A stretch of DNA of 64,000 nucleotides from NCBI RefSeq assembly GCF_036345255.1, contig NZ_CP107783.1, forward strand, positions 8,425,001 to 8,489,000, in the 5' to 3' direction. This document shows positions 1-64,000 of the stretch, piece by piece. The DNA is from Streptomyces sp. NBC_00569 (GTDB lineage: Bacteria; Actinomycetota; Actinomycetes; Streptomycetales; Streptomycetaceae). Made by a program: the position numbers and the translations under genes. Positions within the stretch are counted from its first letter, which is position 1. Each line of letters opens with the position of its first letter. The notes under the pieces are model-generated. The model saw only the letters and a list, made by a program, of their open reading frames with translations. It was not told the origin of the DNA and made no database searches.

Positions 1-743
1 CGCTGGACATCGACGTCCCTCACGCCGCGGGAGACATGGTGCCTCCACTGTGGCACTGGACCTACCTGCTGGAGAGGGGACCGGAACGGGAGCTCGGCGA
101 GGACGGCCATCCCGAGACCGGAGTTCCCGCCCCGCCCGGTCCGGGACGCCGCCGCATGTTCGGCGGGGGGCGGGTGACGACCCATGGCGGGCTGGTGATC
201 GGGGCGCCCGCCACCAAGGTGACCTCGATCGCGCGGTCCGTCGAAAAGGAGGGCAGGACAGGCCCGCTCACCCTCACCACGGTTCGTCAGGACATCCTTC
301 AGCACGGTGAACTGGTGATCCGGGAGGAGCAGGACATCGTCTACCGGGCACCCGGCTCCAGCGCCCTGCCGCGCCCCGCCGTGAAGCCGCCCCGGAACGA
401 CGGTCCGAAGCTGGAGCTGGTCGTCGACGAGCGGCTGCTGTTCCGGTTCTCGGCGCTTACGTACAACTCTCACCGCATCCACTACGACGTGGACTGGTGC
501 AAGCAGGAGGGGTACGACGGCCTTGTCATCCATGGCCCGCTGCTGGCCCTCATGATGGGCGAACACTTCCGCCGCCAGGGCATCGACCTGCGGGGCAAGA
601 CCTTTGCCTACCGGTTCGTCTCGCCGCTGACCAAGCCGCAGAAGATCACGATCGCCCCTTCTGCCAAGGGACTCGAGCACGGCGCCGAGGCCCGTGGCGC
701 CGATGGCACCGTCGCCGCGGTGAGCACCCTCACGGAGGCATGA
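1..743 (+). CDS. Hot-dog fold (FAS1-like/MaoC) acyl-CoA hydratase, 5' truncated
   Basis: The reading frame is open from the left edge of the window (codons in phase with base 3), so the true start lies outside and the first ATG at 36 is internal. The N-terminal part has the PPLWHWTYLL segment I associate with the FAS1-like dehydratase/HTD2 group that includes mesaconyl-C4-CoA and itaconyl-CoA hydratases. The C-terminal part carries the hot-dog hydratase signature NSHRIHYD followed by GLVIHGPL. It would hydrate an enoyl-CoA in the cytosol. It leads a tight + strand series, with the next GTG 3 bases after its stop. A CaiB-type CoA-transferase and a CitE-like lyase at 13.4-15.4 kb could supply the preceding and following steps. 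Family assignment is firm; the substrate is not known. Confidence 0.8.
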   Translation, partial: LDIDVPHAAGDMVPPLWHWTYLLERGPERELGEDGHPETGVPAPPGPGRRRMFGGGRVTTHGGLVIGAPATKVTSIARSVEKEGRTGPLTLTTVRQDILQHGELVIREEQDIVYRAPGSSALPRPAVKPPRNDGPKLELVVDERLLFRFSALTYNSHRIHYDVDWCKQEGYDGLVIHGPLLALMMGEHFRRQGIDLRGKTFAYRFVSPLTKPQKITIAPSAKGLEHGAEARGADGTVAAVSTLTEA

Positions 744-746
744 GCC

Positions 747-1952
747 GTGAGCCCATCCACCACCACCGACGTCGCCGTCATAGGCGGTTCCACTGCCGGC
801 CTCCGCGCCGCAGAAGCCGTCGCACGCCACGCACCCGAGCTGAGCGTGACCGTGATCAGCGACGAATCCCACCTGCCCTACGAGCTGCCACCGCTGTCCA
901 AGATCCCGCTGCACGACCGCGTCGACATCGACACGCTCGTCTACCCCCTGGCTCGCGACTTGCGGGACAAGGGCGTCGACTTCCGGCTGGGCACCCGTGC
1001 CAGGTCGCTCGACACCGGCTCGAACACCGTCCATCTGTCATCAGGTGGAGCACTGACCTACCGCGCTCTGGTCATCGCCACCGGATGCGAGGCCGTTGTT
1101 CCGCCGCCGTTCGCAGACCAACGCGGTGTGCACGTACTGCGCCGCTTCGAGGACGCGACGGCCCTGCGCGCCGCGGTCACCGACCCCAAGGCTGCCGTCG
1201 CCGTAGTCGGGGCCGGATTCATCGGTGGCGAATTCGCCTCGACACTCGCCAAGGCGGGGCGCACGGTCTCGCTCATCGACCTGGCTGCCAAGCCACTGGG
1301 GCGGTTCGGCGAACCTGTCGCCGACGCCTATACGGCGTTGCACCGCGGGGCCGGTGTCGGCCTGCATCTGGGCAGTGCCGTCACCGACGTCGTCGAACGG
1401 GACGGACGCCGTTCGTTGCTGCTGACCGACGGCACATGGGTACCGGCCGACGTCATCGTCGTCGGCGTCGGAGTGCGTCCTGCGATCGACTGGCTGAACG
1501 GATCAGGGCTGACCTTCGACAACGGCATCCTGGCCGACGCCACCCTGCGTGTCTCGCGCAACGTGTTCGCTGCCGGGGACGCGGTCCGCTGGCCCAACGC
1601 ACGATTCGGCGCCCCCATGAGGATCGAGCACTGGACGAGTGCCGCCGAACAGGGCCGTGCGGCGGGAATCAACGCGGCGAAACTGATCCACGGCGACACG
1701 GGCGACGGTTTCGCCAACGTGCCCTACTTCTGGTCGGACCAGCACGGGGTCCGCATCCAGTTCGCGGGCTGTCTGACCGGAGATGAGGAGATCGAGGAGA
1801 GCAGTACCGGGGACGGGACGCTCTTCCTCTACCACCGCGGTGGCGTGGTCAACGGTGTGCTGGCGTTCGATCGCCGTGCCGACTTCGTGAAGCTGCGGGC
1901 CCTGCTGCGCCGGGAACTCACCCGGCGGGCAGCAGACGAGTTCCTGCGATGA
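747..1952 (+). CDS. FAD-dependent NAD(P)H ferredoxin reductase-like oxidoreductase
   Basis: The protein has 401 residues. It has an N-terminal FAD-binding motif in the degenerate form VIGGSTAG, the PPLSK motif near residue 50, a second dinucleotide-binding motif VVGAGFIGGE in the middle, and the ferredoxin-reductase C-terminal domain with YFWSDQHGVRIQ. Such enzymes pass electrons from NAD(P)H to a ferredoxin or Rieske protein serving an oxygenase. The GTG start is 3 bases after the upstream stop and is preceded by GGAGG at 734-738. No ferredoxin or oxygenase gene lies next to it, so its partner is unclear. It is a paralogue of the proteins at 24696-26000 and 49929-51113. Confidence 0.85.
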   Translation: MSPSTTTDVAVIGGSTAGLRAAEAVARHAPELSVTVISDESHLPYELPPLSKIPLHDRVDIDTLVYPLARDLRDKGVDFRLGTRARSLDTGSNTVHLSSGGALTYRALVIATGCEAVVPPPFADQRGVHVLRRFEDATALRAAVTDPKAAVAVVGAGFIGGEFASTLAKAGRTVSLIDLAAKPLGRFGEPVADAYTALHRGAGVGLHLGSAVTDVVERDGRRSLLLTDGTWVPADVIVVGVGVRPAIDWLNGSGLTFDNGILADATLRVSRNVFAAGDAVRWPNARFGAPMRIEHWTSAAEQGRAAGINAAKLIHGDTGDGFANVPYFWSDQHGVRIQFAGCLTGDEEIEESSTGDGTLFLYHRGGVVNGVLAFDRRADFVKLRALLRRELTRRAADEFLR

Positions 1953-2005
1953 ACAGCCCCGCCAGGATCCGGCGGGCAAGCAACTGGCGAGAAGAAGGAC
2001 GAGTC

Positions 2006-2800
2006 ATGAGTGACGAGACAGACCGCCGCAGCGCGGTCATCACCGGCGCGGCACAGGGCCTGGGCGCGGACATCGCCCGCCGGCTGGCGGATGGCGGGTT
2101 CGACCTCGCCCTGCTGGACCTGAACAAGGAGGGACTGGACCGTACGAAGGAGGAAATCGAGAGCAGCCACGGCGGTGCCAGGATCGAGACGATGCCCCTG
2201 GACCTCTCCGAGGACACGAGTGTTGCAGAGGCATTCCGCGACATCGACGCCGCGTTCGGACGCATCGATGTGCTCGTGAACACGGCGGGCGGCAGCGGGA
2301 CCTTGCAGGTCCGGGACATCGAGGAGCTCTCCCCGCAGGTCTGGCACACGGTGTTGGGCAACAACGTCACCAGCACCTTCCTTTGCTGCAAGTACGCGGT
2401 GCCGGTCATGCGCCGCAACGGCTACGGCCGGATCGTCAACTTCTCCTCAGCGGTATCCCGCGGACTGTCCGGCCCGTCCGGGACGATCGGAGCGCGGCTT
2501 CCCTACGCCGCGTCAAAGGCGGCGATCAACGGCTTCACCCGGCAGCTCGCCAAGGACCTCACTCGCAGCGGGATAACCGTCAACGCGGTCTCTCCGGGCC
2601 TCATCCTGCCCGATGAGGGGCGGGTGCGGTCGGTGTTCGACTCCCTGGCGGCAGCGGACCAGGCCGCCATCCGCGCGGCCATTCCGGCGGGCAGGACCGG
2701 CACGGCTCAGGAGATTTCCGCGGCCGTCGCCTACCTCGTCTCAGAGGGAGCCGGCTTCACGTCCGGCACCGTTCTGGACGTCGACGGCGCAGCTTCCTAG
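2006..2800 (+). CDS. Short-chain dehydrogenase/reductase (SDR)
   Basis: A classical SDR of 264 residues. The cofactor motif TGAAQGLG is at residues 13-20, NTAG replaces the usual NNAG, and the catalytic Ser and Tyr-Lys are in FSSAVSR and YAASK. I chose ATG 2006 because it follows an AGAAGGA ribosome site and leaves the usual short N-terminus; an in-frame ATG at 1949 overlaps the upstream stop and would add 19 residues. It probably oxidises or reduces a hydroxyl or keto group with NAD(P). The stretch around residues 150-170 carries a short insert (GLSGPSGTIG) before the catalytic Tyr. Substrate unknown; context suggests an alicyclic or ring-derived intermediate. Confidence 0.85.
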   Translation: MSDETDRRSAVITGAAQGLGADIARRLADGGFDLALLDLNKEGLDRTKEEIESSHGGARIETMPLDLSEDTSVAEAFRDIDAAFGRIDVLVNTAGGSGTLQVRDIEELSPQVWHTVLGNNVTSTFLCCKYAVPVMRRNGYGRIVNFSSAVSRGLSGPSGTIGARLPYAASKAAINGFTRQLAKDLTRSGITVNAVSPGLILPDEGRVRSVFDSLAAADQAAIRAAIPAGRTGTAQEISAAVAYLVSEGAGFTSGTVLDVDGAAS

Positions 2801-2872
2801 CCGTTCCGCCCTCCCGGCGCGGGCCATGGCCGGCGCTTCCGCACCACCAGAGTGAAGAAGGAGAGCGAACCG

Positions 2873-3592
2873 TTGCTCCAAGATCCGTTGGTCCTCATAC
2901 CGGCACTTGGTTCGGACGCCCGGCTGTGGCAGCCGGTCATCGACCACCTCCACGAGCGCCTCGAAGTCGAATGCCTGGTCATCCGGGGCGTCGGAGACTC
3001 CATTGAGTCCATGGCGGACAGCATCCTGGCCCAGGCGCCGGACCGGTTCTGCCTGGCCGGGATCTCTATGGGCGGCTACGTTGCGCTGGACATCGTGCTG
3101 CGCGAGCCCGAGCGAGTCGTCGGGCTCGCGTTGCTGAACACCTCCGCGTTCGCCGCCCCGCCCGACCGGAAGAAGGGTGGCCACCAGGCGATCTCCCTGA
3201 CGGAGTCCGGCCACTTCGCAGAGGCCGTGCGCAACGTCAGCGGCGCCGTCGCGCCAGGCCGGCCCGAGGTGACGGCCGTCGCCGCCACCATGGCCCATGA
3301 CCTGGGAGCCGACGTCTTCAAGGCGCAGCAACTCGCCGTCCTCAACCGCGACGACCGCACGATGGAAACGCCGGGGATCAAGGCCCCGACGCTGATCGTC
3401 GCCGGAGACGCCGACGCCATCACTCCACTCGCGCTCAGCGAGGAGATGGCCGGCTCGGTACCCAACGCGCAGCTGCACGTACTCGAAGGCGTCGGACACC
3501 TGTCTACCCTCGAAGCGCCCGCCCTCGTCGCCTCACATCTGGCGGACTGGCTGCTGCGTACCGACGATCAAGAGCGGAGGCGCAGGTCATGA
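2873..3592 (+). CDS. Alpha/beta hydrolase (enol-lactonase-like)
   Basis: An alpha/beta hydrolase of 239 residues. The nucleophile elbow is GISMGG, the acid is in VAGDADAITP and the catalytic His is in VEGVGHLS. I chose the TTG at 2873 because AAGGAG at 2858-2863 sits nine bases upstream; an in-frame GTG at 2852 lies before that site and would encode it. The open N-terminus (VLIPALGSD) resembles 3-oxoadipate enol-lactonases and related ester hydrolases. Its stop overlaps the maleylacetate reductase start (ATGA), so the two are probably translated together and act in one pathway. Whether it hydrolyses a ring-fission product, a lactone or an ester side chain cannot be told. Confidence 0.8.
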   Translation: MLQDPLVLIPALGSDARLWQPVIDHLHERLEVECLVIRGVGDSIESMADSILAQAPDRFCLAGISMGGYVALDIVLREPERVVGLALLNTSAFAAPPDRKKGGHQAISLTESGHFAEAVRNVSGAVAPGRPEVTAVAATMAHDLGADVFKAQQLAVLNRDDRTMETPGIKAPTLIVAGDADAITPLALSEEMAGSVPNAQLHVLEGVGHLSTLEAPALVASHLADWLLRTDDQERRRRS

Positions 3593-4653
3593 CGATCACC
3601 TTCGACCACACGACGCAGGGCCAGCGGGTGCTGTTCGGAACCGGCGACGCAGCCGCCCATACGGTCGCGGCGCTCAACGGTCTGGGTGCCGAGCGCGTCC
3701 TGCTCATCGCGGACGCGTTCGTATCGGAACTCTCCGACGCCGTGGCGGAACGGGTCTGTGTGGTGGCACGTATCCACGAGATCGTCCAACACGTCCCTGC
3801 CGAGAACGCCGCCAGGGCAGTGGAGGTCGCGCAGACGCACGACGCAGACGCGATCGTCACGATCGGCGGCGGCTCGGCAGTGGGCCTCGCGAAGATCGTC
3901 GCCCGCGACGCCGGCCTGCCGATCGTGGCGGTACCCACCACCTTCGCAGGCTCCGAAGCCACGAACGTCTGGGGCATCACCGAGGCCGGACGCAAGACCA
4001 CCGGCATCGACGACAAGGTGCTGCCGAAGATCGTCGTCTACGACGCCTCCCTGATGGCGAGTCTGCCGGGGCAACTGGCCGTCTCCAGCGGGCTCAATGC
4101 CCTGGCCCACGCGGTCGACGGCTTCTGGGCCCCGCGAAGCAACCCGATCAACAAGGCGATGGGCACCGAAGGGCTGCGCGCCCTCGTCCCGGGCCTGCGT
4201 GCCCTGCACGCCGACCCGGACGATATCGCGGCTCGCGAACAGACCCTTTACGGCGCCTACCTCGCGGCCGTCGCCTTCGCCTCGGCCGGATCGGGCCTGC
4301 ACCACAAGATCTGCCACGCCCTCGGCGGCGCTTATGCCATGCCGCACGCCGAGACCCACTCCGTCGTGATCGGCTATGTCACGGCCTTCAACGCCCCGTT
4401 TGCCGTCGATGCAGCCGAGCGCGTCGCCGCCGCTGTTGGCGACGGCCTTTCCGCCGCCGCAGGAATCCACGCGCTGGGCCGACAGATCGATGCCCCGAGT
4501 TCCCTGAAGGAACTCGGCCTCAAGGAGGAGGACCTGCCGGCAGCGGCGGACCTCATCCTCCCTGCTGTCCCGCCTTCCAACCCCCGGCCGGTGACCAGGG
4601 AAGCGCTGGAGGAATTGCTGCGCGCGGCGTGGGCTGGTGATCCGATCACGTAA
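3589..4653 (+). CDS. Maleylacetate reductase
   Basis: A 354-residue member of the iron-type alcohol dehydrogenase family. It shows the nucleotide-binding GGGSAVGLAK, the PTTFAGSEAT segment, the conserved GLNALAHAVDGFW region and the His-rich SGLHHKICHALGG...MPHAETH segment typical of maleylacetate reductases. The family reduces maleylacetate to 3-oxoadipate with NAD(P)H, downstream of hydroxyquinol or chlorocatechol ortho-cleavage. A hydroxyquinol 1,2-dioxygenase at 23807-24712 would make its substrate, and pcaI, pcaJ and pcaF at 59.9-62.4 kb would consume its product. It overlaps the upstream hydrolase by 4 bases and is followed by a strong hairpin shared with the converging folD. Confidence 0.9.
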   Translation: MTITFDHTTQGQRVLFGTGDAAAHTVAALNGLGAERVLLIADAFVSELSDAVAERVCVVARIHEIVQHVPAENAARAVEVAQTHDADAIVTIGGGSAVGLAKIVARDAGLPIVAVPTTFAGSEATNVWGITEAGRKTTGIDDKVLPKIVVYDASLMASLPGQLAVSSGLNALAHAVDGFWAPRSNPINKAMGTEGLRALVPGLRALHADPDDIAAREQTLYGAYLAAVAFASAGSGLHHKICHALGGAYAMPHAETHSVVIGYVTAFNAPFAVDAAERVAAAVGDGLSAAAGIHALGRQIDAPSSLKELGLKEEDLPAAADLILPAVPPSNPRPVTREALEELLRAAWAGDPIT

Positions 4654-4679
4654 GGAAACGCGCAGGGCCTGAAACGCTG

Positions 4680-4714
4680 TGTGGGCCGGACCTCATCAAG
4701 AGGTCCGGCCCACA
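4680..4714. terminator. Bidirectional hairpin terminator
   Basis: A perfect 15-bp stem (4680-4694 pairs with 4700-4714) with a 5-base ATCAA loop, built around GGGCCGGACCTC and its complement. It sits exactly between the 3' ends of the converging maleylacetate reductase and folD genes. There is no U-tract, as is common for Streptomyces terminators. It probably stops transcription from both sides. Confidence 0.8.
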
Positions 4715-4733
4715 TTCCGTATGTCCGCCGCAG

Positions 4734-5591
4734 TCAGCCGACCGACACCTTCGTGGCCGACCGCAGCCGGGCCGCGCGGAGGGTCTGTACGAGGAGCGTC
4801 GCGATGGTCATCGGGCCTACGCCACCGGGTACCGGGGTGATGAGGGAGGCGTGCTCCGCGGCCGCCTCGAACTCGACATCGCCGCGATTGTCGGCGTAAC
4901 CCGCGTCGATCACGACAGCCCCCGGCTTGATCCACTCGCCCTTGACCAGACCCGGCGATCCGACCGCCGCCACGACGATGTCGGCCTGCTCGACCTGGGC
5001 ACGTAGGTCGGTGGTGCGCGAGTGGCAGTACGTCACGGTCGCATCGCGACCCAGCAGGAGCATCCCCATGGGCTTGCCCAAAATGGCGCTGCGGCCGACG
5101 ACCACCGCGTGCCGGCCGACCAGCGGCACGTCGTAGGCGTCGAGCAAGGCCATGATGCCGCCCGGCGTCGCGGAGGCGAAGCCTTCCTCGGTGAAGGCCA
5201 TGGCGGCGAACGACGTGCGGGTCACACCGTCGACGTCTTTGGCCGGGGAGATCGCCTCGAACGCGGCGCGCTCGTCGATGTGGCCGGGGACTGGGTGCTG
5301 CAGAAGGATGCCGTCGACCTCGGGATCGGCCGAGAGGCCGCTGATGACCCGACACAGGTTCTCGGTGTCGATGTCGGCGTCGAGATCGATCCGCCGGGAT
5401 TCGATGCCGACATCCCGGCAGCGGTTGACCTTCATGCGCACATAGGTGTGCGAAGCGGGGTCGTCGCCCACGAGTACGGTCGCCAGTACCGGCCGGCGGT
5501 CGTGCTCGAGGACGAACTGGTCGACCTGCTTCGTGAGGTCCTGGAGCACCGCCTTCGATGTAGCGCGGCCGTCCAGGAGTTGTGCAGTCAC
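4734..5591 (-). CDS. folD: Bifunctional methylenetetrahydrofolate dehydrogenase/cyclohydrolase FolD
   Basis: FolD of about 285 residues. It has the catalytic Tyr-x3-Lys in YVRMK, the substrate loop ILLQHPVPGHID and the NADP-binding VVVGRSAILGKPM, ending with TPVPGGVGPMT. It oxidises methylene-THF to formyl-THF in the cytosol. I chose GTG 5591 (VTAQLLDG), the usual FolD N-terminus; in-frame ATG codons upstream, up to 5636, are possible. It is the last gene of the eight-gene minus-strand operon, directly after purU and the THF-dependent O-demethylase. This copy is therefore likely a catabolic FolD that clears C1 units from methoxy groups, not the housekeeping enzyme. That role is inferred from context. 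Confidence 0.92.
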   Translation of the reverse strand: MTAQLLDGRATSKAVLQDLTKQVDQFVLEHDRRPVLATVLVGDDPASHTYVRMKVNRCRDVGIESRRIDLDADIDTENLCRVISGLSADPEVDGILLQHPVPGHIDERAAFEAISPAKDVDGVTRTSFAAMAFTEEGFASATPGGIMALLDAYDVPLVGRHAVVVGRSAILGKPMGMLLLGRDATVTYCHSRTTDLRAQVEQADIVVAAVGSPGLVKGEWIKPGAVVIDAGYADNRGDVEFEAAAEHASLITPVPGGVGPMTIATLLVQTLRAARLRSATKVSVG

Positions 5592-5655
5592 GCGTGTACC
5601 TCGCTTCATTCGCGATCGGGGAATGACGGGAGACATTTCAGTGATGGGCGACCGT

Positions 5656-6528
5656 TCAGAACACGACGGTCTGATTGCCGTTGAGCAGCACCCGGTCCTC
5701 GCAGTGCCATGTCACCGCCCGGGACAGGACCTGCCGCTCCACGTCGGCGCCTCGCCGTTGAAGGTCGGGGGTCGTCTCGTGGTGCGAGACCCGTACGACG
5801 TCCTGCTCAATGATGGGGCCTTCGTCGAGGTCCTCGGTCACGTAGTGGGCGGTGGCACCGACCAACTTCACACCCCGGTCCCTGGCCTTCTGGTACGGGC
5901 CGGCGCCGACGAACGCCGGCAGGAAGGAGTGATGGATGTTGATGACAGGAGCGCCGACCTCCTCGAGGAAGTCGCCGGAAATGATCTGCATGTAGCGGGC
6001 CAGCACGAGCAGATCGATGTTGCCCTTGAGCAGCTTCAGGTGCTCCTTCTCGGCGACATCCTTGGCCCCCTTCTCCACGGGAACGTGGATGAACGGGATA
6101 CCGAAGCCGCGTACGTCCTCGCCCAGGTCGGGGTGGTTGGAGATGACCATGGCGATGTTCATGGGGATCTCGCCGCGGCGCTGTCGCCACAGCAGGTCGA
6201 GAAGGCAGTGGTCGGACTTCGAGGCCATGATGGCGACCCGCTTGGGCTTGCGCGCTTCTATGAGGCGGTAGCTGAGGCCCAGCGAGCCCAGCGCTTCATC
6301 GAGCTCGGCGGAGAGCGTGGGCAAGTGGCCTGCGAGCCCGTCCAAATGGAAGGCGGTGCGCTGGAAGAACCGGCCGCCGGCGGAGCCGGTCGAGTACTGG
6401 TCGAGGGAGACGACGTTTGCGCCGGCCCGGGCGAGTACGGACGACACCGCCGAGACGATGCCCGGCTGGTCCGCGCCCTGGACGATCAGACGGCCGAGGT
6501 CCGGGGTGGGTTGATCGGGTGCGGGCAT
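5656..6528 (-). CDS. purU: Formyltetrahydrofolate deformylase PurU
   Basis: 290 residues: an N-terminal ACT-like regulatory domain (LIVQGADQPGIVSAVSS) and a C-terminal formyltransferase-fold domain. The catalytic Asn-His-Asp set lies in NIHHSFLPAF, TAHYVTEDLD and EGPII. It hydrolyses 10-formyl-THF to formate and THF. The ATG at 6528 follows AAAGGA; the frame stays open upstream, but that stretch does not resemble PurU. It sits between folD and the O-demethylase gene in one operon, so it would complete recycling of THF during demethylation and release formate. In bacteria purU normally balances purine and glycine metabolism; its place here suggests a dedicated catabolic paralogue. Confidence 0.92.
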   Translation of the reverse strand: MPAPDQPTPDLGRLIVQGADQPGIVSAVSSVLARAGANVVSLDQYSTGSAGGRFFQRTAFHLDGLAGHLPTLSAELDEALGSLGLSYRLIEARKPKRVAIMASKSDHCLLDLLWRQRRGEIPMNIAMVISNHPDLGEDVRGFGIPFIHVPVEKGAKDVAEKEHLKLLKGNIDLLVLARYMQIISGDFLEEVGAPVINIHHSFLPAFVGAGPYQKARDRGVKLVGATAHYVTEDLDEGPIIEQDVVRVSHHETTPDLQRRGADVERQVLSRAVTWHCEDRVLLNGNQTVVF

Positions 6529-6631
6529 GAAGGTAGATCCTTTCGAGGCATGAGGCCTGGCCTCGGCGGGGGCGTGCGGGGAACGGTCCGCGGCTTCGGA
6601 GTTCCCGGCACGCCCCGTGGTACGGCTCCGA

Positions 6632-8023
6632 TCACGGAGCGGCGACGCCGGAGGGGATGGAGCTGAGGTCGAAGTCCTTGTTGGAGGCCAGTTCCAGGTA
6701 CGGGAACCGCTCGACGGTGGCGCGGATCTGCTTGATCCGGCCGCCGTGGTCGCCCCACTGCACGACGACCTCCGTGCCGATCTCGGCGAGGTCCACATCG
6801 ATCGTGGAGTGCGAGATCATCTCGCGGTAGTAGTAGGAGTACACCGCCACGGAAGAGATCCCGACCGTCTCGCCGTCCCGGGTGACCAGATCGGCATGGC
6901 CGCCGGCCGGAGCCTGCGGTGTGGTGGGGAATTCGAAGTGCTTGTACTCCTCGCCGGACTCGAACTGCGAGGCGAAGACGTCGAGTACGTCTTCCTTGTT
7001 CCACCGCAGCACAACCGTCTTGCGACGGCGGTTGGCGGCCTCGGTCTCCAGAGCTTCGCGGCCGATGAAGTCGTGGTCGAACTTGGCCATCCAGCCCCAG
7101 TTCACCTCGAACGGGGTGCGCAGCCGAGTGCTCAGGTCGTCGGGCTCGGCGCTGCCCGGCAGCGGCCCCTGCACGTGGCCCGGTGGAAGCCCGGCCCCGA
7201 ACACCGGGTGCGTGACGAATCCCCGGTCGGCGAACGCGGCCGGTAGGAAGGTGCAGCCCTGCTGCGGAAAGCCGCCCTCGGTGTGATTGACGAGGTAGGT
7301 GCGCCAGCCAAGACGCTTGAGCCCGAACTCCTTCCCCGCCCGGTACGTCGCGTCGAACGCCGCGGGGCCGTGCTCGACCGGTCCGCGAAGCTCGTACGCC
7401 AGGGTTCCGGCCATGCCGATCCGGGAAAGTTCGATCTCCGCCGTTCCGTCGATCCCCGGGATGGTGATCGGCTTGACGCCGAGGAACTTCAGGTCGCGCA
7501 GCGACTCACCGGTCAGCCGCTCCAGGACCTGTAGCGAGGTCGGACCGGCGATCTGGAACAGGAAGATGTCCCGCGTCTCGAAGTCCACGTCCAGCCCCAC
7601 CGATGGCGCAATGTACTGCGGCCAAGGCATGGCGGCGAACATACGGAAGCGTTCCTCGCCTTGCCTGACCGCCAGCCCGTGGGTGGCGATGTAGCCGCGC
7701 TCGTCGAGCATCACGAGGTGCTTGGAGGTGCCGACCGGCCACTTGTAGACGTTGTTGATACTCAGTCGCGAAAGGAACTCCTGCGCGTGCGGACCGCTGA
7801 AGATCATCTCGGGCAGCCCGGTCAGGTTCGACGCCAGATAGGAGCTCGTCTTCCACGACATCGACTCCTGCTTCCAGCCGTCCCCCTCCCATATGTGCAG
7901 GCCGCCGAAGATGTTCAGGTATGTCGGCACGTCCGCATACGCCGGAACGCCGTGTACGGCCGCCGACCGGAGGTCTGGCGAACCGCCGGGTCCGTCTCCC
8001 GCAGTACTTTCTTTGCTGTCCAT
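6632..8023 (-). CDS. Tetrahydrofolate-dependent aryl O-demethylase (GcvT fold, LigM/DesA-like)
   Basis: A 463-residue GcvT-fold aminomethyltransferase-like protein, about 100 residues longer than glycine-cleavage T-protein and close in length to the Sphingobium vanillate/syringate demethylases LigM and DesA. Visible family features are ESMSWKTSSYL near residues 53-62, IAGPTSLQVLERL in the middle, SRIGMAGTLAYELRG, and the C-terminal barrel with YYYREMI. LigM/DesA move the methyl of an aromatic methoxy group to THF, giving methyl-THF and a phenol. The genes next downstream, purU and folD, handle folate C1 units, which strongly supports this role over glycine cleavage. No lipoyl H-protein gene is near. 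A methylene-THF reductase (MetF) would also be needed and is not in the window. The exact methoxyaromatic is unknown. Confidence 0.8.
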   Translation of the reverse strand: MDSKESTAGDGPGGSPDLRSAAVHGVPAYADVPTYLNIFGGLHIWEGDGWKQESMSWKTSSYLASNLTGLPEMIFSGPHAQEFLSRLSINNVYKWPVGTSKHLVMLDERGYIATHGLAVRQGEERFRMFAAMPWPQYIAPSVGLDVDFETRDIFLFQIAGPTSLQVLERLTGESLRDLKFLGVKPITIPGIDGTAEIELSRIGMAGTLAYELRGPVEHGPAAFDATYRAGKEFGLKRLGWRTYLVNHTEGGFPQQGCTFLPAAFADRGFVTHPVFGAGLPPGHVQGPLPGSAEPDDLSTRLRTPFEVNWGWMAKFDHDFIGREALETEAANRRRKTVVLRWNKEDVLDVFASQFESGEEYKHFEFPTTPQAPAGGHADLVTRDGETVGISSVAVYSYYYREMISHSTIDVDLAEIGTEVVVQWGDHGGRIKQIRATVERFPYLELASNKDFDLSSIPSGVAAP

Positions 8024-8058
8024 TCTTCATGCACCTCTCTCTCGAAGCGGATCCGTGG

Positions 8059-9000
8059 TCAAGCCGACGCGTCGATCTGGTCGTAGCGGACGGACTTGAC
8101 GCGCTCCATCACCGATCGGAGCGATTCGGGCTGCCGACCGGTGAGCCGCTGTACGTGGTGGGAGAGCAGTGCCTGGTAGCCCTCGGCCTGTGCCACGTCC
8201 GCCGACACCAGCTCGTCGCTGGCCCACCGGTGGCCCTCGTCGCTGGCCGGCATGGCCGGGTCGTAGGTGCGGGGGAGGCCGACGGAGTCGAAGTGCGCCA
8301 GCCGCTGCTCGCGGGTCAGGGGCGTGTAGGTGATCGGGACCCCGTGCACCTCGGAGCCGATCCGCACGATGTCGCGCATGCTCAGCAGCTCGGGTCCGGT
8401 GATCTCGTAGACGGCGCCCGCATGCTCCTCGGGCGCGCGCAGCACAGCGGCGGTGCTGCGGGCCACGTCACTCTTGGCCACGGGGGCGAGGGAGCCCTCG
8501 CCGGTCGCCATCTCCAGCCGGCCGCTTTCCGCTGCGGGCGCCATCCAGATGTTGCTGACGATCTCGGCGTACAGATGGTTGCGTAGGAAGGTGTAGGCAA
8601 GCCCGGAGGATCGCAGGTCCAGTTCGCTCTGGTAGTGGTCCTGAGCGGACAGGGCGGGGTTCTTGGGGTGCTCGCCACCGCCGACGGAGGTGTAGACGAT
8701 GTGCTTGACCCCTGCTCCGCGGGCAGCCGCGATCGCGTTGCGGTGCTCTTCGACCCGTCGGCCGAGGTTGAGGCCGCTGATGAGGAAGAGCGTGTCCGCG
8801 CCGCGGTAGGCCGCGTCCAGGGACTCCCGGTCGGTGTAGTCGCCCTGCAGTACGGCGAGACCCTCGGCCGCGCGGTCGGCCAGCTTCTCGGGGGTGCGGG
8901 TCACCAGCGCCAGTTCGGCGCCGGGGCTCGCAGCGAGCAGCAACTTCGTGACGCGGCGCCCGAGGTCTCCCGAGGCTCCGCTGATGACGATTCGGCTCAT
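8059..9000 (-). CDS. NmrA-like NAD(P)-binding protein (atypical SDR)
   Basis: A 313-residue extended-SDR/NmrA-type protein. The N-terminal cofactor motif is GASGDLGRR, with a YTSVGG strand end and no classical Tyr-x3-Lys. It resembles the quinone oxidoreductase 2 (QOR2/YtfG) group, which may reduce quinones or sense NADP. It lies 35 bases upstream of the O-demethylase gene and 85 bases after the VOC gene, within the minus-strand operon. A same-length, colinear paralogue lies at 37111-38052. A quinone reductase would suit a locus producing hydroquinones and catechols, but this is inference. Confidence 0.75.
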   Translation of the reverse strand: MSRIVISGASGDLGRRVTKLLLAASPGAELALVTRTPEKLADRAAEGLAVLQGDYTDRESLDAAYRGADTLFLISGLNLGRRVEEHRNAIAAARGAGVKHIVYTSVGGGEHPKNPALSAQDHYQSELDLRSSGLAYTFLRNHLYAEIVSNIWMAPAAESGRLEMATGEGSLAPVAKSDVARSTAAVLRAPEEHAGAVYEITGPELLSMRDIVRIGSEVHGVPITYTPLTREQRLAHFDSVGLPRTYDPAMPASDEGHRWASDELVSADVAQAEGYQALLSHHVQRLTGRQPESLRSVMERVKSVRYDQIDASA

Positions 9001-9085
9001 GGCAATTCTGCTATCTGTTCGGCCGGCGATGCCGGAAAAAAGGGGGGTGGTGGAGCGGATCAGCGTGTGTGGCCCGGGCGGTACG

Positions 9086-10291
9086 TCAGCCCAGGGGGCC
9101 CCAGAAGGTCTCGCCGCCATAGGTGTCGGACAGGGCGGGCAGCGTTTCGGGCCACACGCCGGTCTCGACCTTCCGGCGCTCCGACTGCGGCCGGACCCGG
9201 CCGTCCCAGCCGACCTGTTCCATGTAGTAGTAGAGCTGCATCACGTGACCGTCCGGGGCGACCGCGTGGATCGCGTAGTCGATTCCCGGGTGGATCTCCG
9301 CGGGCAGGTCGAGGAGCTTGACGCCCTTCTCCTCCAGGAAGGCCTTTGCCGCCCTGAGTTGCTCGTAGGAGCCCAGCTGCACACCGAAGGAGAGCAGGGT
9401 GCTGTCGTCCCGGACACCGAGCACATCGCGCAGTTCGAGCGGGAGCAGCGTCAGGCTGTGATGCTCGGTGTTCGCGCGCAGGAACAGCACGCGGTGCCCG
9501 GCGATCTCGCATTCCTCGCTCTTGATCAAGCCGAGGCGCTCGATGTAGAAGCGCTCCGCGGCGGCGAGGTCCTCGACGAAGATGCTCACCGGCCCGACCC
9601 GTACCGGCTTGAACGGCCGGGCCAGCAGAACCCCGCCGACGTCGTACGTCTTCGGGAGCTCGTCCACCCAGCGGTGGCCGGAGGCCAGGTCGATGCCCTC
9701 GGCGTGGGCCTCGGCGAGTTCCGTCGACTCAGCCTTGTACGGCAGGTCGGGGTGGCCGTTCAGCCACGGCCAGGTCACCTCCGGCTTGCTCACGCCGTCC
9801 CAGCCGACCTGCTCGATCCCGTACTCCAGCTCGTTGATGTGGCCGGTCGGGTCCGGGAAGTAGGTATGCCAGTTCGAGCCAGGGTCGCGGCCGTAGCGCT
9901 CGATCGGCTGGCCGAGCGAATCGAGCCACTTGCGCGCCTCGACGACCTCGCGAAGGCTGCCTACCTGCCAGGTGATCTGGTTGACCGTGAGGTCGGGGCG
10001 GGCCGGCTCCTCCATGTGGTCGGACCATGAGCGGGGCATCAGGACGAAGGTGTGGTGGTCGCTGTTGTGCCGCAGGAAGTAGATGCGCTTGTCCGGGACT
10101 TCGTCGAGCCACGGACCCGGGTCGTACTTCTCCAGGTCGAGGGTGTCGGCCACCGCAAAGCCCAGCAGGTCCCGGTAGAAGGCTGCGGCCTTGCCGGTGT
10201 CGTCGACGCTGATGCCGAAGTGATTGAGGCGGCGGATCTTGTAGGGGCGGTCGTACAGGACGCCGCCGACCGGGAACTTCTCCGTGGTCAT
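9086..10291 (-). CDS. Two-domain VOC protein, extradiol dioxygenase-like
   Basis: 401 residues made of two tandem VOC (glyoxalase/extradiol dioxygenase) domains, each ending in a near-identical motif (IEQVGWDG at 159-166, MEQVGWDG at 357-364), so it is an internal duplication. In the N-terminal domain the metal-site positions read His24, Gln105 and Glu156. In the C-terminal domain the first and last are replaced by Pro234 and Tyr354. Type I extradiol dioxygenases usually carry His-His-Glu in the C-terminal domain, so this protein either uses a Gln ligand in its N-terminal domain or has a different activity. It lies 11 bases after a FAH-family gene, a usual partner of ring-cleavage enzymes. 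Confidence 0.75.
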   Translation of the reverse strand: MTTEKFPVGGVLYDRPYKIRRLNHFGISVDDTGKAAAFYRDLLGFAVADTLDLEKYDPGPWLDEVPDKRIYFLRHNSDHHTFVLMPRSWSDHMEEPARPDLTVNQITWQVGSLREVVEARKWLDSLGQPIERYGRDPGSNWHTYFPDPTGHINELEYGIEQVGWDGVSKPEVTWPWLNGHPDLPYKAESTELAEAHAEGIDLASGHRWVDELPKTYDVGGVLLARPFKPVRVGPVSIFVEDLAAAERFYIERLGLIKSEECEIAGHRVLFLRANTEHHSLTLLPLELRDVLGVRDDSTLLSFGVQLGSYEQLRAAKAFLEEKGVKLLDLPAEIHPGIDYAIHAVAPDGHVMQLYYYMEQVGWDGRVRPQSERRKVETGVWPETLPALSDTYGGETFWGPLG

Positions 10292-10302
10292 GCGCTGGCC
10301 TC

Positions 10303-11313
10303 TCAGTCGGTCGGCTTGACGACTTCGTTACGGAGGGTGCCGATCAGAGGGGAGGAGACCTCGACGACGTCGCCGGGCTTGAGGAAGCGGTCGCTCAAGA
10401 AGGAGCCGTCCGCCTGCTGCCGGCTGGAGTCGACCGCAGTGCCCTTGGGCGTGCCGCTGGCGATCAGGTCACCGGGCAGCAGCGTGGTATCCCGGGAGAG
10501 GTGCTCGCCGAGCGCCGCGAACACGTGCACCATGGACTTCGTGTTGCCGCTCTGCCGGACCTCTCCGTTGACCCGGCATTCGATGGGTATGTCCTGGGGA
10601 TCGATGTCGTCGTTCACCACGATCCAGGGGCCGATCGTCGCCGACGAATCGAAGTTCTTCGAGTAGGCGAAGTCGGGCCCGAAGGACACATTGTCCCGGA
10701 CCGACCAGTCGTTGAAGAGGGTGTAGCCCCACACATGGTCGGTGAACTCGCCGCCCTTGATGTCTCGGCCGGCCTTGCCGATGACGACGGCGACCTCCGC
10801 CTCGTAATCGAGGCGCTCGGTGCGCGCGGGATAGCGCAGCGGGTCACCGTCGGCGGAAACGGCGCGGTGGTCCTTCACGAAGAACTTGGGACCGCCAGCG
10901 AGGAGACGGTTGAGGGTCTCCTCGGTGTCCTTGCCCTGTGAATTCTCGGCGGCACTCTGCATATGGTCGGCGAAGTTCGCCAGGGCACACAGGATGCGGG
11001 ACTGGCCTTCGATCGGAGCGTGCAGCCGGACCTCGTCCAGGGCGAAGCTGAGCTGTACGCCTTCCAGCCCACGAAAGTCCGGTGTCTGGTCCTTCAGGTA
11101 CGCCAGTGCGCTCCGGGCGCCGTCAAGGGCTCGGTCTCCCTCCTCGATGAACGCGTTGAGTTGGGCCGGCACCGCTGCGGCGGCCTCGGCGAGCGGCCGG
11201 GCGGTCGGAGTGGTCTCGGCGAGGTACTTCGCGTAGGCCGCGTTGATATCGATGACGCGGTTCTCCTGGACCACACCTACGCGTCGGTCCGGGCCGAATA
11301 TTGCGATCTTCAT
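10303..11313 (-). CDS. Fumarylacetoacetate hydrolase family protein
   Basis: 336 residues with the C-terminal FAH catalytic domain. The metal-binding acids are in DYEAEVAVVIG and in GYTLFNDWSVRD, and the end has GDLIASGTPKGT. Members hydrolyse or isomerise C-C bonds in ring-fission products (for example acylpyruvates or hydroxyheptadienedioate). The ATG at 11313 follows TATACAGAGCCACCAGGAG-like sequence, with GGAG close by. It is cotranscribed with the VOC gene 11 bases downstream, so it probably processes that enzyme's product. It is a distant paralogue of the FAH protein at 43544-44500. Exact reaction unknown. Confidence 0.85.
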   Translation of the reverse strand: MKIAIFGPDRRVGVVQENRVIDINAAYAKYLAETTPTARPLAEAAAAVPAQLNAFIEEGDRALDGARSALAYLKDQTPDFRGLEGVQLSFALDEVRLHAPIEGQSRILCALANFADHMQSAAENSQGKDTEETLNRLLAGGPKFFVKDHRAVSADGDPLRYPARTERLDYEAEVAVVIGKAGRDIKGGEFTDHVWGYTLFNDWSVRDNVSFGPDFAYSKNFDSSATIGPWIVVNDDIDPQDIPIECRVNGEVRQSGNTKSMVHVFAALGEHLSRDTTLLPGDLIASGTPKGTAVDSSRQQADGSFLSDRFLKPGDVVEVSSPLIGTLRNEVVKPTD

Positions 11314-11367
11314 TGCTCTCCTGGTGGCTCTGTATAGGAGGTGGGGATATGTGGAGGCGGCCGATGG

Positions 11368-11748
11368 TCAGGCGGGCGCGGCACCGGGGTCGATACCGAC
11401 CTTCTCGAGCAGGGCTCCGCCGGTGGGGGAGAGGCTGTAGATGGCCAGCCGTTGGATCTTTCCGTCGCGGATCGTGAAGAAGTCGCCCAGCAGGACCTCG
11501 CGTCCGTCGGTGAGGAGAGAAATCTCCACGGCGACGTGATCGCCATTGACGACGTACTGCGTGGGGGTCGGCTTCATCACGCCGGGTGCCAGGCCGTTCT
11601 CATACATGCGCTGGATGGCGTCGGCGCCCGTGAGTGTGCCTGCGGTGTTGTGGAGGACCGCGTCCGGTGCGAAGAGGGCGGCCACGGCGCCGGCGTCGGC
11701 GTCCTGGACACCGGCGAAATAGGCTTTGACGACCGATAGGGCATTCAT
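11368..11748 (-). CDS. SnoaL/NTF2-like small protein
   Basis: 126 residues with the NTF2-like/SnoaL cone-fold pattern: an N-terminal helix (VVKAYFAGVQDADAGAVAALF), APDAVLH, then alternating strands with ISLLTDGREVLLGDFFTIRDGKI. Such proteins act as polyketide cyclases, isomerases, epoxide hydrolases or ring-hydroxylase subunits, so the fold does not give the reaction. It lies 39 bases after the aldehyde dehydrogenase and 54 bases before the FAH gene in one operon. It may act on an unstable ring or ring-fission intermediate; that is only context. Confidence 0.7.
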   Translation of the reverse strand: MNALSVVKAYFAGVQDADAGAVAALFAPDAVLHNTAGTLTGADAIQRMYENGLAPGVMKPTPTQYVVNGDHVAVEISLLTDGREVLLGDFFTIRDGKIQRLAIYSLSPTGGALLEKVGIDPGAAPA

Positions 11749-11787
11749 CTTGTCCTGGGGTCCTTTCTCGCTGTTCCGGGAACTCCC

Positions 11788-13266
11788 TTAGGCCGGGAGG
11801 TACTTCGCCGAGGCGTAGACAGACTTGTATTCGAGGTAGGCGGCGATTCCCTCCGGGCCGAGCTCTCTGCCGATACCCGAGTCCTTGAATCCGCCGAAGG
11901 GCGCGCCGAGATCGAGGGTGTAGTAATTGAGCCCGATCGTTCCTGTACGGACTCGCCGTGCTACTGCGAGCGCCCGGTCCTCGTCGGCACTCCAGACGGA
12001 GCCGCCGAGGCCGAAGTTGCTGTCGTTGGCGATCCGGACTGCGTCCGCATCGTCGTCGAACGGGATGAGGGCCAGGACGGGGCCGAACACCTCCTCGCGG
12101 GCGAGGTGTTCGGAGTTGTGGACGTCGGCGAAGACGGTCGGCTGCACGAACCAGCCTCGGCTCAGGTGGTCAGGCCGGCCGCCGCCGGTGACGAGACGGG
12201 CGTCCGATCCCTTGGCGATCTCGATGTGACGCAGAACCCGCTCGAGGTGGCCCTGTGTGGCCATCGGGCCCATTGTCACCGAGGGGTCGAGCGGGTCGCC
12301 GAGCCGGTACGCGTCGGCGAATCCCGCGATGGCGTCGACGACTTCGTCGTAGCGGGACCGGGCGATGAGGATGCGCGACTGGGTCGTGCAGGTCTGGCTG
12401 TTGTTGAGGAAGGCCGCGTTGTCCAGGCCTGCGAGCAGGGTTTCGACGTTCCCGTCCTCAAGGAAGATCGCGGCTGACTTGCCTCCCAGCTCCAGGGTGA
12501 CCCGGCGCACCAGGCGGCCGCACTCCTGGCCGATGGCCCGGCCGGCCGCGGTGGACCCGGTGAAGGCGATCTTGTCGACCATGGGGTGCGACACCAGCGC
12601 GGCTCCGGCATCGCGGTCGCCCAGCACGATGTTCAGCACGCCCGCGGGCAGTCCGGCCTCCTGGGCTGCGTCGGCGAAGACGTAGGCGTCAAGCGCTGTC
12701 TCCGGCGACGGCTTCAGGACCACCGTGCAGCCTGCGGCCAGAGCCGGCGCGATCTTGAACATGGCGAGCGCTTGGGGGAAGTTCCACGGCGTTATCGCGC
12801 CGACCACACCGACCGGTTCGCGTCGCACGATGGTCGCCCCGGCCTGGCTCGCCCGCACCTCCTCCAGGGGCAGGTTCTCGACGACGTCGGCGTACATCCG
12901 CAGCAGACCGGCAGGAGCACCGCCGTTCAGCATCTGGGACAGCGCGATCGGCATGCCGTTCTCCCGGCTGACCAGGGTCGCGGTATCACCGGCGCGCTTG
13001 TCCAGCGCATCCGCGAACCTGCGCAGGACCGCCGCACGCTCGGCCGCGGTGGTCCGGCCCCAGGGGCCCTCGTCCAGTGCGTGGCGGGCGGCGCGGACGG
13101 CGGCGTCGATGTCCGCCGCGGTGCCGAGCGAGGCGACGCCGATGCGCTCCCCGGTGGCGGCCTCGATCTGTTCCTGTACGCGGTCGCCGCTGGGGGCGGC
13201 CCACGTGCCGTCGATGAAGAAGTATTTCCGGTCCAGGTCACCGGTCCGCTCGACGCTGAGGGACAT
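11788..13266 (-). CDS. NAD(P)-dependent aldehyde dehydrogenase
   Basis: A 492-residue aldehyde dehydrogenase with the full set of motifs: VVGAITPWNFP near 155-164, FTGSTAAGR at 235-243, general base Glu259 in LELGGKS, nucleophile Cys293 in NSQTCTTQS, and EEVFGPVL. It oxidises an aldehyde to the acid in the cytosol. It is the first gene of the eight-gene minus-strand operon, and a perfect inverted repeat (13359-13379) lies 93 bases upstream of its ATG. Given the O-demethylase further down, a lignin-type benzaldehyde (vanillin or syringaldehyde class) is a plausible substrate, but a ring-fission semialdehyde is equally possible. Confidence 0.9.
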   Translation of the reverse strand: MSLSVERTGDLDRKYFFIDGTWAAPSGDRVQEQIEAATGERIGVASLGTAADIDAAVRAARHALDEGPWGRTTAAERAAVLRRFADALDKRAGDTATLVSRENGMPIALSQMLNGGAPAGLLRMYADVVENLPLEEVRASQAGATIVRREPVGVVGAITPWNFPQALAMFKIAPALAAGCTVVLKPSPETALDAYVFADAAQEAGLPAGVLNIVLGDRDAGAALVSHPMVDKIAFTGSTAAGRAIGQECGRLVRRVTLELGGKSAAIFLEDGNVETLLAGLDNAAFLNNSQTCTTQSRILIARSRYDEVVDAIAGFADAYRLGDPLDPSVTMGPMATQGHLERVLRHIEIAKGSDARLVTGGGRPDHLSRGWFVQPTVFADVHNSEHLAREEVFGPVLALIPFDDDADAVRIANDSNFGLGGSVWSADEDRALAVARRVRTGTIGLNYYTLDLGAPFGGFKDSGIGRELGPEGIAAYLEYKSVYASAKYLPA

Positions 13267-13358
13267 GTTTTCTCCTGCCTGTCACATGACGGACATCGCT
13301 GATAAACAAAGGATGTTGGGCGGGGGGTGCAATTGGCGATGCCGGGAATGTTCGGTCG

Positions 13359-13379
13359 CTCATGCATGCGCTGCATGAG
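13359..13379. promoter_or_regulatory. Perfect inverted repeat, candidate operator (site 1)
   Basis: Arms CTCATGCA (13359-13366) and TGCATGAG (13372-13379) are exact reverse complements around the 5-base spacer TGCGC. It lies between the end of the CitE-like gene and the ATG of the aldehyde dehydrogenase operon, 93 bases upstream of the latter. Related repeats with the same spacing occur at 26147-26167 and 34675-34695, each in front of another catabolic operon. The regulator is unknown. Confidence 0.7.
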
Positions 13380-13438
13380 TGCATTCGAGGCTCGGTGGTC
13401 GAGGCGGCAGGCCGTCCGAACCGCCCGCGGCGCAGGGG

Positions 13439-14266
13439 TCAGTCCGTGTACCGCAGGATCGCGTGCGCCCGTGCGAGGACCGGTGCGTCGACCATGTGTC
13501 CGTCCACACGCGCGGCATTGCCGCCGCCGGCGGACTCCACGACGCGGCGGGCCCAGCGGAGCGTCTTCTCGTCGGGCCGGAAGGTGTCGTGGGTGACCGG
13601 GACTTGACGCGGATGGATGAGGAGCTTGGCCGTGAGGCCGAGCGCCTTGGCCCGTCTCAGGTCGTCGGTGAGAACGACGGCGTCGTCCAGCGCCGTCGTC
13701 ACCCCGTCGACAGGGCCCGGCAGTGCGGCGGCCCTCGACGCCAGGACGAGCGAGGAGCGGGCGTGGAGCATCGCATCCCACCCGGAGTCGGCACCCAGGT
13801 CGAGCGCGAAGTCGAGGTGCCCGAAGGCCAGTCGGTGGACTCCTGGGACGGCGGCGATGTCCTGTGCCCGGACCACCCCGAGAGCTGATTCGATCAAGGC
13901 GATGACCGGCACACGGGTGCGCTCGGAGACGGCGGTCAGCGATTCCGGCGATTCGGCCTTCGGACACATCACGGCGATCAGCCCGGGGGCGCCGGCCAGA
14001 GCCTCCAGATCCTGGGCGCCCAGGAGCTCCGAAGGCGTATTGATACGCACGCAAGCACATCCGCCGTTCGACAGCCAACTGACCGCCGAGGCACGCGCGG
14101 TGTCCTTCTGATCTGCCGCGACAGCGTCCTCGAGGTCCAGCACCACGAGGTCGGCGCCGGACGCGACCGCCTTGTCGAAGCGGGCCGGATGATCGGCGGG
14201 TACGAAGAGCAGCGACTTCGCGAGCTGAACGGATTGCGCCCGGTCCAAGTACGTCATCCCGATCAC
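13439..14266 (-). CDS. CitE-like HpcH/HpaI-family acyl-CoA lyase
   Basis: 275 residues, of the citrate lyase beta/malyl-CoA lyase group: SLLFVPADHPARFDKA at the N-terminus, LDLEDAVA (metal and substrate acid), ALIESALGV (metal-binding Glu) and FGHLDFALDLG. Members cleave 3-hydroxyacyl-CoA dicarboxylates such as malyl- or citramalyl-CoA into acetyl-CoA plus an oxoacid. The GTG at 14266 follows directly on the stop of the CoA-transferase gene (an ATG at 14257 is an alternative). With that transferase and the hot-dog hydratase at the left edge it could make a three-step activate-hydrate-cleave route like itaconate degradation. Substrate is inferred only. Confidence 0.8.
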   Translation of the reverse strand: MIGMTYLDRAQSVQLAKSLLFVPADHPARFDKAVASGADLVVLDLEDAVAADQKDTARASAVSWLSNGGCACVRINTPSELLGAQDLEALAGAPGLIAVMCPKAESPESLTAVSERTRVPVIALIESALGVVRAQDIAAVPGVHRLAFGHLDFALDLGADSGWDAMLHARSSLVLASRAAALPGPVDGVTTALDDAVVLTDDLRRAKALGLTAKLLIHPRQVPVTHDTFRPDEKTLRWARRVVESAGGGNAARVDGHMVDAPVLARAHAILRYTD

Positions 14267-15439
14267 CTATGCCAGTCCCGTGCCCTCGGGCGTCGCCGGT
14301 GGCAGCACCTCGAACTCGGCGAGCACGGCGTCCGTGTGCTCGCCGACATCCGGGACAGGGCCCATCACCGGCTCGGCACCCACGAAGGTCGCCGGGGGAA
14401 TGAGAGCGCTCAATGTCCCGGCCGGCGATGCGTACTCCTTCCAACGGTCCCGGGCCCGCAGTTGCGGATGGCTCGCCAGGCCGGCCATGTCCCGCAGCAG
14501 GGCATTGGCGATGCCCGCGGTCTCCAGCCGCTTTGCGACATCCGGGGCAGTATCGTCACGGAAGGCTTGCTCGATCTCGTCCTGCAGTTGCGCCGCGTTC
14601 TCCACGCGAGACGAGTTCCGGGCGAACCGTGGGTCGGCCGCGAGCGCCGGATCGTGGAGTATCTGCTCGCAGAAGGTGGCCCACTCGCGCTCGTTCTGGA
14701 GCCCGAGGAAGACCTGCTCGCCGTCGCCGCATTGGAACGGACCGTAGGGTGCGATCGCCGAGTGCCGCGCACCCGTTCGTCGGGGCGGAGTGCCGCCGTA
14801 CGTGGCGTAGTTGAGCGGAAAGCCCATCCACTCGGCGAGCGCCTCCAGCATGGAGATCTCGATCGTGACGCCCTCGCTGGTGCGCTGTCGCTGCAGGAGC
14901 GCGGCAAGGATGCCGGTGTAGGCGTACATGCCGGAGGCGATGTCCGCGATGGAGATCCCGACCTTCGACGGCTCGTCCTCGGTGCCGGTGATCGAGACCA
15001 GCCCGGCCTCGCACTGGACCAGCAAGTCGTACGCCTTCTTGTCGGTGTACGGGCCGCCGCTGCCGTAGCCGGAGATCGAGACGTGGATGAGGCCCGGATT
15101 TGCCGCCCGGAGCGTGTCGCTGCCCAGGCCGAGCCGCTCGGCCGCGCCGGGAGCGAGGTTCTGCACGAAGACGTCCGCGCGGCTCACCAGGGCTTTGACG
15201 GCCGCCCTGCCGTGCTCGGTCTTGAGGTCGAGTGCCACCGACTCCTTCGACCTGTTCAGCCAGACGAAGTGGCTGGCGAGTCCGCGTACGGTCTCGTCGT
15301 AGCCGCGGGCGAAGTCGCCGGGGCCAGGGCGTTCGATCTTGATGACCCGGGCGCCGAGATCGGCCAGCTGGCGCGTCGCGAAGGGGGCAGCGACGGCCTG
15401 CTCGAGAGAGACGACGGTGAGCCCGTCAAGGGGATTCAT
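14267..15439 (-). CDS. CaiB/BaiF family (class III) CoA-transferase
   Basis: 390 residues. Family features are LEQAVAAPFATRQLADLGARV, the RPGPGDFAR loop, FVWLNRSKESVALDLK, and the catalytic Asp region in AYDLLVQCEAGL. These enzymes move CoA between carboxylates, often from succinyl-CoA. The ATG at 15439 has AAGGA about ten bases upstream; an open N-terminal extension to 15469 looks spurious. It is followed without a gap by the CitE-like lyase and preceded by a flavin hydroxylase, so all three are likely one operon. It probably activates a dicarboxylate from ring cleavage. Confidence 0.88.
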   Translation of the reverse strand: MNPLDGLTVVSLEQAVAAPFATRQLADLGARVIKIERPGPGDFARGYDETVRGLASHFVWLNRSKESVALDLKTEHGRAAVKALVSRADVFVQNLAPGAAERLGLGSDTLRAANPGLIHVSISGYGSGGPYTDKKAYDLLVQCEAGLVSITGTEDEPSKVGISIADIASGMYAYTGILAALLQRQRTSEGVTIEISMLEALAEWMGFPLNYATYGGTPPRRTGARHSAIAPYGPFQCGDGEQVFLGLQNEREWATFCEQILHDPALAADPRFARNSSRVENAAQLQDEIEQAFRDDTAPDVAKRLETAGIANALLRDMAGLASHPQLRARDRWKEYASPAGTLSALIPPATFVGAEPVMGPVPDVGEHTDAVLAEFEVLPPATPEGTGLA

Positions 15440-15474
15440 TGAGCATGGTTCCTTCGTGTATCGCCGCACCGGGA

Positions 15475-16680
15475 TCAGTCGGCGAGCAGAGACGGGGTCT
15501 CCAACGTCTTGGTGAAGTACAGGCGCTCGGCGGCAAACTCGCGGTCACGGGACATCCGCCGGAACACTTCGAGATCCTTGTCGAGCTTGGCCGGATCGGT
15601 GGAGTGGAAGAGCAGCCGCTTGTTCGCGGAAGCCCGCGGACTCGCGTGATCGAGGAACGCCCGGCGGCGCATCTGCGCGTAGCCGTCGAGGACGGACTCC
15701 CCGGCGCGCCCCTGGACGACGGCCCCGAGAGCTTCCTGTAGGACGTACGAGTCGAAAAGCCCCATCGTCAGGCCGAGCCCGCCGGTGGGATTTGTGGCGT
15801 GCGCCGCGTCCCCGGCGAGGAGTACTCGGCCCGCGCGGTAAGAGGCCGCGCTGCGCTGGTGCATGCGGTACGGCGACATCGCCACGAGTTCGGTCTGCTG
15901 CGCGATCTCCTTCCCGAAGACATTGGCGAGGAATTCCGGCAGCCGCTCCTCGGCCGACCCCGCGGGCAGTGCGTCGTCCTCCATGTACGAGTAGCGCCAG
16001 AGCCCGTGCTCGCCCGACTCGTCGATCTTGGCGATGATCGCGCCGTAGACGTGGTCCACGTAGAACGTCGACTGCGCCCAGCCCGGCCGGTCGTCGGGGA
16101 AGCGGACATTGGCCGCGACGAACCGCTCGGGCCACGTCATCCCGTCGAAGCCCAGGGCCGACTCGGCGCGGACCCTGGAACCGGCACCGTCGGCGCCGAT
16201 GAGCCAATCGGCTCGGAGCGTCCGGTTCTGCTCCCCGGCGCGCACGGTGACATCGACACCGGCGTCATCCTGGGTCACCGCAGTGACCTCGTGACCCCAG
16301 AGCACTCGGACGTTCGCGAACGTTTCCAGGCGCTGAAGGATCACAGCGGCCAGGGCTCCCTGTCCCAGGTGCAGGTTGTGGGGGTACCGCACCTTTCCCT
16401 CCAGCGCCGACAGGCCGTACTCGATGACCTCGCCGGTGCGATGGACGCGGTAGGCGTAGTCCTGCTTCAGGAAGCCGGCGCTGCGGGCGTCGTCGAGCAG
16501 GTCCAGACGGGCCAGGCCGTCCAGGGTCGCCCAGTGATAGACGATGGCCCGCGGCGCATTCTGCAGAGCCGACGCCCGCTCGAGGATCGTGACGACAACG
16601 CCCTGTTGTGCCAGGCCGAGCGCATTGAGGAGTCCGGTCGGCCCGGCCCCCACCACGATCACCTGCTGTTCTGCTGACAC
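15475..16680 (-). CDS. FAD-dependent aromatic hydroxylase (class A flavoprotein monooxygenase)
   Basis: 401 residues with the three class A motifs: GAGPTGL near residue 11, DG in LIGADGAGSR, and GD in LLAGDAAHATNPTGGLG. It would hydroxylate a phenolic acid or phenol using NAD(P)H and O2. The GTG start has GGGAGAAC just upstream. It heads the operon with the CoA-transferase and CitE-like lyase and is divergent from a LysR gene 117 bases away, the usual arrangement for an inducer-responsive hydroxylase. At 401 residues it lacks the C-terminal thioredoxin-like domain of phenol hydroxylases. Confidence 0.85.
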   Translation of the reverse strand: MSAEQQVIVVGAGPTGLLNALGLAQQGVVVTILERASALQNAPRAIVYHWATLDGLARLDLLDDARSAGFLKQDYAYRVHRTGEVIEYGLSALEGKVRYPHNLHLGQGALAAVILQRLETFANVRVLWGHEVTAVTQDDAGVDVTVRAGEQNRTLRADWLIGADGAGSRVRAESALGFDGMTWPERFVAANVRFPDDRPGWAQSTFYVDHVYGAIIAKIDESGEHGLWRYSYMEDDALPAGSAEERLPEFLANVFGKEIAQQTELVAMSPYRMHQRSAASYRAGRVLLAGDAAHATNPTGGLGLTMGLFDSYVLQEALGAVVQGRAGESVLDGYAQMRRRAFLDHASPRASANKRLLFHSTDPAKLDKDLEVFRRMSRDREFAAERLYFTKTLETPSLLAD

Positions 16681-16797
16681 CAGTTCTCCCGTCTCGAGTG
16701 TCTCCGGCCGCTGTGGACCGTGAGCCGCATTTCACGATGCTGGAGACCGAGCCATAGGTCCAATGTCTGCAATTTGGTGCCCCGATACGCTGGATGC
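16681..16797. promoter_or_regulatory. Divergent promoter region, LysR/hydroxylase
   Basis: 117 bases between the divergent GTG of the flavin hydroxylase and the ATG of the LysR regulator. It holds an imperfect inverted repeat with CCAA at 16760-16763 and TTGG at 16774-16777, a spacing that would suit a LysR-type site. The assignment to that regulator is inferred from position only. Confidence 0.4.
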
Positions 16798-17751
16798 ATG
16801 GATCTCCGGAACATCAGGTACTTCCTCGCCGTGGCGGACACAGGCTCCATCACGGAAGCGGCGAAGACCCTGCACCTCTCTCAGCCGCCGCTGAGCATGG
16901 CAATGGCGAAGTTGGAGACGGAACTTGGCGTGACCCTGCTGAACCGGTTGCCGCGAGGTGTCTCGCTGACGCCTGCCGGCCGCTACCTGCAAGCCGCCGG
17001 GCTGCGCCTTGTCACGGAGGAACAGCGGCTCTCCGCGGCCCTGCAGGCGATGGGGCAAGGCCTTGAAGGTGAACTCAGAGTCGGCGCCGAGCCCATGGGC
17101 TTGTGGCGGGTCGTCAGCACACGCGTAGCGGAGTTCCTGGCCGAGCATCCCAGGGTGTCGCTCGACCTGACGGACGTGGCGCCCTGGGCCCAACTGGAGA
17201 ATCTCGCCAACGGCTACCTGGATCTGGCAGTGATCCCCGTGCTGCCGCAGGAACCACTGCCGCACATCAACGACGTTGAATTCGACGTCGACATCGTCGC
17301 CACTCTGCCGCTCACCCTCGTCGCGCCGAGCAGCTGGGGACTGAACGCCCAAAAGCCCCTGGCCCTCGCATCGTTGAAGGACAGGACGTGGATTCTTCCC
17401 GGGAGAGTGCCTGGTACGCGGAGCCTCTCCCGGCTGATCGACGACCGCTTCACCGCTGCGGGTGGCAGCCCCACGACCGTCATCCCGGTACCGACCATGC
17501 AGACCGCGGGGACACTGGTCGCCGCTGGGCTCGGTGTCTCGGTGATGAGCGACGAGATGGCCGCAACCCACCCCGGCGTCGACCGCATCCCGGTCGAGGG
17601 AGGCTGGCCCGAACTGCCGCTGGGCCTGGTGCGGCGACAGGGCGGGATCGTCACGCCCGTCGCCGCGAGGTTTGCCGCGCTCTTCGGAGTGGATGTCGTG
17701 GACGATCAGCCCGAACGAGCTGGTGAGAGGACCCACGGACGGACTACGTAG
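16798..17751 (+). CDS. LysR-family transcriptional regulator
   Basis: 317 residues: an N-terminal winged helix-turn-helix (DLRNIRYFLAVADTGSITEAA, then LSQPPLSMAMAKLE) and a C-terminal substrate-binding domain. I chose ATG 16798, which puts the HTH at the usual position; the frame is open further upstream. It is divergent from the flavin hydroxylase operon, which it probably controls in response to an aromatic or acid inducer. Its last 15 codons and the hairpin over its stop are duplicated as a remnant at 20140-20288. Confidence 0.9.
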   Translation: MDLRNIRYFLAVADTGSITEAAKTLHLSQPPLSMAMAKLETELGVTLLNRLPRGVSLTPAGRYLQAAGLRLVTEEQRLSAALQAMGQGLEGELRVGAEPMGLWRVVSTRVAEFLAEHPRVSLDLTDVAPWAQLENLANGYLDLAVIPVLPQEPLPHINDVEFDVDIVATLPLTLVAPSSWGLNAQKPLALASLKDRTWILPGRVPGTRSLSRLIDDRFTAAGGSPTTVIPVPTMQTAGTLVAAGLGVSVMSDEMAATHPGVDRIPVEGGWPELPLGLVRRQGGIVTPVAARFAALFGVDVVDDQPERAGERTHGRTT

Positions 17752-17768
17752 ACCCTCGATCTACGTGG
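17744..17768. repeat. Hairpin across the lysR stop codon, duplicated downstream
   Basis: CTACGTAGA (17744-17752) and TCTACGTGG (17760-17768) form a stem with one mismatch around a 7-base loop, and the lysR stop codon lies inside it. The same hairpin with the same flanks is at 20264-20288, exactly 2520 bases away. About 110 bases (17680-17789 and 20200-20309) are clearly homologous. It may be a terminator carried along in a duplication. Confidence 0.7.
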
Positions 17769-17802
17769 CGGATACGTACTCCTACGGCTGGTGGCCCTCA
17801 GT

Positions 17803-17860
17803 GGGAGACCCGACCTCGGCGACATCCAAGCGGTGTGCGGGTTTCCGCCTCCGGAAGCCC
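17803..17860 (+). pseudogene. Fragment of a LuxR-ATPase regulator gene
   Basis: About 58 bases that match 22349-22406, inside the LuxR-type gene at 21479-23821, at roughly 85-90 percent identity. The match includes an uninterrupted run of 22 identical bases starting after ATCC. It encodes the [12 protein letters not shown] segment and then stops matching. It lies directly after the lysR hairpin, so it is a leftover of a rearrangement between duplicated regulator genes. Confidence 0.7.
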
Positions 17861-17895
17861 GCCTGTGATCGGCTACCTAGGAGGGAGACGCTGGC

Positions 17896-18483
17896 CTATC
17901 GTCGCTCATCGAACGCCTCCCTTGCCGCTTCCATCTCGCCTGAATGACGTTCGGCCCAGCCGATCAGCGACATGACTCGGTCCGACAGGTCCATGCCGAT
18001 AGGTGACAGGGAGTACTCGACGTGCCTGCACTCGTCGTCGAAGACGTGTCGGACAATCAGGCCGTCACGCTCCAGCATCCGGAGGTTGAGCGTCAGCATC
18101 CTCTGCGAGATGGGACGTTCAGGGACCAGGGCGGCGATGATTCTCCTGATCGTGGACGGCCGGTACGGTCCAGTCCGAGCGATCACCAGCAGCCAGTTTC
18201 GCCAGTAGTTCCCGAGGTGGTCTACGACGTTCACAATCGGGTTGTCCTGAGTCGAGTTGAACCGGGACAGTTGCGCGGAGACGTGCTCGAAGAGCTCCTC
18301 CTCGGCTGCGTCGATCCAGTGGCTGTCGGTCGGGGCGAGAGCAGCCCGTAACCTCGCCATGGTCTGTGCGCCGCCGTCACTCTCGTCCGAGTTCGCCGTT
18401 ACCGCCGGACTCTGATCAGCACGACGGCTGTGTGAACGGTCGGTGCACGCGTCGATGGATGCGGATCGGGTGTCGGACATCAT
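17896..18483 (-). CDS. HxlR-type winged-helix regulator
   Basis: 195 residues. The C-terminal half is an HxlR/DUF24 winged helix: GNYWRNWLLVIARTGPYRPS, then PISQRMLTLNLRMLERDGLI and the wing HVEYSLSPIGMDL. The N-terminal 70 residues are an unusual extension rich in Ser, Asp and Ala, and the conserved N-terminal Cys of many HxlR proteins is not in its usual place. Starts ATGATG at 18483/18480. It lies 118 bases after the OYE-family gene on the same strand and could regulate it in response to electrophiles or quinones, as HxlR relatives do. Confidence 0.8.
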   Translation of the reverse strand: MMSDTRSASIDACTDRSHSRRADQSPAVTANSDESDGGAQTMARLRAALAPTDSHWIDAAEEELFEHVSAQLSRFNSTQDNPIVNVVDHLGNYWRNWLLVIARTGPYRPSTIRRIIAALVPERPISQRMLTLNLRMLERDGLIVRHVFDDECRHVEYSLSPIGMDLSDRVMSLIGWAERHSGEMEAAREAFDERR

Positions 18484-18601
18484 CGGCCCATCTTCCCTAC
18501 AGGTGCCGTCGAAGAGCGAGATGAGAAGCTGCCGGCACCGAGGACGCCGTGGTACGGATCGCTCTCGCCCAACTTCCTCGCGTTCGCAGCGCAGTTCGTC
18601 A

Positions 18602-19792
18602 TCACTCGGTCTTTCTCGACTGATCCACGAGCTGGCCCTCGTGGGCGTAGCTTTCGTATGCGTCCGCGAGGTCCACGTATTTGCGGAAGTTCCGCATGTC
18701 CGCGAAGTCGCTGCTGCGTACCCGGTTGACGAAGTCGTTGTTCGCGATCTGTGCCCTGCCGACCCCGATCAGGTCGAAGTCCCCGGCCTCCAGGCCCAGG
18801 CGAACCCGGGCGATGTCGTCCTCGACCTGCAGCTCGGAGTCTTCGTTGTCGAACATGTCACGGGCGAGGTCGGTGGTCAGCCCCACGCTGCCGATCGCGA
18901 CGACGGGGAGGTCCGTCATCGTCTTCACCCAGGAGGCCAAGCTGCGCCGCGCATCGAGCTCCGGCCATGCCACTGCGTCGAAGCGGCGGGTGGAGACATG
19001 GAACATGTCGGCGCCTGCATCCTGGATACGAGCGAGGAAGGGGCCCAGGGCGTCGGGGTGCTCCGCGATGCGCGCCCCGTAGTCCACCTCCTTCCACTGC
19101 GAGAAACGGAACGAGATGATGAAGTCCGGTCCCGTCGCCTCACGTATCGCCGACACGATCTCGGCGGGGTACCGAGCACGGTCCGCGAGGGTGGCGCCTC
19201 CGTACTTGTCCTGGCGCTTGTTGGTCTCGTGCCAGAGGAACAGATCGAGAAGGTAGCCGTGGGCACAGTGCACTTCGATCCCGTGCGCGCCGACCTCCTG
19301 TGCGATGAGCGCACTCTGGACGTATGCGGCCTTGGTGTCCTCGAGGTCCTGTGCCGTCATCGCCACGCCGTTCGGACGGCCCTCCTGGACGAGCCCCGAC
19401 GGGCTGAGTGCGGGCTGGTCGGGGAACGGGTTGGGAACCCCGTCGACGATCAGCCGCAATGCGCCGGGATGCCACAGTTGCATGAGGAACGTGTTGTTGC
19501 CGGCCCCGGTCACAGCGCGAGCGACGCGCCGCCACTCCTCCGCGGAGTCGTGGCCGATGATGCCGAACAGCGGTTGCCAGTAGGCCGCCGGGTGATCTGG
19601 CGCCGCACCTTCGGAGATGATGATCCCCGAGCCACCCTGGCCGCATCGGCGCAAGGTCTCGATCATGTTCTCTGTCGGCGTGTAGTCGCGCATTCCGCGC
19701 TGCATGGCCGGCATGACGAAGCGGTTTTGTACCGTGGTTGTATTCACGCGCAGAGGTGTGAACAACGGGTCCGAATTGGACTGAAAATGCAT
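18602..19792 (-). CDS. Old yellow enzyme-family NADH:flavin oxidoreductase
   Basis: 396 residues of an FMN TIM-barrel ene-reductase: DPLFTPLRVNTTTVQNRFVM at the start, HCAHGYLLDLFLWHETNKR near residue 190, and the C-terminal phosphate-binding VAIGSVGL with IGVGRAQIAN. The sequence fits the larger class of 2,4-dienoyl-CoA reductase or flavin-linked enoate reductases, but it is too short to carry their C-terminal NAD and iron-sulfur domains. I chose ATG 19792, preceded by a G-rich site; longer in-frame starts up to 19957 look spurious. It may reduce C=C bonds in unsaturated intermediates. Substrate unknown. Confidence 0.85.
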   Translation of the reverse strand: MHFQSNSDPLFTPLRVNTTTVQNRFVMPAMQRGMRDYTPTENMIETLRRCGQGGSGIIISEGAAPDHPAAYWQPLFGIIGHDSAEEWRRVARAVTGAGNNTFLMQLWHPGALRLIVDGVPNPFPDQPALSPSGLVQEGRPNGVAMTAQDLEDTKAAYVQSALIAQEVGAHGIEVHCAHGYLLDLFLWHETNKRQDKYGGATLADRARYPAEIVSAIREATGPDFIISFRFSQWKEVDYGARIAEHPDALGPFLARIQDAGADMFHVSTRRFDAVAWPELDARRSLASWVKTMTDLPVVAIGSVGLTTDLARDMFDNEDSELQVEDDIARVRLGLEAGDFDLIGVGRAQIANNDFVNRVRSSDFADMRNFRKYVDLADAYESYAHEGQLVDQSRKTE

Positions 19793-20139
19793 CTTCTGCC
19801 CCCAGCGCATGGAAGTTTGAAGGAACGGCCGAGAGGCTAGGCGGCGTGTTGGTGCACGACAAGTGGGTACTTTTTTGTTCGCGTGACGGTCGAATGTCCG
19901 GCATGCGCCAGGTGAATCGCTGGACGAAAATTCTGGCTGCTGTCCTCTCGAACTCATAGAAGTTTCTTCCGATTACGGTGATGTCGGCGACGTAGCCAGA
20001 AGAGGGCAACCTGCCCCTGGTCGTGGAGGGGCCCAGCTACCTGGACCGAAAGCGATCGATGTTCTTGACATCGAGGACGGGCCGACGCATCCGGTGGACG
20101 ATCGCGGCACGGAGCCGCTTCGCCGACAGCCTGCCAGTA
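19793..20139. other. Gene-free scarred region with a hairpin
   Basis: No convincing gene. It contains the upstream region of the OYE-family gene and an inverted repeat with arms TCGATGT (20056-20062) and ACATCGA (20068-20074). The DNA here is more AT-rich near 19740-19980 than in the neighbouring genes. It ends where the decayed lysR copy begins. Confidence 0.5.
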
Positions 20140-20271
20140 GGTGATGAGCGACGAGAGGGCGGGATCGTCACCCCCCCCGTCGGCGCGAGGTATGCGGCGC
20201 TCCTCGGAGTGGAGGTCGTGGACGATCAGCCCGAACGAGCTGCTCGGGGGACCCGCGGAGGGACTACGTAG
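20140..20271 (+). pseudogene. Decayed 3' remnant of a LysR gene
   Basis: Homologous to the end of the LysR gene at 16798-17751. The segment GGTGATGAGCGACGAG matches within that gene and is then joined directly to the part encoding GGIVTP..ARYAALLGVEVVDDQPER, skipping about 80 bases. The stop codon and following hairpin (20264-20288) are kept. No HTH-encoding part is present, so it cannot make a functional regulator. Confidence 0.75.
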
Positions 20272-20429
20272 ACCCGTGATCTACGTGGTGGATACGTACT
20301 CCTACGGATGGAGCACGCGCTGCAGGCGGCGGAGGGTGAAACCCGCCAGCCAGCCGGGCTCGGTCACGTGCACGAGCCCGGACGTGGCGATGGACCGGGT
20401 GCCGCCCCTACCTGCCAGGGAGAACAATC

Positions 20430-21383
20430 ATGCTGCTGCGCGAACTCGAATGGTTCACGACCCTGGCCGAGACCCAACACATGACGGAAGCCTCGCTGCG
20501 CCTCAGCATCAGCCAGCCGACGCTGTCGCGCGCCCTGGCCAGACTCGAGCGCAAACTGGGCGTCCAGCTCTTCGACCGTCACCACAGCGGACTGCGTCTG
20601 AACAAGTACGGGGAGATCTTCCACGCGCACGCCGTCCGGGCGATGAGTGAGGTCGACAGGGGCGAGGAACGGATCGCCACCCTGGTCGACCCGCAGCGAG
20701 GGTCCGTATCGCTGGGATTCATCCATTCCTTCGGCGGCTGGCTGGTTCCCGACCTCCTGAACGGTTACCGAAAGCTCGCCCCCAGAACCTCTTTCGAGCT
20801 GCACGGAGCGGCCTGCGATGCCGTGGTGGACGAGGTGCGTGACGGAACGGTCGACATCGGATTCGTCGCGCCCCAACCTGGCGCCGACGACGTGCAGTGG
20901 ACCCCTCTCGGGCGCGAACGGCTGTGTCTGTCGGTTCCGCCGGGCCATGCCCTCGAAGGACGCGATCAGGTGGCGATCGCCGAGCTGGCCGCGGAGCCGA
21001 TGGTGGTCCTCAAGACCGGGTTCGGCTTGCGGCAGATCACTGACAGCCTGTGCGGGCAGGCAGGATTCCGAGCCTGCATCGCCATCGAGGTGACAGAACT
21101 GTCCACCCTGCACGCCCTGGTGGCAGCGGGGATGGGCGTGGCAGTCGTACCCGCCTCGTGGCCCGAGGGCATGCCCGGCTCCACCGCCATCACCGTCCCG
21201 TTCAGCGATCCGACCGCCTTCCGGGACTACGGGGCGGTCACCAGGCGAGGGGGGCCGGGCAGCAGGGCTGCACAACGATTCCTCGGATACGTCGCGGGCC
21301 GTGCCCATCCGGCAGCCACACCGTGCCGAGCGGCAGACGAGGGGACAGGGGCGGTCGCGCTCGCCCCGGCAATCAGCGTCTGA
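20430..21383 (+). CDS. LysR-family transcriptional regulator
   Basis: 317 residues with an N-terminal HTH (LLRELEWFTTLAETQHMTEASLRLSISQPTLSRALARLE) and a LysR substrate-binding domain (IGFVAPQPG, LVAAGMGVAVVP). The ATG follows CAGGGAGAA. The C-terminal 20 residues are an Ala/Pro-rich tail. It lies upstream of, and in the same direction as, the LuxR-ATPase gene, and beyond that faces the hydroxyquinol dioxygenase genes. It could control those or an unlinked target; there is no divergent partner gene. Confidence 0.9.
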   Translation: MLLRELEWFTTLAETQHMTEASLRLSISQPTLSRALARLERKLGVQLFDRHHSGLRLNKYGEIFHAHAVRAMSEVDRGEERIATLVDPQRGSVSLGFIHSFGGWLVPDLLNGYRKLAPRTSFELHGAACDAVVDEVRDGTVDIGFVAPQPGADDVQWTPLGRERLCLSVPPGHALEGRDQVAIAELAAEPMVVLKTGFGLRQITDSLCGQAGFRACIAIEVTELSTLHALVAAGMGVAVVPASWPEGMPGSTAITVPFSDPTAFRDYGAVTRRGGPGSRAAQRFLGYVAGRAHPAATPCRAADEGTGAVALAPAISV

Positions 21384-21478
21384 TCCGTACCGGACGGCAG
21401 CGACGCGGCATCCGGCCGGGACGGGACGGCCATTGATATCTGCAGGAGTCTTGGCCCAGAAGGCCAGGTCGGCAGAGA

Positions 21479-23821
21479 ATGGCCCGCATGAGCTGGCACG
21501 CAGTCCCCTCTGGCCCCCCGGCGTCATGGCCGACCCAGTTGTTCGGACGGGACCGCGAGCTCGCCGATGCCCGTGGCCTGATGGCGTCCAGTCGCCTCGT
21601 GACGCTCACCGGCCCCGGTGGTGTCGGCAAGACCTCCCTTGCCGCCGCGATGGCCGGCACGCTCGAGCGGGCGTTCAAGGACGGGGTCTGGTTCGTGGAG
21701 CTGGGTGCTCAGCGCAGCTCGGAGACCGTCGCCGAATGGGTGGCCACCGGCCTCGGGCTGAGCACGGCACCCGTCGAGGATGCCGAGGAGCAGCTCCGTC
21801 GGCATCTGACCGGCCGGTCGGCTCTGCTGGTCCTGGACAACTGCGAGCACGTACTGCCCGGTTGCCAGCGCCTGGTGGCCAGGCTTCTCGGCGCCTGCGA
21901 CGAGTTGCGCGTGCTGACGACCAGCCGGGAGCCGTTGCGGTTGCGGGGCGAACGCGCCGTCGTCGTCCGTCCGCTGCCCGTACCGCCGGTCGGCGGGGAG
22001 AGTACCGTGGGCGAACTGCGCGCGTTTCCGGCCGTCGCTCTGCTCGAGGCCCGGGCCAAGTCCGTCAACGACCAGTTCGAGATCACCGAGCGGGAGCTGC
22101 CGTCGGTGGTGGAACTGGTGGCCCGCCTGGACGGTATGCCGCTGGCCATCGAGCTGGCTGCGGCGAGGTTGAGGTCGCTGTCGATCCGCGAACTGCTCGA
22201 CCGCATCAACGACCGGTTTACGCTCCTCAACCGCGGCGACCCGACCGCCTCGCCGCACCACCGCTCGCTCGACGCCATGGTGCGGTGGAGTTACGACCTG
22301 TGTACACCGCAGGAGCAGAGGTTGTGGACCCGGCTGGCAGCCTTCACCGGGAGCCCCGACCTCGCCAGCATCCAAGCGGTGTGCGGGTTTCCGCCGCTGG
22401 AAGCCACCGAGCTGCTCGACGCACTCGACGGGCTGGTCGCCAAATCGATCCTCCTGCCCGAAATCCGGAACGGGGAAATGCGCTACCGGCTCCTGGAGAC
22501 CCTGCGGGAGTTCGCCCTGGTGCACGGTCGGCCGAGCGAGGACCACGACCGTGCCCGCCGTGCTCACGTCGATCACTACCGATCCTGGGCCACCCGGACC
22601 GCACAGAGCTTCTTCGGACCCGACCAGACCGAGTCTCTCGAGCGACTGGCATCGGACTTCGCCAATCTTGAACTGGCCTTCGAGGGCTCGCTCGGGGAAC
22701 CGGGCCGTACGCGCGAAGCGCTCCAGCTCGCTTCCAGCCTCAGCGTCTACTGGATCACCGGCCACCTGCGTGAGGGCCGTCGTTGGCTGGCGCAGGCACT
22801 TCAGGCGGACACCGCGCCTTCCGTCGAGCGCGGCAACGCACTCTGGGTGGCCGCCGCCGTAGCGGCACTCCACGGAGAACTGCCCCTGGCCAAGGAGCAC
22901 CTCCTCGCCGCCGGCGACATCGTACGGTCGACCGGCGACCCCCGACTGACGGCTCACGTCGCCACTTGGAGCGGCCAAGTAGCCCTGACCTCAGGCGACT
23001 TGCCGATAGCCCGGCATGCCTTCGAAACCGCACGGGTGGGCCATGCAGATCTCGCCGACCCGGAGGGGCTGCTGATGACGCTCTTCCTGCGCGCATTCCT
23101 CAAGAGCGCAGAGGGTGACCAAGAAGGCGCCGCGGAGTCGTGCCGCGAGGCCATCGACCGCAGCGAAGACCTCGGCGAGACCTGGGGCCGCTCCTACGCC
23201 GTGTGGGTCCTTGCCTATGACGCCTGGACACGCCATGACCTGGCCGCGGCCGAGGAGTGGGCCAAGCAGAGCCTGGAACTCAAGCTCGCCTTCCGGGACG
23301 ACGTCGGCACAGCGCTCGTCATCAACCTGATGGCCGGCATCGCCCTGGAAAGGGGCGAGGCCACGAAGGCGGCCCAACTCCTCGGCGGCGTCGAAGCCCT
23401 GTGGTCCCGGCTCGACACCAGGACCGCGGCTTTCGGTCCCGTACTCGGCTCCCAGTACAAAGCGATCGAGAGCACCGTCGAGGAAAAGCTCGGCCATGCC
23501 ACCTTTCAGCGCCTGTACGAGGAGGGGCGCCGCCTCGACCCGGACGGGCGAACAAGGCTGGCGCTCGACCACATCACCGAGCCTGACAAGGACCGAAGCG
23601 AAGCCGCTCCCGCACCCGACCTGCTCACCGCTCGGGAGAAGGAGGTCGCGTCGTACTTGGCTGATGGCCTCAGCAACCGTGCGATCGCCGCCGCGTTGGT
23701 GATCTCCCCGCGTACGGCCGAGGTTCACGTGGAGCACATTCTCGCCAAGCTCGAGGTCCGCTCACGGGCCGAGGCCGGCATGTGGGCTGCCCGGACGCTC
23801 GGAGGGTCACCGCACGCCTGA
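21479..23821 (+). CDS. LuxR-family regulator with NB-ARC/AAA-type ATPase domain
   Basis: 780 residues. The order is an ATPase domain with Walker A GPGGVGKT at 45-52 and Walker [10 protein letters not shown] near 118, a winged-helix relay, a TPR-like helical middle (repeated Ala-rich helices at about 400-650), and a C-terminal LuxR HTH ([25 protein letters not shown]...[15 protein letters not shown]). This is the architecture of ATP-dependent activators in Streptomyces. Its 3' end overlaps the converging hydroxyquinol dioxygenase gene by 15 bases. A 58-base fragment of it is found at 17803-17860. Likely a local activator; inducer unknown. Confidence 0.9.
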
Positions 23822-24712
23822 CGGCGCGGAAGGTGCGAGGACAATGTCGAACCTCACCCGTGTCCAGTCTCCGTCCAGCAGACGGCCGTCGGGCGCCGGT
23901 GTGCCGGCCGGCTGCCTTACGAACTCCTTGACCAGCGACTCCTTCACGCCGAAGACCGCGTCCGAGGCGAGCAACCCGTCCCCGCGCACGAAGATATGAG
24001 TCACCAGCCGACGGGCACCCGGCGCGGTCACCATGAAGTGCAGGTGCGACGCGCGCATGGGTGACCGGCCGGCGGCCGCCAGCATCCGGCCTACCGGACC
24101 GTCGTGCGGAATCGGATACGGCGTGGGCGTGACCGCCCAGAAGCGGTAGGTGCCGTCCTTGTCTGTGGACAGCTGGGCCCTTCCTGCCCGGTGGTCCTCG
24201 GCGTACTGCACATCGTAGAACCCGTCGTCATCGGCCTCCCACACGTCGAGGCGCGCGTCCGAAACGGGATTGCCTTCCGCGTCGGTGACAGTGCCCTCCA
24301 CCCAGCACGGCTGTCCTTTGGCGCCGAAGGTGATGTCACCCCCGTTGTCGATGCGCGGCGCGTCCTCGACGAAGAACGGCCCAAAGACGGTGGCCTCAGT
24401 GGCATTGCCGTGCGCTTCGTTGTTCATGGCGATGGTCTGCATCGATGCGCCGAGCACGTCGGACAGCAGGACGAACTCCTGCCGTGTGGCGTCGGTGATG
24501 TGTCCCACGGCGGTCAGGAAGTCGATGCCCGACTGCCACTCCGCCTCGGTGAGCCGGACCTCGCGCAAGAAGCCGTGCAGATGCCGTACGAGCGAACGCA
24601 GTACCTGGTCAAGCCGAGGGTCCTGGCACCCGTCGAAGGAGCGCAGCACACGCTCGACGAGTTCGTCCTCGCGGGTCCGCTGTTCGTCGGAGATGTCAGG
24701 GGAGAACGTCAT
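23807..24712 (-). CDS. Hydroxyquinol 1,2-dioxygenase (intradiol)
   Basis: 301 residues: the N-terminal helical dimerisation domain of the catechol/hydroxyquinol dioxygenase family and the intradiol beta-sandwich. The four iron ligands are all visible: Tyr166 (DDDGFYD), Tyr199 ([11 protein letters not shown]), His223 and His225 (SHLHFMV). The [13 protein letters not shown] segment and sequence character fit hydroxyquinol rather than catechol dioxygenases. It would open hydroxyquinol to maleylacetate, the substrate of the reductase at 3589-4653. I prefer ATG 24712, 12 bases after AAGGA; ATG 24724 is possible. It overlaps the upstream ferredoxin reductase gene by 17 bases, so the two are translationally linked. 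Confidence 0.88.
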
Positions 24713-26000
24713 GGCAGATCGCATTCCTTATGCCGATGTCGTGGAGTCGGGGACCGGAGCGCGCCGGGACACGGCCGGTACTGACTGCGGCACCGACGTG
24801 TGCCAGTGCGGCGTCCCACGCCACCCCGTCCGTCAGCATCGCGCGCACCTCGTCGAAGAGGTACTGGTGCTCAAAGGCAAGGGCGCCGTGCAGAACGTTC
24901 TCGCGGCCGAACAGAGCGACCTCGCCCTCGCCCGTCCGCTGGGTGACGACCCGCTCGTCCCCATTGAGGAACCCGGTGAGTTGAATGCGCACTCCGTGTT
25001 GGTAGGAGCGCCGGTACGGAATGCCGGCATACGAATCGGGGGCTCCGCGGGTGATCGACCGCGCGGCGTTGAGGCCTGCGATGCGGCCCTGGTCGGCGGC
25101 GTTCGTCCATTGCTCGCCCCGCATGCGGGTGCCGTAGCGAGGGTTGGACCAACGGGCGGCGTCCCCGGCCGCAAAGACATGGTTGTACGCCTGTAGCCCC
25201 GCGTCGCAGACGATGCCGTCCCGGAGAGCAAGTCCGGACGACTCCAGCCATTCAGTTGCGGGCCGGTGCCCATCGGCGATGACGATCACGTCGGCCGGCA
25301 CCAGCGTCCCGCTGCTCAGCCGCAGGCGTCGGCGCAGGCCGTCCTTGACGACCTCGACGACTCCGTCACCGAAGCAGGGCGCGACTCCGGCCCGATGGTG
25401 CAGCGCGGCATAAGAGTTCACCGCGACGGCGCCGAAACGTCCCATCGGCTCGGGCGAGCCATCGACAAGCGACACCGTGCGGCCCGCGCGCCGGAGCCGC
25501 GACGCCGTCTCGCCACCGGCCAGTCCCGCTCCGATGACGGCGACGGCCAGGGAGGGGTCGGCCAGCACGGCGCGCAACGCCGACACTTCTTCGCGTTGCC
25601 CGACCGTGTAGACCCGTGACTCTTCGGTGAGGAGTGCCGGGATCGTGGGTGCGCAGCCGCAGGCGATGACCAGCGCACGGTAGGAGACGCTGCCGTTTCC
25701 GACCAGAATCCGCTGGTTGGCGAGGTCGAGTTCGCTCGCCCGGGCTCCCAACCGAAGGTCCACGCCCTGGCTGCCGAGCTGACTCAAGGCACGCAGTGTG
25801 GTCGAGTCGAGGTCGGTCGGGCCGGTGAGTCCCGTCCTGTCAGCCAGCGGCAGGTTGTAGCGGGGCCGTACACGTTCACCGATCACCATGACCGAGAGCC
25901 CTCGGCCCATCTTCGCGACCGCATGAGCCGCGTGCAGCCCGGCCACGGAGGCGCCCACGACGACGATGTCCCGGGACAGAGCCCCGGACACCTCAGCCAT
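24696..26000 (-). CDS. Ferredoxin reductase-like FAD oxidoreductase, divergent
   Basis: 434 residues. FAD motif [12 protein letters not shown], central NAD motif [10 protein letters not shown], and the C-terminal reductase domain with [12 protein letters not shown]. It is a paralogue of the protein at 747-1952, but the conserved PPLSK stretch is replaced by LPLADRTG and WSDQ by RRSYQ, and it has a C-terminal extension of about 40 residues. These changes may mean a new electron acceptor or loss of reductase function. The ATG at 26000 follows GCGGAGG by about ten bases. It heads the operon with hydroxyquinol dioxygenase; a candidate operator lies 147 bases upstream. Confidence 0.75.
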
Positions 26001-26397
26001 CTGCCTCACACCTCCGCGGCGCGGTCAGGGCCCCTTCATCATGGGCATTGCGGGAGTCGGGCACGGTTCTCCTCCGGTGAGCGAGCGAGGTAGACCAATC
26101 GTGCGCTGACGGACTCGCGATGTGAATCACCGGAAACTTCCGTCGCTTCATGCACCTGCTGCATAGGTACAGGTAACGGATCCGACGGACATCCCGGCGG
26201 GTAACGCCCCGATCACGAAGCCGAGTTGCTCCCTATGCCTGGCTGGCCGCGACGGCTTACGTTCCCCGCGAAAACCAGCCGCGTGACGTGAGTTGAGTGT
26301 CCGTTGCGGCTCCGAAGAATCTGTCCTGCCTTCCGGGCCCTCTGCGTGCCGCTCTCTGTGGTCGCGCCATGACTGCCGCGACCTTGGAAGAGGAACT
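26001..26397. other. Intergenic region between divergent units
   Basis: About 400 bases between the minus-strand ferredoxin reductase and the plus-strand metallo-beta-lactamase-fold pseudogene. Apart from candidate operator site 2 I see no gene; short open frames here do not resemble proteins. Confidence 0.5.
26147..26167. promoter_or_regulatory. Inverted repeat, candidate operator (site 2)
   Basis: TTCATGCA (26147-26154), spacer CCTGC, TGCATAGG (26160-26167). The inner ATGCA/TGCAT arms are exact. Same arm core and same 5-base spacer as the sites at 13359-13379 and 34675-34695. It stands 147 bases upstream of the ferredoxin reductase/hydroxyquinol dioxygenase operon. Confidence 0.6.
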
Positions 26398-27559
26398 GTG
26401 TGCACCGTCCCGGGAAGATCCCAGACGGCCGGGGCAACCCGGCGTTCGCTGCTCATCGGCGGGGCTGCCGTCAGCGCAGGTAGTGTTTTCGCCGCCGGCC
26501 CGGCAGTCGCTCAGGCTGATCCCCGTTCTGCATCGGACCACCGAACACGACTTGTCCTTCTGGGCACGGGAGGCGGTCCGACCTGGTGGGGAGGCCGCTC
26601 CCCGCGGATGGGGACCGCCTCTGCGGTGGCCGTGGGAGACCGGTACTACCTTGTTGATGCGGGATCAGGTGTCGGCGGACGACTGCACGATTCCGGGCTC
26701 GGGGAACCGGGTGTCCTCGATACGCTCGCCGCGGTCTTCCTCACCCACCTCCACTCCGACCACGTCGTCGACTTGAACAACCTGCTGTCCTTCGGGGCCT
26801 TCAACGGCCTGGAGAGTTCCGGCCGTTCAGTGCCGGTGTGGGCCCCGGCAACAGAGGTTCCCTGCCCCCGCTGTACGGTCAACCGCACGCACCGGAACCA
26901 GTCGCCCCGGACAATCCCACACCGGGCACCCGCGAGATGCTCGAGCTGATGGCCCGTACGTATGCCACGGACTTCAACGACCGCGCGTTCGACAACCGCA
27001 AGCCGCTCCCTTCGCAGCTCCTCGAGGGCAGGGACGTTCCGATACCGCTGCAGTACCTGAAGGATCCCAACGGGCAGCCGCACCCTCGCATGAGCCCGGT
27101 GACCTTCTACGAGGACGACAGGGTCCGGGTTTCCGCGACGCTGGTGCAGCACGCGCCGGTCTTTCCCGCCCTGGCCTACCGGTTCGACACCGACGATGGT
27201 CGGTGGTCTTCTCCGGAGACACCGGCCCCTCGGCCAACCTCGTCGAACTCGCCTCGGGCGCAGATGTCTTGGTGCATGAGGTCATTGCCCGCGCGTACGT
27301 GGAGCAGCAGTACCCGCCGCCGCGCAGCGAGTCCGAGGAGGGGCTCGTCGCCCACCTGCTGGCTTCCCATACCGCGGACGATGAGGTCGGTACGGTCGCA
27401 GAGCAGGCAGGCGTGGCTACCCTGGTGCTCTCGCACCTCGTCCCTGCTGACTGGCCCGAAAGCCGGTGGAAGCGAGACGTGCAGGGACTCTCCGGGCGCC
27501 TGATCGTCGGCCATGACCTCGACCAGTTCGGGATCGGACCGAGGGCGTCGGGCCGATGA
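26398..27559 (+). pseudogene. Exported metallo-beta-lactamase-fold hydrolase with two frameshifts
   Basis: The GTG at 26398 (AGAGGA upstream) opens a protein with a Tat-like signal (ATRRSLLIGG then a hydrophobic stretch ending AVAQA), the fold start VLLGTGGGP and the metal motif THLHSDHVVD. Near 26840-26842 a GGG run appears to lack one G, and coding continues in the next frame (GPGNRGSLPP...). Near 27196-27198 another base is missing, and coding continues in the third frame with VFSGDTGPSANLVELA and a C-terminal THLLASHT-like region to 27559. Restoring both bases would give one continuous RNase Z/arylsulfatase-like MBL protein of about 385 residues. Either a recent pseudogene or two sequence errors. 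Confidence 0.75.
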
Positions 27560-27677
27560 CTGCGTGGCCGGTACTGCCGTTGCGGAGTGAGTGCTGCATT
27601 GGGGACGGACAGGCTCTTCGGGCCGGGGAGTGTCTAATCAACGGTTCTGCCAAGATTTTCGTAGGCGTTGATCGTCG

Positions 27678-27770
27678 GTGGCGGTCGGTCAGCTGATTGG
27701 GATGCTGGTCGATCGTGCCCGTACGGAAGGTCTGCAACTGACCGGTGAGGGCGGGCTGTTGCAGCGGAGG
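27678..27770 (+). mobile_element. N-terminal scrap of an IS256-type transposase
   Basis: The translated stretch LIGMLVDRARTEGLQLTGEGGLLQ, read here only as the two parts LVDRARTEGL and LTGEGGLLQ, matches my recollection of the start of IS256-family (mutator-type) transposases. After that, similarity ends and no catalytic DDE part follows. The rest of 27560-27901 shows no gene. Confidence 0.5.
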
Positions 27771-27901
27771 TATCGGCTCGGGCCTCCTCGCGGGGGCCCG
27801 CCTGCTCGAACCGCCCTCGCTCGGAAGGGGTCGAAGCAGAAGCCGGGGTGTGTACGGCATGTGTGCCGGCCAGGCGGCGAAGGGCGCCTGACCGGAGGTT
27901 C

Positions 27902-29665
27902 TCAGCGAGGGCGCGACCCGGTCTCGTACGTGGTGGTGTTGGCGGCGTGCCGGGCGGCGACGTAGCCGAAGGTCATGGCGGGGCCGATGTTGATGCCACC
28001 GGACGGGTAGTGGCCACCCATCACGTTGGCCTGGTCGCAGCCTGCCGCGTACAGGCCGGGGATCGCCTCGCCGGTCGCGTTCAGGACCCGCGCGCGGTCG
28101 TCGGTGTTCAGGCCTGCGAAGGTTCCGAAGCTGCCGGGCAGTACCTTGATCGCGTAGAAGGGGCCCTTCTCCAGTGGAGCCAGGGACGGGTTGGGGCCGT
28201 GCGCGTAGTCACCGGAGCCGCGGTTGAAGGGGGTGGTGCCCCGATGGAAATCGGGGTCCTCTCCCTGGCGTGCGTGCTGGTTGAACTCGTCGACGGTGAG
28301 CCGGAGTTGGGCCGGGTCGATGCCACAGGCCTGCGCGAGTTCCTCCAGGGTGCGTCCGCGCGTCATGTATCCGTTGCGCAGGTAGGGCCACTGGGGGACC
28401 GGGAACGGCTTGGCCATGCCGAAGGGGTAGCGGCGCTGGAACCGGTGGTCGCAGATGAGCCAGGAGACCACTTCTTCTCCCTGCGGGGTGGCGTCGATCA
28501 TGGCGGTGACGTAGTCGTGGTAGCCGTTCGCCTCGTTGACGAAGCGTCGGCCGTCGCGCATCACCGCGAGGAGACCGGGTTTTCCGCGGTCGACGATGTG
28601 GGGGAAGGTGCCGGTGCGGCCGTTGGGAAGCTTGACGGGGGAGACCGGGCACCAGGCGGCGGGGGAGGCGCCGGTGGTGTCGAGGACGCCGCCGACCTCC
28701 TCGGCGAGGCGAATGCCGTCGCCGGTGGTGGCGGCGGGGGCGAGGGCCTGGTGGTCCACGCCGGTGCCCTTGGGGAAGAGGGCGCGGCGCCGCTCGTCGT
28801 CGTGCGGGAAGCCGCCGGTGGCCAGGACCGTGCCGCGGCGGGCGTGGATGGTGACGTCGCCCCGCGGGGTGGAGACCACGGCTCCGTTGACCTTGCCGCG
28901 TTCGGTGAGCAGGCGTGTGGCGGGGGCGTTGACATAGAGCTTCACGCCCAGGTCCTCGGCGGACTTCGCGAGTCGGGCCACGAGCGCCGGCCCGTTGACC
29001 AGGTGCATACCGCGCCGATGCGTGACGAGGCCCAGTGTGTGGAGGGCGACGCGCCGGGCGGCGTGGAGGAAGCCCTTGACCGAGGTGGTGGCGTGCAGGA
29101 AGTGCTGCAGGTCCGGGCCGGCCATGATGCCCATGCCGAGGAACGAGGTCTCGTACATCTGCGGGCGCAGTTTGCGGCGCAGGGACTTGCTCAGGCGGCG
29201 GGCGTTGATCGGCTCGGGTCCCACCTGACGGCCGCCGGCGCTCGCACCGGGCTGCCACGCCTGGATGTCGGCGATCTTGGCGCCGTTGACGAAGCGCAGG
29301 CTGGTGTGGTCGTGGAAGAAGCCGACCATGTGGGGAGCGGCCTCGAGGAAGGCGTTCACCCGTGTCTCGTCGAATTCCTTGCCCAGGACGTTCTTGAGGT
29401 AGGTACGCGGCTGGTCGATGTCCTCGACGAAGCCCTCGGCCTGGGCGAGGGGGTGGCGCGGTGTCCACATCCAGCCGCCGGACCAGGCGGTGGCGCCGCC
29501 ACAGACCGGGTCCTTCTCGACCACGACCACCTTCAGGCCGTGCCAGGCGGCGGTGACCGCGGCCGACAGGCCGCCGGCGCCCGACCCGATCACCAACAGG
29601 TCGCAGTCCAACTCCCTTGCTGCCGCCTGCCCGTGACTGGACGTGGTGGTGGCTTGGGCACTCAT
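27902..29665 (-). CDS. FAD-dependent dehydrogenase, 3-ketosteroid delta1-dehydrogenase/fumarate reductase-like
   Basis: 587 residues. N-terminal FAD motif VIGSGAGGLSAA, then EKDPVCGGATAWSGG typical of KstD-like flavoproteins, a large substrate cap, and the C-terminal GLYAAGCDQANVMGGHYPSGG. The family introduces or reduces C=C bonds in cyclic ketones and related acids. It lies 95 bases downstream of an MHS transporter gene on the same strand, so uptake and desaturation of one substrate are likely linked. Steroid genes are otherwise absent, so a smaller alicyclic substrate is as likely. Confidence 0.85.
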   Translation of the reverse strand: MSAQATTTSSHGQAAARELDCDLLVIGSGAGGLSAAVTAAWHGLKVVVVEKDPVCGGATAWSGGWMWTPRHPLAQAEGFVEDIDQPRTYLKNVLGKEFDETRVNAFLEAAPHMVGFFHDHTSLRFVNGAKIADIQAWQPGASAGGRQVGPEPINARRLSKSLRRKLRPQMYETSFLGMGIMAGPDLQHFLHATTSVKGFLHAARRVALHTLGLVTHRRGMHLVNGPALVARLAKSAEDLGVKLYVNAPATRLLTERGKVNGAVVSTPRGDVTIHARRGTVLATGGFPHDDERRRALFPKGTGVDHQALAPAATTGDGIRLAEEVGGVLDTTGASPAAWCPVSPVKLPNGRTGTFPHIVDRGKPGLLAVMRDGRRFVNEANGYHDYVTAMIDATPQGEEVVSWLICDHRFQRRYPFGMAKPFPVPQWPYLRNGYMTRGRTLEELAQACGIDPAQLRLTVDEFNQHARQGEDPDFHRGTTPFNRGSGDYAHGPNPSLAPLEKGPFYAIKVLPGSFGTFAGLNTDDRARVLNATGEAIPGLYAAGCDQANVMGGHYPSGGINIGPAMTFGYVAARHAANTTTYETGSRPR

Positions 29666-29760
29666 GGGGTCTCTCTTCCCGCCGGTGTGTTGTCCCGGCG
29701 TATTGCTTGCTCGCGTGCTGATCTGCCGCCGGTCGGGCCGACGTCACCTTCTCGGGTGGG

Positions 29761-31122
29761 TCATACGGGCTCGTGCCGTTGGTCCGTGGAGGCCGCGGAC
29801 GTCCATCGGTAGGCGAACAGGCCGGTGACCAGGGCGGCGAGGGCGAGTCCTGCCAGGAGCAGGGCCACGCCGAGCCAGTCGCCGTCGTGTCCGGCGAGAG
29901 CGGTGGCGACCAGCGGGATGAAGCCGCCGACCGCGCCGGCCAGGGCGTAGCCGAATCCGGCGCCGCTGTAGCGCACGGAGATGTCGAACATGCCGGTGAA
30001 CCAGGTCTGTTGCACCGCGGTGGAGATGTTGTGGCCGAGGTTGATCAGGGCGAAGAAGGCCAGTGTCATCAGCACCAGGGAGCCCGAGCGCAGGGACAGG
30101 AAGAACGGGACCGCGGCCGCGGCGGCGCAGAGGGGGCCGGCGACGTAGAACCAGCGGACTCCCACGCGGTCGGCGAGCTTGCCGTAGACGGGGGTGAGGA
30201 ACGAGGCGAGGGCCAGCGCGATCATCGACGCGGCCAGCACCGTGCTCGTCGGGTGGTCGGTGTAGTTCTCCACGTAGACGAGGGAGAAGGTGAAGGCGAT
30301 GTAGAAGCAGCCCTGATCGACGAGGCGCATGCCGATCACCGCGAGGATCCGCAGGGGCGAGGTCTTCAGCGCCACCCAGAGCGGTGCCCTGGTCTGCTCC
30401 CGCTTCTCCTTGGCCTCGGCGAACTCGGTGGACTCCGCCACGCCCGTGCGGATGAGGAGGCCGGCGACGGCGAAGACGAGGCTGATCAGGAAGGGGATGC
30501 GCCAGCCCCAGGACTCGAACTGGGCCTGTGTGGTGAGCGCCTGCATCAGGGAGAAGACGGCGGTGCCGAGCAGCAGGCCGATGAAGGAGCCGACCTGGAC
30601 GCCGCTGGCGAGGAAGTTCTTCTTCCCCGGCGGGGCGCTTTCCACGGCCATCAGGGCGGCGCCGCCCCACTCTCCGCCGACCGCCACGCCCTGGATCGCA
30701 CGCAGCAGCACCAGGCAGATGGGGGCTGCGATGCCCATCGCCGCGTAGGTGGGAAGTGCGCCGATCGCGGCGCTGGCCAGACCCATGATGAGCACGGTGA
30801 GGAACAGCATCTGCCTGCGCCCGATGCGGTCACCGAAGTGGCCGAAGATGGCGCCGCCCAGCGGCCTGAAGACGAATCCGACGGCGAACGAGGCCATGGA
30901 GGCGAGAAGCCCGACGAACTCGTCGTGCGAGGGGAAGTACTGCGGCCCGAAGATCGTCGCGGCGGCGATGCCGTAGAGGAAGAAGTCGTACCAGTCGATC
31001 ACGGCACCGGTCATGCTGGCCGCCGCCCGGCGTCGCGGTGAGGCGCCACCAGGGGGGTGCGGGCTGTCCATGGAGACAACTGTGGTCTCCATGGGCCCTG
31101 CGTGAGAGTTGTTGTGGGGCAT
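29761..31122 (-). CDS. MFS transporter, metabolite:H+ symporter (MHS) family
   Basis: 453 residues with 12 predicted hydrophobic segments. MHS signatures are VIDWYDFFLYG in the first helix, FRPLGGAIFGHFGDRIGRR between helices 2 and 3, and RAIQGVAVGGEWGGA in helix 4. Family members import organic acids such as shikimate, proline/betaine, citrate or aromatic acids with protons. The ATG at 31122 has TTTGGAG upstream; an internal ATG at 31092 is less likely. Its promoter region is shared with the divergent isomerase/SDR pair and holds a perfect 16-bp palindrome. Confidence 0.9.
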   Translation of the reverse strand: MPHNNSHAGPMETTVVSMDSPHPPGGASPRRRAAASMTGAVIDWYDFFLYGIAAATIFGPQYFPSHDEFVGLLASMASFAVGFVFRPLGGAIFGHFGDRIGRRQMLFLTVLIMGLASAAIGALPTYAAMGIAAPICLVLLRAIQGVAVGGEWGGAALMAVESAPPGKKNFLASGVQVGSFIGLLLGTAVFSLMQALTTQAQFESWGWRIPFLISLVFAVAGLLIRTGVAESTEFAEAKEKREQTRAPLWVALKTSPLRILAVIGMRLVDQGCFYIAFTFSLVYVENYTDHPTSTVLAASMIALALASFLTPVYGKLADRVGVRWFYVAGPLCAAAAAVPFFLSLRSGSLVLMTLAFFALINLGHNISTAVQQTWFTGMFDISVRYSGAGFGYALAGAVGGFIPLVATALAGHDGDWLGVALLLAGLALAALVTGLFAYRWTSAASTDQRHEPV

Positions 31123-31207
31123 CGTTGCTCCAAACCTGGGCGGCCATCGATCACTGCACGGGCCGTGAGAGTCGAGTCCTGCTGGGCAGGAAGTCATTGA
31201 CACTGAG

Positions 31208-31223
31208 ATGACTACGTAGTCAT
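31208..31223. promoter_or_regulatory. Perfect 16-bp palindrome, candidate operator
   Basis: ATGACTACGTAGTCAT is its own reverse complement. It lies in the 172-base divergent region between the MHS transporter (86 bases from its ATG) and the isomerase-like gene (72 bases before its GTG). A single regulator could control both directions; the nearby LacI protein is the first candidate. Confidence 0.65.
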
Positions 31224-31294
31224 TCTGGTTCGGGCAGCGTAGGAACGTCATCTGCGCCGCGTCAATACCCGCACTCGATTGGTGGTTCAAATAC

Positions 31295-32149
31295 GTGGAC
31301 GTCACGTTCGGGCTCGCTCACTTGTCGGCCCTGCATCTGGATCCGCCCTCCCTGGTCACCGCGGCGAGCGAGGCCGGCTTTGCCGCGGTCGGTGTGCGGG
31401 TCTTCCCCGCCACCGGGACCGAGGCCCGCTATCCGATCGCGGCGGGGGCGCCGATGACAGCCGAGACGGTTCGGCGTTGTCGCAGCACCGGTGTCTCGGT
31501 CCTGGACGTCGAGGCCTTCACCCTCGACGGAGCGCGCGGGCCCGCCGAGTGGATGCCCGCGCTGGAGGCCGGGGCAGAACTCGGCGCGCGCATCCTGAAC
31601 GTCATCGGGGGAGACCCCGATTCGTCCCGACTGCAAGACACACTTGCCGTGTTGGCGGCCGACGCGTCCCGCTTCGGTATCCGCCCCTGCCTCGAACCGA
31701 TCTCCTACCAGTGCGTCGACACCGTCGCGAAGGCCGCGCGGCTGGCCGAGGGGACAGGGGCCGGGATCATGCTCGATGTCCTGCACTTCGTGCGCGCGGG
31801 CGGCACGGTCGCCGACCTCGAAGCGCTGCCCACCGGGGTCGTCGAGGTGATCCAGCTCTGCGACGGCCCGGCCACGGTCCCCGACCTGCCCACACCGACG
31901 GAACTCCCGCTCGGGCAGAGCGTCGACGGTTCCTCGCGGCAGATCGAGTCCCGGGCGCATCGCCTGACACCCGGATCGGGGGTCTTCCCTCTGAGCGACA
32001 TTCTGCGCGCGCTACCGAATGTGCCGATCAGCGTCGAGGTACCCAGCGCCGCCCGGGTCGCGCGCGAAGGCGCCGGAGCGCACCTCAAGGATCTCCACCG
32101 GGCCACCACCACACTGCTCACCTCCCCCGACACTGCAGGAGTCCGCTGA
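31295..32149 (+). CDS. Sugar phosphate isomerase/epimerase-like TIM-barrel protein
   Basis: 284 residues of the xylose isomerase-like TIM-barrel (AP endonuclease 2) superfamily: FGLAHLSALHLDPPS at the start, NVIGGDP, CLEPISYQ (metal Glu) and GIMLDVLHFVRAGG (metal Asp and His). The superfamily includes hexulose isomerases and also 3-dehydroshikimate dehydratases, so the fold does not fix the reaction. The GTG start lies in the divergent promoter with the MHS transporter. Its stop overlaps the next ATG by one base. With an SDR and a KstD-like dehydrogenase it could process a cyclitol or shikimate-like substrate. Confidence 0.75.
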   Translation: MDVTFGLAHLSALHLDPPSLVTAASEAGFAAVGVRVFPATGTEARYPIAAGAPMTAETVRRCRSTGVSVLDVEAFTLDGARGPAEWMPALEAGAELGARILNVIGGDPDSSRLQDTLAVLAADASRFGIRPCLEPISYQCVDTVAKAARLAEGTGAGIMLDVLHFVRAGGTVADLEALPTGVVEVIQLCDGPATVPDLPTPTELPLGQSVDGSSRQIESRAHRLTPGSGVFPLSDILRALPNVPISVEVPSAARVAREGAGAHLKDLHRATTTLLTSPDTAGVR

Positions 32150-32916
32150 TGACCGAGCTCGTCGACACCTCGGCCCCCACAACCGACTACTGGCCTGGCC
32201 GCTACCGCGACCAGGTCGTCCTGGTCACCGGCGCGGCGGGCGGACTCGCCGCACCCACCTGCCGGCGCCTCGCCCGTGAAGGTGCCACCGTGATCTGCAC
32301 GGACGTGGCGGGCGACGGGGACGGCTCCTCTCCCGAGACATGCCTGTCCCTTGATGTCACCGACCCGGAAGCCTGGTGCCGGGTCGTCGCCGACATCATG
32401 CGCACACACGGGCGGCTCGACGGCGCGCTCCTGGCCCACGGAGTGCAAGGCCCCGAGACACCGATCGACGAGACACCCAGGGACGGCTGGCAGCACACCC
32501 TCGCCATCAACCTCGACGGCTGTCTGCACGGCCTCAGCGCCGCCCTGCCGGCGATGCGCGCACGCGGCTACGGACGTGTCACCATCCTGTCCTCCATAGC
32601 CGGCCGCGAAGGCAACCCGCACCAGGCCGCCTACTCCGCGTCGAAGGCCGCTGTCATCTCCCTGGTGAAGACCGCGGCAAAGGAGTACGCACGCGACGGC
32701 ATCACCGTCAACGCCGTCGCCCCCTCGATGATGCGGACCCGCATGCTCGAGGACCTCAGCGAGGAACGCAATGCCGCGCTGCTCGCCCGGGTACCGATGG
32801 GCAGGGTCGGCACACCGGAGGAATTCGCCGCGCTCGCGGCCTGGCTGCTCTCGCCCGAGGCCAGCTACACCACAGGACAGACCCTCGACCTGAGCGGCGG
32901 GCGCAACACCGCCTGA
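32149..32916 (+). CDS. Short-chain dehydrogenase/reductase (SDR)
   Basis: 255 residues. The cofactor motif is TGAAGGLAAP, in which the last conserved Gly is Ala, and AHG replaces NNAG. The catalytic Ser (ILSSIAGR) and YSASK are intact. It is translationally coupled to the TIM-barrel gene (TGATG overlap) and ends 12 bases before the converging LacI gene. It probably oxidises a secondary alcohol of the transported substrate. Confidence 0.85.
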   Translation: MTELVDTSAPTTDYWPGRYRDQVVLVTGAAGGLAAPTCRRLAREGATVICTDVAGDGDGSSPETCLSLDVTDPEAWCRVVADIMRTHGRLDGALLAHGVQGPETPIDETPRDGWQHTLAINLDGCLHGLSAALPAMRARGYGRVTILSSIAGREGNPHQAAYSASKAAVISLVKTAAKEYARDGITVNAVAPSMMRTRMLEDLSEERNAALLARVPMGRVGTPEEFAALAAWLLSPEASYTTGQTLDLSGGRNTA

Positions 32917-32928
32917 TCCTCTGTTCGT

Positions 32929-33930
32929 TCACGCCGGCGCGGCGGTCGTGCCCCGCTCGATCAGTCGCACCGGGAAGACCGTCTGGGAGAACTCGCTGTC
33001 TGCCCGGCCCTCGAGCCGGTCGATGAGCACGTCCACCGCCTTCGTCGCCATCTCCGTGAACGGCTGGTGCACCGTGGTGAGGTTGATCATCGACCACCGA
33101 GCCGGTTCCGAGTCGTCGAACCCGACCACGGACAACTCCTCGGGGACCCGGATCCCGAGCTGCGACGCCGCATCCAGCGCCGCGAACGCGAAAGAGTCCG
33201 TCGAGCAGAAAATCGCGGTCGGTCGCGGCTCCACCGCCAACAACGAACGGGCCATCTCCAACCCGCTCTCGTGATCGATGGGCCCTCGCCGCACGTACTC
33301 CTCCGGGAGATCCAGGCCACGTTCCCGGAGCGCGTCCCGCATGCCGTCCTCGCGCTCACGGCCATTGCTCACCGTGCGCGGGACCGACAGCATCGCGATC
33401 CTGTGGTGTCCCAGCTCGCCCAGGTGATGTGCGACCAGTGCACCGCCCGCTCGGTCCTCGCTCATGACGGTGTCCGCGCGCAGGTCCGAGAAGTCGCGAC
33501 TGAGGAGCACCATCGGCATGTGACGTGCCGCCACCTGGGCCACTCCCGGGGAGTCGTCCGTCGCGGACATGAAGATCAGCCCGTCGACGATCGCCTCGTT
33601 CAGGACCTCCAGGGCGTCCGCGTCGTGCGTTTCCTCAGGGTCGCGGATGAGGGCCATCCGATAGCCGCGCGCCGCCGACCGCTCCTGGATCGCCGCGATC
33701 GCCGGCGGGTACAGGGGGCTCCTCAGGTCGGCCACGACCACGCCGAGCGCCTTCGCTCGACGCGTGACCAGCATCCGGGCCGCGGCATCGGGCCGGTATC
33801 CGAGCGCCTGCGCCGCGTCGATCACGCGTCGACGGGTCTTCTCCGTCACGGAGGGATGTCCGCGCAGCGCCCGGGACACCGTCGTCTGGGAAAGACCCAG
33901 CTGCCGTGCCAGGTCGACACTCGTCACCAT
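32929..33930 (-). CDS. LacI-family transcriptional regulator
   Basis: 333 residues: an N-terminal LacI HTH (TSVDLARQLGLSQTTVSRALRGHPSV, quoted as TSVDLARQLG and TVSRALRG) and a periplasmic-binding-like effector domain with LGVVVADLRSP and VVGFDDSEPA. Start ATG 33930 places the HTH at the usual position; GTG 33957 is in frame. It converges on the SDR gene and probably controls the divergent MHS/isomerase promoter. Its effector is likely a sugar-like or polyol compound, as for the family. Confidence 0.9.
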   Translation of the reverse strand: MVTSVDLARQLGLSQTTVSRALRGHPSVTEKTRRRVIDAAQALGYRPDAAARMLVTRRAKALGVVVADLRSPLYPPAIAAIQERSAARGYRMALIRDPEETHDADALEVLNEAIVDGLIFMSATDDSPGVAQVAARHMPMVLLSRDFSDLRADTVMSEDRAGGALVAHHLGELGHHRIAMLSVPRTVSNGREREDGMRDALRERGLDLPEEYVRRGPIDHESGLEMARSLLAVEPRPTAIFCSTDSFAFAALDAASQLGIRVPEELSVVGFDDSEPARWSMINLTTVHQPFTEMATKAVDVLIDRLEGRADSEFSQTVFPVRLIERGTTAAPA

Positions 33931-34230
33931 GGTATGAGGATACGGCTCCACCTGCACGCCCCTGCAGCCCGCTCTCCGAAGTCGGTCTCACCGTGTGTTG
34001 TGGTCGGCGCGTGAGGCTGATGCGAACCATGCGGTGTGCGACAGGTGTCACCGACAGCCTCTCCGTCCCCGACGAGCTGCTTACCACCATGTGCACACCG
34101 GCAGTGCACTCACGTTCAGGTGGCCGGCGCCACTATGGGCCGGGAGACCGTGTTGAAGGCCGAGACTGAGGCACCCTCTTCCGGGGCCCTCGATGGCGGG
34201 ACGTGCCCGAGTCGCCTGATCCCGCCCGGG
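33931..34230. other. Gene-free stretch beside the IS21 remnant
   Basis: About 300 bases between the LacI gene and the IS21 end. It contains the LacI promoter region; no open frame here resembles a known protein and I see no clear structure. Confidence 0.4.
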
Positions 34231-34590
34231 TGTCCACGGACAGTGTGACGTCCGGGTGAGCGGACAGTTCGGATCTTGGTGGGCGGACAACTCATCTCCC
34301 GTTGCGGTATGACTTTTCGTCGCCCGGTTGGCGGGTCAGCCGTTCGGGGCGAGGGGCTCGACTCCCTGCCCGCTGGTGGCCTGCGTCAGTCGCAGCGAGG
34401 AGCCTTCGGTGAGCACGATGTGAGCGTGGTGCAGGAGCCGGTCGACGGCGGCGGTGGCCAAGGTCTTGGGCATGATCGAATCGAAGCCTGAGGGATGAAG
34501 GTTGCTCGTCACGATCACCGAGCGGCGCTCGTAGGCGGCATCGATCACGCGGTAGAACGCCTCGGCGGCGGCTTGCCCGCAGGGCAGCAT
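34231..34590 (-). mobile_element. IS21-family remnant: 3' part of istB plus right end
   Basis: On the minus strand, 34590-34336 encodes the C-terminal third of an IstB ATP-binding helper: AAYERRSVIVTSNLHPSGFD, MPKTLATAAVDRLLHHAH, and a LTQATSGQG tail. Beyond its stop, 34231-34290 carries several GGACA/TGTCC copies, as in the repeat-rich ends of IS21 elements, starting with TGTCCACGGACAG. The istA gene and the N-terminal part of istB are missing, so it cannot move by itself. Confidence 0.75.
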
Positions 34591-34674
34591 GCGGGTTCGT
34601 CTCGTCGTTCTCGCAAGCGGCCCCCAGATCGGCGTGGACGTCATGGTCCGGCCCTCCGACCTCGCGGAAGCGGC

Positions 34675-34695
34675 GTCATGCGTCTGATGCATCAC
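34675..34695. promoter_or_regulatory. Inverted repeat, candidate operator (site 3)
   Basis: GTCATGCG (34675-34682), spacer TCTGA, TGCATCAC (34688-34695); six of eight arm positions pair. Same layout as sites at 13359-13379 and 26147-26167. It lies 129 bases upstream of the two-component monooxygenase operon. A TATACG stretch that could be a -10 element follows about 30 bases downstream. Confidence 0.55.
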
Positions 34696-34823
34696 AGGCA
34701 CGAACTTCTGGTGAAGTCCCTGGCCTATACGCCCCTCGAAGCGCATCCGCATGATGGCTGCCATCACTCCGTGACGTCGGTTATGACATCCATCGGCTCA
34801 CGAAACTCTATGAGAGAGGCACC

Positions 34824-36014
34824 ATGACAATGTCGTCCAGCGCCACAGTGTCGGATCTCGAAACCTCTGACGCCGAGCTGGTGGGCCGCGCCACCGGCCT
34901 GGTCCCGCTGATCCGTGAGTACGCCGCGCAAGGTTCCGAGGCGCGGCGAGTGGTCCCCGAGGTGGTCAAGGCGCTGGAGGACGCGGACATCTTCCGTCTG
35001 CTCGTGCCCAAGCGGTACGGCGGCCACGGGACGACGCTGCGCACCGCCGTCGACGCCGTGGCCGAGGTGGCCCGTGGTGATGGTTCGACCGGATGGATCG
35101 CCGCGCTGATGACCGTCGCCACGGGATTCGCCTCGACTGCCTCCGCTCAGGCACAGGAGGAGATCTTCGGTGCGCATCCGAAGGCGAAGCTGTGCGGCAT
35201 CTTCTCCCTGGGAGGCAAGTCGGAGCGGGTCGACGGCGGCTACCTGATCAGTGGCCGCTGGCCTTACGCCTCGGGTTCCTTCGCTGCCGACTGGGGGAGC
35301 CTGGGAATCTCCCTCGAGAGCGGCGAGGCCGCGATGGCGTTGGTCCCGGCGGAAACATGGACGATCGAGCCGACCTGGTTCGTCACCGGGATGAAGGGCA
35401 CGGGCAGCGACACCATCGTGATCGAAGACCACTTCGTTCCCGATCACCGGATTCATTCGGTCAAAGACCGCTCCGAGGAACGCTACCGAACGCCCCACCC
35501 TGATGACCGGATGGCTTCGATGGCCCTCAACGCGGTCGCCGCCGCCATTCTCGTCGCACCGCAGATCGGTCTGGGCCGGCACGCGCTGGAGATCACCCGG
35601 GCCAAGCTGCCCCACAAGCCGGTGGCCTACACCGGCTACCAGGAGGCAAGGCTCTCCCCCACCCACCAGATCGGCGTGGCGAACGCGGCCACCAAGCTGC
35701 ACCTGGCCGAGCTGACGATGTACCGCATGTGCCTCGACCTCGACCGGGCCGCGGACGAACGCCGGCTGCCCGACCTGGAGACTCGCGCTCGGATCCGCAA
35801 CGACACCGGCGTGGTCGCCGAACTGGTCAAGGACGCGATCGACCTGCTGCTGACCGCCAACGGTGCCGGCTCCTTCGCCGAGGTCAACGTGCTCAACCGC
35901 ATCTGGCGGGACTCCGGGACCGCCGCCCGGCATGCCCTCGTCACCCCCGAGATCGGCAAGGAGGCCTACGGCCGACTGCTGCTCGGCAACGAAGAACCGA
36001 CGATCGCGCTGTGA
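34824..36014 (+). CDS. Two-component flavin-dependent monooxygenase, oxygenase subunit (acyl-CoA dehydrogenase fold)
   Basis: 396 residues with the acyl-CoA dehydrogenase fold: an N-terminal helical domain (PLIREYAAQGSEARRVVPEV), RYGGHGTTLRTAVDAVAEVARGDGSTGW and the middle beta-domain GRWPYASGS with a C-terminal helical bundle. The length and the GSTGW/GRWPYASG pattern fit group D hydroxylases such as HsaA and p-hydroxyphenylacetate C2-hydroxylase rather than true acyl-CoA dehydrogenases. It is followed with overlap by a flavin reductase, its expected partner. It would ortho-hydroxylate a phenol with reduced flavin and O2. Substrate unknown; a phenol leading to hydroxyquinol would fit. Confidence 0.85.
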   Translation: MTMSSSATVSDLETSDAELVGRATGLVPLIREYAAQGSEARRVVPEVVKALEDADIFRLLVPKRYGGHGTTLRTAVDAVAEVARGDGSTGWIAALMTVATGFASTASAQAQEEIFGAHPKAKLCGIFSLGGKSERVDGGYLISGRWPYASGSFAADWGSLGISLESGEAAMALVPAETWTIEPTWFVTGMKGTGSDTIVIEDHFVPDHRIHSVKDRSEERYRTPHPDDRMASMALNAVAAAILVAPQIGLGRHALEITRAKLPHKPVAYTGYQEARLSPTHQIGVANAATKLHLAELTMYRMCLDLDRAADERRLPDLETRARIRNDTGVVAELVKDAIDLLLTANGAGSFAEVNVLNRIWRDSGTAARHALVTPEIGKEAYGRLLLGNEEPTIAL

Positions 36015-36580
36015 AGACAGCGACCATGCAGACGACCACATCTGTTCCCACCACGAAACAGAGCGGCCTGGCCGCCGACGCCACCGACTACCGACGCGTC
36101 CTCGGACACGTCCCGACCAGCGTGGCCGTCGTCACCGCAAGCGCCAGGTCCGGGCCCGTCGGGATGACCGTCGGCTCGTTCACCTCGGTCTCGCTGGACC
36201 CGCCACTCATCGCCTTCTTCGTCGACCGGTCCTCCAGCACGTGGCCGCGCCTGTACGAGGCAAGCCACTTCGGCGTCAACATCCTCGGCCACAACCACAG
36301 CGAGCTGTGCAAGGCGTTCTCCCGGCGCGGCCAGGACCGCTTCCTCGACTTGGACTGGCATATGTCGGCTCGCGGCTTGCCTCTCCTGGACGAGGCGATC
36401 GTCACCCTGGAATGCACGAGGTTCAAGGTCGATCTCATTGGCGATCACTACCAGGTGGTCGGCCGCGTCGAGTCACTGGAGCTGCGCGCCACCGATCCCC
36501 CGCTGATCTTCCTGCGCGGCGGCTTCCTGGATCTGAGTGCCTCGGGCGCAGCGTCCGGACGCGACGAAGGGGACGGATGA
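36011..36580 (+). CDS. Flavin reductase (HpaC/HsaB-like)
   Basis: 189 residues of the FMN-binding split-barrel flavin reductase family: VLGHVPTSVAVVTA, GPVGMTVGSFTSVSLDPPLIAFF and FGVNILGHNHSELCKAFS. It supplies reduced flavin to the monooxygenase immediately upstream. GTG 36011 overlaps that gene's stop (GTGA); ATG 36026 is an alternative start five codons later. Its stop overlaps the next ATG, so the three genes are translated as one unit. Confidence 0.9.
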   Translation: MKTATMQTTTSVPTTKQSGLAADATDYRRVLGHVPTSVAVVTASARSGPVGMTVGSFTSVSLDPPLIAFFVDRSSSTWPRLYEASHFGVNILGHNHSELCKAFSRRGQDRFLDLDWHMSARGLPLLDEAIVTLECTRFKVDLIGDHYQVVGRVESLELRATDPPLIFLRGGFLDLSASGAASGRDEGDG

Positions 36581-36885
36581 TCTACGAGCACGCCGAACTG
36601 CATGTCCACCCGAGGGGAGGCGTTCGGCTCGAAACGGACTTCGCGGCGGTCCGGCATCTGCTGTTGGAGGCTCCCGGGTGCCGATCCGCCGAACTGCTGC
36701 GCAGCGTCGACCACCCTGACACCTACCTGCTGCGCGTCGGTTGGGAACGGCTCGAGGACCACACCGACGTCTTCCCCGGAACCCCGCAGGCGAAGGCCTT
36801 TGCCGAGGCAGTCGCACCACACTGTGTCGCCCGGCCCCGGGTCGTCCACTACGCGGCCCAGGGAGACAGTACAACCGCCGCGTGA
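36577..36885 (+). CDS. ABM-domain (antibiotic biosynthesis monooxygenase-like) small protein
   Basis: 102 residues with the dimeric alpha-beta barrel (ABM/YgiN) pattern: a first strand AELHVHPRGG, HLLLEAPGCRSAELLRSVDHPDTYLLRVGWE (here quoted in parts as APGCRSAELL and TYLLRVGWE), then an amphipathic helix. Some relatives oxidise quinols without a cofactor; others have no known activity. The ATG overlaps the flavin reductase stop (ATGA). It may act on the hydroxylated product or its quinone. Confidence 0.7.
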   Translation: MIYEHAELHVHPRGGVRLETDFAAVRHLLLEAPGCRSAELLRSVDHPDTYLLRVGWERLEDHTDVFPGTPQAKAFAEAVAPHCVARPRVVHYAAQGDSTTAA

Positions 36886-37110
36886 CAACCCGCAGACCGG
36901 GGGCTTCCAATGGCCTCCGCCCTCCCTCACTTTCCCTGGAGCGGTGCCCTACGACGGGCCGGCCACACCGCTCGGCCGCGGCATCAAATGGCCGGCCGGC
37001 GTCGCTTCCAAGGAGCCTGAGCGTGGAGGCACTCGCGCGCTCTGAGGTCAACTCCGTTCGCGCGCATGTGCCCTGACGAGGTTGCGAGAGACAGGAACAG
37101 GAGACACAGC

Positions 37111-38052
37111 ATGGGTCGGATTGTCATCAGCGGCGCCTCGGGAGACTTGGGGCGCCGTGTCACGGACTTGCTTCTCAACGCGGATCCCCATCTCGAACTG
37201 ACGCTTGTAACGCGCACGCCGGAGAATCTCCGCCAGCGCGAGGCGCAAGGGCTCCGGATCTGTCGAGGCGACTACCGGGAGGCCGTTTCCCTGGATGCCG
37301 CGTACGGCGGCGGGGAGATACTCTTCTTGATCAGCGGACTGAATCTCGGCCGACGAGTTTCCGAGCACCGGACTGCGATTGCCGCAGCGCAGCGGGCTGG
37401 CATTCGCCATATCGTGTACACCTCGGTGGGAGGCGTACAGCCGAATAATCCTGCCCTGTCGGCCAAAGACCACTATCAGACTGAGCTTGATCTGCGAGCG
37501 TCAGGTCTGACATATACAATTCTCAGGAATTCTCTCTATTCTGAGATTGTAAGCAACGTTCTTCTTGCGCCTGCAGTAGCAAGTGGGTTGATGGTGCAGG
37601 CAACGGGCTATGGCTTCCTTGCGCCAGTCGCGAAGCAGGATGTGGTACGTAGCGCTGCTACTTGCCTGCTACAGGCCGAGCGACATGCCGGTGCCGTTTA
37701 CGAGATCACCGGCACCGAATTGCTGAACTTCCATGACATCGCGGTGATCGGTTCGGAAGTGCACCGTACCCCTGTCAAGTATGTCCCGGTGTCGGCCGAA
37801 GACCGTCTCGCCTTCTTCGATTCCGTGGGGATTCCTCGAACCTATGACCCGAACATGCCGCCGAGCGCGGACGGGCACATGTGGGCCAGCGACGAATTGG
37901 TATCAGCTGAAGTTGCCATCGCCGAGGGGTACCAAGCCATCCTGTCTCACCACGTGGAGCACATCACGGGGCAAGACGCCGAGTCACTGCGGTCTGTGAC
38001 GGAGCGTTGCAAGTCATTGCGCTACGACGAGACGGATGCGGCTGTTTCGTAG
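37111..38052 (+). CDS. NmrA-like NAD(P)-binding protein, AT-richer paralogue
   Basis: 313 residues, colinear and highly similar along its whole length to the protein at 8059-9000: same GASGDLGRRV start, YTSVGG, GLPRTYDP/GIPRTYDP region and VRYD/LRYD end. The ATG follows AACAGGAG. Its codon use differs clearly from the neighbours: at 37500-37660 there are many codons ending in A or T (ATT, CTT, GTA, TCT), against near-complete G/C endings in the other copy. This suggests it came from a different genome and not from a recent local duplication. Function as for the paralogue: possibly quinone reduction. Confidence 0.75.
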   Translation: MGRIVISGASGDLGRRVTDLLLNADPHLELTLVTRTPENLRQREAQGLRICRGDYREAVSLDAAYGGGEILFLISGLNLGRRVSEHRTAIAAAQRAGIRHIVYTSVGGVQPNNPALSAKDHYQTELDLRASGLTYTILRNSLYSEIVSNVLLAPAVASGLMVQATGYGFLAPVAKQDVVRSAATCLLQAERHAGAVYEITGTELLNFHDIAVIGSEVHRTPVKYVPVSAEDRLAFFDSVGIPRTYDPNMPPSADGHMWASDELVSAEVAIAEGYQAILSHHVEHITGQDAESLRSVTERCKSLRYDETDAAVS

Positions 38053-38196
38053 CCGATCCGATCCCCCGTTTAGCCTCGATCTTTCGTGACGGCTCACTTG
38101 TTCAACGACCCTGTTGGCGAATTCCTGGCGCGTAGCATTGTCGGCTCCTGGGACTGGTCCTCGGGGGCCGATGCCGTGGCGGGTTGGAGGTCGACG

Positions 38197-38394
38197 ATGT
38201 CGTTGTGGCTCAGGAATACGGGAGACGTGCCGGTGGAGACGGCTCGGGTCGCGAAGACCGCGTTCCCCAAGGGGAGTCTGGTGATCCGCGTCCGCGATGA
38301 GCTGGGGGCTCTGTTCGCCGACGAGGAGTTCGCGGACCCGTTTCCCGTGCGTGGCCAGATCGCCGGGTCGCCAGGGAGTGATGCGGATTCTTGA
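38197..38394 (+). mobile_element. N-terminal fragment of an IS1182-type transposase
   Basis: 65 codons starting at ATG 38197 with GGAGG just upstream: a MSL start, then TARVAKTAFPKGSLVIRVRDELG-like sequence (quoted as AFPKGSLVIRVRDELG) and FADEEFADPFPVRGQ. This matches the conserved beginning of IS1182-family transposases as I know it. It stops at 38394, and the catalytic part is missing. The fragment abuts the broken MetE-like gene on the other strand. Confidence 0.65.
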
Positions 38395-38412
38395 ATCAGA
38401 TATCGCCATCAA

Positions 38413-38784
38413 GGTGTCGTCCAACTGCAGGTAACGGCAGCCGAGTTCGTGCACGCCGCGGATCTGGGCCGCGTAGGCGTCAGTGAGGTCGGACCAGAGG
38501 TCATCGAGGTCGGGGTAGACGGACGCGTCGATCGCGGAGCGCCCGCCTCGGTAGTGGACCATGCTCGGCGAGGGGATGGTCAGTTTCGGTGTGACACCGT
38601 CGGCGACGGCGTCACGGAGGAAGGCGAAGGCGTCGCCGAAGATCGTGTGGTCGAGTCGTACGGTGCCGTCGATGCGCGTGGAGGGCGGCGCGAACTCGAT
38701 GTCGCCGTCCTCGTTGTGGAAGCGGACGTGCAGCGACTCGTCCTCGACGCGGCTGATGCCGCCGAGGGCGTAGATGAAGTCCAT
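38413..38784 (-). pseudogene. Internal fragment of a MetE-like (YxjG-type) methyltransferase
   Basis: 124 codons from MDFIYALGGISR to GCRYLQLDDT, matching the middle of the cobalamin-independent methionine synthase-like family (about 370 residues). The first 55 or so residues are missing: a related start (ATGTCAGCC...) sits upstream in another frame. After LDDT the similarity ends at the transposase fragment. So the gene is broken at both ends. An intact gene of this type would transfer a methyl group from methyl-folate. Confidence 0.65.
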
Positions 38785-38957
38785 GTGCTTTCGCGGTGGC
38801 GGTCATGGCTGACATCCCTTCCTCGGCTCCTCGACTACAGCCCACACCCTCACCCGGAACGGTGGGCGGCTCAACCGCCTGACGCGAGGTTGCAAGAACT
38901 CCGACAGCGGGAGCGGTACCGTCTTCGGCGCACAACGATGAGTCGCGCGCGGAGAAG

Positions 38958-39557
38958 TCAGGCGCACCCGACCTCGACCGAGTGGGCTGCCAGGCCGCGG
39001 GTCCCCATGTCGACGAGCTGCTCAGCGAGCGCGTCGTCGAGCGGGCTGGTTCCGAAGAGGAGGTGGAAGTAGACCGGTGCGTAGAACAGTTGGGCTGCCG
39101 CGCTCGGGTCGAGGTCGGACCGGAAGACGCCTTCGTCGATGCCGCGCCGCATCAACTTCTCGACCGCTGCTGCGCGTTCGTTCCAGAATCTGCCACGGAA
39201 GTCGGCGATCGTCTCGGGGTCGTACTGTCCTTCGGCGACGATCTGGGCGACGAGTGTGCCCATGGGCCCGGCGTAGTGGGAGATCAGTGCCTTGAGGTGC
39301 GCGAGGAGCGCCTCTCGTACCGGCACCCCTTCGGGGATGCGGGTGTGCGCGAGGTGGTTCTCCATGAAGGCGTCGATGACGACGGCTGCCTTGTTGGGCC
39401 ACCACCGGTAGATCGTCGCCTTGCTGACCTTGGCCCGCTTGGCGATCGCCTCCATGGTCAGCTTCTGCACCGTGATGGCGCGTCGGCCATCACGGACGAG
39501 CAGGTCCATGGTCGCGTCGAGGATTGCTCGACGACTCGATTCGCTTCGTACAGCCAC
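38958..39557 (-). CDS. TetR-family transcriptional regulator
   Basis: 199 residues. N-terminal TetR HTH (ILDATMDLLVRDGRRAIT, then IAKRAKVSKATIYRWWPNK) and a C-terminal ligand domain of the TetR_C group with HYAGPMGTLVAQIV. GTG start at 39557. It is divergent from the operon starting at 39903, and the 345-base gap holds two palindromes, so it probably represses both its own gene and the NMT1-like/hydroxylase/dioxygenase operon. Confidence 0.9.
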   Translation of the reverse strand: MAVRSESSRRAILDATMDLLVRDGRRAITVQKLTMEAIAKRAKVSKATIYRWWPNKAAVVIDAFMENHLAHTRIPEGVPVREALLAHLKALISHYAGPMGTLVAQIVAEGQYDPETIADFRGRFWNERAAAVEKLMRRGIDEGVFRSDLDPSAAAQLFYAPVYFHLLFGTSPLDDALAEQLVDMGTRGLAAHSVEVGCA

Positions 39558-39633
39558 AGGGGAAATTTACCTCGGACGCGACCGTAGTTCTCGCGTCAGC
39601 GCGCGACTGGCCCTCCCATGTTACCCCACAAAT

Positions 39634-39648
39634 GATACGAGACGTATC
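39634..39648. promoter_or_regulatory. Palindrome near tetR, candidate operator A
   Basis: GATACG (39634-39639), AGA, CGTATC (39643-39648): perfect 6-bp arms with a 3-base spacer. It lies 77 bases upstream of the tetR GTG. It shares ACGTATCG with operator B at 39844-39860, which supports a common regulator. Confidence 0.65.
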
Positions 39649-39843
39649 GAATGTGTAGTGGTGGTGCAGGAAGTCGAAGTGATGGGACGCCCCCAATGAG
39701 CCGAACGCCTGCGGCGGAGGCCACTCTTCCGGAGTGGAATGGGGGGCGAAATAGGGATTAATCGCACGTATTGAGCGCCTTGCGGGCGGGGGCTGCGGTC
39801 CGCCTGTCCTCCTTCATGGGGGTGAGGTGAGACTCGTCAGATG

Positions 39844-39860
39844 CGAAACGTATCGTTTCG
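39844..39860. promoter_or_regulatory. Palindrome upstream of the NMT1-like operon, candidate operator B
   Basis: CGAAACG (39844-39850), TAT, CGTTTCG (39854-39860): perfect 7-bp arms. It stands 43 bases upstream of the ATG at 39903, where a bound repressor would block transcription. It contains the same ACGTATCG core as operator A. Confidence 0.7.
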
Positions 39861-39902
39861 AATGTAGAGTCACGTCACCTCTTGTAGGGAAGGAGCGCCC
39901 CA

Positions 39903-40772
39903 ATGACGGTGTGCTTTCGACAGGCGGTTTTCGTGCCGCCTTCTGTCTCTGTCGTCGCCGAGGAGCTGGGGTTCTACGCCGACGTGGGCGTGGACGTCGA
40001 GACCGTGCTCATCGAGTCGTCCACGGATCAGCGGGACCGGTTGCTGAGCGGGAACGTCGACGTGGGTGTGACGGCCATGGACAACCTCGTGGTCTGGAAT
40101 GCCGGCGGCGGGGGTCTTCGGATCGTGGCCCAGGTGGAGTCGACGACACCGCTGGAACTGGTCGCCCGGCCATCGGTGGACGGAATAGAGGGGCTGCGCG
40201 GTGCGGTGCTGGGCGTCGACGCCGTGGACAACGGGTTCGCGGTGGTGCTGCGCCATCTGCTTGCCCGGCGTGGACTGTCCACCGCCGACTACACGCTGCT
40301 GCCCGTAGGCGGTGTGCGTGAGCGCTGGGAAGCACTGCGTACGGAATCGATCGATGCGACCTTGCTGGGGCCGCCGTTGGATGAGCTGGCGGCCGAGGCG
40401 GGCTTCGTGTCACTGGCCGCCGTGGAGGCGGAGGTACCTGACTACCCCGGACAGGGTGTGGTCGCGGGACCGGCAGCACGGAAGGCGGGCGGCGACGGGC
40501 TTCCGCGGTATCTGGCGGCACTGGAAGCGGCGCGGCAATGGCTCTGCGACGCCTCCGACGAGCGGGTACGGGAGCTGTTGTCGCGGGGCGGTCACGGGCC
40601 CGCCTCGGTGCGAGCGGCATTGCGCACGCGCCCGAAGTCACTGGTTCCCTCACGTGCGGGACTGGAGCGGATCCTGGCGATGCGCGACGGGCTCGGCCTG
40701 CTGCCCCAGCCTGCGCCGGGTCTCAGCGATCTGTACGACGACGAGCTCCTCGGTGCCGAGCTGAACCGGTGA
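39903..40772 (+). CDS. NMT1/SsuA-like substrate-binding protein without signal peptide
   Basis: 289 residues of the periplasmic-binding fold used by ABC importers for sulfonates, thiamine precursors and aromatic acids: VSVVAEELGFYADVGVDVE near the start and NVDVGVTAMDNLV. There is no signal peptide or lipobox, and no ABC permease or ATPase gene is near. The ATG follows GGAAGGAG. It is the first gene of the operon with a flavin hydroxylase, extradiol dioxygenase and FAH protein. It may act inside the cell as a ligand-binding or enzyme-like protein; some NMT1-fold relatives are enzymes. True function unknown. Confidence 0.7.
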   Translation: MTVCFRQAVFVPPSVSVVAEELGFYADVGVDVETVLIESSTDQRDRLLSGNVDVGVTAMDNLVVWNAGGGGLRIVAQVESTTPLELVARPSVDGIEGLRGAVLGVDAVDNGFAVVLRHLLARRGLSTADYTLLPVGGVRERWEALRTESIDATLLGPPLDELAAEAGFVSLAAVEAEVPDYPGQGVVAGPAARKAGGDGLPRYLAALEAARQWLCDASDERVRELLSRGGHGPASVRAALRTRPKSLVPSRAGLERILAMRDGLGLLPQPAPGLSDLYDDELLGAELNR

Positions 40773-40900
40773 CATCGGCCCGCGATGTGGCCGTCGCCGC
40801 ACATTCCCGCGGACACGGCAACGGATCCGGCGCGCGTCGGCGGAGTGCACAAGTAAGAGCGGTACTTCCAACAAGTACCGGAGAAGAACAGGGAGATTTG

Positions 40901-42427
40901 GTGTCCCAAGACTGCGAAGTCCTGGTCGTCGGCGGTGGCCCGGTAGGGGTGAAGATGCTGGCCGAGTTGGGCCATGCCGGCGTGCGGACCGTGGGTATCG
41001 AGATGTGGCCCGAGATGTGGAAGCAGGCTCGGGCGGTGCACTTCGACGCCGAGGCGATGCGCTCGTTCCAGTCGATCGGCCTCGCCGCGCAGGTTTCCGA
41101 ACTGACAAGTCCGATGCGGCATTACCGGATGGAGAACGAGGCCGGGGACACCCTCCTGTCCTTCGCGACCGGGCAGTGGGAGCCGCAGGCGTGGCACGGT
41201 CAGAACCTCTTCCATCAGCCGGAGATCGACGCTCTGCTGCGTGCCGAGGTCGAACGGCTCCCCAGTGTGGAGCTCCGACTCGGAACGACGCTCCTGGAGA
41301 TCGACCAGGACGATGACGGTGTCCACTGCCACGTCGAAACGGTCGACGGGACGCGTCAGACGATCACAGCGCGCTGGGTTGTCGCCTGCGACGGCGCCAA
41401 CTCCACGGTCCGGGAGGCACTCGGAATCCCCGTCGAGAACCTCGGCGTGGACGATCCGTGGCTCGTCGCCGACGGGCAGCTGCACGGAGCGCTGGACATG
41501 GAGGGCGACATGGTGCTGCTGGGCCGGCACACGCGGCCGGCCCTGTTCATCCGGCTCCCCGGCGACCGTGCCCGCATCGAGCTCAAAGTGCTGCCGGGAG
41601 ACGATCCGGACGAGATCATCACGCCCGCGGGAATCGCCCGGCTGAGCAAGGGCCTTCTCACGCCCGAGAACTTCACCCCCGACCGTCGCTCGATCTACAC
41701 CTTCCGCGCTCGTGTCGCGGAGAGGTGGCGCGTGGGCAACGTGTTCCTCGCGGGTGACGCCGCCCACCAGGCGCCGCCGCTGTTCGGCCAGGGTCTGTGT
41801 GCGGGAATGCGGGACGTGTCGAACCTCGTGTGGAAGCTCCGGCTGGTCGCCGACGGCAGGGCGCCTGAATCCCTGCTCGACACCTATGAGTCCGAGCGCC
41901 GCCCACACGCCTGGTACTGGGTCAACGAGGCAGCCATGATGGCCAATCTCGTCCAGACCACCGACCCCGAGGTCGCCGCCCGACGAGATGCCTTCGTTCT
42001 CGCCGAACCCGAGAAGGGCTTCCCGGCCGACCCGGCTCTCGGCCCCGGCCTGCACGCCGGGTCCGTCGACCGAGAGGCCGGTCGCCTGTCGATCCAGCCG
42101 ATGCTGGCGGACGGGACCCGTCTCGATGATCTCGTCGGGCGCCGGTTCCTGTTGGCTGCGTCGCCTCAACTCCTGGCGGAACTGCCCGAGTTCGTGCGTA
42201 CCGCGCTGGAGAACGACCCCGAGATCGCAGTGGTCAGCTCTCCAGAACACGTCGGCGTGCTGCTCGACAGCGTGGTGTCGTCGGCTGTCCTGGTTCGTCC
42301 CGACCGATACGTACTCGGGACTGCGCAGACAACGCGGAGCCTCGAAGATCTGCTGCGCCTGCTGCCGTTCGGGTCCGGGCTCCCGGATTCACCCCTTACC
42401 GCTACTTCTGGAGTTCGTCATGTCTGA
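40901..42427 (+). CDS. FAD-dependent aromatic hydroxylase (MhpA-like)
   Basis: 508 residues of the class A flavin hydroxylase group: VVGGGPVGVKMLAEL at the start, ACDGANSTVRE in the middle and FLAGDAAHQAPPLFGQGLCAGMRD for FAD ribityl binding (quoted as FLAGDAAHQAPP), plus a C-terminal thioredoxin-like domain. MhpA-type enzymes ortho-hydroxylate phenolic acids before meta-cleavage. I chose GTG 40901 with GGGAGA upstream; the frame is open back to 40538 but that part is not protein-like. It overlaps the following extradiol dioxygenase by 8 bases, which supports hydroxylation followed by ring opening. Confidence 0.88.
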   Translation: MSQDCEVLVVGGGPVGVKMLAELGHAGVRTVGIEMWPEMWKQARAVHFDAEAMRSFQSIGLAAQVSELTSPMRHYRMENEAGDTLLSFATGQWEPQAWHGQNLFHQPEIDALLRAEVERLPSVELRLGTTLLEIDQDDDGVHCHVETVDGTRQTITARWVVACDGANSTVREALGIPVENLGVDDPWLVADGQLHGALDMEGDMVLLGRHTRPALFIRLPGDRARIELKVLPGDDPDEIITPAGIARLSKGLLTPENFTPDRRSIYTFRARVAERWRVGNVFLAGDAAHQAPPLFGQGLCAGMRDVSNLVWKLRLVADGRAPESLLDTYESERRPHAWYWVNEAAMMANLVQTTDPEVAARRDAFVLAEPEKGFPADPALGPGLHAGSVDREAGRLSIQPMLADGTRLDDLVGRRFLLAASPQLLAELPEFVRTALENDPEIAVVSSPEHVGVLLDSVVSSAVLVRPDRYVLGTAQTTRSLEDLLRLLPFGSGLPDSPLTATSGVRHV

Positions 42428-43376
42428 GAGTCCGATCAGTTCGGTGAGTCCGATCACGCATTTGCGGCATGTGGATATCGCGGTGCAGGACTATGAGAAG
42501 CAGGTGGCTTTCTATGAGGAGAAGTGGGGGTTGGTCAAGGCGGGGTCGGATGGTGATGTCACGTATTTCGCGGCGGAGGGTTCGCCGGAGCAGTATGTGA
42601 TCCGGGTGCGTCGGGCGCAGGACAAGCGGCTGGACCTGGTGTCCTACGGGGCTGCGGACCGGGAGACGGTGGACGCGCTCGCGGTGCGGCTGGCCCGCGG
42701 GGGTGTGCGGTTGGTGGGGGAGCCGGATGAGTTGCAGACGCCGGGGGGTGGTTACGGTTTCCGGTTCTTCGATGTGGAGGGCCGCACGATCGAGGTGTCG
42801 ACGGAGGTGGCGGCGCGCAGGCATCGGCGGATCGAGGAGCGTGAGGACATTCCGGTGCGGCTGTCGCATGTGGTGTTGAACTCGCCGGAGCCGGAGAAGC
42901 TGCAGGCGTTTTATGAGAAGTATCTGGATTTCCGGCTGACGGATACGAATGTGCATCCGGAGCTGGGCGGGATCATGTGGTTCATGCGGTGCAATCCGCA
43001 GCATCACTCGATGGCGATCGCGCGGTGTCCGCATGTGTCGTTGCATCATGCGTCGTTCGAGATGCGTGGGCTGGATGAGTACATGCGGGGCAGTGGCCGG
43101 CTGATGCGGGACGGTGTGCACAAGGTGTGGGGTCCGGGCCGGCACCGGGCGGGGGACAACACGTTCACGTACTTCCATGACCCGAACGGGAACACGATGG
43201 AGTACACGACGGAGCTGGAGACGCTGGACGAGGACTCCTGGCATCCGCACCTGTATTCCACGGACGATCCGGAGACGTCGGATCAGTGGGGTACCTCGAA
43301 CCCGATGAACGATTTCGTGTCCCGGGAGATGTTCAACGATCCCGACCGCGGCCTGTTCACCCCACCCCCCGTATGA
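42420..43376 (+). CDS. Extradiol ring-cleavage dioxygenase (type I, VOC)
   Basis: 318 residues, two VOC domains. The catalytic C-terminal domain keeps the iron triad: His150 (RLSHVVL), His210 (VSLHHASF) and Glu261 (NTMEYTTE). The N-terminal domain lacks it, as in catechol 2,3-dioxygenases. It would open the catechol produced by the hydroxylase encoded just upstream. Third codon positions here are mostly G rather than C and TAT, CAT and GAT codons are common, unlike its neighbours. The opposite strand is therefore almost free of stops. This points to a different origin. Confidence 0.88.
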   Translation: MSESPISSVSPITHLRHVDIAVQDYEKQVAFYEEKWGLVKAGSDGDVTYFAAEGSPEQYVIRVRRAQDKRLDLVSYGAADRETVDALAVRLARGGVRLVGEPDELQTPGGGYGFRFFDVEGRTIEVSTEVAARRHRRIEEREDIPVRLSHVVLNSPEPEKLQAFYEKYLDFRLTDTNVHPELGGIMWFMRCNPQHHSMAIARCPHVSLHHASFEMRGLDEYMRGSGRLMRDGVHKVWGPGRHRAGDNTFTYFHDPNGNTMEYTTELETLDEDSWHPHLYSTDDPETSDQWGTSNPMNDFVSREMFNDPDRGLFTPPPV

Positions 43377-43543
43377 GACCAGGGTGGGCCGCTGCCCTCG
43401 CGTCGGCAGCCCGCCCCCCCCCACGACGTCGCCGGCCGCCTTCGGTCGGCGACGACCTTGGACGGGACCGTGCCGCACACCCTGCGAGCCGCGCCGATGC
43501 GCAGAGTCCCGTCGCCCGCCATCATCAAGAAGTCGAGGACACC

Positions 43544-44500
43544 ATGAGCACCACACCCTTCTCCTTGGGCACCTTCGCCGAAGCAACCGGCAGTCCGTTC
43601 CCCGGCATTGTCGTGGACGGAAAGGTGTACGACACCCGGACCGTTCTGCCCGAAGCCGCCACCACCCGGGACCTGCTCGCCGACTGGGAGGCGGCGCTCG
43701 AAGCGCTTCAGTCTCTCGCTGACGCGCCCGAGGCCGGCCTGGGGCGGCCGGTCGGCGACCTGCGGGTGCTGGCACCGGTCCAGCCGCCCGGGCAGATCAT
43801 CGCCGCCGGCGCCAACTACCGCGAGCACGTCATCCAGATCACCGTGGCACACCGCCTGGGCAAGGCCGACGCCACCCCGGAGGAACTGCGCGAGCAGGCC
43901 GCCCGCGAGGTCGACGAGCGCCGGGCGAACGGTGATCCCTATGTGTGGGTCGGCGCCCCCTCGGCCATCAACGGCCCCTACGACGACGTCGTTCTGCCCT
44001 CCCTCGGCGAGAACCACGACTGGGAACTCGAACTGGGCGTGATCATCGGTCGCGAGGCGCGAGAGGTGAGCCCCGCCGAGGCACTCGACCACGTCGCGGG
44101 CTACACCATCTGTAATGACATGACGACGCGCAGTCTTGTGCCCCGCCCGGAGATCCCCATGATGGGCACGGACTGGATGCGCTCCAAGAACCAGCCCGGC
44201 TTCTACCCCACGGGGCCGTACGTGGTGCCCGCGCGCTTCGTGTCCGACCCGCAGGACCTGGACATCACGCTGAAGCTCAACGGCAAGGTCATGCAGAAGG
44301 GCAACACGGGCGACATGATCTTCGACATCGCCTCGCTCATCTCGTACGCCTCCCACCGCCTGGTCCTGCAGCCGGGCGACATGCTCATCACCGGCTCGCC
44401 GGAGGGCAACGGCTCCCACTACGGGCGGTTCCTGCGTGCGGGCGACGTGATGGAGAGCGAGATCACCGGCCTCGGTACGCAGCGCACCGTGTGCAGCTAG
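43544..44500 (+). CDS. Fumarylacetoacetate hydrolase family protein
   Basis: 318 residues with the FAH catalytic domain: IAAGANYREHV, metal acids in HDWELELGVIIG, GYTICNDMTTRS, and GDMLITGSPEGNG. It probably hydrolyses or decarboxylates the meta-cleavage product of the preceding dioxygenase. ATG 43544 has GAGGA upstream; the 167-base gap before it holds no gene. A strong hairpin 13 bases after its stop closes the operon. Confidence 0.88.
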   Translation: MSTTPFSLGTFAEATGSPFPGIVVDGKVYDTRTVLPEAATTRDLLADWEAALEALQSLADAPEAGLGRPVGDLRVLAPVQPPGQIIAAGANYREHVIQITVAHRLGKADATPEELREQAAREVDERRANGDPYVWVGAPSAINGPYDDVVLPSLGENHDWELELGVIIGREAREVSPAEALDHVAGYTICNDMTTRSLVPRPEIPMMGTDWMRSKNQPGFYPTGPYVVPARFVSDPQDLDITLKLNGKVMQKGNTGDMIFDIASLISYASHRLVLQPGDMLITGSPEGNGSHYGRFLRAGDVMESEITGLGTQRTVCS

Positions 44501-44513
44501 GCATCGCCTATGA

Positions 44514-44553
44514 CGTCCCTGCGGGGCCACCCCTCGGTGGCCCCGCAGGGACG
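44514..44553. terminator. Strong hairpin terminator
   Basis: A perfect 18-bp stem (44514-44531 with 44536-44553) and a 4-base CCTC loop, very GC-rich, directly after the FAH stop. No U-tract follows. It should end the 39903-44500 operon and separate it from the MFS gene at 44582. Confidence 0.85.
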
Positions 44554-44581
44554 GCTCGATCAACAACTGCAAAGGAGAATC

Positions 44582-45874
44582 ATGTCTGTTGGTGCCAAGA
44601 CCGACTCCCTCCAGTCACCCGCAGGCCGGTCGACGGGCGGCATCGTCGGGCTCCTGGCCACGGCCACCGGACTGTGCGTGGCCAACCTCTACTACGGGCA
44701 ACCGCTTCTCGACGCCATCGGGCGAGGGCTGCACACCTCCTCGTCCACCGCGGCTCTCCTCATCACGCTGACACAGGCGGGTTACGCGGCAGGGCTGCTC
44801 CTGCTGTTGCCCCTCGGTGATCTCGTCAACCGGGCGAGATTCGTGCCGCTGATGGCACTGACGACCGCGGTCGCCCTGGCCGCGATGGCGCTCGCCCCTT
44901 CCGCCCCGTTGTTCCTGACCGCTGCCACCGTCGCCGGCGTCGGCGCGTCGACCGCGCAGGTCCTCGTCCCGTTCGCCACCGAACTCGCGCCGCCGCACCA
45001 CCGCGGGCGAGTGGTCGGAACGATCGCGATGGGATTGCTGCTCGGTTCCGTCCTGGCCCGCACCGTGGCCGGCTACCTCGCCGATTTCGCCGGCTGGCGC
45101 ACCGTCTACGGCGCGGCCGCCGTGGCGATGGCCCTTCTCGCACTGGTCCTGCGGCTACGGATGCCGGTCGTGACGTCATCCTCCGAACGGATCGGCTATG
45201 GAGCACTGCTGGCTTCCACGTTCCGCATCATTGGACGGGAGCCGGTGCTCCGCGTACGCATGATGCTCGGTGGTCTCAGCTTCGCCGGGTTCTCGGTGCT
45301 GTGGACCGCACTGACGATGCTGCTGAGCGGAGCGCCGTACCACTACTCGGTCGGCACCATCGGCCTGTTCGGACTGCTCGGCGCCGTGGGCAGTCTCGTG
45401 GCCCGGCCCGTAGGCACGCTCACCGACCAGGGCCGCGGAGGCTTGTTGACCACGCTCAGCTGCCTGCTGCTCGCCGTGTCCTGGGTAGTCCTGTTCTTCG
45501 GGGACCACCACATCGTGCCGATCATCATCGGAGCAGCGGTCTTCACTTTGGCCGTGCAAGGACTTCAGGTCGCCAATCAGAGCCGCATCTACCAGTTGAA
45601 CACCGGTGCGCTGAGCCGCGTCAACTCGGCCTACATGACGGCGTACTTCATCGGTGGCGCCATCGGCTCCGCACTCACCAGCGCGGTGTACGCGGCGGGA
45701 GAATGGTCCGGGGTGTGCGTGCTGGGTCTGGCACTTGGCGTACTGACGGTGCTGGTCTGGGCATTCGGCAGTCGCGCCGAACGGCGCCGCCCCGCACCAC
45801 CGACCACATCAGGTGCCACCGCGCGCCGGAGCAACTCGAGGCGCCACCGCGCGGGTGACGGCGGTGGGCGGTAG
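44582..45874 (+). CDS. MFS transporter
   Basis: 430 residues and 12 hydrophobic segments: CVANLYYGQPLLDAIGR at the first helix, GYAAGLLLLLPLGDLVNRAR between helices 2 and 3. This is the YgaY/SotB-like group, often drug or metabolite exporters, not the aromatic acid importer group. ATG 44582 follows AAAGGAG. It lies after a terminator, so it probably has its own promoter. Its 3' end overlaps the converging transporter gene by 66 bases. Confidence 0.85.
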   Translation: MSVGAKTDSLQSPAGRSTGGIVGLLATATGLCVANLYYGQPLLDAIGRGLHTSSSTAALLITLTQAGYAAGLLLLLPLGDLVNRARFVPLMALTTAVALAAMALAPSAPLFLTAATVAGVGASTAQVLVPFATELAPPHHRGRVVGTIAMGLLLGSVLARTVAGYLADFAGWRTVYGAAAVAMALLALVLRLRMPVVTSSSERIGYGALLASTFRIIGREPVLRVRMMLGGLSFAGFSVLWTALTMLLSGAPYHYSVGTIGLFGLLGAVGSLVARPVGTLTDQGRGGLLTTLSCLLLAVSWVVLFFGDHHIVPIIIGAAVFTLAVQGLQVANQSRIYQLNTGALSRVNSAYMTAYFIGGAIGSALTSAVYAAGEWSGVCVLGLALGVLTVLVWAFGSRAERRRPAPPTTSGATARRSNSRRHRAGDGGGR

Positions 45875-47035
45875 CCCGATCAGCGTGGTAGCGGCCAGCA
45901 GGAAGAAGCCCGCGCACACCAGCAACCCGGTGCCGAGGCTTCCGGCGGATGCCAATGAACCGAGCAGGAACGGCGCGCAGGCTGATACGCCGCGTCCCAC
46001 GTTGAAGCAGAGACCCGCTCCGGTGGCTCGCACCTCGGTGGGGAAGAGGCCGGCGAGGTAGCCGCCGAAGAGGCCGAAGAAGGAGGTGCAGATCCCGAAA
46101 GCCGCTACTGATCCGAGCAAGAAGGCGCCTGGGGACTGCGTCACGGTCACAGCGAGGAGAACTCCGCTTCCGAGGAGCGCGGTCGCCACGACGCGCCGGT
46201 GCCCGTGACGGTCCGCCAGGTACCCGAAGACATTGCACCCCGCGAAGTTCCCCAGATTCAGAACGATCATGAATGTGGCGATCTCGGAGACACTGAGCCC
46301 ATGGTCTGCCCCCAGGAAGGTGGGCAGCCAGGTCGAGGTCCCCCACCATCCGATCAGAGCGAAGGTGGCCAGCAGCGTTCCGAACAGGGTGACCCGTAGG
46401 AGAGCGCGATCGAACACCTGGCGCGGGCCGCCCTTTTCGGCCGCACGCACGGGAAGCCGACGATGTGCGATCCACTCCTTGGACTCGTCGAAGGCGAATC
46501 CGACGACGAGCAGGGGCAGCACGGCGCCGAGGCCGCTGACGAAGAACAACATGCGCCAGTCGGGCAGGAGCGCAGGGGCCAGCACGGCGGCGAGCAGGCC
46601 ACCGACCGGCGACGAACTCAAGGCGAAGCACGTGGCGCGGCCACGCAGCCGCTGCGGCCAGGTCTCCACCACGTAGGCCGACACAGCGCTCCAGACGCCA
46701 CCGAGGCCGAGGCCCGACAGGAACCTCAGCAGCAGAATCGTCCAGAATCCCGGAGCTGCGGCGATGGCCGTGGTGAACATGCCGAAGACGGCCAGTGACA
46801 TCATCAGTGCCCGCTTGCGGCCGTACCTGTCAGCGATCCGTCCCAAGGTGATGCTGCTGACGCCTATGCCGATCAGCGTGGCCGTGGCCAGCAGTCCGCC
46901 CTCGGCGAGCGACAGCCCGAGGTCCTCCCGGATGTGAGGCAGCGCGAGGGCGAGGATCGCCAACTCCAGCGCGTCGAACATGTAGGCCAGGAATGAACCG
47001 CCGAGCACAGTCCAGCGCTCGGATGTTGATGACAT
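45809..47035 (-). CDS. MFS transporter, aromatic acid:H+ symporter (AAHS)-like
   Basis: 408 residues with 12 hydrophobic segments. Features are FLAYMFDALELAILALALP in helix 1 (Asp in the membrane, as in AAHS proteins), LGRIADRYGRKRAL between helices 2 and 3, and RFLSGLGLGGVWSA in helix 4. AAHS members import benzoate, vanillate or similar acids with protons. The ATG 47035 has GAGGGG upstream. It likely brings substrates for the surrounding catabolic genes. Confidence 0.87.
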   Translation of the reverse strand: MSSTSERWTVLGGSFLAYMFDALELAILALALPHIREDLGLSLAEGGLLATATLIGIGVSSITLGRIADRYGRKRALMMSLAVFGMFTTAIAAAPGFWTILLLRFLSGLGLGGVWSAVSAYVVETWPQRLRGRATCFALSSSPVGGLLAAVLAPALLPDWRMLFFVSGLGAVLPLLVVGFAFDESKEWIAHRRLPVRAAEKGGPRQVFDRALLRVTLFGTLLATFALIGWWGTSTWLPTFLGADHGLSVSEIATFMIVLNLGNFAGCNVFGYLADRHGHRRVVATALLGSGVLLAVTVTQSPGAFLLGSVAAFGICTSFFGLFGGYLAGLFPTEVRATGAGLCFNVGRGVSACAPFLLGSLASAGSLGTGLLVCAGFFLLAATTLIGLPPTAVTRAVAPRVAPARGGT

Positions 47036-47340
47036 GTCAGTCCCCTCGCGGTGCAACGTCGTAGGTGCCGGGCAGGTCGTCCTGTCGCTGTGTGCAGGTG
47101 TCGGCCGCCCGGCGTCGGCTCGGCGACCGGGCAGGCGGGCATGGCAGGGCAGCGATCACGTGCGGGCAGGACCAGGTACGGACGGCGGCGGGCGCGGGCG
47201 ACGGTGGTTGCACCGTCGCCCGCGCAGTCGTGCGTCGATGGGTCACACCGGGAGGCCGCCGGGAGAAGTGCGTTGTGTCGGCAAGATAAGCACCGTCGAA
47301 ACGGTACGTCTAGTATCGGTGCAGCCCCGATTGGGCGGAC
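47036..47340. other. Intergenic region with hairpin
   Basis: About 305 bases between the LysR stop and the AAHS-like gene start, both minus strand. It holds a perfect 15-bp hairpin (47192-47206 with 47211-47225, GTTG loop), probably the LysR terminator, and a weaker repeat GCACCG...CGGTGC around 47289-47322. I see no gene. Confidence 0.6.
47192..47225. terminator. Hairpin terminator after lysR
   Basis: Arms GCGCGGGCGACGGTG (47192-47206) and its exact complement (47211-47225) with a 4-base GTTG loop. It lies 116 bases past the LysR stop codon in the direction of transcription and before the next gene's start. No U-tract. Confidence 0.7.
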
Positions 47341-48276
47341 TCATCGAATACTGAAGTCTCCGTCTGCCGGGTGCGTCGGTCCGTCCGCGAGCGTGCGGCG
47401 GCAGTAATCGGCGAAAGCCTGAGCCCGGCGCGTGAGTTTCGCGCGGGTCGGCCTGGCGAGGAGTACGGGCATCTCCGGCACCTCCTCCTGGATCGCGCAT
47501 TCGGCCAGTGGGATTCCCTCGTAGCTGATGCCGGAAGGCGGCCGTTGAATCAGAAGCGAGTAGCCGAGCCCCCGCGCGACCAGGGACCGCACGGTCTCGA
47601 AGCTGCTGGTCGTGTGCCGGACCGTGGGCCGCACGCCGAGCGATGCGAGCAACTGAGTGAAGTAGTGACGGCTCGGCGGATAGTCGAGAAGGACCATGGG
47701 CTCGTCCGCGAGGTCGTGCAGGCTCACTGCCCCCTGCCCGGCCAGCGGGTGCGTGTGGGGGAGCAGTACGTGAGGGCGGGTTCGGTAGAGCGTCTCGTGG
47801 TGCACGCCCGGTTGCAGGTCGAGTTCGTAGAGCAGTGCCATCTCGCACGTTCCGTCCAACAACCGCTCCTGCAGCTCCACTTGTGAGCCCTCGACGAAGT
47901 TCAGCTCGACCGTCGGGTGTTCCGCGGCGAAGCCCTGCAACAAGCCCGGCATCAGGAACGGGGCCAAGGTCGTGTAGCAGCCGACGGTGAGGTCACCCGA
48001 GAGCTGTCCGCCCAAGTGGCGTGCGCTGGAAACCAGTTCGTCCGCGTGGGCGAGCAGCGGGCGTGCATCGGCGAGCACCGCCAGGCCGGCCTGCGTGATG
48101 GTCAGCCCCTTGGCCTGTTGCCGGAGGAACAACTGGACGCCGAGCGTGCGCTCCAGCTCACTGATGGCCAGCGCGACGGTCGACTGCGAGATGTGCTCGC
48201 GTGCCGCGGCACCCGAGATGGTGCGCATCTCCGCTGCCGCCACGAAGTACCGAAGCTGTCGCAGGGAGAGCGTCAT
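47341..48276 (-). CDS. LysR-family transcriptional regulator
   Basis: 311 residues: N-terminal HTH (LRQLRYFVAAAEMRTISGAA, then ISQSTVALAISELER) and a substrate-binding domain. ATG 48276 places the HTH at the usual distance. It is divergent from the P450 operon with a 130-base gap, the classical layout for a LysR activator of that operon. The inducer is probably the P450 substrate or product. Confidence 0.9.
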   Translation of the reverse strand: MTLSLRQLRYFVAAAEMRTISGAAAREHISQSTVALAISELERTLGVQLFLRQQAKGLTITQAGLAVLADARPLLAHADELVSSARHLGGQLSGDLTVGCYTTLAPFLMPGLLQGFAAEHPTVELNFVEGSQVELQERLLDGTCEMALLYELDLQPGVHHETLYRTRPHVLLPHTHPLAGQGAVSLHDLADEPMVLLDYPPSRHYFTQLLASLGVRPTVRHTTSSFETVRSLVARGLGYSLLIQRPPSGISYEGIPLAECAIQEEVPEMPVLLARPTRAKLTRRAQAFADYCRRTLADGPTHPADGDFSIR

Positions 48277-48406
48277 CGTCCATACCTCAGGATTCCTGTG
48301 GTTGTTTCCGATCATTTAATGGATTCCAGGGTATTCCCTGCTCGCGGCCCTGTGCAGGACAGTCACAGCATCCCGATGTGGCACACATCCCATGTGAGGA
48401 GCCGCT
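48277..48406. promoter_or_regulatory. Divergent LysR/P450 promoter region
   Basis: It contains CAGGATTCCTG (48288-48298), a near-perfect 11-base palindrome, and CAGGG-TATT-CCCTG (48327-48340). GGATTCC occurs twice, at 48290-48296 and 48321-48327. These are good candidates for LysR sites in front of the P450 operon. Position and symmetry are the only evidence. Confidence 0.5.
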
Positions 48407-49600
48407 ATGCCCATCGCAACGAATCTCACCAACAGGGACCTGTACGCCGATCCGTACCCCGTGTACCGCGAGCTCAGGAAGAACGAGCCATGGGCCTGGT
48501 CGGACGGACTCAACATGTGGCTCGTCAGCCGTTACGAGGACGTCGTCTTCGTGGACGAGCACCCCGAGATCTTCAGCGCACACCAGCACAACTCCCTTGC
48601 GGAGCGCACCATGGGACGAGTCATGATCCGGACCGACGGGGACGCCCACCGCCGGCTGCGCTCCGCCGTGGACGGCCCGCTGAAGCGCCGCACCGTACGC
48701 CAGCACTGGTCGGCGGGGCTCACCGCGCACGCACGAAAACTCGCCGAAGCACTGCGGGACAAGCCGGAGTTCGATCTGGTGTCAGACTTCGCGGCACCCT
48801 TCGCCGCGCAGGCGCTGGCGAACACCGCGGGGTTGTCGGACGTGACGACCGCGCAGGTGGTCGAGTGGTCCGGTGCCTTCATCGCCGGTCTGGCCAACCA
48901 TGAGGACGACCCGGCCGTCTGGGAGCGTGCCGGGCGCGCAAGGGACGAGGTGGGGGAACGGGTGCGGGAGACGATCACGCGCGTGACGGCCGCACCGGAC
49001 CACAGCGTCATCTCCGCCATGGTCCACGCCGACCTCGCCGAACCGCTGTCGGCCGAGGAGATCGCCGACCAGGTGCGCCTGATGATCTCCGGTGGCTTCA
49101 ACGAGCCGTGGCATGCCCTGGCCACGCTCGTCTGGCAGTTGAGCATGCGGCCCGAACTGCGCGACCGCGTTCTCGCCGAATCCGCGGCCCTCGACGCCGC
49201 CATCGAGGAGACCATGCGCTGGCTCAGCCCCATCGGCGCCCTTCCACGGCAGCTCGCCGTCGACCACACCGTCGAAGGTGTGACCCTGCGAGCAGGGGAC
49301 AAACTGCTCGCACTCGCCGGGTCGGCCAACCGCGACGAGCGGAAGTTCCCCGACCCGGACGCGTTCGACATCGACCGCCCCGATCTTCAGGACCATCTGG
49401 CCTTCTCCCTCGGCGCCCACTACTGCCTCGGCACCTATCTGGCGCGCGAGCAGCTGCGCACCGCCGTACCTGTGCTGTTCGAGACGCTCACGGGTCTGCG
49501 CGTCAACGGAACGCCGAACCTGACCGGTTGGATGTTCCGTGGCCCGGACTCGGTCCGGATGCAGCACGACACACAGCAGGGAAAGGCAGCGGTTCAGTGA
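48407..49600 (+). CDS. Cytochrome P450, likely aromatic O-dealkylase
   Basis: 397 residues, soluble. The haem ligand is Cys340 in FSLGAHYCLG and the ExxR motif is EETMR at 267-271. The I-helix reads SGGFNEPWHA (228-237) in place of the usual AGxDT, so the acid-alcohol pair that normally helps O2 activation is absent. A GGxNEP-like I-helix is what I recall for CYP255-type guaiacol O-demethylases, but I cannot check this. Rieske ferredoxin, reductase and formaldehyde dehydrogenase genes follow in the same operon, which supports O-demethylation releasing formaldehyde. The ATG follows GAGGAGCC. Confidence 0.88.
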   Translation: MPIATNLTNRDLYADPYPVYRELRKNEPWAWSDGLNMWLVSRYEDVVFVDEHPEIFSAHQHNSLAERTMGRVMIRTDGDAHRRLRSAVDGPLKRRTVRQHWSAGLTAHARKLAEALRDKPEFDLVSDFAAPFAAQALANTAGLSDVTTAQVVEWSGAFIAGLANHEDDPAVWERAGRARDEVGERVRETITRVTAAPDHSVISAMVHADLAEPLSAEEIADQVRLMISGGFNEPWHALATLVWQLSMRPELRDRVLAESAALDAAIEETMRWLSPIGALPRQLAVDHTVEGVTLRAGDKLLALAGSANRDERKFPDPDAFDIDRPDLQDHLAFSLGAHYCLGTYLAREQLRTAVPVLFETLTGLRVNGTPNLTGWMFRGPDSVRMQHDTQQGKAAVQ

Positions 49601-49932
49601 TTCAGCTCTGCTCCGTCGAGGAACTCACTCCGGGCACGGTCACCCGCATCGCCAGGCCCGATCTTCCGGCCCCTCTGGCACTCGTCAAGGTCGGCGACCG
49701 CGTCTTCTGCATCGACGACACCTGCTCTCACGAAACGGCCTCACTCTCCGACGGCTGGCTCGACGGACACGAGGTCGAGTGTCCCCTCCACGAGTCCCGT
49801 TTCGACGTGCGGACCGGCAGGCCCGACTGCCCGCCCGCCCGGCGCTCCATCCGCACCCATGCCGTCCGACTCGTCGACGGCATCGTGTACGTGGAGGAGT
49901 CCTCCGTGGCGGCCGAGGAGCCGGCACGATGA
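49597..49932 (+). CDS. Rieske-type [2Fe-2S] ferredoxin
   Basis: 111 residues with both Rieske cluster motifs: Cys43-Ser-His45 and Cys62-Pro-Leu-His65. It would carry electrons from the reductase encoded next to the P450. P450s usually use [3Fe-4S] or plant-type [2Fe-2S] ferredoxins, so a Rieske partner is unusual. GTG 49597 overlaps the P450 stop, and its own stop overlaps the next ATG, so the three are translated as one unit. Confidence 0.92.
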   Translation: MIQLCSVEELTPGTVTRIARPDLPAPLALVKVGDRVFCIDDTCSHETASLSDGWLDGHEVECPLHESRFDVRTGRPDCPPARRSIRTHAVRLVDGIVYVEESSVAAEEPAR

Positions 49933-51113
49933 GCACGATCGCTGTCGTCGGCGTCGGCCTGGCCGGGGTCAGGGCTGGCGAGGCGCTGCGCGCTCAAGGG
50001 CACGACGGGCGCCTCGTGATGATCGGTGAGGAGGCCGTCGAGCCTTACGACCGACCGCCGTTGTCCAAGCAGGTTCTCCTGGGAACGTACGAGGCCTGCG
50101 ACATCGCGCTGACGGACACGGCGTCGCGTGCCGAGCTCGACGCCGAGTGGCTGCTCGGGACGCGCGCCACAGCCTTCGATCCGGTGACGCGTCACCTCAC
50201 GCTGTCCGACGGGCAAAGCCTTCACGCGGAAGGTGTCGTCATCGCGACCGGAGCCCGCGCCCGCACGCTTTCCGGCGTGCCGGAGCTGGACTCGGTACAC
50301 ACCCTGCGGACGCTCGACGACGCGCGCAGGCTGCGCGACGACCTGTCCCGCCCGGGCCGGGTCGCCGTGGTGGGAGGCGGATTCATCGGCGCGGAGGTCG
50401 CCTCTGCGGCGCGTGCTCTCGGACACGAGGTGACCATCGTCGAGTTCGAGCAGATGCCGCTTCTGCGGCAGCTGGGTTCTGCCGCCGCCGGAGTCCTGCG
50501 CCGCCTGCACACGGACCACGGCGTCCCGCTGGTGACCGGCGTCAGCGTCACGGGGCTCGTCGGCCGGGACAGGGTGCAGGCGGTGTCCCTGTCCGACGGC
50601 CGCTCGCTGCCCGCGGACGTGGTCGTCGTCGGCATCGGCGCCGTACCCAACACCGAGTGGCTGGCGGGTTCCGGGGTCGCCCTGGACAACGGCGTCCTCA
50701 CGGACGAGTGGTGCCGAACCACTGTGCCCGGAGTCGTCGCGGCGGGAGATGTGGCCGCGTATCGCTGTCGGGGTGGCCGGCGGTTGCGTATCGAACACTG
50801 GACCAACGCGCGCGACATGCCGGCCACCGCGGCCAGGTCGCTGCTGGCCACGCTGCGCGGGGAGGACCCCGTGGAGCAGCCCGCCCACGACCCGCTTCCC
50901 TACGTTTGGTCCGACCAGTACGACTCCCATCTGCAGATCGCCGGCCGGCCCGATGCAGACGACGCCCTGGAACTGGTCTCCGGCTCGTTCGACAGCGGCT
51001 TCGTGGCCGTGTACCGACGCGACGGCGCTGTCACCGGGGTGCTCGCCGTCGACAGCCCCAAGGAGTTCGGGCGGCTGCGGCGGGAACTCCGCGGCACCTG
51101 GGCCACTCGGTGA
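49929..51113 (+). CDS. FAD-dependent ferredoxin reductase
   Basis: 394 residues. FAD motif [15 protein letters not shown], intact [12 protein letters not shown] motif [12 protein letters not shown], and AAGDVAAY plus the C-terminal [12 protein letters not shown] reductase domain. It takes electrons from NAD(P)H to the Rieske ferredoxin and on to the P450. Of the three ferredoxin-reductase paralogues in the window it is the only one with all canonical motifs and an adjacent ferredoxin. Confidence 0.93.
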
Positions 51114-51138
51114 ACCGACCTTCGAAAGGAACACAGAC

Positions 51139-52221
51139 ATGACGCATGAGGTCCGAGGTGTGGTGGCGCTCGAGAAGGGCGCTCCCGTATCGGTCGAGAC
51201 CATCCTGGTGCCCGACCCGGGTCCGGGAGAGGCTCTTGTGCGGGTACAGGCCTGCGGGGTGTGTCATACCGACCTCCACTACCGGCAGGGCTCGATCGGC
51301 GAGAACTTCCCCTTCCTGCTCGGTCATGAGGCCGCGGGAGTCGTGGAAGCGGTCGGCGAAGACGTCACCGACGTCGCCCCGGGGGACTTCGTCATCCTCA
51401 ACTGGCGTGCGGTATGCGGGCGTTGCCGTGCCTGCAGGCGGGGACAGCCCTGGTACTGCTTCGACACGCACAACGCGCGGCAGAAGATGACGCTCGCCGA
51501 CGGAACGGAACTGGCCCCCGCCCTCGGCATCGGCGCCTTCGCGGAGAAGACGCTCGTGGCCGCGGGGCAGTGCACGAAGGTCGCCCCGGCCCGCCCCGAA
51601 GCGGTGGGGCTCCTCGGGTGCGGGCTCATGGCCGGGCTGGGAGCCGCCCTCAACACGGCCGCGATCACGCGTGGTCAGAGCGTCGCTGTGATCGGCTGCG
51701 GGGGAGTCGGCGACGCCGCGATCGCCGGAGCACGCCTCGCCGGAGCCGCTCGGATCATCGCCGTGGACATCGACGACCGGAAACTGGCCACGGCCGAGAC
51801 CTTCGGCGCCACCCACACGGTCAACTCCCGCCGAACCGAGCCCGTGACGGCGATACGCGAGCTGACCGACGGGTTCGGCACGGATGTCGTCATCGAGGCC
51901 GTGGGGCGACCGGAGACCTACCTTCAGGCATTCCAGGCCCGGGACCTGGCCGGCGTCGTCGTGCTGGTCGGGGTGCCGACGCCGGAGATGAAGGTGGAAC
52001 TGCCACTGCTGGACGTCTTCGGTCACGGCGGGGCGCTGAAGTCCTCCTGGTACGGCGACTGCCTCCCCTCGAGGGACTTCCCCATGCTGGTGGATCTGTA
52101 CCGGCAGGGGCGTCTGGACCTGGACGCCTTCGTCACCGAGACGATCTCTCTGGACGATGTGGAGAAGGCCTTCGAGAAGATGCACACGGGTGAGGTGCTG
52201 CGGTCCGTGGTGGCGTTCTGA
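51139..52221 (+). CDS. mscR: S-(hydroxymethyl)mycothiol dehydrogenase (mycothiol-dependent formaldehyde dehydrogenase)
   Basis: 360 residues of the zinc alcohol dehydrogenase family, close to the MscR pattern: [13 protein letters not shown] at the start, catalytic zinc ligands Cys42 and His63, structural zinc Cys93, Cys96, Cys99 and Cys107, and the nucleotide motif [11 protein letters not shown]. Actinobacterial MscR oxidises S-hydroxymethyl-mycothiol, formed from formaldehyde and mycothiol. The ATG follows AAAGGA, 25 bases after the ferredoxin reductase. Its position strongly suggests that the P450 releases formaldehyde from a methoxy group. Confidence 0.9.
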
Positions 52222-52414
52222 ACGATGGGGTGTTCGCGGCGGCGTCGCTTGCCTCGGCCAGGAGTTGCGACTCGGTCTTCGGAGCGGGAGTGCGGGACGT
52301 TTGCTGCCCTACGAGTGGCGACGGCCGTCGTCAGCGTGAGGGCGCTTGGTTCATCGGCAGATGGCTCCTCGTCTTCTGATGGGAACGGACTGCTGATGGG
52401 AATGACGCCGGTGA

Positions 52415-53110
52415 TCAGCCCCCGGACGGTTCGGGCGCGTGGGCGTCCTCCACTGCTGCCGCGTCACCGATCACCGCCATGATGCGGGCGACCTGGTCGG
52501 CGTAGTGGTCGATGAACTCCTCGGAGCCCGGATCCTGCTGGGTGAACTCGCGGGTGATCGAACGCAGGGCGACGGGGGCGACCGAGGCGGCGAAGAAGAC
52601 GAGGAACAGAACGCCGACGTCGATGTCGCCACGGAGCTCGCCGCGTGCCTGGCGCGCGCGGAGTTCCTCCACGCACTTCAACAGCTCGGCGGCCCGCTCG
52701 TCCCCGGCTGGCGACGGGACGTCGGGCTGCTCGCGTGCCAGTCTGTGCACCCACCCCGGGTCGTCGTGCGCCAAGTGCACGTACCGCCGTGCGACCTTGT
52801 CGATAGACAGGTCGCGGTTGACCGGCATGGCCGTCGACGGCCATCGGTCGCTCAGCGCCTCGTGCAACCCGCGCTTACCGCCGAAGTAGTAGGTGATCAG
52901 CTGGTGGCTGACTCCGGCGGCCTCGGCGATCCGCACCACCCGGGCCCCTTCGAACCCGTGGGTGCCGAACTCTGCACCGGCAGCGGCCAGAATGGACCGC
53001 CGTGTCCCCACCGGGTCGCGCTGCCGGCCGGGATCACTGGGCTGCCTGCGCTGCTGCCGCTTGCCGGACCGTGCCGCCTGCCTGCCCGCTGCCTTCTCCT
53101 GCGCTGCCAC
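52415..53110 (-). CDS. TetR-family transcriptional regulator
   Basis: 231 residues with a basic N-terminal tail (about 35 residues of Arg, Lys and Gln) before a TetR HTH (ILAAAGAEFGTHGFEGARV, then IAEAAGVSHQLITYYFGGK). The GTG at 53110 is the only long start; a start inside the tail is possible. It lies between the mscR operon and the GH3 glycosidase gene and may regulate either. The 193-base gap 52222-52414 shows no gene. Confidence 0.85.
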   Translation of the reverse strand: MAAQEKAAGRQAARSGKRQQRRQPSDPGRQRDPVGTRRSILAAAGAEFGTHGFEGARVVRIAEAAGVSHQLITYYFGGKRGLHEALSDRWPSTAMPVNRDLSIDKVARRYVHLAHDDPGWVHRLAREQPDVPSPAGDERAAELLKCVEELRARQARGELRGDIDVGVLFLVFFAASVAPVALRSITREFTQQDPGSEEFIDHYADQVARIMAVIGDAAAVEDAHAPEPSGG

Positions 53111-53349
53111 GCCGTCGACCCTATCCGGCGGCTGTTTCCGTCACCGAGCAACGATCCTGTTGACCAGGAGTCCGCGCCGCTCGGTCAGATCGAGAACGAG
53201 ACGGTCCCCGCGTGGCCGACACACGCAGGCGAACGTGCACTCATTCGCAGCCCGTTGGTGACGTGAGAGGTTGGTCCCGGTGGCCCAGCTGCTGTGCGGT
53301 GACCGGTGGCGGGAAGGTCCCGCCGGTGCCCCTGCTCGGACACCCTCGC

Positions 53350-55137
53350 CTACAAGGTCAGGCCCGCCCTGTACGGGAACAGCGGGTTCTCCGTGTCGTT
53401 GGGGACATCGGGACGGGAGGCCGCCACGGCCTCCATGGAGCGCGGGAGCTCAAAGGGCAGCCGTCCTTCCGGCTTGGCCTTGCCGAAGGCGATATCCAGG
53501 AGTGCGGTGTCGCTCGCCCCGTAGTCGGCGACGAGGGCTGCGGCGCGTTCGGCGATCTCCGGGATGACGGCCGCCCGCTCCAGGTTGATGCAGACGACCG
53601 TCGGGACCGTGGCAAGGAGGTCGAGGATCGGCTTCAGTTCCTCGGGCGTGAAGGCGAGCGTGCCGGAGTGGAAGAACGACTCGAAGGTGTTGGGACGAGG
53701 TTCGTACGGCGTGCGCAGGCGTAGTACCGCGAGATCGGCCTGCTCGGGCGCGTCCACCAACTTGCCGTACTGCGCGGCTGTTTTGGCTGTCACGTTCTCG
53801 ACGTACAACTTCGGGCGACCGGTGACGGGCAGAGTGCCGCCCGGGTTGGTAAGCAGCGTCAGCGAGCGGCGCTGTGCCTTCGCACCTGCTTCGGTGAAGT
53901 CGGTGCGGCCCACCGTCTCGGCAGCCGCGTCGGCATCGACGTACGGGGCGTCGAAGAGTCCGAGGACGAACTTGTCGCGCAGGATGCGCCGCAGGGACTG
54001 GTCCAGGCGGTACTCGGGGATCCGCCCAGACTCGACGAGCTCGATGATCAGGTCCGTGCGGGATTCGCCGCCGAACTGGTCGCAGCCCGCGTCCAGGACC
54101 CGCGCCGCCTTCTCCAGTTCGGTGAGCGATTCGAGGCCCCAGGCGCGCGCCTCGTGCATCTCACCGAAGATCTCCGCGTCGCTGATCAGGCCCCAGTCGG
54201 TGCAGACGATGCCGTCGAAACCGAGGCGGTCACGCAACAGACCTTGCACGACGCCCTTGTTGAAGCCGAAGCCGACTTCCTCCCAGTCGGTGCCGATGGG
54301 CTGGCCGTAGTACGGCATCATCTGCGCGCACCCGGCTGCGATGGCCGCCTTGAAGGGTTCGAGGTGCAGGTCGCGCATGCCGCCGGGGTAGATCTGCTCC
54401 TTGCCCCAGGGGAAGTGCGGGTCCTCGCCGTCCAGTTGGGGGCCACCGCCGGGGAAGTGCTTGACCATCGCGGACACCGACTGCTTGCCGAGCGTGTCGC
54501 CCTGGAGGCCGCGAACGTAGGCGCGGACCAGCTGCGAGGTGAGGGCCGCGTCCGAGCCGAAGGTGCCGTTCTGGCGGGACCAGCGCGGCTCGCTGGCCAG
54601 GTCGATCTGCGGGTGCAGGGCCACCCGGAAGCCGACGGCGAGGTACTCCCGGCGCACCGTGTCCGCGAACTCGTACACCAGCTTCGGATCGCGCAGGGCC
54701 GCGAGGCCGATGGGCTCGGGCCAAGCGGAGAAGGCGCCCGCGTTGAAGGACGCGCCGACGTTGTCGGTAAAGCCGTGGCGCGGGTCGGTGGAGAGCGTGA
54801 CCGGGATGCCGAGGCGGGTGTCGGCGGCCATCGACTGGAGGGTGTTGTGCCAGCGCGCCATGGCGCCAGGCTCGTACGTCCCCATGAGGTTGAAGTGGGT
54901 CATGAACTGGCCCTGGAGCATGGACGTGGTGTCCAGCGGTATGACGCCGGCGTCGCCCTTCTCGATGGTGGAGCCTTCCGGCTTCATGGCGAGCATGGTG
55001 TGGAAGAGCTGGCCGGCCTTCTCGGCGAGCGTCATCCGGCTCAGGAGGTCTTCAACCCGCTGCTCCACGGGGAGTTCAGGGTTCTGGTACGGGTGGCCTT
55101 CGTTGCGGATCGTGGACTTCTGTGCCGTGGGCTTCAT
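53350..55137 (-). CDS. Glycoside hydrolase family 3 beta-glucosidase-like enzyme
   Basis: 595 residues: the GH3 N-terminal TIM barrel with KHFPGGG and the catalytic nucleophile Asp in GIVCTDWG, and the C-terminal alpha/beta sandwich. No signal peptide, so it works inside the cell on imported glycosides. It lies downstream of an MFS transporter on the same strand (21 bases), and a TetR gene is divergent. Its length is short for GH3 proteins and lacks the fibronectin-like third domain. Substrate unknown; aryl glucosides would fit the rest of the locus. Confidence 0.88.
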   Translation of the reverse strand: MKPTAQKSTIRNEGHPYQNPELPVEQRVEDLLSRMTLAEKAGQLFHTMLAMKPEGSTIEKGDAGVIPLDTTSMLQGQFMTHFNLMGTYEPGAMARWHNTLQSMAADTRLGIPVTLSTDPRHGFTDNVGASFNAGAFSAWPEPIGLAALRDPKLVYEFADTVRREYLAVGFRVALHPQIDLASEPRWSRQNGTFGSDAALTSQLVRAYVRGLQGDTLGKQSVSAMVKHFPGGGPQLDGEDPHFPWGKEQIYPGGMRDLHLEPFKAAIAAGCAQMMPYYGQPIGTDWEEVGFGFNKGVVQGLLRDRLGFDGIVCTDWGLISDAEIFGEMHEARAWGLESLTELEKAARVLDAGCDQFGGESRTDLIIELVESGRIPEYRLDQSLRRILRDKFVLGLFDAPYVDADAAAETVGRTDFTEAGAKAQRRSLTLLTNPGGTLPVTGRPKLYVENVTAKTAAQYGKLVDAPEQADLAVLRLRTPYEPRPNTFESFFHSGTLAFTPEELKPILDLLATVPTVVCINLERAAVIPEIAERAAALVADYGASDTALLDIAFGKAKPEGRLPFELPRSMEAVAASRPDVPNDTENPLFPYRAGLTL

Positions 55138-55158
55138 CGCTTGGTGCCTTACTTGGAG

Positions 55159-56469
55159 CTACTTGACGCTGCGAATGAACTGGACGGCGAACGCGCCGAG
55201 CACGCACGCGATACCGCCGAAGAGGAATAGGGCGCCGTAGTTCCCGCCGCCGCCGAGGGCGAGCAGGGCCGGGGCGACGATCGGGACGAGCGACTGGGGG
55301 AGCGCGTTGCCGATGTTGAGGACGCCCATGTCGCGGGCGGCCTGCTCGGGGTCGGGCAGCACGGCGGCGGCCAGCGCCACGTCGACGGAGAGGTACAGCC
55401 CCTCACCGAAGCCGAAGACCGCCAGGGCGAGCAGGAAGACCGGGAAGGAGTGCGCGAACGCGAGCAGGGCCAGGCCTGCCGCAATGATCATCGAGGAGCC
55501 GAGCACGTACGGCTTGCGGCGGCCCGAGCGGTCAGAGAGCTGCCCGCCGATGACCGAGCCAGCGACGACGGTGACGACCATGACGAGAATGCCGACGAAC
55601 AGCTTGTTCGCGACCTGGTCGTCGTCGTAACCGAGGCGGTCCATCAGGAAGTACGCCTGGTAGGAAGTGACGCAGGAAATGCCGACGAACACCAGGAAGC
55701 GGCCCGCGAAGTTCCACACGAAGTCCGGGTGCTTGCACGGGCTGACCCAGAAGCTGCGCAGGAACTCCTTGAAGCTGTACGGCGCGAAGGCGCCGAGGCG
55801 GGCCGGGCGGTCCTTCATCACCGCGCACAGCGTTATTACGCCGGCGATGCCTAGCAGGCCAGGGCCGAGGAAGGCGAGCGCGAGGTGGGTGCTGAAGGCG
55901 TTCGCGAGGCCGCTGCCCGCGATCATCGACAGGGACGTCGTCATGCCGACCATGCCGGAGACCCGGGCGCGCTGATGCTCGGGCACGAAGTCTGGGATGC
56001 TGGCAGTGACGGCGGTCAGGGCCGCGTTGCCGCCGATCTGAGCGAGGGCCCAGCCGAGCATCAGCGTCGGGACATTGCCACCGAGTGCCACCACTACCAG
56101 GCCCGCGAAGGCGGCGAGCACACCGCCGAGCAGCCAGGGCCTGCGTCGGCCGAACCGGGACGTGGTGCGGTCGGAGAGGCCGCCCATCACGGGGTTGGCG
56201 ATCATTGCGAGGACCGCGCCGAGGGAGAGGACCTGGCCGAGGGCGGCACCCCGGTCGCCCTCGGGGACGATCTGGGCGACGCGCAGGGCGAGGGTCACCA
56301 TCACCGGGGTGAGCAGGGTGGCCATGACGCCGAACTGGGCGAAGGCGAGTCCGAAGACCAGCTTGCCGGAGGCGTTCGCCGGGGCCGGACCGGGAGCGGG
56401 GGCCGCAGCGGCCGTGGGTGCGGACTCGGGGGGTTTGGCGCTCGGGGCGACGCCGGGGAAGACAGCCAT
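55159..56469 (-). CDS. MFS sugar/glycoside transporter (GPH-like)
   Basis: 436 residues, 12 hydrophobic segments, with an Ala/Pro-rich cytosolic N-terminus (about 35 residues), SDRTTSRFGRRRPWLLGG after helix 2 and SDRSGRRKPYVLGSS in the second half. These loops fit sucrose/glycoside:cation symporters. The ATG follows AGGAGAG. Together with GH3 and TetR it forms an uptake and hydrolysis unit. Confidence 0.85.
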   Translation of the reverse strand: MAVFPGVAPSAKPPESAPTAAAAPAPGPAPANASGKLVFGLAFAQFGVMATLLTPVMVTLALRVAQIVPEGDRGAALGQVLSLGAVLAMIANPVMGGLSDRTTSRFGRRRPWLLGGVLAAFAGLVVVALGGNVPTLMLGWALAQIGGNAALTAVTASIPDFVPEHQRARVSGMVGMTTSLSMIAGSGLANAFSTHLALAFLGPGLLGIAGVITLCAVMKDRPARLGAFAPYSFKEFLRSFWVSPCKHPDFVWNFAGRFLVFVGISCVTSYQAYFLMDRLGYDDDQVANKLFVGILVMVVTVVAGSVIGGQLSDRSGRRKPYVLGSSMIIAAGLALLAFAHSFPVFLLALAVFGFGEGLYLSVDVALAAAVLPDPEQAARDMGVLNIGNALPQSLVPIVAPALLALGGGGNYGALFLFGGIACVLGAFAVQFIRSVK

Positions 56470-56617
56470 GACGGCTCTCCTGAGAGGACGGGGACGGCTT
56501 CCTTGCCGACCTGCGCGGTCAGCGTAGACGTGAAAAGCGAGTGACCAGTAGGTTTCGTTGAAGTGGCTTGAATCACACCAGGTGGGGCCTTGTCGGCCGC
56601 CCGTTAAGGTGAACCTC

Positions 56618-57271
56618 ATGGACCGGAAGCAGGAGCGGAACCCGCGGACGAACGCGGCCAGGGGCAGCTATGCCGTCGGTGACGAACGGCGCGCGAGGAT
56701 CCTGGACACGGCCGTCGAGCACTATGCCCAATGGGGTTTCCACGCCTCCTCGCTGGCCCGCATCGCCAAGGATGTTGGCATCACGCAGGGGGGACTCCTG
56801 CACCACTTCCGATCCAAGGAAGACCTTCTCGTCTCCGTCCTGGAACGCAGCGAGGAGCAGGATGTGGCGCGGTTCTTCGCGAAGGAACCCGGCAGTGTGG
56901 TGGAGGTGTTCGAGGCGATGCTGGAGCTGGCCGAGTCCAACGCTCAGCGGCCCGGCCGGACCAGGATGTTCAACGTCCTTGCTGCTGAGGCCGGTGAACC
57001 CGGCCACCCCGCCCATGACTTCTTCGTGCGCCGCTATGGCGCCGTCATCGCCAAGATCGCCGGAGCTCTCCGCGGTGACCTGGAACGCGGCGTGTTGGAG
57101 CCCGGCACTGACTGCGAAGGCGTCGCGAGTGAACTCGTCGCTGTCATGGACGGGTTGCAGCTGCAGTGGGCGCTCGCGCCTGGCGCCTACGACATGACGG
57201 GCGGGCTGCGGCGCTATATCGACCGGCTGCTGCGCTCGATCAATCGGGATGGGTCCGGTCTGCCCAAGTGA
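56618..57271 (+). CDS. TetR-family transcriptional regulator
   Basis: 217 residues. TetR HTH: RILDTAVEHYAQWGFHASSLARIAKDVGITQGGLLHHFRSKEDLL, of which GITQGGLLHHFRSKEDL is the recognition part. The C-terminal domain is TetR_C-like. ATG 56618 follows TTAAGGT. It is divergent from the MFS/GH3 operon with a 148-base gap and probably represses it. Confidence 0.9.
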   Translation: MDRKQERNPRTNAARGSYAVGDERRARILDTAVEHYAQWGFHASSLARIAKDVGITQGGLLHHFRSKEDLLVSVLERSEEQDVARFFAKEPGSVVEVFEAMLELAESNAQRPGRTRMFNVLAAEAGEPGHPAHDFFVRRYGAVIAKIAGALRGDLERGVLEPGTDCEGVASELVAVMDGLQLQWALAPGAYDMTGGLRRYIDRLLRSINRDGSGLPK

Positions 57272-57311
57272 CGGTGACTGGCCGCACCCGCTGCGGGCGC
57301 GGGCAGCCGAC

Positions 57312-57689
57312 TCACTTTGTGGCGTGACTTTGCGCGCTGAAGAAGTCCCACATGATCTCGGTGGCGTCGATCTCGTGGGTGACCGGGCCGAGTCCGGGCA
57401 TCTCGGGGCCGGTGGAACCGGGCCAAGTGTGGCCGCCGCCGTGCACGACATACATTTGCGTGTCTGCGCCCGTGCGGCAGCCCTTGTACGTCACCTTGTC
57501 GACGTGTGTGGAGACCTCGGCGGTGCGCGGGCCCGCCTTGCAGCCATTGAGCTTCGCCCAGGTGTGCAGGGCGCTCTCCGCCCCGTAACCCCAGTAGGGT
57601 GCGCCGCCGCCGAGGTACGGGTTCACCGGGTCGGCGTCCCCCTGGAAGGTGAGTACCGGGACGGGTGCGCCGGGCTGTGCGGTGCTTGT
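57312..57689 (-). pseudogene. C-terminal remnant of a PHB depolymerase/LpqC-like esterase
   Basis: 126 codons with VPVLTFQGDADPVNPYLGGG (catalytic Asp), a Cys pair and VVHGGGHTWPGS (catalytic His), as in the C-terminal half of polyhydroxybutyrate depolymerase-type esterases. A stop codon (57690-57692) lies directly upstream, and the nucleophile Ser part is missing. It cannot be active. A GTG at 57626 could start a short product, but without the catalytic Ser. Confidence 0.75.
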
Positions 57690-58096
57690 TCATTTCTGCG
57701 CTGGCAGCGGGAGCCGTCGGTGTTGTCTCGACGTGTTCTCGATGACGCACCATGTTGAATGCGTCGCGGTGTTTGAACCGGTCGCGAAGGGCGCCTGACC
57801 TGCGCTTTTACCCGTGCGCATTATGTACAGTGTGGGCGTTACGGGCGATATCTTGACGCCGAAATGGCGCTCGTTCTGATGGGTCGTCAGCCGCCCTGTG
57901 GAACTGGTCAGACGCTCTGCCGCCTACTTGAGTGTGGCAGGGCGTGGGGTCCTGTGACGCTAGGCGGTGCCGCTGATCCATGTGACCTCAGCTGGTGGTT
58001 CAAGGCGGCTGGTGGCCTCCTGTCGGTGCCATCGCTCGGAGAGGATCTGATCCGCAGTTGATCCGGGCACGGTGGCTGCCGACGAGGACGGGGCGC
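57690..58096. other. Gene-free region
   Basis: About 400 bases with no open frame that resembles a protein and no strong hairpin. It follows the esterase remnant and is likely part of the same decayed segment. Confidence 0.5.
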
Positions 58097-58672
58097 CTAC
58101 TTCCGCTTCCGCGTCCGCTTTGGCTTTCGCTCAACGATCACCGTCTGAGGCGCAGCAGGCACTTCGGCGTCAGACAACGGCTCAAATTGCCCTGGAGTGC
58201 TCCTGCGCATCGCCTCGACGTACGGCGGGAGTATGAAGGTCCGTTGGTCTCGATCGATCGGAACCTCACCAAGGTGTCCCGAGGCATCCCTGGCGCCGCG
58301 CGCCCCCCGGGCGAGCACGTCGAGCGTGCCGTGGACGCGATCGACCCAGTCGCCGCGATCCAGCCTGGGATGCCAGCGTTCCTCTCCTCGCTTGCGGTCC
58401 CAGGGCGGGAAGCCAAAGGCGTATGACCAGGGAACGGCTTCCGACAGGTACCTCTGCACGTGATATCTGCCGGCGGCTTCACTGTCGCTGAGCTTCTTGA
58501 GCAGGCGGAGGAGATCGGCATCCGGCAGCGGGAGAAGGCGACTGGCCTCATCAGCACGCATTCCGGCGACGCCGCATTCGCATAGGGGGATGAGCATCCG
58601 GCCATCAGGATGCTCGAGCACATTGGCGCACAAGGGCCGGCCGCATCTGTCTTCTCCACGACGCCATCGCAT
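58097..58672 (-). CDS. Hypothetical protein with Cys cluster and basic tail
   Basis: Not recognised. 191 residues if ATG 58672 is used; the frame is open to 58843. The N-terminus has CGRPLCANVL and a further Cys pair (LCECG), a possible metal site. The middle has ADLLRLLKKLSDSEAAG and the C-terminus is strongly basic (ERKPKRTRKRK). The composition (charged, Trp-rich in the centre: VPWSYAFGFPPWDRKRGEERWHP) looks like a real protein and not a shadow. The neighbours give no clue. Confidence 0.5.
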   Translation of the reverse strand: MRWRRGEDRCGRPLCANVLEHPDGRMLIPLCECGVAGMRADEASRLLPLPDADLLRLLKKLSDSEAAGRYHVQRYLSEAVPWSYAFGFPPWDRKRGEERWHPRLDRGDWVDRVHGTLDVLARGARGARDASGHLGEVPIDRDQRTFILPPYVEAMRRSTPGQFEPLSDAEVPAAPQTVIVERKPKRTRKRK

Positions 58673-58913
58673 AGTTCGCCCGCTCGGCAGCCCGAGGCGA
58701 GCACCTGACGTGAACGAAGCATTCGGCGCCGCAGCGTCCGGACCACGCCCACGCTTCGGCCGCGATCTCATCCCTGCCCGTCTGCCTCGCGCCCTGCTCG
58801 GCGCTCGGGACTGGGCGGGGTGTGACAGTGGGGCGAACCTCAATGGTCCGCCCTTTCAACCTGTCGTCCGATCGTCAGGCCGTGACCGGTTGAGGCACCG
58901 CGGCAGCCGGCGC

Positions 58914-59801
58914 TCACTGAGCGCTGACGCACACCTCGATCACCGAGACGACCTGGTCGGTCGCGGGGGAGGCGCGGCGTGCCCGGCGGGCCAGGAGGAG
59001 ATCGACCGTCTCGGGTTCCGCCAGCGGCAGGTAGGTGACGCCGTCGAGGCTGAGACTGCGTACGGACCGAGGCACCAGAGCGACCCCGTGGCCGGCGGCT
59101 ACGAAGACGACGAGGGTGGCCGTCTCGCCGACCTCGATCAGCGAGACCGGCTGGAACCCGGCACGCTCGCACGCGGACAGCACGCGGTCGTACATGGAGG
59201 ATCGTGACCGCGAGGGATGGATGACGAACGGTTCGCCGGCCAGCTCCTCAAGGCCGATGTTCGCGCGGCCCGCCAGCGGGTGGTGCGAGGGCAGCACGGC
59301 CACCAGCGGCTCGGACCGCAGCGGTGTGACGAGCAGGTCCGCGTCTCCGGCCGCGCCGCGGACGACCGCGAGATCGTACGTGCCCGAGCGCACGCCCTCC
59401 ACGAGTTCCGGGGTGAGCAGCTCACCGCGCAGGTCCAGGGTGATGCCGGGCAGCTGTGCCCGTACGGTCCGTGCGACCCGCGGCAGCACGTCGTACGTGG
59501 CCGTGCCGATGAAGCCCACCGACACCCGCCCCGCGTGGCCGGTGGCCAGCTCGCGCATGTGGATGCGGGCCCGCTCCTCCTCCGTCACCAGGGCGCGCGC
59601 GTAGTCGGTGAGCCGGCGGCCGGCCTCGGTGGGTTCGACGCGGCGCGTGGACCGGTGGAACAGGGTGACGCCCAACTCTCGTTCCAGCTGCTTGATCTGC
59701 TGTGAGAGGGCGGGCTGTGCCATGTGCAGACGGGCCGCCGCGCGGCCGAAGTGGCACTCCTCGGCGAGGGCGAGGAAGGACCGGAGCTGACGGAGTTCCA
59801 T
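58914..59801 (-). CDS. LysR-family regulator of the 3-oxoadipate genes
   Basis: 295 residues: HTH ELRQLRSFLALAEECHFGRAAARL then MAQPALSQQIKQLER, and a substrate-binding domain. The sequence is close to the CatR/BenM/PcaQ-like group in its HTH. ATG 59801. It is divergent from pcaF-pcaI-pcaJ with an inverted repeat of LysR type (59822-59836) in the gap, so it very likely regulates them. Confidence 0.88.
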   Translation of the reverse strand: MELRQLRSFLALAEECHFGRAAARLHMAQPALSQQIKQLERELGVTLFHRSTRRVEPTEAGRRLTDYARALVTEEERARIHMRELATGHAGRVSVGFIGTATYDVLPRVARTVRAQLPGITLDLRGELLTPELVEGVRSGTYDLAVVRGAAGDADLLVTPLRSEPLVAVLPSHHPLAGRANIGLEELAGEPFVIHPSRSRSSMYDRVLSACERAGFQPVSLIEVGETATLVVFVAAGHGVALVPRSVRSLSLDGVTYLPLAEPETVDLLLARRARRASPATDQVVSVIEVCVSAQ

Positions 59802-59821
59802 GACCCCAGCCTATCCAACTC

Positions 59822-59836
59822 ATAAGGATGCCTTAT
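59822..59836. promoter_or_regulatory. LysR-type operator (T-N11-A inverted repeat)
   Basis: ATAAGG (59822-59827), ATG, CCTTAT (59831-59836): perfect arms. T at 59823 and A at 59835 are exactly 11 bases apart, the LysR T-N11-A box. It is in the divergent region between lysR and pcaF, 20 bases from the lysR start. Confidence 0.7.
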
Positions 59837-59894
59837 TAATCAATGCTGACTAGGTCTTGGACGTGATGAACCCGGCGCTTCTACGGTGGGGAGT

Positions 59895-61100
59895 GTGACC
59901 GACAGTTACCTGTACGCAGCAGCACGAACCCCCTTCGGACGGTTCTCGGGAGCCCTCGCGAACGTCCGGCCCGACGACCTTGCCGCCCGAGTCGTCACCG
60001 GGACACTGGCCAAGACCCCCGGCCTCGATCCGGCGGAGATCGGCGACGTCGTCTGGGGCAACGCCAACGGCGCCGGTGAGGACAACCGGAACGTCGGCAG
60101 GATGGCCGTCCTTCTCGCCGGGCTCCCGACGTCGGTGCCCGCCACGACGGTCAACCGCCTGTGCGGGTCGTCCCTGGACGCCGCGATCATCGCCTCCCGC
60201 GCCATCGAGACCGGCGACGCGGACATCGTGCTCACCGGCGGCGTCGAGTCCATGACCCGCGCGCCTTGGGTCCTGTCCAAGCCCGCGAAGGCCTTCCCCG
60301 CCGGCGACATGACCGCCGTGTCCACCACGCTGGGCTGGCGCCTGGTCAACGAGCGGATGCCCAAGGAGTGGACCGTCTCGCTCGGCGAGGCGAACGAGCA
60401 GCTCGCCGACCGCTTCGACGTCCCCCGCGAACGCCAGGACGCCTTCGCGGCCCGCTCCCACACCCTCGCCGACGAGGCCTGGAACGCGGGCTTCTACGAC
60501 GACCTGGTCGTGCCGGTCGCCGTGGACGCCAAGGGCGCCACGCACGACCGGGATGAGGGCATCCGTCCCGGCTCGACGGCGGAGAAGCTCGCCGGCCTCA
60601 AGCCCGTATTCCGCCCCGACGGGGTCATCACGGCCGGTAACGCCTCCCCGCTGAGCGACGGTGCCTCCGCCGTCCTGCTCGGTTCGGGTGCTGCCGCCGC
60701 ACGGATAGGCGCCGACCCTGTTGCCCGGATCGCCGGACGTGGCGTGTCCGCCCTGGATCCGCAGATGTTCGGTTACGCCCCCGTGGAGGCGGCGAACCGG
60801 GCGCTCAAGGCCGCCGGGATCACCTGGTCCGACGTCGCCGCCGTCGAGTTGAACGAGGCGTTCGCCGTGCAGTCCCTTGCCTGCGTCGACGCCTGGGAGG
60901 TGGACCCTGGGATCGTCAATGCCAAGGGCGGCGCGATCGCCATCGGCCACCCGCTCGGCGCGTCCGGCGGCCGACTGCTCGGCACCCTCGCCCACCGGCT
61001 GCGCGAGTCCGGCGAGCGCTGGGGCGTCGCGGCCATCTGCATCGGAGTGGGCCAGGCACTCGCCGTGGTCCTGGAGAACGTGACCGGGAGCAACCGATGA
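59895..61100 (+). CDS. pcaF: 3-oxoadipyl-CoA/acetyl-CoA thiolase
   Basis: 401 residues. Thiolase catalytic residues are all visible: Cys in NRLCGSS, NEAFAVQ, His in IGHPLGASG and the C-terminal Cys in AICIGVGQ. The family cleaves 3-oxoacyl-CoA with CoA; its place before pcaI and pcaJ makes 3-oxoadipyl-CoA thiolase the best call. The start is uncertain: GTG 59895 (VTDSYLY) lies just after GGTGGGGAG, and GTG 59886 is in frame. Its stop overlaps the pcaI ATG. Confidence 0.88.
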   Translation: MTDSYLYAAARTPFGRFSGALANVRPDDLAARVVTGTLAKTPGLDPAEIGDVVWGNANGAGEDNRNVGRMAVLLAGLPTSVPATTVNRLCGSSLDAAIIASRAIETGDADIVLTGGVESMTRAPWVLSKPAKAFPAGDMTAVSTTLGWRLVNERMPKEWTVSLGEANEQLADRFDVPRERQDAFAARSHTLADEAWNAGFYDDLVVPVAVDAKGATHDRDEGIRPGSTAEKLAGLKPVFRPDGVITAGNASPLSDGASAVLLGSGAAAARIGADPVARIAGRGVSALDPQMFGYAPVEAANRALKAAGITWSDVAAVELNEAFAVQSLACVDAWEVDPGIVNAKGGAIAIGHPLGASGGRLLGTLAHRLRESGERWGVAAICIGVGQALAVVLENVTGSNR

Positions 61101-61768
61101 CCACTCAGATATGCGCCGACGTGGACGAGGCTGTGGCCGGGATCGAGGACGGCTCCACCGTGCTCGTCGGCGGCTTCGGCATGGCCGGCATGCCGGTCGA
61201 CCTGATCGACGCGCTCATCCGCCAGGGCGCCAAAGACCTCACTGTGGTCTCCAACAACGCGGGCAACGGCGACACCGGACTCGCCGCGCTGCTTGCCAAG
61301 GGCCGCGTCCGCAAGGTGATCTGCTCCTTCCCGCGGCAGGCGGACTCGTGGGTGTTCGACGAGCTGTACCGCGCCAGCCGGATCGAGCTCGAGGTGGTTC
61401 CGCAGGGCAACCTCGCGGAGCGCATGCGGGCGGCGGGGGCCGGCATCGGCGCCTTCTTCTGCCCCACTGGCGTCGGCACCCTGCTCGCCGAGGGCAAGGA
61501 GACCCGCGTCATCGACGGCCGAACCTACGTCCTCGAGTACCCCATCAAGGGCGACGTCGCTTTGATCGGCGCCCACCGCGCCGACCGTATGGGCAACCTC
61601 GTCTACCGCAAGACCGCCCGCAACTTCGGGCCGGTGATGGCCACGGCGGCGACCACGGTGATCGCGCAGGTCCGCGAGATCGTCGAGACGGGCGAGATCG
61701 ACCCGGAAACCGTCGTGACCGCGAGCATCTATGTCGACCGAGTGGTGCAGGAGGCGGCACGCGCATGA
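61097..61768 (+). CDS. pcaI: 3-oxoadipate CoA-transferase subunit A
   Basis: 223 residues of the class I CoA-transferase alpha subunit: EDGSTVLVGGFGMAGMPVDLI and GAGIGAFFCPTGVGT. With subunit B it moves CoA from succinyl-CoA to 3-oxoadipate. It overlaps pcaF upstream and pcaJ downstream (ATGA). Scot-like transferases for acetoacetate look alike, but the gene order with pcaF favours 3-oxoadipate. Confidence 0.88.
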   Translation: MTTQICADVDEAVAGIEDGSTVLVGGFGMAGMPVDLIDALIRQGAKDLTVVSNNAGNGDTGLAALLAKGRVRKVICSFPRQADSWVFDELYRASRIELEVVPQGNLAERMRAAGAGIGAFFCPTGVGTLLAEGKETRVIDGRTYVLEYPIKGDVALIGAHRADRMGNLVYRKTARNFGPVMATAATTVIAQVREIVETGEIDPETVVTASIYVDRVVQEAARA

Positions 61769-62439
61769 AACCCACGAGCCACGTACTGAAGAACGATCAG
61801 GGCCCGCTGAGCAAGCACGACATCGCCGCCCTGATCGCGCGCGACATCCCCCAGGGCGCCTTCGTCAACCTGGGCATCGGTCAGCCGACCCTCGTTGCCG
61901 ACCATCTGCCCGCCGCCTCAGGTGTGGTCCTCCACACCGAGAACGGCATGCTCAACATGGGGCCCGCCGCGCAGGACGCCCAGGTCGACCCCGACCTGAC
62001 CAACGCGGGCAAGGTTCCCGTCACCGAACTGCCCGGGGCCGCGTACTTCCACCACGCCGACTCCTTCGCCATGATGCGCGGCGGCCATCTCGACATCTGC
62101 GTCCTCGGCGCATTCCAGGTCTCGGCCCTCGGCGACCTGGCCAACTGGCACACGGGCGCGCCCGATGCCATCCCCGCCGTCGGCGGAGCCATGGACCTGG
62201 CGATCGGCGCCAAGAAGGTGTTCGTGATGATGACCCTGTTCACCAAGGACGGCACACCCAAGCTGGTTTCCGAGTGCAGTTACCCCCTCACCGGTCTCGG
62301 CTGCGTCGACCGCGTATACACCGACCTCGCGGTCTTCGACATCACCCCCCAAGGAGTGCGCGTCGCGCAGACCTTCGGCATCACGCCGGACGAGCTCGCC
62401 GCACGCCTGGACATGCCGCTGACTGTCGTCGAGCAGTGA
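61765..62439 (+). CDS. pcaJ: 3-oxoadipate CoA-transferase subunit B
   Basis: 224 residues of the beta subunit. The catalytic Glu is in HTENGMLNMGP and the oxyanion-loop region is in GIGQPTLVADHL. It completes the step 3-oxoadipate to 3-oxoadipyl-CoA. The ATG at 61765 overlaps pcaI. The protocatechuate genes (pcaGH, pcaB, pcaL) are not in the window, so the 3-oxoadipate here may come from the maleylacetate reductase. Confidence 0.88.
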   Translation: MKPTSHVLKNDQGPLSKHDIAALIARDIPQGAFVNLGIGQPTLVADHLPAASGVVLHTENGMLNMGPAAQDAQVDPDLTNAGKVPVTELPGAAYFHHADSFAMMRGGHLDICVLGAFQVSALGDLANWHTGAPDAIPAVGGAMDLAIGAKKVFVMMTLFTKDGTPKLVSECSYPLTGLGCVDRVYTDLAVFDITPQGVRVAQTFGITPDELAARLDMPLTVVEQ

Positions 62440-62492
62440 TGTGCGGGTGATGGACCGCCGTCGCGGAACATGCGAGGTGCGCACAGCAGGCG

Positions 62493-62609
62493 TCAGTCCG
62501 CAATGGTGACCAGCACCCGGCCGCGCCCGACGGCCTCAACCCGCTCGTGAACTTTGGCGATATCCTGAAACGGCTGGCGGTCGCCGATGTCGACGGTGAG
62601 GGCGCCCAC
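62493..62609 (-). pseudogene. C-terminal scrap of a zinc/quinone-type alcohol dehydrogenase
   Basis: 38 codons ending with a stop: LTVDIGDRQPFQDIAKVHER and GRGRVLVTIAD, the typical end of medium-chain NADP-dependent (quinone) oxidoreductases. Upstream homology stops abruptly. Next to it, 62615-62683 on the + strand reads as another short C-terminal piece (LRTERDLERAQDLFRL, then stop). The region is a patchwork of gene ends. Confidence 0.5.
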
Positions 62610-62758
62610 GGGTTCAGCTGCGTACCGAGCGGGACCTGGAGCGCGCTCAAGACCTGTTCCGGCTGAGCTACGCCGCGGCGTGACGGAGCAGGAGCCGGCA
62701 CACGTGACGCGTGGCGGTGACGTGATGGATCGTGGCAGTGCTGCCTTTCGACGGGCGG

Positions 62759-63196
62759 TCAGGAAGTGGCGGTGGAGCTACAAGTATTCGGCGGATCCCC
62801 GGTTTCGGTAACCGGGGATCCGCCGCTATATTGCCGCCGCCTTCCCGCGTGGCCCTGAATGGACTGCTGCTGCTCTCGGTTCTCTGCTGGCGTCGGCTTC
62901 CGGTGTCGACCCCGGCCTTTCTCCAGCGCGGGGCGATCCCATTCGGCGGCTTTCTGTTCGGCCGGCTGCGGCGGGTACAGCACGGTCTTGGCCTCGGCGA
63001 GATCGCTGACCAGGCTGACCGTCTCCCACTCGGTTCCGTCCCATTCCTGGATCACGCGGGGTGCGTCGGGGGCGACGTGTTGCCCGCGGTGCGGCCCTTC
63101 GGTCAGCGGCACCGCGCGACGCTTGCCCTTCGAGGCGTTCTGACGTTCCTCGCGTCGCCGTGCCCAGTCCTCCAGCGACTCCTGTTCGTCGTGCAT
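62759..63196 (-). CDS. DUF6087-family small protein
   Basis: 145 residues. The sequence SLEDWARRREERQNASKGKRRA (quoted as EDWARRREERQNASKGKRRA), PHRGQHVAPDAPRVIQEWDG, VLYPPQ and KGRGRHRKP matches the DUF6087 proteins that I know from Streptomyces. Function unknown. ATG 63196 is the first Met of the conserved part. The last 25 residues run through a strong hairpin and look unlike the family, so the original stop may have been lost. Confidence 0.7.
   Translation of the reverse strand: MHDEQESLEDWARRREERQNASKGKRRAVPLTEGPHRGQHVAPDAPRVIQEWDGTEWETVSLVSDLAEAKTVLYPPQPAEQKAAEWDRPALEKGRGRHRKPTPAENREQQQSIQGHAGRRRQYSGGSPVTETGDPPNTCSSTATS
62789..62825. terminator. Strong hairpin inside the 3' end of the DUF6087 gene
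   Basis: A perfect 16-bp stem (62789-62804 with 62810-62825) with a TCGGT loop. It looks like a terminator for the minus-strand gene but lies before the present stop codon at 62759. Confidence 0.7.
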
Positions 63197-63454
63197 CTCA
63201 GCATCGTGGCGCAGATGTGATGGCCGCGGCCACCGGCTTGGCCAGACGTCACCGTGACCTCGCCGAACCGGCGCGTGTCTGCGCATCGCCTCCCCGTCCG
63301 TCGATGAGCTGCCATCTGGCCAATCGACGGACGTGGTGGGCAGTTGAGTGCCCCAAGATTTCACCGTCGTGCAAGAAGGTGTCTCAGGTTGCCCGTCGTG
63401 ATGCCTCGATGGAGCGGCAGAAGATGTTGACGATGTTGAGATCGAAGTCACTGC

Positions 63455-64000
63455 TCATTGTCGGACCAGCGCGATCATGCGTAGATCTGGATGACTCATC
63501 GGAGCGAAGGCCATGATGCGTACTTGGATCTCCTGGCCGTCGTGAAAGGGCAGGGAGAAGCCTCGGACCTCCCCGTCTGGATGCGCCTGTGCCAGACGAT
63601 CGGCCCAGAGCTCACGCGCTTCGTCGTTGCCGTCCAGGATGTCGTCGCGGAGTTGTAGGAGCTCTGGAACGTCGGGATGCGTGGCGATCGCGAAGCGGAT
63701 CTGCGCGAGGAAGGGGACGGCCCAGTCACTACGCCAGTTGACGAGCTGGTCCCGGGCCTCCGGATACAAGAAGGCGAAGCGCATTAGGTTCGGCTCGTAG
63801 GGCAGCCAGGGGAACCAGTCCTCCTGGGGCTTGTTATGGGCGACGATGTCCCACCAGAGGTTCGAGACATAGGCCGGATGAGGCAGGAGCGCGTCGAGCA
63901 CTGACTGCAGATTCGCATAGGACGCGGGGTCCGGCGCTGTCCGGGGCGGCGGAGGCGCGTGGCCGAGCGCGAGCTGGAAGAGGATGACGCGCTCGGCTTC
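63455..64000 (-). CDS. XRE regulator, MmyB-like ligand-binding domain, 5' truncated
   Basis: 181 codons reach the right edge with the frame still open, so the N-terminus and any HTH lie outside. The sequence NLWWDIVAHN, EDWFPWLPYEPNLMRFAFLYPEARD and WRSDWAVPFLAQIRFA, followed by the C-terminal SLPFHDGQEIQ, fits the MmyB-like PAS-type ligand-binding domain found at the C-terminus of XRE regulators in Streptomyces. These usually sit divergent to a short-chain dehydrogenase gene, which may lie outside the window. Confidence 0.8.
   Translation of the reverse strand, partial: EAERVILFQLALGHAPPPPRTAPDPASYANLQSVLDALLPHPAYVSNLWWDIVAHNKPQEDWFPWLPYEPNLMRFAFLYPEARDQLVNWRSDWAVPFLAQIRFAIATHPDVPELLQLRDDILDGNDEARELWADRLAQAHPDGEVRGFSLPFHDGQEIQVRIMAFAPMSHPDLRMIALVRQ

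Follow-up and report, generated by a model that had tools for sequence, protein, structure and literature searches.

The question raised by this locus is whether a short inverted repeat that recurs in front of its catabolic operons marks a single regulon and, if it does, which protein reads the repeat. Within the window (the whole 64-kb stretch of DNA analysed), exact matches to ATGCR-N5-TGCAT occur at three places only, 13362-13376, 26150-26164, and 34678-34692, while the chance level in 100 dinucleotide shuffles of the window has a mean of 0.14 and a largest count of 2. A search with ATGCRNNNNNTGCAT returns five matches over three places, two of which are counted on both strands. The three ATGC(A/G)-N5-TGCAT repeats proposed by the sequence-only reading are thus confirmed to the letter. 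Each lies in an intergenic gap, on the upstream side of the first gene of an operon: site 1 (13359..13379, minus strand) is 93 bases from the ATG at 13266, site 2 (26147..26167, minus strand) is 147 bases from the ATG at 26000, and site 3 (34675..34695, plus strand) is 129-135 bases from an ATG at 34824 or 34830, in agreement with the 93-147 bases claimed earlier. Start codons in the window are approximate because a simple gene caller was used, and the distances of the dyad centers, about 100-160 bp, are measured to these codons and not to transcription starts. A scan of 13200-13480 for sigma-70 promoters and terminators gave no match.

The operon downstream of site 1 (operon 1, 4734..13266, minus strand; taken as co-transcribed from spacing and strand) starts with an aldehyde dehydrogenase gene and continues, according to Pfam and NCBIfam, with a SnoaL-like protein, an FAA hydrolase, an extradiol-type protein of the glyoxalase fold, an NmrA-like protein, a GcvT-like O-demethylase, a formyltransferase, and FolD. 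Operon 2 (23807..26000, minus strand; Pfam) encodes a ferredoxin reductase-like protein (Pyr_redox_2) and an intradiol dioxygenase. Operon 3 (34830..38052, plus strand; Pfam, NCBIfam) encodes a two-component monooxygenase, composed of an HsaA-like protein of the acyl-CoA-dehydrogenase fold and a flavin reductase, together with a small ORF (36577-36885) and an NmrA-like protein. It should be noted that enzyme names are tentative, because NCBIfam scores fall short of the cut-offs. The GcvT-like protein of operon 1 scores 198 bits with DesA (cut-off 800) and 185 with LigM (cut-off 580), and may tentatively be called a relative of these O-demethylases; the intradiol dioxygenase scores under the cut-offs of all NCBIfam models that it matched. 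The earlier names "hydroxyquinol dioxygenase" and "O-demethylase" are therefore plausible but unproven, the scores being far under the cut-offs of the named models.

Genome-wide (10.32 Mb), the exact repeat occurs at 17 places; six of these, close to one or the other chromosome end, are mirrored copies. The host is probably a Streptomyces, judging from base composition, genome size, and the mirrored ends. Three of the 11 non-mirrored places fall in one 21.3-kb stretch, that of sites 1-3, with a binomial P of 1.4e-6 for this named stretch and of about 7e-4, post hoc, over all stretches of the same size. Seven of the 11 are intergenic or coincide with a called start codon, and four are inside genes; the repeat is thus not as frequent inside genes as in promoters, and equal frequency is what the sequence-only reading had regarded as fatal to its proposal. 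The looser core ATGC-N7-GCAT shows no genome-wide excess (51 places versus 75 for the reversed control) and was rejected as a genome-wide mark. Its placement is mildly intergenic, at 29 of 48 places (the 51 minus three mirrored end copies) versus 13 of 35 for the control (35 of its 75 places; P 0.047), and five of these 29 adjoin a LysR gene versus none of the 13, a difference that is not significant (P 0.30). The extended form TCATGC-N7-GCATGA has five exact places in the genome, site 1 and four others, and each of the latter (three, if a duplicated locus is counted once) is flanked by a LysR gene on one side and a divergent gene on the other. The duplicated locus, with TCATGCC-N5-GGCATGA at 8354266 and 8382125, is a single inverted duplication of 3,371 bp (99.97% identity). 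Neither these two sites nor the one at 2126160 were accepted as members of the regulon, since the LysR genes to which they belong are different ones, with divergent neighbors of their own.

A fourth site probably belongs to the regulon: at 16785..16799 (minus strand), the letters in the direction of the FAD-monooxygenase operon are ATGCATCCAGCGTAT. This site lies between that operon (operon 4, 13439..16680, minus strand; FAD monooxygenase, type III CoA-transferase, and HpcH/HpaI-type lyase by Pfam) and the divergent LysR gene LysR1 (16798..17751, plus strand), and shares bases with the start codon of LysR1 at 16798. Thus, the earlier proposal of a three-operon regulon stands as regards its three exact sites, and its count of operons is probably too low. 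The wider pattern ATRCR-N5-YGYAT is found at four places in the window (sites 1-4), all of them in gaps, compared with a mean of 0.23 and a largest count of 1 in 30 block shuffles, and is absent from 140 kb of the flanks (100 kb on the left and 40 kb on the right). This pattern was picked after inspection of related sites, and counts based on it are for this reason partly post hoc.

Among the matches listed in a DNA search of 392 genomes of the genus, operon 3 is present only in G292 and G372, where its identity is 87-88%. A protein search of 199 genomes with the lead genes of operons 2 and 3 gave no close ortholog among the matches listed, where the highest identities outside the genome itself are 47% for the monooxygenase and 41% for the reductase. 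A 70-kb stretch of G292 contains operons 3 and 4, most of operon 1, LysR1, the dioxygenase, a LAL gene, and a second LysR gene of the window, LysR2, with 66-91% protein identity and a partly rearranged gene order; all four operon 3 proteins have orthologs there (82-86%), in the retained order. The wider pattern occurs at three places in this stretch, all at orthologous promoters. Site 3 corresponds to ATGCGCCTGATGCAT in G292 and ATGCGTCTGATGCAT in G372, with 14 of 15 core columns identical, a level of conservation that is unexceptional within its promoter (9 of 177 15-mers are equally conserved). Site 1 is half-kept in both genomes as ATGCACCAGATGAAT, in which TGAAT replaces TGCAT. The counterpart of site 2 in G292 is a like dyad, ATGCACCTGACGCAT, upstream of the orthologous dioxygenase in a different gene order; in the G372 stretches examined, this dioxygenase was not seen. 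Both genomes retain site 4, as ATGCGCGGAGTGTAT, at the equivalent position, and in G372, where LysR1 is lost, the dyad at its place is retained. This recurrence of like sites at orthologous promoters of both related clusters supports the claim of one regulator with a local regulon.

More distant genomes carry parts of the system. In G210 and G359, LysR2 orthologs (57-59% identity) are divergent from a CoA-transferase gene and have ATGCG-N5-CGTAT dyads beside them; in 40 kb of each genome, ATRCR-N5-YGYAT is found at two places (G210) and one place (G359), all beside LysR2 and nowhere else. A second dyad of G359, at the LysR2 start, misses the wider pattern. G237 has LysR1 (62%), the FAD monooxygenase, the CoA-transferase, and the dioxygenase, with no LysR2 above 38% and no ATRCR-N5-YGYAT place in its 20 kb. 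Two overlapping one-mismatch dyads are present in G237 beyond the LysR1 gene.

Which family of regulators is involved is suggested by the form of the dyad. Recognition sites of LysR-type regulators (LTTRs) contain T-N11-A within an imperfect inverted repeat, according to the part of the source consulted (PMC5603801). ATGC-N7-GCAT is such a T-N11-A dyad, and its ATGCR-N5-YGYAT form is present at sites 1-4. The dyad therefore points to a LysR protein, and context must tell which one. Three LysR genes are present among the called window genes scanned: LysR1, LysR2 (20430..21383, plus strand; LysR HTH PF00126, E 1.8e-18; substrate domain PF03466, E 5.7e-48), and LysR3 (58914-59801). LysR3 was rejected as the reader, because it and its closest orthologs have a box of their own, ATAAG-N5-CTTAT, exact at five of 30 loci and nearly so at one more.

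In our opinion, the repeats are probably the recognition sites of one LysR-type regulator, LysR2. The sequence-only reading saw no link between any regulator of the window and the motif; such a link does exist for LysR2, through the operators of its relatives. Thus, LysR2 is 38% identical to a LysR protein of its own genome encoded beside an MFS exporter, and the gap at that gene holds TCATGCGTCCAATGCATGA, which matches site 3 in 13 of 15 core letters. LysR2 relatives beside MFS exporters have sites resembling TCAT[CG]CGTCCAATGCATG[GA]. When the test covers the 400 bp before the LysR match and the first 59 bp of it, the own-genome 19-mer is found with at most 4 mismatches at 25 of the 30 loci that a search with LysR2 retrieved, versus none of the 30 LysR3 loci and none of the five LysR1 loci; the LysR2-relative counts are not independent, because the loci share ancestry. 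The five loci without the 19-mer are LysR2 itself, G025, L147 (a weak match with 6 mismatches), G106, and G148; in the last two, a pair of dyads spaced 31 bp apart is found upstream of a FUSC-type gene, with the LysR gene following it on the same strand. A search of genome contigs with LysR2 gave 16 loci, the best of which, in Tsukamurella, has 43% identity; by the wider pattern, the dyads are imperfect there, as they are in G025, G106, and G148. LysR2 groups with its orthologs and the exporter-linked regulators (98/94) and LysR1 elsewhere, in a tree that carries a long-branch warning. LysR2 is 74% identical in both G292 and G372, and a second, divergent copy in G372 has two ATRCR-N5-YGYAT dyads between, in its promoter. 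No such dyad is present in the upstream gap of LysR2 itself, either in the window or in G292. Its scores lie below the NCBIfam cut-offs for GltC (190 bits of 350), CynR (154 of 277), BenM/CatM (90 of 600 and 88 of 580), and PcaQ (112 of 304).

It is unlikely that LysR1, rather than LysR2, reads all of the sites. LysR1 is the LysR protein that adjoins site 4, and its identity in the G292 cluster is 80%; however, in G372 it survives only as a deleted remnant (residues 1-43 and 201-306; the next best match has 35% identity, in an assembly that is 91% complete with 8% contamination), yet sites 1, 3, and 4 and LysR2 persist. Moreover, G237 has LysR1 and lacks such an operator in its 20 kb, none of the four nearest other LysR1 relatives among the matches listed has the site, and distant LysR1 relatives have no common dyad. 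LysR1 is better seen as a possible further target of the regulon. Quite improbable, too, is a reading in which the exporter-linked paralog (4317047-4317910 of the genome) recognizes the sites or shares them with LysR2, even though only two of 15 letters separate its own site from site 3 and its recognition helix closely resembles that of LysR2 (QSTLSRALVRLE versus QPTLSRALARLE). The paralog family is found in nearly all genomes of the genus among the matches listed, whereas the sites track the rare cluster and LysR2, and sites 1, 2, and 4 match the form seen at LysR2 orthologs no worse than the paralog form.

There is very little chance that another regulator of the cluster, namely the LAL/LuxR protein (21479-23821), or a LacI or TetR protein (w32929, w38958), reads the dyads: the LAL gene is conserved beside LysR2 in G292 and G372, but it has no ortholog in the 40-kb stretches of G210 and G359 that carry dyads, the LacI and TetR genes have none among those called in the 70 kb of G292, and the T-N11-A dyad is a LysR form. 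That the likeness arose by chance, or that three unrelated LTTR boxes are alike through their common T-N11-A, is highly improbable as well, for although the core is not enriched genome-wide and gaps favor such letters, the shuffles, the clustering in 21.3 kb, and the recurrence at orthologous promoters and at LysR2-subfamily loci all oppose this reading.

A second element, GAA-N1/2-TTC, accompanies the dyad at sites 1, 2, and 3, where it begins 8-9 bp past the dyad on the gene side, with its center about 20 bp on. It reads GAACATTC at site 1 (13346..13353, minus strand; identical letters in G292 and G372), GAAGTTTC at site 2 (26133..26140, minus strand; absent at the G292 dioxygenase promoter), and GAACTTC at site 3 (34702..34708, plus strand; retained in G292 and G372). 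Its presence at three of four window sites contrasts with a background of 0.86% per 17-bp intergenic stretch, and the strict element was not found at site 4. Across the window and related genomes, it is present at nine of 15 compared sites, the six without it being site 4, G210_pre, G359_pre, sites 2 and 4 of G292, and site 4 of G372. GAA-N1/2-TTC is, in our opinion, a candidate LTTR activation site.

If LysR2 is the reader, a LysR2 tetramer would place one dimer on the ATRCR-N5-YGYAT dyad and the other on the weaker, gene-proximal GAA-N1/2-TTC, near -35, and would turn transcription on upon binding an aromatic intermediate of the pathway. The predicted regulon would unite hydroxylation (operon 3) with ring cleavage (operons 1 and 2), and would also take in O-demethylation and C1 recycling (operon 1) and the FAD-monooxygenase/CoA-transferase/lyase operon (operon 4). 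A more tentative suggestion, which we regard as possible and rather doubtful, is that the operator outlived a change of regulator: the LysR2-type dyad would persist at the LysR1 start codon, with LysR2 now elsewhere in the cluster. In G210 and G359, the LysR2 ortholog is divergent from the CoA-transferase operon and has a dyad of this kind at its start or close to it; LysR1 may have taken the place of LysR2 beside the FAD-monooxygenase/CoA-transferase operon in the lineage of the window. LysR2 would then hold LysR1 and operon 4 in a cascade, and the same operator would have spread to three further promoters.

The LysR2 reading names a regulator, an operator, and a set of genes, all open to testing, for a pathway that is apparently rare and seems to join two-component hydroxylation, folate-dependent O-demethylation, and ring cleavage of both the intradiol and the extradiol type. 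Together, LysR2 and its operator could be used to sense methoxylated aromatics. From the subfamily operator, one can also predict where the exporter-adjacent LysR protein would bind in many genomes of the genus.

A literature search, covering titles and the starts of abstracts, found no account of the LysR2 regulator or its operator. The predicted LysR2 regulon is a well-supported new LTTR regulon, of a kind that is already known. In the part consulted of the report on PnpR/PnpM from Pseudomonas sp. WBC-3, one LysR-type regulator controls three separate catabolic operons, pnpA, pnpB, and pnpCDEFG, through a T-N11-A-type inverted repeat, with the RBS near -65 and the ABS near -35 (PMC5603801). 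The arrangement predicted here is the same in that separate catabolic operons would answer to one such regulator through a common repeat of this type; the PnpR/PnpM system differs in its operator (GTT-N11-AAC), its pathway (para-nitrophenol), and its host, and the part consulted describes no conserved ABS sequence, whereas GAA-N-TTC is present at three promoters here (PMC5603801). Similarly, DesR of Sphingobium SYK-6 controls O-demethylation of methoxyaromatics by a folate-linked route, and the chemistry proposed for operon 1 is of this type; according to the portion of the source consulted, however, it is a MarR-family protein (vanillate/syringate), and its host and genes differ from those of the LysR2 system (PMC6888825). 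The closest relatives are the exporter-linked (MFS or FUSC) LysR regulators of the genus, which belong to the same subfamily in the tree and have a near-identical dyad; these regulators, 38-42% identical to LysR2 at the protein level, have their sites in local LysR/exporter gaps, whereas LysR2 would command a multi-operon catabolic regulon.

Beside site 2, the predicted binding site upstream of the second catabolic operon, a 1.9-kb stretch (window 26010-27900) yielded no gene on gene calling and contains a short open frame at 27203-27559 (+). This frame resembles the end of a metallo-beta-lactamase-fold protein and is perhaps a remnant. Just upstream of site 3, the stretch at 34333-34601 matches short stretches in several other genomes of the genus, among them G055, G163, G141 and G258, at 77-88%; it stops shortly before the start of the alignment with G292 and G372, the relatives with an orthologous cluster, and is possibly a mobile-element remnant. 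LysR2, the predicted reader of the sites, is followed by a gene for a LAL (LuxR-type ATPase) regulator (window 20430-23821), an adjacency kept in both relatives.

Further dyads occur in related genomes. In G106 and G148, which encode LysR2 relatives, a FUSC-type exporter gene is preceded by a dyad pair, CATGCGTCCAATGCCTG and ATGC-N7-GCAT, 31 bp apart (L170:12733-12778 and L171:12839-12884). In G372, the CoA-transferase gene is separated from the lyase gene by an interval with an extra dyad, ATGCGTGTGCGGCAT (L344:972, contig C343), which has a counterpart differing by one base in G292 (stretch position 43654); this dyad was not found in the window.

Elsewhere in the genome, the exact motif, ATGCR-N5-TGCAT, occurs twice within 51 bases near both chromosome ends (L261:566-616 and the mirrored end), where the copies probably sit inside terminal hairpins. 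A 3,371-bp segment encoding a LysR, a carbon-nitrogen hydrolase and an amino acid permease is present as two inverted copies, 99.97% identical to each other (L047:8315-11685, genome 8353315-8356685; L048:14724-18094, genome 8379724-8383094), both of which carry TCATGCC-N5-GGCATGA between divergent genes.

LysR3, another LysR of the window, is divergent from a thiolase gene (58914-59886), and their gap contains ATAAG-N5-CTTAT. This box is exact in 5 of the 30 loci from the LysR3 search, those five being the closest orthologues.
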